From IMG/VR virus record IMGVR_UViG_3300030385_000086, positions 1 to 27,405 of that record: a DNA stretch of 27,405 bases; one strand, given 5' to 3'. The position numbers were made by a program, and so were the translations under genes. The stretch comes from a virus. The notes under the pieces were generated by a model. It was not told where the DNA came from and did no database searches. It saw nothing but the letters and a program-made list of their open reading frames with translations. Of the stretch, positions 1 to 27,405 are shown in pieces (position 1 is the stretch's first letter; the number at the start of each line of letters is the position of its first letter).

Positions 1-79
1 GCAGCAGGAACGGCAGCTAATTCAGAACTTAATTCTATCTTTAATGGATATTTAAAATATACAGATGTTTTAAATTTGG
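1..79. repeat. 79-bp terminal overlap, left copy
   Basis: These 79 bases are identical to bases 27327-27405. The repeat lies inside an open reading frame that continues in frame when the right end is joined to the left end. It therefore marks a circular contig of 27,326 unique bases. Its length equals a k-mer size used by a common metagenome assembler, so it is probably an assembly overlap, not a biological terminal repeat (inference). Confidence 0.95.
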
Positions 80-969
80 GTTCAGGAGTTACTGCTTCTG
101 ATTTTGGATATAATTTAGTTCTTTTTAATTTATCAGGTCCTACTAATAGGTTTTTAACTAATGCCCCTACTACTCAATATGCAAACTCTGAGGACTATGG
201 CACTCTTTCTATGTTAACGCCTAACAATAATTTAGGCAAAATAGAGTTAACATATTATGATAGTACAGGTAGTTCACTAGGAACTGAAACAGTTAACAAA
301 AATGGACCTACAGGGGCTTATGGTACTTGGGGTGTACAAGCCAAAAGACAGGCGTTACACTTTGGCTGTTTCCCTGGAAATCTACAAAATTGGTCTAGTA
401 CCTTTCAGGGATTGTTAGTAGCATCAAACCCTGTAACTTACTACACAGTACGAGCAGCATCCTCCATAGGATTAAGTATATCACAGGCATACACTATTAA
501 TATAAACTGCCCAACACTTAGGGGCTATGAAAGCATTAGACTTACTTGGCTTAACCAATGGGGGGTATGGGATTACTATACCTTTACACAAAAATCTATT
601 AGAACAACCTCTACTAAAGCTACTACATACACTCAGTTGGCTGGTACTTGGAATGAAGGAAGGTATAGAGTAGACAGCTATAAAGGAGGCAAGAAGTCCT
701 TTAGAACAAACGCTATTGAAAAGATTAAGATGAATACTGACTTTGTAACTGAAGATTTTAATGAGATATTTGAAGAATTAATAAACAGCCCTGAAGTTTA
801 CTTGTTACAGGGTTATCAGCTAGACCTCAATAACGCTTTAAATCAATATGTAACACCTGTAAGACTAACTACATCTAGCTTTGTAAAAAAGACAGTAGCT
901 AATGATAGGCTAATACAATATACCTTTGAGATAGAAAAAAGTAAAACCCTAAGAACACAATCTGTATAA
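1..969 (+). CDS. Tail-tip/baseplate protein, 3' part (continues from 26895)
   Basis: C-terminal 322 residues of the 466-residue protein that starts at 26895. There is no internal start here: the frame is open from base 1. The last about 80 residues (NEIFEELINSPEVYLL, then a stretch with TTSSFVKKTVANDRLIQYTF) match the ending I associate with tail proteins of Bacteroidetes phages, in which this domain probably docks onto the tail hub. The middle is rich in Tyr, Thr, Ser and Asn, as expected for beta-structured tail proteins. The stop codon overlaps the ATG of the next gene (TAATG at 967-971), which suggests translational coupling. The product is structural by inference; a receptor or glycan role is possible but not shown. 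Confidence 0.7.
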   Translation, partial: AAGTAANSELNSIFNGYLKYTDVLNLGSGVTASDFGYNLVLFNLSGPTNRFLTNAPTTQYANSEDYGTLSMLTPNNNLGKIELTYYDSTGSSLGTETVNKNGPTGAYGTWGVQAKRQALHFGCFPGNLQNWSSTFQGLLVASNPVTYYTVRAASSIGLSISQAYTININCPTLRGYESIRLTWLNQWGVWDYYTFTQKSIRTTSTKATTYTQLAGTWNEGRYRVDSYKGGKKSFRTNAIEKIKMNTDFVTEDFNEIFEELINSPEVYLLQGYQLDLNNALNQYVTPVRLTTSSFVKKTVANDRLIQYTFEIEKSKTLRTQSV

Positions 970-3776
970 TGAGTACCCAACTTATATTATATCCTCAGAA
1001 TTATAATGGTCAATACAATTTTACCTCTACTTCTGCTTTAAATGAATTTGTAGTAGAGGGTATTAACTTTGCAACTCTAAATACTACAAGTTCTCACGAT
1101 TCTTCAACCCTTAGTTTAGATACTGAAGCTATTACTGCACTATGGCCGCTAACAGTAAACACTTGGTACAGATTAAGATACCCTGCCTCAGCACCCCCTG
1201 CTTTACCTGTGGAATCAGGTGGGAATTTAGTATTTAATTCAATAGCAACATCAACTTACTCAGGGGTTTTTCAGCGACTTTCAAGTTTAACAATTGGGCA
1301 GTCTTATGATGTTACTATAACCCTACCTGCACTATCAGTAGGGACTATGAGAATAAGGATGTTTAACGGAACCTTAATGGAGAGCCAATCTGTCTTTAGC
1401 CCTACAACATTAATTCTTACACATACTTTTACTGCTTCTGCTCCTGACAATACAGTTATGCTTTTATTTAGTCATGCAGGGGCAACCAATGTTACTGTTA
1501 CTAGCATCTCAGTATCTCCACAAGCTACTAGCCCGACTCTTAATTATCATGATTTGCAGGATGGTCAGGTTATTGTTGATCTTTATGAGAATGAAGATAT
1601 ACCTTTAACTTTAAGTGTAGATAACTTTAAAAATGTGGCAGAGAAAGTACAATCATATTCAAAGGCATTTAATCTACCTGGCACAAAAAGGAATAACCAA
1701 ATCTTTGATAATATCTTTGACATAACAAGAAGTGATGATGGAATAGTCTTTAACCCTTATGTAAAAACTCAATGCTGTTTAAAACAAGATGGCTTTATAT
1801 TATTTCAAGGGTATTTAAGACTTTTAGATATTCAAGAAAAGAAAGGAGAAATTAGCTACAATATAAACCTGTATTCAGAGGTAATAGCTTTGGCAGATAT
1901 ATTACAAGAAATGACTTTTGCTAATTTAGATTTTACTGAATTAAGCCATGATTATAATAGAACACAAATAACAGCTAGTTGGAATGATGCCCCCTCTTTT
2001 GGAATAACTTATATTAATCCATCCACATCAGGGTTTAGGAATGCTAACTCCACTTTAAAATACCCTTTTATAGACTGGGACCATTCATTTTTAATAGGGG
2101 GTGCAACTGGAACTGCTGCTATATACGGCAACCCTGAACTCACTAACTTAGCAAATGCTTTTAGACCAACTATAAATGTCAAGTATTTAATTGACAGAAT
2201 ATTTAATCAAGCAGGGTTTCCTTTTACATATACAAGCACCTTCTTTGATACTAATGCTGATTTCAATAAGTTGTATATGGACTTCAATTGGGGTGCTGAA
2301 AATCAACCAGCATCATCAGGTGGAGCGTCCTATGAATGCTACTATTTTTATAATGTTGGAGATGGGTCGGGTGCTGTTTATGCTACAGATTCAAGTTTTA
2401 CTACTCTTGCTTTGTGTTATAACATCCCATTGATAGGGGGTAGTACGCCCCCAAATTATGATGATGCTACCAATATACTCACTTCAACACAAATAAATGA
2501 AGCTTATACTATAACGTATAATTATCAGATAACGAATCTTGATTCTGTGCCTAGAGAGGTAGAATGTAGGTGGCTTCACAATACAACGCCAATAGATGCT
2601 ATGCCTGCAATTGGTTCAGCTAGTGTTCAAGTTATTCCTGCAGGGGGTACTTTTGTTTTCACAGGGGGTTTTTATGTATTAATGGGGGCTGCAGGGGAAA
2701 CTTTACAAGCTCAATTTATAACTGATGCAGGAACAGCCTCTCAGGTGACTCAAGACCAGGTTGTAACAGGATTTGCAGGTTCAGCCATTGTAACTTGGGT
2801 TGCTAATATTGAAGCAATAACTTCAAGTGCTCTACTTCAAGCCCTAAGAGGTGAAACAGGGCAATGGGATTTTTTAAAAGGATTGATGACTATGTTTAAT
2901 TTAGTTTCTATACCTGATACATCTAACCCTAATAACATTTTAATTGAACCTTATGCAGATGTGTTTATAGATGATACTTCAAGTGGTACAACTTTAGCTT
3001 CAAGAGGGATACAACACGATTGGACTGATAAAATAGATATAGAAGAAATGAAATTAGTGCCCTTAACTGATTTAAACAAAAGGACTATTTTTAAATTTGC
3101 AGAAGATGATGATGATTATTGCTTTAATGTTTATAAAAAGTCAGTTCAAGGACATTTATACGGAAGTAAAGTCTATGATGCTTCAGGTTTTACAGTTTTA
3201 CAAGGAACTGAAGAAATAGTAGCAGAGCCATTTGCAGCAACAGTCGGTAAGGCTTTAATGACACAATTCCCTCAGTTATTAACCCCTGCTATTTATTCCT
3301 ATAATCCTGATGATGGCACTTCTGAGGGATTTGATAATGCTCCAAGAATTTTATATAACAACGGCGTTAAACCTTCAGGAACAACTTACTACATGCCTGC
3401 ACAGAATGGTGTAACTAGCCATAATGAGGATGACTATTTACAGTTTAGCCATTTGAGTACAGTGCCTACTGTGGTCAGCACACCCCCTGCCCTTACTGAT
3501 ACAAGTGACTTTCATTTTGGGGAATGCCAGTTAACAGAGGGTTATGGTAATGCTACACCAAATAACTTATTTAATTTATATTGGATTCCTTATTATAGAG
3601 AACTTTATCACCCTGACACTAGAATCATGACTATAAAAGTTAACCTTACCCCTGGGGATATTAATCTCTTTAAGTTCTTTGACACAGTTTTCATTAAAAA
3701 CAGACATTATAGGGTTAATAAAATAGACTACAAGCCAGGAGATTTAGCAACAGTTGAATTTATACTTATACCATAA
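969..3776 (+). CDS. Large tail-tip protein with possible carbohydrate-binding insert
   Basis: 935 residues, the largest gene here, coupled to its neighbours by one-base overlaps on both sides. Residues about 70-180 look like a jelly-roll carbohydrate-binding module of the CBM4/9 type (a segment with SGVFQRLSSLTIGQSYDVTI, ending near VTSISV). From about 205 comes a region typical of Bacteroidetes phage tail proteins (YSKAFNLPGTKRNNQIFD, then GFILFQGYLRLLDIQ). The C-terminus (LFKFFDTVFIKNRHYRVNKI) resembles tail-hub endings. Known: such proteins sit next to the tape measure in flavobacterial siphoviruses. Inferred: a hub or baseplate protein that also touches surface glycans. It could equally be a purely structural tail-tip protein. 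Confidence 0.65.
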   Translation: MSTQLILYPQNYNGQYNFTSTSALNEFVVEGINFATLNTTSSHDSSTLSLDTEAITALWPLTVNTWYRLRYPASAPPALPVESGGNLVFNSIATSTYSGVFQRLSSLTIGQSYDVTITLPALSVGTMRIRMFNGTLMESQSVFSPTTLILTHTFTASAPDNTVMLLFSHAGATNVTVTSISVSPQATSPTLNYHDLQDGQVIVDLYENEDIPLTLSVDNFKNVAEKVQSYSKAFNLPGTKRNNQIFDNIFDITRSDDGIVFNPYVKTQCCLKQDGFILFQGYLRLLDIQEKKGEISYNINLYSEVIALADILQEMTFANLDFTELSHDYNRTQITASWNDAPSFGITYINPSTSGFRNANSTLKYPFIDWDHSFLIGGATGTAAIYGNPELTNLANAFRPTINVKYLIDRIFNQAGFPFTYTSTFFDTNADFNKLYMDFNWGAENQPASSGGASYECYYFYNVGDGSGAVYATDSSFTTLALCYNIPLIGGSTPPNYDDATNILTSTQINEAYTITYNYQITNLDSVPREVECRWLHNTTPIDAMPAIGSASVQVIPAGGTFVFTGGFYVLMGAAGETLQAQFITDAGTASQVTQDQVVTGFAGSAIVTWVANIEAITSSALLQALRGETGQWDFLKGLMTMFNLVSIPDTSNPNNILIEPYADVFIDDTSSGTTLASRGIQHDWTDKIDIEEMKLVPLTDLNKRTIFKFAEDDDDYCFNVYKKSVQGHLYGSKVYDASGFTVLQGTEEIVAEPFAATVGKALMTQFPQLLTPAIYSYNPDDGTSEGFDNAPRILYNNGVKPSGTTYYMPAQNGVTSHNEDDYLQFSHLSTVPTVVSTPPALTDTSDFHFGECQLTEGYGNATPNNLFNLYWIPYYRELYHPDTRIMTIKVNLTPGDINLFKFFDTVFIKNRHYRVNKIDYKPGDLATVEFILIP

Positions 3777-4633
3777 TGGCAAGACAAAAAACAATACCAT
3801 ATTTAATAGGTTACTCAGTTAAACCTGCTTCAGTTACTCCACTGGGTGAGGTGTTTTTTACTGATGGAACTAATGCGCTGCGCCCTAACCAACAACAATG
3901 TGAGGCGTATGGATATACCTATAACCATGAAACAGGAACTTGCTCTGTTTATACATTTAGTTCACAATTAGAAACCAGCCTAAGAAATGAAAACAACTAT
4001 CTTGGGGGTGCAGGGAACACAACTGAAACAGGGACTAACAACACCTACATTATGGGGGAAAATAATACTGTTAGGGGCTTTTCAAGAAACAATATTATAA
4101 TAGGAAACCAAAATGAAATTGCTAATGGTGTTAATAATACAAATGTATTTGGAACTTTAGGTGAGGCAACGGCAGACAATTCAATAGTATTAGGGTGTAA
4201 TGCAGGAACTGACAATTTAGGGGAAAGACAAAGCATACAATTAATGTATGGAAGGCAAACAACAAATGGAGTTTCTAAATATAGCTACTTAAACAACACA
4301 ACAGATAGTTATTTTGAAGTACCTACTGATACTGTGATGTATTTTCATGCTGATATTGTAACTGTAAGAGTAGGTGGTTCAGCAGGAGCAGGGGCTGTGG
4401 GTGATTATGCAAGTTGGGTAGAGAGAGGAGTTGTGATAAATAAATCAGGAACTTTAAGCATTAATAGAGAAAGAGATACTATTAAAAGTTCAGGAACAGT
4501 TACGAATTGGCTACCAACAGGGATAGTAGTAGGCACAACTTTTGTAATGAGGGTAAGGGGTCAAACAGATATGACTTTAGAATGGAATAGCAACATAACA
4601 TTTACACAAATTAAAACAGGTGTAGCACTATAA
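3776..4633 (+). CDS. Tail fibre/spike candidate with beta-roll repeats
   Basis: 285 residues. Residues about 68-145 hold Asn- and Gly-rich repeats of the form NN-x-I-x-G (NNTYIMGENNTVRG, NNIIIGNQNEIANG, ADNSIVLG). This spacing is that of left-handed beta-rolls in trimeric adhesin heads (YadA type) and phage spikes. The C-terminal 80 residues start near DYASWVERGVVINKSG and look like a separate beta domain, perhaps for trimerisation or receptor contact. It sits between the large tail-tip gene and the tape measure. Role as receptor-binding protein is inferred from repeats and position; no enzymatic motif is visible. Confidence 0.6.
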   Translation: MARQKTIPYLIGYSVKPASVTPLGEVFFTDGTNALRPNQQQCEAYGYTYNHETGTCSVYTFSSQLETSLRNENNYLGGAGNTTETGTNNTYIMGENNTVRGFSRNNIIIGNQNEIANGVNNTNVFGTLGEATADNSIVLGCNAGTDNLGERQSIQLMYGRQTTNGVSKYSYLNNTTDSYFEVPTDTVMYFHADIVTVRVGGSAGAGAVGDYASWVERGVVINKSGTLSINRERDTIKSSGTVTNWLPTGIVVGTTFVMRVRGQTDMTLEWNSNITFTQIKTGVAL

Positions 4634-4644
4634 AATAAAAAGAT

Positions 4645-6417
4645 ATGGCAGAAGAAATAGTAGTAAATATAAAAAGTAATGTTGGGGAGGTAGCTGGTGG
4701 ATTAGACAAGGCAGCAAAGAGTACAGAAAAACTCTCAAAAGCTAGTAAAAAAGCAGGTGGTGGTTTTAAAAAATTAGGAACAGTTGTTAAGGGTGTTGGA
4801 ATGGCACTAAAAGCAGCAGGTATAGGGCTAATTGTAGCACTTGTGGCAAAACTTATGGAAGTCTTTGGTAGCAATCAGAAAGTCTTAGACGCTTTTGATA
4901 CAGGGATGACAGCTTTAACTATGGCATTCAATGATTTGTTTAAAGCTATTGAGGGCATGGTAGGTCCTATCCAAGATTCTTTTAAAGCTATATTTGAAGA
5001 TCCGCAACAAGCCCTTAAAGACTTTGGGGATATGATAGAAGAAAACATCATAGAAAGGTTTGAAAGTCTTTTAGATACCTTCGGTTATGTAGGTGACGCA
5101 TTAGGAGCTTTATTTGCAGGAGAATGGAAGAAAGCAGGGGAATTTGCTGTAAAAGCAGGTAAGGAAATGGTAGATGTGCAAACAGGCATAAATAATTCTG
5201 TTGATAAAATGACAGAAGTAATAACAGAGGGGGTAGCAGCTATTATTGACTACAGTAAAGAAACATTGAAGGCTGCAGGTGCAGTAACGGCAACCAAGAA
5301 AGCAGCACTAAAAGCAGCAGTTGAATTTGAGAAGTTAAATGCTCAATATATGAAAGATGCCGAGATTCAAAGGCAAATCAGAGATGATGAAACTAAGACT
5401 TTTGAAGAGAGAATTGCAGCGAATTTAGAATTGGATAAAATTTTAGATAAACAACAGACAGCACAAAAAGCCCAATTAGCCATTCAACAAGAAGCAGCAC
5501 AACTACAATATAACATAACAAAAAATGATGCGGATTGGATAGAGTTAGAGAAAACAAAGGTTAGCCTTCTTCAGCTTGAAGAAGCTATTACAGGTCAGTT
5601 GTCAGAACAAAAGACAAACCAAGTAGGTTTAGAAAGAGAACTCTTAGAAGCTCAAAACGAATTAGCCTTAACAGGTAAAACAAATAGAGAATTAGAGTTA
5701 GCTGAATTACAACAAGCGTATGAAGCAAAGTTAGAGTTAGCAAGAAAGGCAAATGTAGGCACGGCAGAGATAGATGCTGAATTTGCTGTACAGAAAGATG
5801 AAATAAATAGGGCGTATGATGAGGCAGAATTAGCAAAAGCAGCAGAATTAGCAGACAAAAAGAAAGCAGTAATGCAAGGGATGCTTGATAATATATCTTC
5901 TATTCTAACCAGTGCTTTAGATGCACAAGGTGCTAAAAACGAAAAGAACTATAACCAAGAAAAGAAATTAGCTGAAGCCAGTGGGAAATCTACTGCGGGA
6001 ATTGAGGCAAAGTATGAATCAAAGAGAGTTGCTTTAGCAAAAAAACAAAAGGCATTAAAAATTGGATTAGCAACTATTGACATGTACCAAAGTGCAGTTG
6101 CGGCATACGCGGCAGCGCTACAATTAGGTGCACCTGGAATTGCTTTAGCACCTATTGCAGCAGGACTTGCAGTTGTAGCAGGACTTGCAAACATCAATTC
6201 TATTATGCAAACAGATGTAGGTGGTGGAGGTGGTGGAGGTGGTGCTTCAGCCCCTGGTGCTGCTGGAAGTGGTGCACCTGCTCCCCAAATGATGTCAGGA
6301 GAGTTTCAGTTAGGTGGTGGAGTTGAACCTGAAGCTATGAAAGCTTACGTTGTTACAGATGAAATGAGTAATAGCCAAAACCAATTAGCCAACATTAGAA
6401 GAAGGGCAACAATTTAA
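4645..6417 (+). CDS. Tape measure protein
   Basis: 590 residues. It has the usual tape-measure make-up: Ala/Lys-rich helical N-terminus (DKAAKSTEKLSKASKKAGGG), a hydrophobic segment at about 50-70 (LKAAGIGLIVALVAKLMEVF), long coiled-coil stretches at about 215-480 rich in Glu, Lys and Gln, a second hydrophobic region near 500-530 (LAPIAAGLAVVAGLANIN), and a run of about ten glycines near 535. Known: the tape measure sets tail length and is scaffolded by the tail assembly chaperones. At roughly 0.15 nm per residue a short tail of about 90 nm would be expected (inference). Unusually, its chaperone gene (24394) is not adjacent but about 7.6 kb upstream around the circle. Confidence 0.88.
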   Translation: MAEEIVVNIKSNVGEVAGGLDKAAKSTEKLSKASKKAGGGFKKLGTVVKGVGMALKAAGIGLIVALVAKLMEVFGSNQKVLDAFDTGMTALTMAFNDLFKAIEGMVGPIQDSFKAIFEDPQQALKDFGDMIEENIIERFESLLDTFGYVGDALGALFAGEWKKAGEFAVKAGKEMVDVQTGINNSVDKMTEVITEGVAAIIDYSKETLKAAGAVTATKKAALKAAVEFEKLNAQYMKDAEIQRQIRDDETKTFEERIAANLELDKILDKQQTAQKAQLAIQQEAAQLQYNITKNDADWIELEKTKVSLLQLEEAITGQLSEQKTNQVGLERELLEAQNELALTGKTNRELELAELQQAYEAKLELARKANVGTAEIDAEFAVQKDEINRAYDEAELAKAAELADKKKAVMQGMLDNISSILTSALDAQGAKNEKNYNQEKKLAEASGKSTAGIEAKYESKRVALAKKQKALKIGLATIDMYQSAVAAYAAALQLGAPGIALAPIAAGLAVVAGLANINSIMQTDVGGGGGGGGASAPGAAGSGAPAPQMMSGEFQLGGGVEPEAMKAYVVTDEMSNSQNQLANIRRRATI

Positions 6418-6421
6418 AAAT

Positions 6422-6451
6422 CAAATATATTAACTTAAAATCTATTATATA
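6422..6451 (+). promoter_or_regulatory. Bipartite late-promoter-like element, copy 1 (diverged)
   Basis: CAAATA at 6422-6427, 13 bases, then TCTATTATATACT from 6441. The downstream box differs from the other copies at its 3' end, and the start codon follows at 6454. Twelve upstream bases (AAAAATCAAATA) are shared with copy 2 at identical spacing. If it is a promoter, the mRNA would be nearly leaderless. Confidence 0.5.
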
Positions 6452-6453
6452 CT

Positions 6454-7167
6454 ATGCCATGTACTAAATGTGAAGAAGGAAAATACAAGTGGGGTAAAAC
6501 AGGAGAATGTGAATACGCCACTAAAGAAGATTGCGAATCAGCTAATCATAAATACAATAAGATGAAACCAACACCACTAGGAAAGAAGTCGTATGCAGAA
6601 TACGAGAAAGAATTAAAAGAATTTAATTTTAGCACAGTTTATAAGATAGATTTAGCTTCTATAAAAGATGTTGATAAATTTGTAGATGCTTTAAGTAATG
6701 AAACAGGTAAGGTAAGAGGTATTTTTGATGATTTAGACAATGAGATGTTTCAAAGAAGAAACAGAAGGGAAGAAGCAGAAGAACAATTACAAAATGCTGA
6801 AGATTACAAGTCAAATATAGAAGGCATGAAAAATGAAGTAGAATTAGCTAAAGGTAGATTAGAGAAAGCACAAGATGAGCTAAAAGATGACCAAGATGGT
6901 TTTAAAGAAGAAAATGATAAGTACAAAAAATTATTAGCAAAAGCAAAAGAAGCTGATAAAAAAGTAAAAGGGTTGCAAAAATCTTATATATCTTCTTCTA
7001 AAAAATTAGATGGTTCTATTTCTAAACTGAAAAAGGCTTATGCTGATTTGCAAAAAGCAGGAAAAGATTTAGGCGTTGGTAAAATTCCTGTTGATATGTA
7101 TGATATAGTATTAGATAGTGCTGATGAATTTGCAGGTGGTACATTACCCGCAGGATTTGATGATTAA
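6454..7167 (+). CDS. Coiled-coil virion-associated protein with Cys-rich N-terminus
   Basis: 237 residues. The N-terminus MPCTKCEEGKYKWGKTGECE plus YATKEDCESANHKYNKMKP has CxxC and further cysteines, suggesting a small metal-binding or disulfide module. I recall this head piece from other Bacteroidetes phages. Residues about 85-205 form a charged coiled coil. The last about 40 residues (DLQKAGKDLGVGKIPVDMYD) resemble the end of the next protein, the XkdF-like protease, suggesting paralogous C-terminal modules. Position between tape measure and protease suggests a head-assembly or internal virion protein. Function unknown. Confidence 0.6.
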   Translation: MPCTKCEEGKYKWGKTGECEYATKEDCESANHKYNKMKPTPLGKKSYAEYEKELKEFNFSTVYKIDLASIKDVDKFVDALSNETGKVRGIFDDLDNEMFQRRNRREEAEEQLQNAEDYKSNIEGMKNEVELAKGRLEKAQDELKDDQDGFKEENDKYKKLLAKAKEADKKVKGLQKSYISSSKKLDGSISKLKKAYADLQKAGKDLGVGKIPVDMYDIVLDSADEFAGGTLPAGFDD

Positions 7168-7183
7168 TAATTAGTAAATTAAT

Positions 7184-8188
7184 ATGAATACAAGAATAGT
7201 AGAATTAGTAATAGATGAAGATTCACAAGAATTAGCAATTGATGCTATTAGCTTAGTATCAGCACCTGCAATAGAACAGGACTTTGTTTTCTTTGGAAAA
7301 GAGAAAAACAATCTGACATTCGCAAAGGTAGATGAAGAAAAGCGTATGTTAGTTTCACCTGCCCTTATCCCGAACAAACAGATTTTCAGATATGATCCTA
7401 ACACGGATTCAGAATACTATGTTTACTTTAGTCCTGAAACAGTTAGAAAGGCATCTGAACTCTATTTAAAAAATAACAATCACCACAAAGCTACTCACGA
7501 ACACAACGAAAGAGTGTCAGGGGTTTTAACAGTTGAGAGTTGGATTATAGAAGATACTAAAAAAGACAAATCTACTCTTTACGGATTTTCACTTCCAAAA
7601 GGCACTTGGATGGTAAAAATGCGCATAGACAACCAAGACCTTTGGAATAAGATAAAATCAGGTGAACTAAAAGGCTTGAGTATAGAGGGGTACTTCACAG
7701 ATAAAATGGAGAAAATGGGCGAACAACAACCAACAACAGAAGAAATACTAAGTGCTTTAAATGAAATGATACAAAGCAAAACTGAACTAAAAGCTGAAAA
7801 GGTTGAGTTAACTCGTATGGGCGATTTAAGAAAAGCAGTAGATAAATTAAAAACCTATGATTTAGAAAAAGATTTATCTAGTCTTAGAAGTCAATATAAA
7901 GCTATTAATGGAGTTTTAACAAAATTAAAAACTCAATCTAAGACTTTTGTAAAAGATTATGGGAAATTTGAAGGACTAGCAGATAAACAATGGAAAGATT
8001 ATCAAGCAGCAAGTAAATTAAGTAATGAACTTGCAAAAGACCTTAACGAATTAGGTATGGACGGCGATTCTTTTACAAGAGAATATGACAATGCTTTAGC
8101 TGATGCTGAAACAATAGGTCAAGCAAGTTTTAAAGCTACACAAAGCGACTTTAAAAATTATAACGATATTGTAGACCTTAGCGAATAA
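7184..8188 (+). CDS. Prohead protease, XkdF-like
   Basis: 334 residues. The N-terminal about 180 residues fit the XkdF family (PBSX-type) of head maturation serine proteases: RIVELVIDEDSQELAIDAIS, then SAPAIEQDFVFF at 26-37, a His-containing segment ATHEHNERVSGVLTVESWII (His105 and His107), and KGLSIEGYF with candidate nucleophile Ser166. Known: these proteases cut scaffold and capsid precursors inside the procapsid. Residues about 185-334 add a helical coiled-coil tail similar to the end of the preceding protein, and could be a scaffold-like extension. It is followed by the acidic scaffold candidate and the major capsid gene, which is the expected context. Catalytic residues were chosen by pattern only. 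Confidence 0.85.
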   Translation: MNTRIVELVIDEDSQELAIDAISLVSAPAIEQDFVFFGKEKNNLTFAKVDEEKRMLVSPALIPNKQIFRYDPNTDSEYYVYFSPETVRKASELYLKNNNHHKATHEHNERVSGVLTVESWIIEDTKKDKSTLYGFSLPKGTWMVKMRIDNQDLWNKIKSGELKGLSIEGYFTDKMEKMGEQQPTTEEILSALNEMIQSKTELKAEKVELTRMGDLRKAVDKLKTYDLEKDLSSLRSQYKAINGVLTKLKTQSKTFVKDYGKFEGLADKQWKDYQAASKLSNELAKDLNELGMDGDSFTREYDNALADAETIGQASFKATQSDFKNYNDIVDLSE

Positions 8189-8199
8189 TATCTAAAAAT

Positions 8200-8233
8200 C
8201 AAATAAATAAATAACAATTCTATTATATAACAG
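8200..8233 (+). promoter_or_regulatory. Bipartite late-promoter-like element, copy 2
   Basis: CAAATA at 8200-8205, 13-base spacer, then TCTATTATATAACAG at 8219-8233, 17 bases before the ATG at 8251. Lies in the gap between protease and scaffold genes. The sequence from TTCTATT to AACAGAACCTA is shared with copy 3. Confidence 0.6.
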
Positions 8234-8250
8234 AACCTAAAAAAGAAACT

Positions 8251-8916
8251 ATGGATATTAAAGAACAAATTTTAGTAGCACTTGGATTAAATAAAGATGA
8301 AGGTGTGAAATTAGCTTGGCAGGGCAAGAGCGAAGATGGAACTATTTTCGTATCTACTGCTGAAGAATTAGAAGCAGGTGTTGACATCAGCGTTTTAACT
8401 GAAGATGGCACTACGATCTTATTACCTGTTGGAACTTATAAAACAGAAGATGGGCTTTCTTTCAGAGTTGAAGAAGAAGGTATTGTTGCTGAAGTTATTG
8501 AATCAGAAACAGAAGAAGAAGAAACTACTGAAGAAGTTGAAGCAGCAGAAGATGATGGAAAAGAAGCAGACGTTGAGGACTGGGCAGGAATGGAGAAAAG
8601 AATCCAAAACTTAGAGGATGCTGTCGCTGACTTAAAAGAAGCTAAAGAAGGTGGTGATGATGAAGTTGAAGAAATGGCTGAAGAAGTAACTGAACCATCT
8701 AAAAACCCAAAAACAATAACTACAAAAGAAGTAGTAGAATTTTCAGTTGAAGAATTAAAAGCTGAGAATGAAAAACTTAAAGAGGAGTTAGCAAAAACAC
8801 CTGCTGATGCTCCAATTAACACAAATAAATTTAGTTCAGAAAGACCTGCACTAAACAGAAAAGAATACAATAAGTTATCTAAGCAAGAACGATTCTTGCA
8901 TAACTTAAATAAATAA
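8251..8916 (+). CDS. Scaffold protein candidate
   Basis: 221 residues, strongly acidic in the middle (a Glu-rich run at about 88-105, e.g. ESETEEEETTEEVEAAEDDG). It has two predicted coiled-coil stretches, near 112-145 and 170-185 (VEELKAENEKLKEELAK), and a basic C-terminus (LNRKEYNKLSKQERFLHNLN). An acidic helical protein with a basic capsid-binding tail lying between protease and major capsid gene is the standard picture of a tailed-phage scaffold. No enzymatic motif is visible. The call rests on composition and position. It is the first gene after promoter-like copy 2. Confidence 0.7.
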   Translation: MDIKEQILVALGLNKDEGVKLAWQGKSEDGTIFVSTAEELEAGVDISVLTEDGTTILLPVGTYKTEDGLSFRVEEEGIVAEVIESETEEEETTEEVEAAEDDGKEADVEDWAGMEKRIQNLEDAVADLKEAKEGGDDEVEEMAEEVTEPSKNPKTITTKEVVEFSVEELKAENEKLKEELAKTPADAPINTNKFSSERPALNRKEYNKLSKQERFLHNLNK

Positions 8917-8922
8917 TAATAA

Positions 8923-8940
8923 TTTAAAAAATAAAATAAA
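8923..8940 (+). promoter_or_regulatory. A-rich translation leader of capsid gene
   Basis: The 18 bases TTTAAAAAATAAAATAAA directly before the capsid ATG are identical to the 18 bases before the tail-tube gene at 9924. No Shine-Dalgarno sequence is present. Known: Bacteroidetes ribosomes rely little on Shine-Dalgarno pairing and favour A-rich leaders. Confidence 0.6.
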
Positions 8941-9864
8941 ATGGCGTTTACTACAACATCAAATTTCGCGGGGAAGGCAGCTGGATTCTACATTGCAGCC
9001 GCTTTAAAAGAAGCGAAATCATTAGACTACTTAACTATGATAGAGAATATCAAGTATAAGTCTAACATACAAAAAATGGCAGGAACAGGACTGGTTGTTG
9101 ATGCAAGTTGTGACTTTGGAGTGGAAGGAACACTTGCTCTTACTGAGAAGGTTTTAGAACCGAAAAATCTACAAATTAATTTAGATTTATGTAAATTGAC
9201 TCTCCTAGATTCTTGGGAAGCTTTACAAATGAGAGCAGGAGCAGGAGCACCACCACCTGCAAGTTTTGATGACTATGTAATTTCTTACATGGGTGAAATC
9301 ATAGCACAAGCAACTGAAGAAAGCGTTTGGTCAGGAGCAAGTGGAACAACAGGGGAATTTCAAGGCTTCTTAGGTACTAATGGATATTTAATGCCAACAG
9401 GTACTAATGCTGATACAACAGTAATTCAATCAGCAGCTTCAGGTGCTTATACAGCAGCTAACATCATAGCTAACTTACAAACTTTGACTACTGATATGGC
9501 TGGAAATATTCCTGCAATATTAGGAAAAGAAGATTTGCATATCTATATGAATAACAAAACTTATGGCTATTACATCTCAGCAGTATCTACTTTAGGGTAT
9601 GTTAATGCTTACAATATGAATGGTGACTATGAGCCAGTTTTTGAAGGATACAAAATCGCAGTTTGCCCAGGTCTGCTTGACAATCAAGTAGTAGCAGCAG
9701 AGAAGTCTAACTTATTTTATGGTACGGATTTACTTTCAGATGCGACTAGAATCCAGTTGATGGATATGGCAACTTTAGATGGAAGTGACAATATGCGTTT
9801 AGTAGCTAGATTCTCAGGAGGTGTTCAATCAGGAGTTGGTGCAGATATCGTAAGACAATCGTAA
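8941..9864 (+). CDS. Major capsid protein
   Basis: 307 residues, close to the length of a mature-size HK97-fold capsid protein. It follows protease and scaffold candidates and is followed by a strong terminator, as expected for the most abundant virion protein. Visible features are an Ala-rich N-terminus (MAFTTTSNFAGKAAGFYIAA), a spine-helix-like region with SFDDYVISYMGEIIAQATEE at about 108-127, and a C-terminal segment with NMRLVARFSGGVQSGVGADI. I recognise the overall pattern from capsid proteins of Bacteroidetes phages rather than from one motif. Start chosen because ATG 8941 has the strong A-rich leader and no alternative upstream. Confidence 0.85.
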   Translation: MAFTTTSNFAGKAAGFYIAAALKEAKSLDYLTMIENIKYKSNIQKMAGTGLVVDASCDFGVEGTLALTEKVLEPKNLQINLDLCKLTLLDSWEALQMRAGAGAPPPASFDDYVISYMGEIIAQATEESVWSGASGTTGEFQGFLGTNGYLMPTGTNADTTVIQSAASGAYTAANIIANLQTLTTDMAGNIPAILGKEDLHIYMNNKTYGYYISAVSTLGYVNAYNMNGDYEPVFEGYKIAVCPGLLDNQVVAAEKSNLFYGTDLLSDATRIQLMDMATLDGSDNMRLVARFSGGVQSGVGADIVRQS

Positions 9865-9870
9865 TAACAC

Positions 9871-9902
9871 AAAGAAGGGGGCGTAAAAACCCCCTACTTT
9901 TT
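9871..9902 (+). terminator. Rho-independent terminator after capsid gene
   Basis: AGGGGG (9876-9881), 8-base loop, CCCCCT (9890-9895), extended outward by AAAG/CTTT across one mismatch, then T residues. It lies 7 bases after the capsid stop and before the tail-tube gene, so it could attenuate read-through between two highly expressed genes. Confidence 0.85.
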
Positions 9903-9905
9903 AAC

Positions 9906-9923
9906 TTTAAAAAATAAAATAAA
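9906..9923 (+). promoter_or_regulatory. A-rich translation leader of tail-tube gene
   Basis: Identical 18 bases (TTTAAAAAATAAAATAAA) to the leader of the capsid gene, followed in both by ATGGC. No Shine-Dalgarno sequence is seen. Confidence 0.6.
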
Positions 9924-10511
9924 ATGGCATGTACAGCACTTACGAAGGGACGCGGCGTCGATTGCAATAGAATCTCAGGAGGAATTAAGTTTATATATTT
10001 TGGTGTTTATGACCAATTTGTTGACCCAATTGCAGGAACAGGGATTGCAGTAACTAATTCCGAAATTGTAGATATTGAAATGTTAGCAACAACAGGACTT
10101 TACAGATACACTATGCCTATTGGGGTAGCAAGTGCCACCGATACAATCGTGGGTAGCCGTGAGAACGGAACAATCTATTATACTCCAACAGTTCAGGTGT
10201 TATTTAACAGACTCACAAAAGAAGATCAAAACGAAATTAAGCTCTTAGGAGCGACTAAAGTGGTTGTGTTTGCTCAATTAAACCAACAAATTCTATCTAA
10301 TGGTCATGATATTATCATTGGAATGGGAGTAGTGAATGGAATGGAATTAAATGCAGGTACTATGGATACAGGGGCTGCTTGGGGGGACAAGAACGGGTAC
10401 ACTCTGACCTTTGATGGAATGGAGCAAGACCCTTTCCCAATGGTGGCGGACTATAGTAGCGAACCGTTTGATAATGCAGCATTTACAAATGTATCAATCA
10501 CACCTTCTTAA
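9924..10511 (+). CDS. Major tail (tube) protein candidate
   Basis: 195 residues. The order of features matches tail-tube-like proteins I know from Bacteroidetes phages: GVDCNRISGGIKFIYFGVYD near the N-terminus, a beta segment SRENGTIYYTPTVQVLFNRL around 93-112, NEIKLLGATKVVVFAQ, then GMVNG-like and a terminal GYTLTFDGMEQDPF. It is separated from the capsid gene by a terminator yet has the same leader sequence, consistent with another abundant virion protein. Alternative: a head decoration protein. It is followed by two terminators, so it closes a transcription unit. Confidence 0.6.
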   Translation: MACTALTKGRGVDCNRISGGIKFIYFGVYDQFVDPIAGTGIAVTNSEIVDIEMLATTGLYRYTMPIGVASATDTIVGSRENGTIYYTPTVQVLFNRLTKEDQNEIKLLGATKVVVFAQLNQQILSNGHDIIIGMGVVNGMELNAGTMDTGAAWGDKNGYTLTFDGMEQDPFPMVADYSSEPFDNAAFTNVSITPS

Positions 10512-10542
10512 TTTAATTAGTAGTTTTTCTATATTCTTGATT

Positions 10543-10570
10543 GGAGTGGCTTAGTGCCACTCTTTTCTTT
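10543..10570 (+). terminator. Rho-independent terminator 1 after tail-tube gene
   Basis: GAGTGGC (10544-10550), loop TTAGT, GCCACTC (10556-10562), then TTTTCTTT. A perfect 7-bp GC-rich stem followed by a T tract. Confidence 0.9.
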
Positions 10571-10573
10571 AGG

Positions 10574-10630
10574 CTTGGTAAGGGTGTCGCATTTTATATG
10601 TGTCTAGGGCAACCTAGCGTTTACCATAAG
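10574..10630 (+). ncRNA. Possible structured RNA between two terminators
   Basis: No reading frame is present here. The strand can fold as an outer stem GGTAA (10577-10581) with TTACC (10621-10625), extendable by CTT/AAG, an inner CGC/GCG pairing, and a terminal hairpin CTAGG-GCAA-CCTAG (10604-10617) with a GNRA-type tetraloop. It is bracketed by terminators at 10543-10570 and 10634-10660. It may be a small RNA, a processing site or a relic; only the foldability is seen. Confidence 0.35.
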
Positions 10631-10633
10631 ACT

Positions 10634-10660
10634 AAGGTAGTTTCGGCTACCTTTTTCTTT
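10634..10660 (+). terminator. Rho-independent terminator 2
   Basis: AAGGTAG (10634-10640), loop TTTCGG, CTACCTT (10647-10653), then TTTCTTT. A 7-bp perfect stem with T tract, 72 bases after the first terminator. Confidence 0.85.
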
Positions 10661-10664
10661 ATAC

Positions 10665-10698
10665 CAAATAAAAACAGCCTTTTTCTATTATATAACAG
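10665..10698 (+). promoter_or_regulatory. Bipartite late-promoter-like element, copy 3
   Basis: CAAATA at 10665-10670, 13-base spacer, then TCTATTATATAACAG at 10684-10698, 10 bases before the ATG at 10709. It lies just after terminator 2, exactly where a new transcript for the portal block would need to begin. This is the strongest positional argument that the element is a promoter. Confidence 0.65.
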
Positions 10699-10708
10699 AA
10701 CCTAGATT

Positions 10709-11419
10709 ATGATACAAACAACTACTGCAACTCATTTTACAGCTTATATACAGACTGAGGACAATAGGATTGATACTTCTGTTCCTTCTAGTCAAATAAG
10801 ACACTTAGTTAAATTTACAAGTGATATGGATAAGTCTGTACAATATGCTTATGCTTCAACTGAAAAAATCTATAACAGATATACTTCATTATACTTTATC
10901 AGCAACCCTACACCCAATGTTTATTTGGGGAGGGTAAGTCTTTTACCTGCTGGATATTGGAAATATGAAGCCTATGAAGTAAGTTGGAATGAAACATCTT
11001 TTTTAATTGTTGCAGGTCAAGCCCCTTCAACAGAAAATGATATATTAGCACCTTCTGCAACTAACAAAGGTGTTGTGCAAGGATTAGTAACTAAAGGGAA
11101 GATGTATGTAACAGAAAAATCAGGAACTGAAGAAGTGCAATATACAGAAAATGCTAAAAGCGTACAAACTTTAACAATAGTATATGGTGGTGTTGGTTAT
11201 ACTTCCACCCCACTAATTACAATAACAGGAGATAACATTACTCCTGCAAAAGCAACCTGTACAGTTGTTGGTGGTGTTGTGACAACAGTAACTATAACAG
11301 ATGCAGGAAGTGGATATACACAAAACCCAACAGTTACCCTAACTACAGCAGGAGCTACTGTTGATGGGGCAAATATAGTAGCAAACATAAATGAAACAAA
11401 TTACATTTACACAGGATAA
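10709..11419 (+). CDS. Structural protein with inserted GYT-repeat domain
   Basis: 236 residues. The N-terminal about 150 residues (FTSDMDKSVQYAYAS, YNRYTSLYFISNPTPNVYLG, LLPAGYWKYEAYEVSWNE, then GKMYVTEKSGTEEVQYTENA) and the last residues NETNYIYTG look like one conserved small structural protein of Bacteroidetes phages. Between them, residues about 153-226 contain two motifs of the type G-x-G-Y-T-x-x-P-x-V/L-T-I/L-T (GGVGYTSTPLITITGDN and AGSGYTQNPTVTLTTAG), known from modular surface domains of phage proteins. It lies directly before the portal, so it is probably a head or head-tail protein. Exact role unknown. Confidence 0.6.
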   Translation: MIQTTTATHFTAYIQTEDNRIDTSVPSSQIRHLVKFTSDMDKSVQYAYASTEKIYNRYTSLYFISNPTPNVYLGRVSLLPAGYWKYEAYEVSWNETSFLIVAGQAPSTENDILAPSATNKGVVQGLVTKGKMYVTEKSGTEEVQYTENAKSVQTLTIVYGGVGYTSTPLITITGDNITPAKATCTVVGGVVTTVTITDAGSGYTQNPTVTLTTAGATVDGANIVANINETNYIYTG

Positions 11420-11422
11420 AAT

Positions 11423-13279
11423 ATGAAAGATAATATAATCAGTATCAATTTGGAAACATCAACTGCCCCTGTAGTAACAGAGGTTAGAGGTAGGGATTGG
11501 ATAAGCTATGGAGATGCAAATGGAGAGTGGTCTAACTTATACCCTCAATTTTTAATTGACCTTTATTATTCAAGCAGTATATCTGCTGCTATTATTAATG
11601 CTACTGCTGATATGATAAACGGCAAAGACATTATAATAGATGATGAAGATGATAGAAAATTAGATGCTAGGGTTAGGCTTCAGCACTTTATGGATAGAGC
11701 CAATTGTAATGAAACCTTACATGAAGTATTAAAAAAGGTTTCTTTTGATTTTAAACTTCAAGGTGCTTATGCTCTTAATATCGTATGGAGTAAAGACAGG
11801 ACACAAATAGCTGAAATCTACCACATTCCTGTGGAGAAAATAAGAGTAGAAAAACCTGATGAACTAGGAAAGGTAAGGGGTTATTTTGTGTCTAATGATT
11901 GGACTAATACTAGAACCAACAAGCCGTACAGAGTACCTGCATTTAATGCTAATGATAGAACCTCAGCAAATCAAATACTTTACACAGGTCTTTACAGCCC
12001 TAATATGAACGCTTACTACACCCCTGATTACGTTTCTTGCAATAATTGGGCTTTAATAGATTCTAGGGTTTCTGAGTACCATTTAAACAACATCTCTAAT
12101 GGTTTTAGTGGGTCTTTCATGATCAGCTTTGCTAATGGAATCCCAACAGCCGAGGAGAGAATGCAGATAGAACAAAGCCTTACAGCTAAATTTACCTCTG
12201 AGAACAATGCTGGGAAATTCATATTGACCTTTTCAGATGATAAAACTAGAGTTCCTGAGATAACACCAATAAGCCCCGCAGATTTAGATAAGCAGTATTT
12301 AGCACTCCAAGAAATGCTGACCTCTAACATCATGTCAGGACACAGGGTGACATCTCCGATGCTTATGGGAATTAAGAACGACACAGGGCTTGGAAACAAC
12401 GCTGACGAGCTTAATAGTGCTGCGAATTTTTATCTAAATTCTGTAATAATGCCCTACCAGTCGCAAATCATCAAAACTTTAAGTAAGATATTTAAGATTA
12501 ATGACATGGATATGCCTGTTAGTTTTGTACAATTAAAACCAATTACTTTAGAATTTACTTCTGAGGATTTGAAAGGGATTTTAACGGAATCTGAGTTGAG
12601 GTCAGAAATGGGGTTGCCACCTTTAGATGTAGAAGTAAGAGAGGATTTTTCAAGTGAGAAAACAGAATTGGATAAATTTATTGAAGAATATGGTGAAGAT
12701 ATGCCTGACCATTGGGAGCTTATTGAAGAAGAAATAGTAGATGGTGAACACCAAGATTTTGATTTTGAAGAAGTGTTAAATGATGTGGCTAGTGAAAAGA
12801 CAGAGTTAGCTTCAACAGGAAGCCCTAAGCCTGGAAGGAAATCTGAGCAAGATGGAATATCTAAAAAGACTTCTGATTATTTTAGGGTAAGATATGTTTA
12901 TGAAAAGGATAACTTCTTAACTAACAAATCAGGAACTAAAAGAAAATTTTGCAGACAAATGATGGGAGCTAATAAGCTGTACAGAAAAGAGGATATTATT
13001 AATATGGGTAAGAAAGCAGTTAACCCTGGCTTTGGCATTAAGGGGGCTAACACCTACTCAATATGGCTTTACAAGGGGGGTCCACAATGCTTCCATTTTT
13101 GGACTAGAAGAATCTTTAAGACTGTAATAGGTGAATCTAAGACTACTAAAATAGAAGATGCTGATTTAATCGGTTACACTAAGGCAAGGTCAGAAGGATT
13201 CACAGCAAAGAAGAATGACAAATTGGTAGCAATACCACCAAGAAAAATGAAAAATAACGGATACGATAAACCAAGATAA
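11423..13279 (+). CDS. Portal protein with C-terminal extra module
   Basis: 618 residues. The first about 440 read as a portal: an N-terminal DWISYGDANGEWSNLYPQFL, a clip/stem-like middle (FDFKLQGAYALNIVWSKDRT and YHIPVEKIRVEKPDELGKVR), then a helical stretch SNIMSGHRVTSPMLMGIKND and NADELNSAANFYLNSVIMPY, and the C-terminal SELRSEMGLPPLD. After an acidic linker (about 410-460) comes a separate module (YFRVRYVYEKDNFL, RKFCRQMMGANKLYRKEDI, NPGFGIKGANTYSIWLYKGG, CFHFWTRRIF) known to me as a domain found fused to or next to head proteins in flavobacterial phages. Known role: DNA channel at the capsid vertex. The module's role is unknown. Confidence 0.85.
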   Translation: MKDNIISINLETSTAPVVTEVRGRDWISYGDANGEWSNLYPQFLIDLYYSSSISAAIINATADMINGKDIIIDDEDDRKLDARVRLQHFMDRANCNETLHEVLKKVSFDFKLQGAYALNIVWSKDRTQIAEIYHIPVEKIRVEKPDELGKVRGYFVSNDWTNTRTNKPYRVPAFNANDRTSANQILYTGLYSPNMNAYYTPDYVSCNNWALIDSRVSEYHLNNISNGFSGSFMISFANGIPTAEERMQIEQSLTAKFTSENNAGKFILTFSDDKTRVPEITPISPADLDKQYLALQEMLTSNIMSGHRVTSPMLMGIKNDTGLGNNADELNSAANFYLNSVIMPYQSQIIKTLSKIFKINDMDMPVSFVQLKPITLEFTSEDLKGILTESELRSEMGLPPLDVEVREDFSSEKTELDKFIEEYGEDMPDHWELIEEEIVDGEHQDFDFEEVLNDVASEKTELASTGSPKPGRKSEQDGISKKTSDYFRVRYVYEKDNFLTNKSGTKRKFCRQMMGANKLYRKEDIINMGKKAVNPGFGIKGANTYSIWLYKGGPQCFHFWTRRIFKTVIGESKTTKIEDADLIGYTKARSEGFTAKKNDKLVAIPPRKMKNNGYDKPR

Positions 13280-13281
13280 TT

Positions 13282-13839
13282 ATGAGCTATGTACTTTTTA
13301 TATCAGAAGAAAAACTAAAAGATTCAACAGCTTTGAATCTCAATATCGACAATGCTATTTTACTCCCGTTTGTGCGTGAAGCACAGAAAATTCATATCGA
13401 AACAGCACTAGGGACTGACCTAACCACTCATTTGAAAAACCAAATAATAGCAGGAACTTTAGCAGGTGCAGATAAGACTTTAGTAGATGATTACATTGGG
13501 GACTGCCTACCTGGGTATAGCGTGTATATGGCTATTCCTTATCTTAGGTTTAAATTTGAGAATGGAAACATTTACTCAAAGACTTCAGAAACAGGGACTG
13601 CTTTATCAACTGAAGAATCTCAGCATTTAAGAGAGGAAGTTTTGAATACGGCTAGTTATTACAGGGAAAGACTTATTGACTATGTATGTAACAACACAGC
13701 TAGTTTCCCTTCCTATTCAACTAATACGGGTGCTGATGTTAGCCCATCAACTGAAAACTATTATAACGGCATAAACCTTGAAACACCTAGACAGGGTAAT
13801 AAACTTACATTAAGAAACTTCTTAAATGCAGGAAATTAA
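13282..13839 (+). CDS. DUF6712-like head-tail connector protein
   Basis: 185 residues. It begins MSYVLFISEEKLKDSTALNL and has a helical core (FVREAQKIHIETALGTDLTT, DYIGDCLPGYSVYMAIPYLR) with a C-terminal helix LREEVLNTASYYRERLIDYV and a loose polar tail. Recalled as the DUF6712 pattern, commonly encoded just downstream of the portal in Bacteroidetes phages, which suggests an adaptor joining portal to tail. It starts 2 bases after the portal stop. The head-completion role is inferred from place and helical content. Confidence 0.65.
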   Translation: MSYVLFISEEKLKDSTALNLNIDNAILLPFVREAQKIHIETALGTDLTTHLKNQIIAGTLAGADKTLVDDYIGDCLPGYSVYMAIPYLRFKFENGNIYSKTSETGTALSTEESQHLREEVLNTASYYRERLIDYVCNNTASFPSYSTNTGADVSPSTENYYNGINLETPRQGNKLTLRNFLNAGN

Positions 13840-13961
13840 TGAAGAAACATTATAAACCAAAAACAATAAACATAACTAAGCTAAAATCCTACTTGGAAAC
13901 TAAGCCTAAAATAAATAAAAATGACCAACCTAAAAGATACAATACAAGTAGGGCTTGCTAA
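13839..13961 (+). CDS. Small basic hypothetical protein
   Basis: 40 residues (MKKHYKPKTINITKLKSYLE...), very basic. Its ATG overlaps the stop of the connector gene (TAATG), the coupling arrangement used by several certain genes in this genome, and its 3' end overlaps the next gene by 41 bases in another frame. No motif is recognised. That overlap and the short length keep confidence low. Confidence 0.4.
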   Translation: MKKHYKPKTINITKLKSYLETKPKINKNDQPKRYNTSRAC

Positions 13962-14079
13962 TGGTTCAGCTATTGGGTTCAGTATAACAGATTGTAATGA
14001 GATTCTAACATTTGTTTCTCTGACACTCGCAATAGTTTTTACAGTTTATAAATTTGTTCAATTTGAAAAAAGTAAATAA
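13921..14079 (+). CDS. Small membrane protein, holin candidate
   Basis: 52 residues. A polar N-terminus (MTNLKDTIQVGLANGSAIGF) is followed by one clear membrane segment at about 28-46 (EILTFVSLTLAIVFTVYKF) and a short charged end QFEKSK. This shape matches single-span holin-like proteins placed before lysis genes in flavobacterial phages. The stop abuts the ATG of the next gene at 14080. It has an A-rich upstream (ataaataaaa). A holin role is inferred from topology and place. Confidence 0.6.
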   Translation: MTNLKDTIQVGLANGSAIGFSITDCNEILTFVSLTLAIVFTVYKFVQFEKSK

Positions 14080-14205
14080 ATGGCTCGTAAGGTTGTTACA
14101 AGGGCTTATAAGAGCACTAGAAAGAAGCGGAAGGGGGTACACTCCAAAAACGCCTCAAAATGTCAAAATGCCTACAAACAAGAATACAGAGGTCAGGGGC
14201 GTTAA
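14080..14205 (+). CDS. Small Lys/Arg-rich protein
   Basis: 41 residues: MARKVVTRAYKSTRKKRKGV, then HSKNASKCQNAYKQEYRGQG plus a final Arg. The KRKGVHSK...N-x-x-x-Y-x-x-x-Y-x-G-Q-G-R pattern is one I recall as a short conserved protein in many Bacteroidetes phages, so it is probably real despite its length. Its ATG directly follows the stop of the holin candidate (TAAATGG), and its end overlaps the next gene by 38 bases in another frame. Charge suggests nucleic-acid or ribosome binding, but function is unknown. Confidence 0.65.
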   Translation: MARKVVTRAYKSTRKKRKGVHSKNASKCQNAYKQEYRGQGR

Positions 14206-14602
14206 CCTCTTACTAATTAGAGATACGTTTACTGATGAATCAACTATCGGTGAATTGTTTTTAAATGGTGAAAGAATGTGCGATACATTAGAACTCCCAT
14301 ATAAAGATAATCAAAGAAGCATATCTTGCATTCCAGCAGGACACTACAAAGCAAGATTAAGATACCCAAGAGAAAGTGCGACAAGGGACTATGTACACTT
14401 ATTAGTTCAAGAAGTAAAAGACCGCTCATATATATTATTCCATCGTGGAAATTCATCTAAAGATACCAGGGGCTGCATCCTAGTAGGGCAGGGAAGCCAA
14501 CAAGATATTGTTCACAACTCAACTTTAGCAATGGATTTACTTCTAAAAGAAATAATAAATTTGGGTGGCACAAATATTAATTTAATAATCAAAAATAAAT
14601 AA
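14168..14602 (+). CDS. DUF5675 protein, possible lysis enzyme
   Basis: 144 residues from ATG 14168. The frame is open from 14054, but that longer start would run through two other small genes and adds no domain. The core is VNLLLIRDTFTDESTIGELF, then CDTLELPYKDNQRSISCIPAGHY, and a conserved end ILFHRGNSSKDTRGCILVG. The His-Gly ... Thr-x-Gly-Cys-Ile arrangement resembles the catalytic pattern of L,D-transpeptidase-fold enzymes acting on peptidoglycan; this is my inference, the family is officially uncharacterised. It lies between two holin-like genes and no lysozyme, amidase or peptidase was recognised elsewhere, making it the best endolysin candidate. Confidence 0.65.
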   Translation: MPTNKNTEVRGVNLLLIRDTFTDESTIGELFLNGERMCDTLELPYKDNQRSISCIPAGHYKARLRYPRESATRDYVHLLVQEVKDRSYILFHRGNSSKDTRGCILVGQGSQQDIVHNSTLAMDLLLKEIINLGGTNINLIIKNK

Positions 14603-14604
14603 TC

Positions 14605-14790
14605 ATGTTTAAAAATTTTCTAATCGGTCAGATGTTAAAATCCAAAAAGTTTTGGTATGCAGTAAGTAGTATTGTTGTTCCTATCTTAGTAACTTATTTA
14701 GGGGTTGATGAAGCGACTGCATCTAATCTATTCTATGCCTGTCTTACTTTAGTAGTAGGTCAAGGTATTGCAGATAGTGCAAAACAATAG
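14605..14790 (+). CDS. Holin-like membrane protein
   Basis: 61 residues. After MFKNFLIGQMLKSKKFW come two hydrophobic stretches: AVSSIVVPILVTYLGV at about 19-34 and LFYACLTLVVGQGIA at about 42-56, separated by DEATASN. The family appearance is that of short two-span holins in Bacteroidetes phages. It begins 2 bases after the DUF5675 gene. With the single-span protein at 13921, it would form a holin/antiholin or holin pair around the candidate lytic enzyme (inference). Confidence 0.65.
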   Translation: MFKNFLIGQMLKSKKFWYAVSSIVVPILVTYLGVDEATASNLFYACLTLVVGQGIADSAKQ

Positions 14791-14812
14791 ATACAGATTA
14801 AAGCCACATGAA

Positions 14813-15496
14813 ATGGTGGCACTTAAAAAAATGAGGGAAACCGAGGCTAGGAACATCCTAGTTATCGGCGACCTTCATGAACCATTTTGCTTAGATGGTT
14901 ATTTAGACTTTTGCATAGAACAATACGAAACTTATAATTGCAACCAGGTAGTATTCATAGGGGATATAATGGATAACCACGCCTATTCTTTTCATGAGCC
15001 CGATCCCAATGGTGATTCGGCAGGGCTAGAACTTGAAAAAACTATTGATAAAGTGGAAGAATGGTATAAGGCTTTTCCTGTTGCTGATGTATGTATAGGA
15101 AATCATGACCGAATGGCAGCCCGTAAGGCGTTTTCAGGAGGCATCCCTAGCCAATGGATTAGGTCTTACAATGAAGTTCTAGGAACCCCAAATTGGAAGT
15201 GGGTAGAATCAGTAGTATATGATGATGTACTTTTTGAGCATGGAGAAGGTGGACAAGCTCAAGCCAAAGCAAAAAATAACCTAATGTCCTCAATTTGCGG
15301 TCATACCCATACAGAGGCTTATTGTAAGTGGTTCGTTGGAAAGCGTTTTAAAGTCTTTGGAATGCAGGTGGGATGCGGTGTAGACGCTGATACTTATGCG
15401 GCAAATTACGCCAAAAACTTCAAAAGACAAGCAATCGGTTGTGCAGTAGTTTTAAATAATGGCACGCTCCCAATCAATCTTTTAATGGATTTGTAA
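14813..15496 (+). CDS. Calcineurin-like metallophosphoesterase
   Basis: 227 residues from ATG 14813. All metal-binding motifs of the family are present: GDLHE (19-23, GDxH), GDIMDNH (50-56, GDxxD), GNHD (96-99) and GHTH (163-166). Known: these enzymes are two-metal phosphodiesterases or phosphatases. The substrate is unknown; proposals include nucleotides, 2'-3' cyclic ends or protein phosphates. The frame is open upstream to a TTG at 14768 and encodes NRYRLKPHE before the ATG, a segment that looks conserved, so the protein could begin at TTG 14768 or GTG 14777 and overlap the holin-like gene. Placed between lysis genes and a tiny membrane peptide gene. Confidence 0.85.
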   Translation: MVALKKMRETEARNILVIGDLHEPFCLDGYLDFCIEQYETYNCNQVVFIGDIMDNHAYSFHEPDPNGDSAGLELEKTIDKVEEWYKAFPVADVCIGNHDRMAARKAFSGGIPSQWIRSYNEVLGTPNWKWVESVVYDDVLFEHGEGGQAQAKAKNNLMSSICGHTHTEAYCKWFVGKRFKVFGMQVGCGVDADTYAANYAKNFKRQAIGCAVVLNNGTLPINLLMDL

Positions 15497-15573
15497 TGAA
15501 GAAAGACATTACTTGGAAACTCTTTGCAATATACCTGCTTATTATAGCAGTCGCTATAATGCTCAATTTATAG
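15496..15573 (+). CDS. 25-residue membrane peptide
   Basis: MKKDITWKLFAIYLLIIAVA plus IMLNL: a charged start followed by one membrane segment. Its ATG overlaps the stop of the phosphoesterase gene (TAATG at 15494-15498), a coupling seen for certain genes here. Its place at the end of the lysis block suggests a membrane-acting accessory such as a holin modulator, but nothing proves expression. Confidence 0.45.
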   Translation: MKKDITWKLFAIYLLIIAVAIMLNL

Positions 15574-15744
15574 CCCCTCTCAGCCGTTTTAGGCACTTTC
15601 ACATCTTTTTAACCCCTATATACTAGACAGCACCTAAAGTTGCTTATCTAGTCAAAACACTATTAACACTTAAATTGTTAATAACTTTGTAAGTAATTCT
15701 GTTAATATCTATTTTATCTTTATATATTTGTTCCATATTAACTA
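15574..15744 (+). promoter_or_regulatory. Early control region
   Basis: 171 bases without a gene, before the early block. Two inverted repeats are visible: CTAGA-C-AGCA (15623-15632) against TGCT-TA-TCTAG (15641-15651), and TTAAC (15663-15667) against GTTAA (15677-15681). GTTAATA occurs twice, 24 bases apart (15677 and 15701). Two matches to the Bacteroidetes -7 consensus TAnnTTTG are present: TAACTTTG at 15682-15689 and TATATTTG at 15723-15730; the second has only a weak upstream partner (CTG at 15699, 21-base spacer). Probably the host-read early promoter with operator-like sites; no repressor gene was recognised. Confidence 0.5.
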
Positions 15745-15987
15745 ATGAAAATGAAAATGAAAATTACAAACAAAAAAACAGGTCATAGCTTTAACCTGAG
15801 CGGTAAAGGGGCGGCAGATTTCTTTTACTCTAAAAATGCTAATGGAGAACACATCAATACTTTAGATAACTATTCTATTGATGATAACACTAATGATATA
15901 AGCCAAACTAAATTCTTTTTGTGTTGCTTTGGTTTAATAGCTTTAGCTTTAGGTTCTTTTTTATTACACTTACACTTAAACTACTAA
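15745..15987 (+). CDS. Small C-tail membrane protein, first early gene
   Basis: 80 residues. A basic start (MKMKMKITNKKTGHSFNLSG) is followed by a polar region and one membrane segment near the C-terminus (TKFFLCCFGLIALALGSFLL, about 55-74). Three in-frame ATGs lie in the first five codons; the first is taken. As the first gene after the early control region, it may be an early takeover protein acting at the inner membrane (inference). No family is recognised. Confidence 0.55.
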   Translation: MKMKMKITNKKTGHSFNLSGKGAADFFYSKNANGEHINTLDNYSIDDNTNDISQTKFFLCCFGLIALALGSFLLHLHLNY

Positions 15988-15988
15988 T

Positions 15989-16273
15989 ATGATACTAGAA
16001 TGCGATTCATATTATTTTTATCCTAATGGAGAATTTAAAACAACTTCTAAATGGAATGAAGAATTTAAGTGTTATGAAAGTGACATACAAGATTACAGCC
16101 AAGCAATAAGAATCTTTGGAACTAGAAAACAAATAGATAAAGCGTTTAATGACTATTGTGAAGTTTCAGGGCTTAATGTAGATGAAGGCTATGACTTTAA
16201 GGATAAAGATAAATTAAAAGAATATAAAAAACACTATAAAAATAAGGCACTAATAATAAATTTAAAACAATGA
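15989..16273 (+). CDS. Hypothetical early protein
   Basis: 94 residues, starting one base after the previous stop. MILECDSYYFYPNGEFKTTS opens a small mixed alpha/beta-looking protein with many aromatic and charged residues and a basic, Lys-rich end. No motif is recognised. Its stop overlaps the start of the next gene (ATGA at 16270-16273), so it is part of the early operon. Confidence 0.6.
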   Translation: MILECDSYYFYPNGEFKTTSKWNEEFKCYESDIQDYSQAIRIFGTRKQIDKAFNDYCEVSGLNVDEGYDFKDKDKLKEYKKHYKNKALIINLKQ

Positions 16274-16599
16274 CACCAATACCTTTAGAAGAACCAAGAT
16301 CAGAATGTTGTGATGCAAAGTATCATGACCCAGGCTATCCTGACAATGATATTTGTAGTGACTGCAAAGAACACTCAGAACCATTTGAGGAAGAAGAAGA
16401 AGAAGAATTAATACACAAAAGAATGAATGATATTAATACATTCCAAGCCCACGAAAATGAAGTGTATTTAAGGGGAACAGATGAATATGGCAAAGACTTT
16501 CAAATCTGTTTTGATAGCTACAACTTCTTAGAATGGATTGATACAGAACACTTAGAAATTATAAAAGAACAACTAACTAAATACATAAAAACGAAATGA
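16270..16599 (+). CDS. Zinc-ribbon-like early protein
   Basis: 109 residues. The N-terminus holds two cysteine pairs, SECCDAKY and DICSDCKEH, about 15 residues apart, as in a small zinc ribbon, followed by an acidic run of seven Glu (about 40-47) and a C-terminal helix. I recall similar short zinc-finger proteins in flavobacterial phages. Overlaps both neighbours by ATGA. Likely binds nucleic acid or a host protein; role unknown. Confidence 0.6.
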   Translation: MTPIPLEEPRSECCDAKYHDPGYPDNDICSDCKEHSEPFEEEEEEELIHKRMNDINTFQAHENEVYLRGTDEYGKDFQICFDSYNFLEWIDTEHLEIIKEQLTKYIKTK

Positions 16600-16994
16600 A
16601 AACGGAAAAGATTAAGGAAAAATACCACCACTATGGACTAGACAAAGATGATGTCTTTAAACATCAGCATTATGTCATAATAACTAGGTCAGGAATTGAT
16701 AAGATTCAAGCAATAGAAGGGATAGAAATTGACTATGAAGTGATTAAATGCGAAAAGGACTTTTGTGTTGTTAAGGCTCACGCAAAAAAAGATAACAATG
16801 AGGCGTTTATACAAACATTCGGCTCAGCTTTAAAAGGAGAAGGATTTAAAGATGGAAATTGCAATACTTGGTATGTAATGGAAATGGCAGAGAAAAGGGC
16901 TATGAGCAGAGCAGTTCTAAAACTTACAGGGTTCTATGAACTTGGGGTATTTGGAGAAGATGAAAGTGAGGATTTTAAAAAAAGTAATAACTAA
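16596..16994 (+). CDS. Putative single-strand annealing/recombination protein
   Basis: 132 residues. It contains a beta-rich middle (EVIKCEKDFCVVKAHAKKDN) and a strongly conserved-looking end TWYVMEMAEKRAMSRAVLKL-TGFYELGVFGEDE. The A-E-K-R-A-M-S-R-A-V helix resembles the AxxRAxxRAL helix of Rad52/ERF-like annealing proteins, and the next gene encodes an SSB-like protein, the usual partner. The protein is shorter than typical annealases, so the assignment is tentative. It overlaps the preceding gene by 4 bases. Confidence 0.45.
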   Translation: MKTEKIKEKYHHYGLDKDDVFKHQHYVIITRSGIDKIQAIEGIEIDYEVIKCEKDFCVVKAHAKKDNNEAFIQTFGSALKGEGFKDGNCNTWYVMEMAEKRAMSRAVLKLTGFYELGVFGEDESEDFKKSNN

Positions 16995-17008
16995 ATAAAT
17001 AAAAAATT

Positions 17009-17332
17009 ATGGAAGTAACAGGAAAATTAGTAAAGAAACTTGATCTTGAAACAGGAACAAGTAAAGCAGGAAAGGAATGGCAGAAGCAAACAGTTGTAAT
17101 TGATACAGGTGAAGATTTTAACAACTTAATTGCTATTAGTTCTTTTGGAGATAAAATGCAGAAAATGAATATGTTAGAAGAAGGAATGACAGTAAGCATT
17201 ATGTGTAATGTTTATTCAAGAGAATACAATGGCAAATACTACCATAATATAGAGGGCTACCACTTTGCAAATCAAACAGACAACCCTGAAGTAAATGCAG
17301 ACTTTACAACTTCAGATGATACCCCCTTTTAG
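17009..17332 (+). CDS. DUF3127 OB-fold protein, SSB-like
   Basis: 107 residues. Begins MEVTGKLVKKLDLETGTSKA with GKEWQKQTVVIDTG, then a strand pattern ending VSIMCNVYSREYNGKYYHNI; this is the DUF3127 pattern, predicted as an OB fold. The extreme C-terminus is DDTPF (103-107), like the acidic DDIPF tip by which bacterial SSB recruits partners. That combination argues it binds single-stranded DNA in phage replication. It lies between an annealing-like protein and replication genes, with an A-rich leader (taaataaataaaaaatt). Confidence 0.75.
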   Translation: MEVTGKLVKKLDLETGTSKAGKEWQKQTVVIDTGEDFNNLIAISSFGDKMQKMNMLEEGMTVSIMCNVYSREYNGKYYHNIEGYHFANQTDNPEVNADFTTSDDTPF

Positions 17333-17333
17333 G

Positions 17334-17843
17334 ATGATAGAAGCAATTAATTTTAAAATCTTATGTGATCTTACTACAAATTTAGTAGGGTTGGGTAAGG
17401 GTTCTCTTGCTTATAAAAGCCGAAAGCAAAAATATCAAGTGCCTAGAGCTGTTGCAAGTGTAGTTGCTAGGATGGTAGATGAAACCCATAGAGCTACAAT
17501 AGCCAAAGAACTTAAAAGAGATAGAAGCTTAGTGTATCATTATGAGAAAATGCATGAATCTAATTACAGGTCATTTCCTAAATATCGTGAAATTTTTAAT
17601 CAGGTTTATAATGCTTATAGCAACCTACAAGGAGCTAAGAGAACTTTCGTAGATGAACGAGAATTAGAAATATATTTAAGAGATAATGGAGTTAAAAGTA
17701 GCAAGAAACATCAAACTACAATTAGAGTTACATCAGGAAGATTTGAAACTGATATTAAAGTTTCTTACAAAGACTTCTACAACCAATTAGAAAAGTGTAA
17801 GTTTGTTCTCACAGATTGCAACTACAACTTAGAAATTATTTAA
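17334..17843 (+). CDS. DnaA domain IV-like DNA-binding protein
   Basis: 169 residues from ATG 17334; the frame is open further upstream but only overlaps the SSB-like gene. Residues about 29-72 (RKQKYQVPRAVASVVARMVD, then IAKELKRDRSLVYHYEKM) follow the layout of the C-terminal DNA-binding domain of DnaA: P-R-x-x-A near the start of one helix and RDRSLVYHY where DnaA has the signature RDHTTVLHA. No AAA+ ATPase domain is present. It stands directly before the initiator gene, with TAATG overlap. Likely role: recognition of an origin or recruitment of host replication proteins. Alternative: a transcription regulator. Confidence 0.55.
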   Translation: MIEAINFKILCDLTTNLVGLGKGSLAYKSRKQKYQVPRAVASVVARMVDETHRATIAKELKRDRSLVYHYEKMHESNYRSFPKYREIFNQVYNAYSNLQGAKRTFVDERELEIYLRDNGVKSSKKHQTTIRVTSGRFETDIKVSYKDFYNQLEKCKFVLTDCNYNLEII

Positions 17844-18448
17844 TGACAAAACCAAATTACTATGCTGTTATTCCTGCTGAGGTAAGGTACAATAAAAAGC
17901 TCACCCCAAATGCCAAACTTCTTTATGCCGAAATAACAGCACTATGTAATATGAATGGTAAATGTACAGCTTCAACTCAATACTTCTGCAATCTTTATGA
18001 AGTTAGTAAAGTATCAATACAAAAATGGTTAAAGATTTTAGAGGATCATAACTATATTAAGCGTATTAACATTTATAAACTAGGTAGTAAACAAATAGAA
18101 GCAAGGGTGATAACTTTGGTTAATATGCCTAGTAAAGAAAAGTTTACAGATAATACTAATATAAATATAACTAATACTAATCTTACAGATAGTAATAAAA
18201 AGGCGAGCTTTAAAAAACCAAAATTAAATGAAGTTAAAGATTATTGTATCTTACGGAAAAATAATATAGATGCTGAAGCTTTTATTGACTTCTATGAAAG
18301 CAAGGGGTGGCAAATTGGAAAGGAAACAATGAAGGATTGGAAAGCTTGTGTAAGAACTTGGGAGCGTAGAGAAACAAAGAAACCACAAACAATGAGTAAA
18401 ATTGACAGTCAATTAAACGAATACTTAAAAGGTAAAGAATATTTATGA
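17843..18448 (+). CDS. Replication initiator protein
   Basis: 201 residues from ATG 17843 (TAATG overlap with the preceding stop). N-terminal winged helix, about 8-80: YYAVIPAEVRYNKKLTPNAK, then a helix-turn-helix ending VSIQKWLKILEDHNYIKR. This is the replisome-organiser type domain of phage initiators. A polar Asn/Thr linker (about 98-125) follows. The C-terminal part (KLNEVKDYCILRKNNIDAEA, FIDFYESKGWQIGKETMKDW) is the module I associate with recruiting the helicase loader or helicase in Bacteroidetes phage initiators. Known parallel: lambda O, with origin repeats inside its linker. No phage helicase is recognised, so host DnaB is presumably recruited. Confidence 0.75.
   Translation: MTKPNYYAVIPAEVRYNKKLTPNAKLLYAEITALCNMNGKCTASTQYFCNLYEVSKVSIQKWLKILEDHNYIKRINIYKLGSKQIEARVITLVNMPSKEKFTDNTNINITNTNLTDSNKKASFKKPKLNEVKDYCILRKNNIDAEAFIDFYESKGWQIGKETMKDWKACVRTWERRETKKPQTMSKIDSQLNEYLKGKEYL
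18144..18191 (+). repeat. Iteron-like repeats in initiator linker, candidate origin
   Basis: Within the AT-rich linker of the initiator gene TTACAGATA occurs at 18144-18152 and 18183-18191, and TAATACTAAT at 18151-18160 and 18172-18181, 21 bases apart (two helical turns). Placement matches the lambda origin inside gene O. They could also be chance repeats in codons for Asn, Thr and Ile. Confidence 0.4.
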
Positions 18449-18624
18449 CTTCAGAACAATTATTTAAAAACCTTTTATCAAATTTACACGATTTGCAAGA
18501 TGATGTTATATGCCCTAGAGATGTCTTAGATGATTTAGGAGATGATTTAGATTTATATGTAGATATAGAAGTAGAGAAAAGGTTAGATGAATTAGATGAT
18601 ACAATTAAAGAAATAAAATTATGA
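18445..18624 (+). CDS. Small acidic protein
   Basis: 59 residues (MTSEQLFKNLLSNLHDLQDD ...), about one third Asp or Glu, helical looking. The gene fills the space between initiator and next gene exactly, overlapping both by ATGA (18445-18448 and 18621-18624). That tight fit is strong evidence for a real gene. Function unknown; the acidity would suit a DNA mimic or a partner of a basic protein, which is speculation. Confidence 0.65.
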   Translation: MTSEQLFKNLLSNLHDLQDDVICPRDVLDDLGDDLDLYVDIEVEKRLDELDDTIKEIKL

Positions 18625-18992
18625 AACCATTAAAACAAGAAAACTTTGAAGAGTTGAAAAAAAAGGTTTATGACCTTTTAAACGAAACAAAAATAGAGAT
18701 AGGACATAATACTGATGGAAAAACTTTAGCCAGTTTAACTAGAATATTTACCAAAGATTTAATAAGAGAAAAACGATTTGGAGATATGACTTTTAATCAA
18801 GTTCAAGATGCTTTTAAAGTTGCAGTAAGATTTGGAAAAGATGAACCATTTTTAAATATTAGAACTTTTTATAAATGGATATGGGCTCATAAAAAAGAAC
18901 GTATTGACGTTGCAACACACCAAGTAGAAACATTAAAAGAAAATCCTAAAGATGTTTTATATTATCAAGAACCAATTAAACTGCTCAAATGA
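18621..18992 (+). CDS. Hypothetical replication-region protein
   Basis: 123 residues. Mostly helical, with LTRIFTKDLIREKRFGDMTF-NQVQDAFKVAVRFG and a segment FLNIRTFYKWIWAHKKER. I have seen this layout (a helical domain ending in 'NIRTFYKWI') beside initiators in Bacteroidetes phages and suspect a helicase loader or primase-associated role, but no ATPase or catalytic motif is visible. Overlaps both neighbours by 4 bases. Confidence 0.6.
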   Translation: MKPLKQENFEELKKKVYDLLNETKIEIGHNTDGKTLASLTRIFTKDLIREKRFGDMTFNQVQDAFKVAVRFGKDEPFLNIRTFYKWIWAHKKERIDVATHQVETLKENPKDVLYYQEPIKLLK

Positions 18993-19594
18993 AGATATTA
19001 AATTTATATGCAGGAATTGGTGGTAATAGGCACTTGTGGGGTGAAGATCATCAAATAACGGCAGTAGAGATTAATTCAGAAATTGCTTCTGTTTATAAAA
19101 GTAAATTTCCTAATGACAATGTAATAGTTGCAGATGCTCATTCTTACTTATTGGAACACTACAAAGAGTTTGATTTTATATGGAGTAGCCCCCCCTGCCC
19201 CTCCCATAGTAAATTATGTTATAGCCTAAAGCAAAAAAAATATATTGATGTAGCCTTATATCAACAAATTATCTTACTTAAATCTTGGTTTAAGGGTAAG
19301 TGGGTAATTGAGAATGTTGTCCCTTATTATGAATACCTAGTAGAGCCTTCTTTCATAATAGGTAGGCATCCATTTTGGAGTAATTTTAATGTACCTACTT
19401 TAGAGGTGAAAAATATAGATATATCAAGGAGCAATGTTAAGGAATTATCAGAATATCTAGGAATCCCTGAACCAAAATATGGAGCAAGATTAGCTTTAAG
19501 GAATTGTGTTGAGCCAAAAACAGGTTTACATATTTTAAATTGTGCACAAGGAATTATTAAAGAAAACAATGTACAACAAAACAAATTATTTTAA
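18989..19594 (+). CDS. Short DNA cytosine-5 methyltransferase
   Basis: 201 residues. Motif I LYAGIGG (6-12) binds S-adenosylmethionine, motif IV SSPPCPSHS carries the catalytic Cys70, and motif VI is VIENV with Glu108. These define a C5 cytosine methyltransferase. At about 200 residues it is much shorter than the usual 300-400, with only a reduced target recognition part (about 115-175, ISRSNVKELSEYLGIPEPKY) before a C-terminal R-L-A-L-R-N-C segment. No restriction enzyme gene is adjacent, so it is a solitary phage enzyme. Probably protects phage DNA from host restriction or marks it. Overlaps the previous gene by 4 bases. Confidence 0.88.
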   Translation: MKILNLYAGIGGNRHLWGEDHQITAVEINSEIASVYKSKFPNDNVIVADAHSYLLEHYKEFDFIWSSPPCPSHSKLCYSLKQKKYIDVALYQQIILLKSWFKGKWVIENVVPYYEYLVEPSFIIGRHPFWSNFNVPTLEVKNIDISRSNVKELSEYLGIPEPKYGARLALRNCVEPKTGLHILNCAQGIIKENNVQQNKLF

Positions 19595-19595
19595 A

Positions 19596-19907
19596 ATGAA
19601 AACAAAAGAAGTTGTAAGAGAATTACTAACTATTAAGCCTCATTTAAGAGATAATGACAATATGTTAATAGCTGCTTATTGGTGGAGAGAATTAAAGAGA
19701 AAAGAAATTGATCCTAACAAAATGAATGGCTTAGAGTTCATGCAAATGTTTGCTAACAACAAACTGACTAACATAAAGACTATTGAAAGAATGAGGCGAA
19801 AATTACAAGAAGAATGTCCTGAGTTAAGGGGCAGGGCTTATGAATTAAGAAAAGGGAAAATACAAGATAAATGGAAAGAAGATTTGGGTTATGCTAAAAA
19901 CAATTAG
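19596..19907 (+). CDS. Hypothetical protein next to NinG
   Basis: 103 residues from ATG 19596, one base after the methyltransferase stop; the frame is open upstream but only inside that gene. Sequence MKTKEVVRELLTIKPHLRDN-DNMLIAAYWWREL and a basic C-terminal helix (IKTIERMRRKLQEECPELRG) are recalled from other Bacteroidetes phages, where it often lies beside nuclease genes. Likely helical and nucleic-acid associated. No function known. Its 3' end overlaps the NinG gene by 17 bases. Confidence 0.65.
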   Translation: MKTKEVVRELLTIKPHLRDNDNMLIAAYWWRELKRKEIDPNKMNGLEFMQMFANNKLTNIKTIERMRRKLQEECPELRGRAYELRKGKIQDKWKEDLGYAKNN

Positions 19908-20298
19908 CAAATTAAAAAAAGAACTTGACAAATGGTTTAGTCTTTTCATAAGACTTAGAGATGCTGATGATTTGGGCTTTGTAAAGTGCTTTACATCAGG
20001 ACGTTACTATCACTATAAGAATATTCATGCAGGTCATTTTATCTCTAGGACAGCTCACCCAACTAGGTGGGATGAGGTTAATGTACAACCACAGTCAGTA
20101 GCAGATAATCTTTTTGGTCAAGGGGAGCAATACAAGTTTGGAAGGGAATTAGATTTACAATATGGCGAAGGAACTGCTGAGGGTTTACAACAAAAAGCTA
20201 GGGAAATACAAAAGTTTTCAAGAGTTGATTATGAAGAAAAGATAAGTTATTACAAATCGGCTGTTGAAAAGTTGAAAAAAGAAAAGGGAATAGAGTAA
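19891..20298 (+). CDS. ninG: NinG/Rap-like nuclease with lost zinc cysteines
   Basis: 135 residues. KLKKELDKWFSLFIRLRDAD, VKCFTSGRYYHYKNIHAGHF and TRWDEVNVQPQ-x-x-x-x-NLFGQGEQYKFG align with NinG of lambda, a Holliday-junction-cutting HNH-type protein. The core His in HAGHF (His46 and His49) and Asn73 remain. But where the family has CxTC and QCxxCN, this protein has C-F-T-S (Cys33, Ser36) and Q-S-V-A-D-N (Ser69, Asp72), so three of the four expected zinc ligands are missing. Either it belongs to a cysteine-poor branch or it has altered activity. Role: recombination or resolution during replication. Confidence 0.7.
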   Translation: MLKTISKLKKELDKWFSLFIRLRDADDLGFVKCFTSGRYYHYKNIHAGHFISRTAHPTRWDEVNVQPQSVADNLFGQGEQYKFGRELDLQYGEGTAEGLQQKAREIQKFSRVDYEEKISYYKSAVEKLKKEKGIE

Positions 20299-20307
20299 CT
20301 TTTTTTT

Positions 20308-20315
20308 TATCTTTG
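20308..20315 (+). promoter_or_regulatory. Possible host-type -7 box
   Basis: TATCTTTG matches the Bacteroidetes -7 consensus TAnnTTTG and stands 4 bases before the ATG at 20320, after a T-rich tract. No TTG -33 element is found at the usual distance, so this is a weak candidate for a promoter of the block with the sigma-like gene; a transcript from it would be almost leaderless. Confidence 0.4.
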
Positions 20316-20319
20316 GCGT

Positions 20320-20676
20320 ATGCATAAGCCGATTTATTCAAGTGAAGAACATAGAACAATAATTGAGGTTTATAGTTCCACGTGCAAACAGTTCACACAA
20401 GAAATCACAACCCAAAGTAGGTATAATAATTACCTTGAAGTAGTAGATTTGATAGTGGAATACTCAAACGGGTACGGCTCAGGATTAAAAGAAAACAATT
20501 TTTATGATTGGATAATGATAATACCAATAAACCTTTCAGTTGCAACAAGTGGATTTTTTGCAGGAATAGAAACTAAAAGCAACTCTGCAGTAGTAAGGGC
20601 TTATAGGGTGGTACTGGATCAGCTTCTTGAAGAAACAGTAAGCAGGCTAGATGAATTAGACCCAACTAATGACTGA
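20320..20676 (+). CDS. Hypothetical protein
   Basis: 118 residues (MHKPIYSSEEHRTIIEVYSS ...). Mixed composition, mainly helical, with one moderately hydrophobic stretch (IMIIPINLSVATSGFFAG, about 65-82) that is not a clear membrane segment. No motif is recognised. It is the first gene after a possible promoter and overlaps the sigma-like gene by 8 bases, so the two are probably co-expressed. Confidence 0.55.
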   Translation: MHKPIYSSEEHRTIIEVYSSTCKQFTQEITTQSRYNNYLEVVDLIVEYSNGYGSGLKENNFYDWIMIIPINLSVATSGFFAGIETKSNSAVVRAYRVVLDQLLEETVSRLDELDPTND

Positions 20677-21223
20677 GATATATTTAGAAATATCTAAGCT
20701 GACAGATAAGTTCAGGACAATGGCTTATGGTTTAACAACTGATGAAAATAAAATAAATGAATCGGTGCAGGAATTGATGTTATATTTTCTGAGTATGAAC
20801 CCAACCACACTTTCTGCTATTTGGGAAAAGGATGGAATAGATGGAGTTACAAGATATGGAGCAGTTGCCCTAAGAAGGGCGTTAACAAGCACAAGAAGTA
20901 ATTTTTATTATAAGTATGAAAAGTATTATACTAATTTATATGGAGTCAATATGACCCATACTTCTCCAGATAATTTTCATAGAAGTATTTATAATATGCC
21001 GAATGAAGAAGTAGATAATACTCAATTAGACAAATTAGAATCTATTGATTTACAGCTTGACAAGTTAAATTGGTACGATAGGGAGTTATTCAAACTCTAT
21101 TACTATGAAGGGAATACACTAGACTCACTGGCTGCTAAGACTAGGATAAGTCGCAACAGCTTATTTACTACAATAGATAAGGTAAGAGAGATACTTAAAA
21201 AAGAATTAAATGAAGATGTATAA
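20669..21223 (+). CDS. Sigma-70-like RNA polymerase factor
   Basis: 184 residues. The N-terminal part (LTDKFRTMAYGLTTDENKIN-ESVQELMLYFL, about 11-41) recalls sigma region 2.1, with the usual acidic/Gln helix. The C-terminal part (DKLNWYDRELFKLYYYEGNT-LDSLAAKTRISRNSLFTTID, about 131-170) reads as region 4: a 'DRELFKLYY' helix followed by a helix-turn-helix. Regions are weakly conserved and no region 3 is present, as in ECF or phage sigma-like factors. Such genes are recurrent in Bacteroidetes phages. It is a candidate to direct host polymerase to the repeated bipartite element before virion genes (inference). Confidence 0.6.
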   Translation: MTEIYLEISKLTDKFRTMAYGLTTDENKINESVQELMLYFLSMNPTTLSAIWEKDGIDGVTRYGAVALRRALTSTRSNFYYKYEKYYTNLYGVNMTHTSPDNFHRSIYNMPNEEVDNTQLDKLESIDLQLDKLNWYDRELFKLYYYEGNTLDSLAAKTRISRNSLFTTIDKVREILKKELNEDV

Positions 21224-21290
21224 CCCTAAAATAAATGATAGCTTCTTTATGCAATTTGGATTTAGGCATCCTAATTGGAAACGAAAATGA
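21210..21290 (+). CDS. 26-residue hypothetical peptide
   Basis: MKMYNPKINDSFFMQFGFRH plus PNWKRK. The gene bridges the space between the sigma-like gene (overlap 14 bases) and the next gene (ATGA overlap at 21287-21290). The fit suggests it is translated, perhaps to couple its neighbours. A second ATG two codons in is an alternative start. No function can be given. Confidence 0.4.
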   Translation: MKMYNPKINDSFFMQFGFRHPNWKRK

Positions 21291-21688
21291 ATAAGTTTTT
21301 TGTGCCCAATGAAGTCTATGATGAAAGGATAGCAATATGCAAGGAGTGTATTTACTATTTCAAGCCAACAGGAAACTGTAAGCGGTGTTTATGTTTCATG
21401 AAGATAAAGGCAAGACTGGCTCCTATGGAATGCCCTCAAAAGTATTGGGAAAAGACTACTGAGGTGACGGCTCCTGATGATTTGCCTCAGCACTTGATAG
21501 ATGAAATACTAGGTATTTGGAAAGACTTAAAAACAGGTAGAGCAAAAGATGTGGTAGCTAAAAAGAAAATGATAGAACTTTATAACACAATACACATGAC
21601 TAACTATGGAGTCGGCACTAATTGTGGTTCTTGTATATCTACTTGCTTTGATGGAATAAAAAAACTATATAAAAAATACAGCGAATGA
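21287..21688 (+). CDS. Zinc-binding protein with CxxC clusters
   Basis: 133 residues from ATG 21287, the first ATG of the frame. Residues about 10-53 form a cysteine-rich module: RIAICKECIYYFKPTGNCKR-CLCFMKIKARLAPMECPQKYW, in the order CxxC, CxxCxC, CP. I recall this treble-clef-like module from flavobacterial phage proteins. A second part carries NCGSCISTCFDGIKKLY near the C-terminus, a further CxxC/C set. Likely binds zinc and perhaps nucleic acid; role unknown. Overlaps its neighbours by 4 bases each. Confidence 0.65.
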   Translation: MNKFFVPNEVYDERIAICKECIYYFKPTGNCKRCLCFMKIKARLAPMECPQKYWEKTTEVTAPDDLPQHLIDEILGIWKDLKTGRAKDVVAKKKMIELYNTIHMTNYGVGTNCGSCISTCFDGIKKLYKKYSE

Positions 21689-21900
21689 GTTATTTAACAC
21701 ACTTAAAAAGAAACAAGATGCACTATTCAAGCAGATGGGTAGTAAAATATGATGATGATGATTTAATAAAAGAGGTCAAGCTCATATACTCCCCTGAAGA
21801 ATATAGGGCGTTTAAAAAACCAAGAACACTAAACACACAAGAGGGTTTAATTAAAATACTAGAAAATGACAAAGAAAGAAGATTACAAATCAAATCCTGA
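21685..21900 (+). CDS. Small hypothetical protein
   Basis: 71 residues (MSYLTHLKRNKMHYSSRWVV ...), basic, with an Asp run (DDDD, about 23-26). ATGA overlap with the preceding gene, and its end overlaps the DUF3310 gene by 35 bases in another frame. No motif is recognised. Confidence 0.5.
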   Translation: MSYLTHLKRNKMHYSSRWVVKYDDDDLIKEVKLIYSPEEYRAFKKPRTLNTQEGLIKILENDKERRLQIKS

Positions 21901-22129
21901 GCCACACTATTACACAGGAAAGAAGTACGGCTACTCAGCAAGATGTGTAGTGGAAGATTTTGATCTAAGTTATAATTGTGGTACGGCTGTATCATATTTG
22001 CTTAGAGCAGGGAAAAAAGATGGCAACCCTGCCGAGCAAGATATACAAAAGGCAATTAACCATTTACATTTTGAATTAGATAAGCTATATAAAAAGAATG
22101 ATATTAAAACAGGGGGACTAGCACAATGA
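21866..22129 (+). CDS. DUF3310 protein
   Basis: 87 residues. The sequence HYYTGKKYGYSARCVVEDFD-LSYNCGTAVSYLLRAGKKDG-NPAEQDIQKAINHLHFELDK follows DUF3310, with the conserved H-Y start, the 'f-x-L-s-y-N-x-G-x-A-v-x-Y-l-x-R-a-G-x-K' core and the 'D-x-x-K-A-x-x-h-L' helix. Known: small phage proteins of this family are predicted nucleotide-kinase-like or nucleotide-binding proteins; the T7-type gene 1.7 relatives phosphorylate dTMP/dGMP. An activity here is inferred only from family. Overlaps the next gene by 4 bases. Confidence 0.75.
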   Translation: MTKKEDYKSNPEPHYYTGKKYGYSARCVVEDFDLSYNCGTAVSYLLRAGKKDGNPAEQDIQKAINHLHFELDKLYKKNDIKTGGLAQ

Positions 22130-22377
22130 CACTATACAAATGCAAATGTGGAAAGACTAAAGAAATAAGTAGGGCTACAATAGGGCTTAGGGATGGCGAA
22201 TGGGTAACTGTTCAAGCCCTATGTGATTGTAGTCTTTATATGGATAGTGAACCTGAAGAAGGAATGCCTACATTAATAAGAACTGAAGAATCACTAAGCA
22301 AGAAAGGTGATAAACTTTGGGATAGTGCTAAAGAAAAACTAATAGGTGAAAGGGGTGTCAACGAATCCTTTGATTAA
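22126..22377 (+). CDS. Zinc-ribbon hypothetical protein
   Basis: 83 residues. YKCKCGKTKEISRATIGLRD-GEWVTVQALCDC shows two CxC pairs typical of a zinc ribbon, followed by a conserved-looking MDSEPEEGMPTLIRTEESLS. I recall this protein as widespread in flavobacterial phages beside NinB or DUF3310. Function unknown; nucleic-acid binding is possible. Its stop overlaps the NinB-like start by one base. Confidence 0.65.
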   Translation: MTLYKCKCGKTKEISRATIGLRDGEWVTVQALCDCSLYMDSEPEEGMPTLIRTEESLSKKGDKLWDSAKEKLIGERGVNESFD

Positions 22378-22760
22378 TGAACTTTGTAATAAAGAACAGC
22401 CAAGATAAACAAATGCTTTTTAGTTATTTAAAAGAACTTGATAGTGATTACATAGTAAGCGTAAAGAAACAAAGAAACAATAGAAGCAATATGCAGAACA
22501 ATTATTATTGGGCTTGTATAGTACAACCATTAGCAAATGAGCTAGGATATTTCCCTGATGAATTACATGATACTCTAAAGGTTAAGTTCGCAAGTGAATG
22601 GCAAAGCATAGAGATAAACGAAAAGCAGATAGGACTACAAACAGTAAACAGCACAGCAAGAATGAATACAAAAGAGTTTGAGATATATGCAGATCAAATA
22701 AGGATATGGGCTTTAAGTGAACTAGGGATAAGATTAATGATGCCAAATGAATTCAAGTGA
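22377..22760 (+). CDS. NinB-like recombination protein
   Basis: 127 residues. The segment SVKKQRNNRSNMQNNYYWAC-IVQPLANELGYFPDELHDTL corresponds to the NinB/Orf pattern (K-x-x-R-S-x-x-Q-N-x-x-Y-W). In lambda, NinB binds single-stranded DNA and SSB and helps RecA-type or annealing recombination. Its presence together with NinG, an annealing-like protein and the SSB-like protein gives a small recombination set. The C-terminus contains the first half of promoter-like copy 4 (CAAATG at 22744). Confidence 0.65.
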   Translation: MNFVIKNSQDKQMLFSYLKELDSDYIVSVKKQRNNRSNMQNNYYWACIVQPLANELGYFPDELHDTLKVKFASEWQSIEINEKQIGLQTVNSTARMNTKEFEIYADQIRIWALSELGIRLMMPNEFK

Positions 22761-22776
22761 TTTCTATTATATAACA
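22744..22776 (+). promoter_or_regulatory. Bipartite late-promoter-like element, copy 4
   Basis: CAAATG at 22744-22749 (inside the end of the NinB-like gene), 13-base spacer, then TCTATTATATAACA at 22763-22776, 28 bases before the ATG of the small terminase at 22805. It marks the junction of the early/middle block with the packaging and tail block. Confidence 0.6.
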
Positions 22777-22804
22777 ACAGCTTGATTAATCAAATTATTT
22801 CAAA

Positions 22805-23062
22805 ATGACACATGGAGGAAAAAGAATAGGGGCGGGGCGTAAGGCAAAGGCAGAAGAACAAAAGCTAATAGAGAATCTGACACCTATGAATACAATGGCT
22901 TTAGAATCATTACAAAAAGGATTAGAAAAGAAAGAACAATGGGCGGTTAAGTTATTCTTTGAATACTTCTATGGCAGGCCACAACAAAGGGTAGATGTTA
23001 CTTCAAATGAAGAAAGCCTTAATATGCCACTTATAACATTCATAGAAACTGATACTGAGTAA
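22805..23062 (+). CDS. Small terminase subunit candidate
   Basis: 85 residues. It starts THGGKRIGAGRKAKAEEQKL, the G-G-x-R-x-G-A-G-R pattern common at the N-terminus of phage small terminase subunits, followed by helices (LTPMNTMALESLQKGLEKKE) and FFEYFYGRPQQRVDVTSNEE. Short for the family, which is usually 120 residues or more. It directly precedes and overlaps the large subunit gene. Known role: DNA recognition and regulation of packaging. Confidence 0.75.
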   Translation: MTHGGKRIGAGRKAKAEEQKLIENLTPMNTMALESLQKGLEKKEQWAVKLFFEYFYGRPQQRVDVTSNEESLNMPLITFIETDTE

Positions 23063-24251
23063 TAAATATAATCCCTTATTTGAATCTGACTGCCGATACT
23101 TTATTGTAACTGGTGGCAGGGGTTCAGGCAAGTCTTTTGCTGTTACAGTCTTTCTAACGCTACTAACTATGAGCGAAGGAATCAGAATACTCTTTACAAG
23201 ATATACTATGACTTCAGCACGGCTTTCAATAATACCTGAGTTTTTAGAAAAGATAAGTCTATTAGGATATGATGAAGTCTTTAGTGTAAATAAATCTGAA
23301 GTAGTAAACCTAAAGAACAAGTCTGATATTATATTTAGAGGCATAAAGACATCAGCAGGAAATCAGACAGCCAGCCTTAAATCACTAACTGGAGTATCTA
23401 ACTGGATTTTAGATGAAGCTGAAGAACTTATTGATGAAGATATATTTGATACTATTGATTTAAGCATTAGAGAAAAGAATATACAGAATAGAATTATATT
23501 AGTCTTGAATCCTGTTACTAAAGATAATTGGATATATAAAAGATTCTTTGAAGGTAAAGGAATTGAAGCTGGTTTTAATGGCGTTAAAGACAATGTATGC
23601 TATATACATAGTACATACCTAGACAATAAAGATAATCTCTCACAGAGCTTCCTAGAGCGTGTAGAAGCTATAAAGCATAATAACTTCAAGAAGTACAAAC
23701 AAAAATTGCTCGGACAATGGTTAGAGCGTGCAGAGGGTGTCGTTTTTGAGTCTTGGTCAATAGGAGAATTTAATCCTGATGATTTACAGGTTTCTTGTGG
23801 TCTTGATTTTGGCTTCTCAATAGACCCTGACTCTTTAACTTCTGTTGCTATTGATAAGAAGCATAAAAAGATATATCTTAAAGAAGAAATTTATCGTAAT
23901 GGTTTAAAGAGCCATGAACTTGCCACAATCATTTTAGATAAAGTAGCAGATACTCTTTGCATTGCTGACAGCTCTGAACCAAGGCTAATTGCAGACTTAA
24001 AGCATTTAGGCGTAAACATTAAACCTGTAAAGAAAGGAACTATTGAAAGTGGAATAACTAGAATGCAAGATTATCATTTAGTAGTAACTCCTGAAAGCAC
24101 TAACATAGCTAAAGAACTGAATAACTATGCATATCAGGACAAGGGCAGCAAATTATACATTGACAATTACAACCATGCAATAGATGGGGTGAGGTATAAT
24201 GTTATATATCATTTAGACAATCCAAATGCAGGTAAGTATTTTGTACAATAA
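23055..24251 (+). CDS. terL: Large terminase subunit (non-ATG start)
   Basis: 398 residues if begun at CTG 23055. The frame holds no ATG before residue 39, yet the Walker A motif GGRGSGKS (20-27) lies upstream of that ATG, so the true start must be non-ATG (CTG 23055, ATA 23052 or CTG 23049) or reached by coupling from the small subunit gene, whose end it overlaps. Beginning at CTG gives (M)SNKYNPLFESDCRYFIVTGG, a typical N-terminus. Walker B ILDEAEE (118-124), then nuclease acids Asp251 (GLDFGF), Asp305 (CIADSSEP) and Asp377 (NHAIDGVRYN). It packages DNA into the head and cuts it. Family certain, start uncertain. Confidence 0.92.
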   Translation: MSNKYNPLFESDCRYFIVTGGRGSGKSFAVTVFLTLLTMSEGIRILFTRYTMTSARLSIIPEFLEKISLLGYDEVFSVNKSEVVNLKNKSDIIFRGIKTSAGNQTASLKSLTGVSNWILDEAEELIDEDIFDTIDLSIREKNIQNRIILVLNPVTKDNWIYKRFFEGKGIEAGFNGVKDNVCYIHSTYLDNKDNLSQSFLERVEAIKHNNFKKYKQKLLGQWLERAEGVVFESWSIGEFNPDDLQVSCGLDFGFSIDPDSLTSVAIDKKHKKIYLKEEIYRNGLKSHELATIILDKVADTLCIADSSEPRLIADLKHLGVNIKPVKKGTIESGITRMQDYHLVVTPESTNIAKELNNYAYQDKGSKLYIDNYNHAIDGVRYNVIYHLDNPNAGKYFVQ

Positions 24252-24254
24252 AAA

Positions 24255-24300
24255 CCCCCTGCCATAGTTTTACGACAAATAAAATAGAATGGGCAGAGGG
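24255..24300 (+). other. Hairpin after terminase gene
   Basis: CCCCCTGCC (24255-24263) can pair with GGGCAGAGGG (24291-24300): CTGCC/GGCAG plus CCC/GGG across one mismatch, with a loop of about 28 bases. It has no T tract, so it is not a typical terminator, but it may stop, stabilise or process the mRNA before the tail block. The 142-base gap 24252-24393 otherwise holds only promoter-like copy 5 and no credible gene. Confidence 0.4.
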
Positions 24301-24358
24301 TAATTAAAACTAAAATGAATCAAACGACTGGCAAATATAAACTAATTATTTAAAGAGT

Positions 24359-24392
24359 AAACTAAATTACTAACTTTTCTATTATATAACAG
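24359..24392 (+). promoter_or_regulatory. Bipartite late-promoter-like element, copy 5
   Basis: AAACTA at 24359-24364 (4 of 6 match to CAAATA), 13-base spacer, then TCTATTATATAACAG at 24378-24392, one base before the ATG at 24394. Downstream box exact, upstream box weaker. If a promoter, it would give a leaderless transcript or one starting in the first codon. Confidence 0.55.
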
Positions 24393-24393
24393 T

Positions 24394-24996
24394 ATGAAGA
24401 TTAAAATCAAGAAGAAGGGCAAGGCACAGGAGTTTAAGTTAATCAGTAAGTGGGAAGATGTTACTTTAGAGAGCTGGATGAAGTTGACGGAATTTCATGA
24501 AGGAACAAAGAGTGATGAAGCGTTAGGAACAATAGGGGAATTATCTAACATTCCAAAAGACTTGATAAAGCAATTGGAGTTAAAAGATGTTGCTGCTATA
24601 CTAGCCAAGGTATCAGAACTTCAAGAGGGTCAAAATAGTTCTTTAAAAAGGATAATTGAAATAGAAGGTAAGAGGTATGGATTTCACCCTGATTTTGAAA
24701 GCATTACTCTTGGTGAGTATGCCGATATTGAAAGCTTTATAAAGGATGATATTGAGAAACACTTACCTGAATTAATGGCGGTGCTGTATAGACCCTTGGT
24801 GGAAGAAACAGAAAGTGGAGTGTATGTAATAGAGGCGTATGATGGCAACATAAGTATAAGGTCGGAGGAAATGAAGAAGATGTCAGCAGAGCAAGTGCAA
24901 AGTGCACTGGTTTTTTTTTACGATTTCGTGAAAGAGTTTGTGCCGATTATGCAATCATATTTGATAGAAACGCTGACGGAAACGACCAAGCAATAG
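24394..24996 (+). CDS. Tail assembly chaperone (short, unshifted form)
   Basis: 200 residues. Starts MKIKIKKKGKAQEFKLISKW, with EDVTLESWMKLTEFHEG and a helical middle, ends ALVFFYDFVKEFVPIMQSYL and a TETTKQ tail. Small, helical, acidic, after the terminase: the profile of a lambda gpG-like chaperone in Bacteroidetes phages. A T9 tract at 24911-24919 in codons for Val-Phe-Phe allows a -1 shift into the overlapping frame, whose product carries a recognisable extension (see next entry). Known: such chaperones coat the tape measure and bring tail tube subunits. Unusually the tape measure gene is not adjacent. Confidence 0.7.
   Translation: MKIKIKKKGKAQEFKLISKWEDVTLESWMKLTEFHEGTKSDEALGTIGELSNIPKDLIKQLELKDVAAILAKVSELQEGQNSSLKRIIEIEGKRYGFHPDFESITLGEYADIESFIKDDIEKHLPELMAVLYRPLVEETESGVYVIEAYDGNISIRSEEMKKMSAEQVQSALVFFYDFVKEFVPIMQSYLIETLTETTKQ
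24910..24921 (+). other. Slippery site for -1 ribosomal frameshift
   Basis: The tract G-GTT-TTT-TTT-TAC contains nine T (24911-24919). tRNAs on TTT-TTT can slip back one base and keep full pairing, giving the X-XXY-YYZ type heptamer T-TTT-TTT. The -1 frame is open from 24843 to a stop at 25173-25175. The site is in a conserved location for tail chaperone shifts. Confidence 0.75.
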
Positions 24997-25175
24997 CAAC
25001 AGATAGTTTTGCTGATAAGTGGTCTTGGTTCGGGGTGATGTATAGATTGACAAATGCTGATATTTCAAAATTAGATACAATAACAAAACTTAACCTTTTA
25101 GAGTGCCTAACTTGGCTAAGTTATGAAACAGATTTAGAATCACAAAATAAAGTAACCCATGGCAGTACCCAATAA
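24918..25175 (+). CDS. Tail assembly chaperone, -1 frameshift extension
   Basis: No ATG starts this frame before the slippery tract (an ATG occurs only inside it, too late). After a -1 shift it adds about 85 residues to the first 175, giving a 260-residue fusion. The added part ADKWSWFGVMYRLTNADISK and LDTITKLNLLECLTWLSYET-DLESQ is a signature I know from chaperone long forms of Bacteroidetes phages (W-x-W-[FY]-x-x-[IM]-Y-x-L and K-x-x-x-E-C-L-x-x-L-x-[FY]). Corresponds to lambda gpG-T. The end overlaps the next gene by 17 bases. Confidence 0.75.
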   Translation, partial: LRFRERVCADYAIIFDRNADGNDQAIATDSFADKWSWFGVMYRLTNADISKLDTITKLNLLECLTWLSYETDLESQNKVTHGSTQ

Positions 25176-25713
25176 GACGTACAACAATGTAATTAACACC
25201 CTAAGCAGAATAGGGGAGTATCACCACCAAATAGCCACAGTTTCAGTTGGAGATATTTATGATGTTGATATTAATAAAGAAACTAAGTTTGTTTTAATGC
25301 ACATCAATCCTGTTAATGTAACAACAGGAGAGAGTGAACTTGTCTATAATTTTCAAATCTTTATAATGGATATGGTATCTGAAAAAGAAAATTGGGAAAC
25401 AGATCAAGCATCAGCACTTACAAAATTAGTTGACACTAAAACAAATGAGCAGGAAGTATGGAATCAAACACTAGACATAGCAACTGATATTATAGGGATA
25501 TTAAGGCACAGCACATTACAATCAATAGCAGGTGTTGATGATATTAACCATCCTATTTATTTCACACAAAGTCAATTTACAATAGATCCATTCCAAGAAA
25601 GGTTTGATAACTTATGCTGTGGCTGGGTGTTTAATTTGGATGTTAAAGTAATGCATGATTTCCAAACTTGTACAATCCCTGTAACACTTCCACAAGCAGG
25701 GGCAGGTTATTAA
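25159..25713 (+). CDS. Tail completion/terminator candidate
   Basis: 184 residues, starting inside the end of the frameshift extension. The middle is a pattern I recall from Bacteroidetes phages: ELVYNFQIFIMDMVSEKENW, a helix with QEVWNQTLDIATDIIGILRH, then FDNLCCGWVFNLDVKVMHDF. Size and alpha/beta layout (strand-helix-strand-strand) would suit a lambda gpU-like tail terminator or a stopper. The function is inferred, and it could also be another minor tail protein. Confidence 0.5.
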   Translation: MAVPNKTYNNVINTLSRIGEYHHQIATVSVGDIYDVDINKETKFVLMHINPVNVTTGESELVYNFQIFIMDMVSEKENWETDQASALTKLVDTKTNEQEVWNQTLDIATDIIGILRHSTLQSIAGVDDINHPIYFTQSQFTIDPFQERFDNLCCGWVFNLDVKVMHDFQTCTIPVTLPQAGAGY

Positions 25714-25715
25714 TG

Positions 25716-25745
25716 TGTCTTGTTTATTGGAGATAAAACAAGACA
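25716..25745 (+). other. Perfect 10-bp hairpin
   Basis: TGTCTTGTTT (25716-25725), loop ATTGGAGATA, AAACAAGACA (25736-25745). No T tract follows, so not a classic rho-independent terminator on this strand. It lies 2 bases after the previous stop and just before a tiny frame at 25747. May protect or process the mRNA, or act on translation of the next genes. Confidence 0.6.
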
Positions 25746-25746
25746 A

Positions 25747-25818
25747 ATGAAATGGAAATTTAAGTGGCTAACAATAGAAATAGGATGGAAAAAATTTAAA
25801 ATAATAATAAAAATATAA
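25747..25818 (+). CDS. 23-residue cationic peptide (doubtful)
   Basis: MKWKFKWLTIEIGWKKFKII plus IKI: very basic and aromatic, alternating pattern compatible with an amphipathic strand or helix. Preceded by an exact hairpin and followed by an A-rich leader for the next gene. Composition differs from random AT-rich DNA in having three Trp, but nothing proves translation. Confidence 0.3.
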   Translation: MKWKFKWLTIEIGWKKFKIIIKI

Positions 25819-25833
25819 ATAAAAACAAAACAC

Positions 25834-26289
25834 ATGGCAGATTTAGTAACAACCCTTAGCGAATCCGTTACATTAAACGGAAGTGTTAGAGGGTCAGTAA
25901 ATTCAGTAACAACAACAGGCATAGGTGATGTCTTTGAAAGAATAGTAACTTGCGCTCATTCACAAACTACAACAGTAGCAACATTTGCAGCAGCCCCTTA
26001 TACTTCAGCAGGAGCTATTGATGTAGATGATGTTAGATATATACGGGTTACAAACTTAGATAGTGAAGGAACAATAGAATTAGCAGTTGTAACAACAGCA
26101 TCTAATTATCAAGTAAGAATGACACCAGGAACATCACATATTTTAGCTAGAGCAAATGAGTCAGCTTTAGGTGAAGAAGATACAAGCCCTTCATTTGGAA
26201 CTATGGAGAATTTAGCATCTTTACAAGTAAAACCTGATGGGACTTCTTACAATCCTAGAGTAGAGATATTTGTAGGTGTAGCTGAGTAA
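25834..26289 (+). CDS. Virion structural protein, unknown role
   Basis: 151 residues with an A-rich leader (aaataaaaacaaaacac). Ser/Thr/Val-rich beta protein: TTTGIGDVFERIVTCAHSQT, then DVDDVRYIRVTNLDSEGTIE-LAVVTTASNYQVRMTPGTSH, then PSFGTMENLASLQVKPDGTS and a terminal VEIFVGVAE. I recall this pattern as a common structural protein in Bacteroidetes phages. It could be a decoration, tail-tube or sheath-like protein; a second candidate for tail tube lies at 9924. Stop overlaps next ATG by one base. Confidence 0.55.
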   Translation: MADLVTTLSESVTLNGSVRGSVNSVTTTGIGDVFERIVTCAHSQTTTVATFAAAPYTSAGAIDVDDVRYIRVTNLDSEGTIELAVVTTASNYQVRMTPGTSHILARANESALGEEDTSPSFGTMENLASLQVKPDGTSYNPRVEIFVGVAE

Positions 26290-26876
26290 TGGCAATAGAG
26301 GACTTTAAAAATCTAAAGAACTACCTTGACAGCTTTGGAGCAGAAGTAGTAAGCAATGCTAAAGCTAATTTAAAGTCAGCAGGTAAGGGTGGTGGTAACT
26401 TAGAGAAGTCAATAGATTTTAAAGTAGTCGCTGATGGAGATGGATTTGTGGTGGAATTTACCATGGCAAATTACGGAACTTTTGTAGATAAAGGAGTCAA
26501 AGGATCAGGTGGTACGATAGGAGATAAAAGCTGGGGAGGTAGAAGGCATTTTGTTAATTGGAAAGGTAAAAGGGAAGATAGTCCTTATAAATTTGGAAGC
26601 AAAACAGGAAAGAAAAATGGGTTAAGAGAAGGGATTGCTTCGTTTATAAAAAAAAAGGGATTGCAACCTAGAAGTAAAGAGGGGAAATATAAATCTACAA
26701 AAAGTTTAATCTTTGTAATATCTAGGAGTATATATATAAAAGGAATACATGGGGTTAGCTTCTTTCAAGACTCTTTAATGTTAGGAATGAAAGAATATGG
26801 AGAACATATAACTGGAGCAGTAAAAGAAGATATAATAGGAACTTTAATGGCATCAGTAGATTCTAAAGAAGTATAA
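26289..26876 (+). CDS. HK97 gp10-like tail completion/connector protein
   Basis: 195 residues. The layout of gp10-like proteins is visible: an N-terminal helix (FKNLKNYLDSFGAEVVSNAK), then NLEKSIDFKVVADGDGFVVE and the strand-turn ANYGTFVDKGVKG, in which 'Y-x-x-F-x-x-x-G' is the family's hallmark. Then Gly/Lys-rich residues (KSWGGRRHFVNWKGK), and a C-terminal helical region (SFFQDSLMLGMKEYGEHITG). Known: these proteins join head and tail. It lies between a structural gene and the tail-tip genes, with TAATG coupling. Confidence 0.65.
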   Translation: MAIEDFKNLKNYLDSFGAEVVSNAKANLKSAGKGGGNLEKSIDFKVVADGDGFVVEFTMANYGTFVDKGVKGSGGTIGDKSWGGRRHFVNWKGKREDSPYKFGSKTGKKNGLREGIASFIKKKGLQPRSKEGKYKSTKSLIFVISRSIYIKGIHGVSFFQDSLMLGMKEYGEHITGAVKEDIIGTLMASVDSKEV

Positions 26877-26894
26877 TATAAATAAGTAAAATAA

Positions 26895-27405
26895 ATGGCA
26901 AACTCAATAATAGAACAACAACCTCTTTATGACCAACTACCTGTTGGGCAAGAGATTATATATGTAGTATCAAATGATGACGCAGTAGCAAATCAAACTA
27001 AGGTAAAGTTTATTGCTCAGGTGCATATTAGCAGTGGCAATCCACCTGTCCTTGCATCAGTGGATGATGTCATAGGTACTTTTAAAACAACGCCTAACAA
27101 TGCAGGTGTAGGTATATTTGATTTTAGAAATCTAGTTGAGAACTATGTTAAAGCTGATAACATGGCTGCTAATGGAAGTGCTTATAAAACAGCTACCACA
27201 AGTGATGACCTTCCACACCCTATTCATTTAATAGATAAATTTTCTTTAAATAATAATGTAGTACGCTATTTAAGGATTCAATTTAAAGTTGAATATCTTG
27301 ATACCACTACTAATACAGTTGAAATAGCAGCAGGAACGGCAGCTAATTCAGAACTTAATTCTATCTTTAATGGATATTTAAAATATACAGATGTTTTAAA
27401 TTTGG
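26895..27405 (+). CDS. Tail-tip/baseplate protein, 5' part (runs across contig ends)
   Basis: First part of a gene interrupted only by the contig cut. The ATG at 26895 follows an A-rich leader and starts MANSIIEQQPLYDQL. From 26895 to 27326 are 144 codons, and the frame continues at base 1 and stops at 969, giving a 466-residue protein. The N-terminal part looks like a beta-rich tail protein that includes FDFRNLVENYVK and a segment PHPIHLIDKFSLNN. It follows a gp10-like gene and overlaps the next large tail gene by one base, so it belongs to the tail operon. The assignment as a Bacteroidetes-phage tail-tip or baseplate protein rests on context and on C-terminal resemblance; the exact role is unknown. 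Confidence 0.7.
   Translation, partial: MANSIIEQQPLYDQLPVGQEIIYVVSNDDAVANQTKVKFIAQVHISSGNPPVLASVDDVIGTFKTTPNNAGVGIFDFRNLVENYVKADNMAANGSAYKTATTSDDLPHPIHLIDKFSLNNNVVRYLRIQFKVEYLDTTTNTVEIAAGTAANSELNSIFNGYLKYTDVLNL
27327..27405. repeat. 79-bp terminal overlap, right copy
   Basis: Exact copy of bases 1-79. Removing one copy and closing the circle restores one uninterrupted tail gene running from 26895 across the junction to 969. Confidence 0.95.

Follow-up and report, generated by a model that had tools for sequence, protein, structure and literature searches.

Putative late promoters and a predicted ECF-like sigma factor in a family of marine Bacteroidota-type phages

Introduction

The usual layout of promoters recognised by ECF sigma factors is AAC-N17-CGT. 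In flavobacteria, ECF promoters have been described as motif SM6, which has a CGT box at -10 (PMC9723704). Among phages, Salmonella phage 7-11 has the sigma factor SaPh711_gp47 and the bipartite late promoter GTAAtg-16-aCTA, and its early genes depend on the host sigma-70 (PMC8948821); the word leaderless is absent from the text of that paper. The late promoters of phage T4 (gp55/gp33/gp45) consist of a TATAAATA element only and need the sliding clamp (PMC2988020). Phage sigma factors with their own late promoters are thus known as a kind, and as far as found they are new for phages of the Bacteroidota, a phylum that lacks Shine-Dalgarno sites (PMC6847099) and in which leaderless mRNAs are rare (5.5% in Flavobacterium psychrophilum; PMC9723704). 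In open-access text, no description of late promoters of flavobacterial phages was found, the promoters of P12024S and P12024L and the role of their sigma factor included, and the sequence of the element analysed here occurred in no relevant paper.

Window and relatives

The analysed stretch of DNA (the window) comprises 27,405 nucleotides, positions 1 to 27,405 of the virus record IMGVR_UViG_3300030385_000086. The 79 bases at its start are repeated at its end, which makes a circular and complete map probable. Relatives were collected from IMG/VR by means of the capsid-like protein (80 taken; at least 595 exist) and represent a large family of abundant, mostly uncultured marine phages. From the same source a set of 26 near-complete relatives (27-32 kb) was assembled, of which 14 were found via the sigma factor described below and 12 were chosen by the capsid gene only; 20 of the 26 were mapped against the window's proteins. 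A nucleotide search of a phage collection with the window gave no match. Judged by the capsid gene (28%), its closest relatives in culture are the Nonlabens (Persicivirga) phages P12024S and P12024L, and we infer the host of the window phage from P12024S only. Genome contigs as a source of host information yielded two phage contigs only, in MAGs labelled 'Euryarchaeota' and 'Pseudooceanicola', which are probably misbinned.

Five copies of a bipartite element

An earlier note on this sequence had described a bipartite element, CAAAT(A/G) and TCTATTATATA separated by 13 bases, with copies at positions 6422, 8200, 10665, 22744 and 24359. All five copies were recovered, all of them on the + strand and all with the 13-base gap; the reported four of six upstream matches in copy 5 also proved correct, and the AAACTAAA found there is the rule in the family. 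In 100 dinucleotide shuffles of the window the motif occurred 0.07 times on average and once at most. A position weight matrix built from 20 relatives, with the window left out, returned exactly the same five window sites at a threshold of at least 20 bits and none on the - strand, and 20 Markov-resampled windows contained no site at this threshold. Chance is thereby excluded as an explanation of the five copies. The trailing 'AAC' that had been counted as part of the element lies outside it, the family consensus after TCTATTATATA being N-(T/C)-(A/G).

Each copy is a predicted late promoter on the + strand. The first (6422..6454) has a -35-like CAAATATA and a -10-like CTATTATA, and its predicted transcription start (+1) at 6454 falls on the first letter of the start codon (ATG) of gene 6454-7167, which would make this mRNA leaderless. 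Copy 2 (8200..8232; +1 at 8232) precedes gene 8251-8916 in the scaffold position and the capsid-like gene 8941-9864. Copy 3 (10665..10697; +1 at 10697) is followed by gene 10709-11419 and the portal gene 11423-13279; the two terminators that had been noted before it appear as terminator-like hairpins on the + strand (10543..10653, comprising 10543-10563 and 10634-10653), which isolate the copy 3 unit. Copy 4 (22744..22776; +1 at 22776), which shares its -35 part with the 3' end of the NinB-like gene 22377-22760, stands before gene 22805-23062 in the small-terminase position and the large terminase gene. Copy 5 (24359..24391; +1 at 24391) has the variant -35 box AAACTAAA and precedes gene 24394-24996 and then the tail block. 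The blocks behind the copies thus cover protease-like, scaffold-position, capsid-like, portal, terminase and tail genes. They support the label 'virion and packaging' genes as far as the blocks headed are concerned; the genes directly behind copies 1, 2, 4 and 5 have themselves no confident functional match. As had been stated, the early region (13840-22740) contains no copy.

Conservation in related phages

A motif search in related phages, which had been suggested as a check, located the copies of the 20 mapped genomes at matching gene borders, namely before genes 6454, 8251 and 10709, the terminase unit and gene 24394, at orthologous sites co-directional with the genes. All 26 near-complete relatives contained 3-6 coding-strand copies each, and the same pattern read backwards was found in none of them. 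Likewise, CAAAT-N14-TCTATTATATA had 98 gene-strand matches in the 80 capsid-selected loci versus 0 on the opposite strand. The proteins near the sites in the 20 mapped genomes are on average identical at only about 46-82%, and despite this divergence TCTATTATATA is almost unchanged. The upstream box of copy 5, AAACTAAA, is conserved at that site across the relatives. At copy 4 the usual upstream box in relatives is CAAATGAA, which shares bases with the end of the NinB-like gene, and the site persists with AAAACAAA or TAAATAAA where that gene is not directly upstream; selection thus acts on the element itself. Several near-identical copies within one genome would also be expected of operators, packaging or replication sites, or a dispersed repeat family. 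Such an origin is highly improbable given the strict gene orientation, the presence of one copy per late block and none in the early block, a placement at gene borders that holds even with a different upstream gene, and the lack of a palindrome.

Weak antisense copies were seen inside gene 10709 in several relatives, with far lower scores (16.9 bits at the highest), and may reflect coding conservation.

Anatomy of the putative promoters and predicted start site

Anchored on TCTATTATATA, the profile reads (T)CAAATAAA(T), spacer, (T)(T)TCTATTATATA, any base, T/C, A/G. The gap between the boxes is identical at 85 sites, one base longer at 2, and in the 4-base register of AAATAAATAAA at 14; the same count on the opposite strand gave 0 sites. 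Most sites have T/C in column 12 and A/G in column 13, also at a distance from an ATG, and these two columns look like the pyrimidine-purine pattern of an initiation site. With +1 set at column 13, the -10 box falls at about -12 to -5 and the -35 box at about -32 to -25, the spacing becomes AA(A/C)-N16-CTATTA, and the core of the -10 box is CTATTATA rather than the TATATAAC of the earlier register.

The predicted +1 coincides with the A of the ATG at copy 1 in 17/20 genomes, and the conserved start of the gene product, MPC..C, supports the chosen ATG. Since the initiator bases at this ATG occupy the fixed columns, a leaderless mRNA is predicted there; what had been entered as a caveat thus turns out to be a conserved, if predicted, feature of copy 1. 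Copy 5, which had also been described as abutting its start codon, misses it by 3 bases. The predicted leaders of the other copies measure 3 to 29 bases in the window genome, and at the other sites across the relatives 0 to about 40 bases. By site class, the distance from TCT to ATG amounts to 13, 23-41, 13-26, about 41-55 and 13-23 bases. This variable distance, combined with the rigid inner spacing, favours a promoter over a ribosome site. That the element is instead a translation-initiation signal, either a leader or an A-rich ribosome site, could be suspected from the adjoining ATG of copy 1 in most relatives and from the reported lack of Shine-Dalgarno sites in Bacteroidota. We nevertheless regard this as very unlikely, because apart from the varying ATG distance the element is missing from most late genes and its upstream box, downstream box and Y-R column correspond to a promoter layout.

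A predicted ECF-like sigma factor encoded in the early block

The early block contains a predicted gene for an ECF-like sigma factor (20669..21223, + strand; 184 aa) with a sigma2-like domain (residues 1-80), a flexible linker (about 88-114) and a sigma4-like domain (115-184). The gene is present in 26/26 near-complete relatives (63-81% identical). The least biased counts of its co-occurrence with the motif come from the relatives selected by capsid only (12/12) and from contigs of at least 25 kb for which the DNA motif was the only search criterion, of which 13/16 encode the sigma factor; the three others have one degenerate copy each and no AAATAAA. Within one virus family such co-occurrence is partly shared descent, and the independent comparison is essentially one of two clades.

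At the sequence level the matches are weak. Pfam detected sigma region 4 with an E value of 0.0023 (18 bits versus a gathering threshold of 25.7 bits), and did not find region 2; among 60 members of the sigma family the best region 4 match was 2e-4, and 16/60 had E<=0.01. PHROG profiles gave weak matches to regulator and sigma families, and tblastn of the sigma factor against named phages gave none. A PDB sequence-profile search returned chance matches only and no sigma factor, so that a fold comparison was needed. The AlphaFold model (60 relatives; pLDDT 79, pTM 0.46) consists of helices at residues 2-85 and 118-179 with a low-confidence linker between them; the pTM of only 0.46 is attributable to two domains on a flexible linker. 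In Foldseek the top ranks were held by ECF sigma factors (6dv9, E 8.9e-4), including Mycobacterium tuberculosis SigL, Escherichia coli sigmaE, AlgU and SigW. Residues 115-182 fit region 4 of sigmaE on -35 DNA (2h27; Z 9.9, rmsd 2.7) and residues 1-80 fit SigR (1h3l; Z 8.7, rmsd 1.9), and as one rigid body the two domains superpose poorly (rmsd about 16-20). The predicted model thus combines sigma2 and sigma4 without sigma3, the arrangement of ECF (group IV) factors. Given the Pfam score below gathering, the lack of a PDB profile match and the low pTM, the sigma assignment rests on fold and synteny.

It is proposed that this protein recognises the five promoters. The late-promoter reading of the earlier note is supported, and the likely recognising factor had been missed there. 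The boxes of the window family read AA(A/C)-N16-CTA, beside the AAC (-35) and CGT (-10) of ECF promoters; the -10 CTATTATA is without the typical CGT. The protein might alternatively be an HTH activator, with the late promoters read by a host sigma factor (sigma-A or a host ECF). Consistent with this, its PHROG matches include phrog_36, a 'transcriptional regulator' (E 1.7e-5), and a Q-like family as well as sigma, and its Pfam match covers region 4 only. This alternative is unlikely, however, as both domains of the AlphaFold model, one sigma2-like and one sigma4-like, match structures of ECF factors, the homologue in P12024S is annotated as Sigma-70 region 2, and the motif has -35 and -10 parts unlike TTG/TAnnTTTG.

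The P12024S clade

This homologue, P12024S_33, lies shortly before the terminase gene, at the same map position as the sigma gene of the window, and is related to the latter over region 2 (E 3.4e-4). In P12024S the element AAACAAA-N14-CGTTAATA, with AAAACAAA as -35 and CGTTAATA as -10 box, recurs before 7 late genes; this element is repeated in the relatives L325-L330 and contains AAC-N17-CGT. The ATG follows exactly 12 bases past the C of the -10 box at 14/19 sites collected from this clade and at 6/7 sites of P12024S itself, where leaderless mRNAs are accordingly predicted; the offset equals that of copy 1 in the window. Between the two clades sigma factor and promoter have diverged together, with map position and geometry retained. 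Start-codon-abutting motifs were also sought farther afield, in contigs that carry sigma relatives of 22-41%, and nothing convincing was found, so the trait is claimed for two clades only.

Early genes and the proposed transcription programme

The five copies had been described as distinct from the host TTG/TAnnTTTG type, and indeed none of them contains a TAnnTTTG box. The gap that precedes the early operon (15497-15744) contains such a box in 21/21 genomes, in the window as the host-type -7 box TAACTTTG (15682..15689, + strand). The full TTG-N17-21-TAnnTTTG is present in this gap in 14/21 genomes, the window not among them, and has no match anywhere on the window's + strand. A scan of the window for E. 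coli-type sigma-70 promoters showed no excess (37 versus 37.4 in shuffles). The boxes in the early gap fit a programme in which host sigma-A would act early and the phage sigma factor late.

The motif, its positions, directionality, rigid spacing and conservation, the predicted sigma fold and the co-occurrence are established by the data above. Very probably, to judge from sequence and structure model, the five elements are late promoters of a Bacteroidota-type phage read by the phage's own ECF-like sigma factor. Promoter activity, recognition by the product of 20669-21223, late timing and the exact start site belong to the model that we infer, in which the host sigma-A holoenzyme would first read the early genes, including the sigma gene, from TAnnTTTG-type promoters, and the phage sigma factor, once made, would switch on the five late blocks. 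Host RNA polymerase with the phage sigma factor would bind CAAATAAA or AAACTAAA as -35 and CTATTATA as -10, and transcription would start 12 bases past the C of the -10 box, which at copy 1 would place it on the A of the ATG and yield a leaderless mRNA.

The evidence leans towards a wider statement, that marine Bacteroidota phages use an ECF-like sigma factor with late promoters fused to start codons, that some late genes are translated from leaderless mRNA which only the phage holoenzyme makes, and that a single short sequence thereby determines where transcription and translation begin. If true, this would apply to most late genes with such promoters in the P12024S clade. The model provides a testable transcription programme for a large uncultured marine phage family, and P12024S/L on Nonlabens offer a cultured relative. 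Promoters fused to the start codon allow a direct test of leaderless translation in Bacteroidota, and the sigma-promoter pair that diverged in parallel between the clades can serve studies of ECF specificity and, as an orthogonal part, gene expression in Bacteroidota.

Comparison with known systems

What is new here is the occurrence in this phylum, a pairing that is conserved in two clades, and promoters fused to the start codon. With T4, the window family shares a sigma-family phage protein, an AT-rich -10 box and late genes as targets, but it keeps a second box at fixed spacing instead of the single -10 octamer TATAAATA. The two-domain sigma2-sigma4 fold resembles cellular ECF (group IV) factors, as does the AAC-N17-CGT in the P12024S-clade promoter; in the window family, however, CTATTA replaces CGT, the setting is a phage and not a stress regulon, and no anti-sigma gene came to notice beside the window's sigma gene. 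P12024S and P12024L are alike in having the sigma gene before the terminase and analogous ATG-abutting promoters, and differ in their -10 CGTTAATA and -35 AAAACAAA.

A directional motif before late blocks only and an encoded sigma-family protein would place the window phage with 7-11 and phiEco32. Like phiEco32 gp36, it would employ a phage sigma factor on host core RNA polymerase with one motif before late blocks; phiEco32, however, has the single-element middle/late promoter tAATGTAtA and a gp36 without region 4, whereas the window has a rigid -35 box and a sigma4 domain. With 7-11 it shares, in the proposed model, a small phage sigma factor with region 4, a bipartite promoter before late genes and early genes read with the host's sigma factor; motif and host phylum are different. 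Between 7-11 and phiEco32 the positions are conserved while motif and sigma factor diverge (PMC8948821), which parallels the relation of the window family to P12024S.

The open frame of the large terminase, which lies behind copy 4 of the putative late promoter and downstream of the gene in small-terminase position (22805-23062), reaches 41 codons further upstream in the window than its first ATG (23046-23168), and the Walker A motif GGRGSGKS falls inside this extension. None of the codons ATG, GTG and TTG occurs in these 41 codons of the window, and a CTG codon is located close to the beginning of the extension in all 18 genomes examined, the window counted among them. Judging from sequence, the large terminase is likely translated from a CTG start or by a +1 frameshift out of the upstream gene.

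A weaker antisense version of the late promoter element, CAAATAC...TCTATCATAAA, was observed in a relative genome (G016:14481-14510, minus strand), with equivalents in several relatives. It recurs there at a single position, separated from the copy 3 promoter (10665..10697, plus strand in the window) by approximately 190 bases and lying within the orthologue of gene 10709-11419, and may reflect either conservation of the coding sequence or weak promoter activity on the antisense strand.

The window ends (1-79 and 27327-27405) are identical over 79 bases, and the corresponding identical ends of relatives comprise 77, 99 or 123 bases; these are probably overlaps left by the assembly of a circular map, not terminal repeats of biological origin. 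In the genome collection, two MAGs bearing the labels Euryarchaeota and Pseudooceanicola contained contigs of the phage family, L331 and L332 (29.0 and 36.1 kb), a placement that probably represents misbinning.

The gap preceding the early operon (15497-15744) is a probable early promoter region by its sequence: it carries TAnnTTTG boxes of the host type in 21 of 21 genomes, and the full TTG-spaced host-type promoter in 14 of them.
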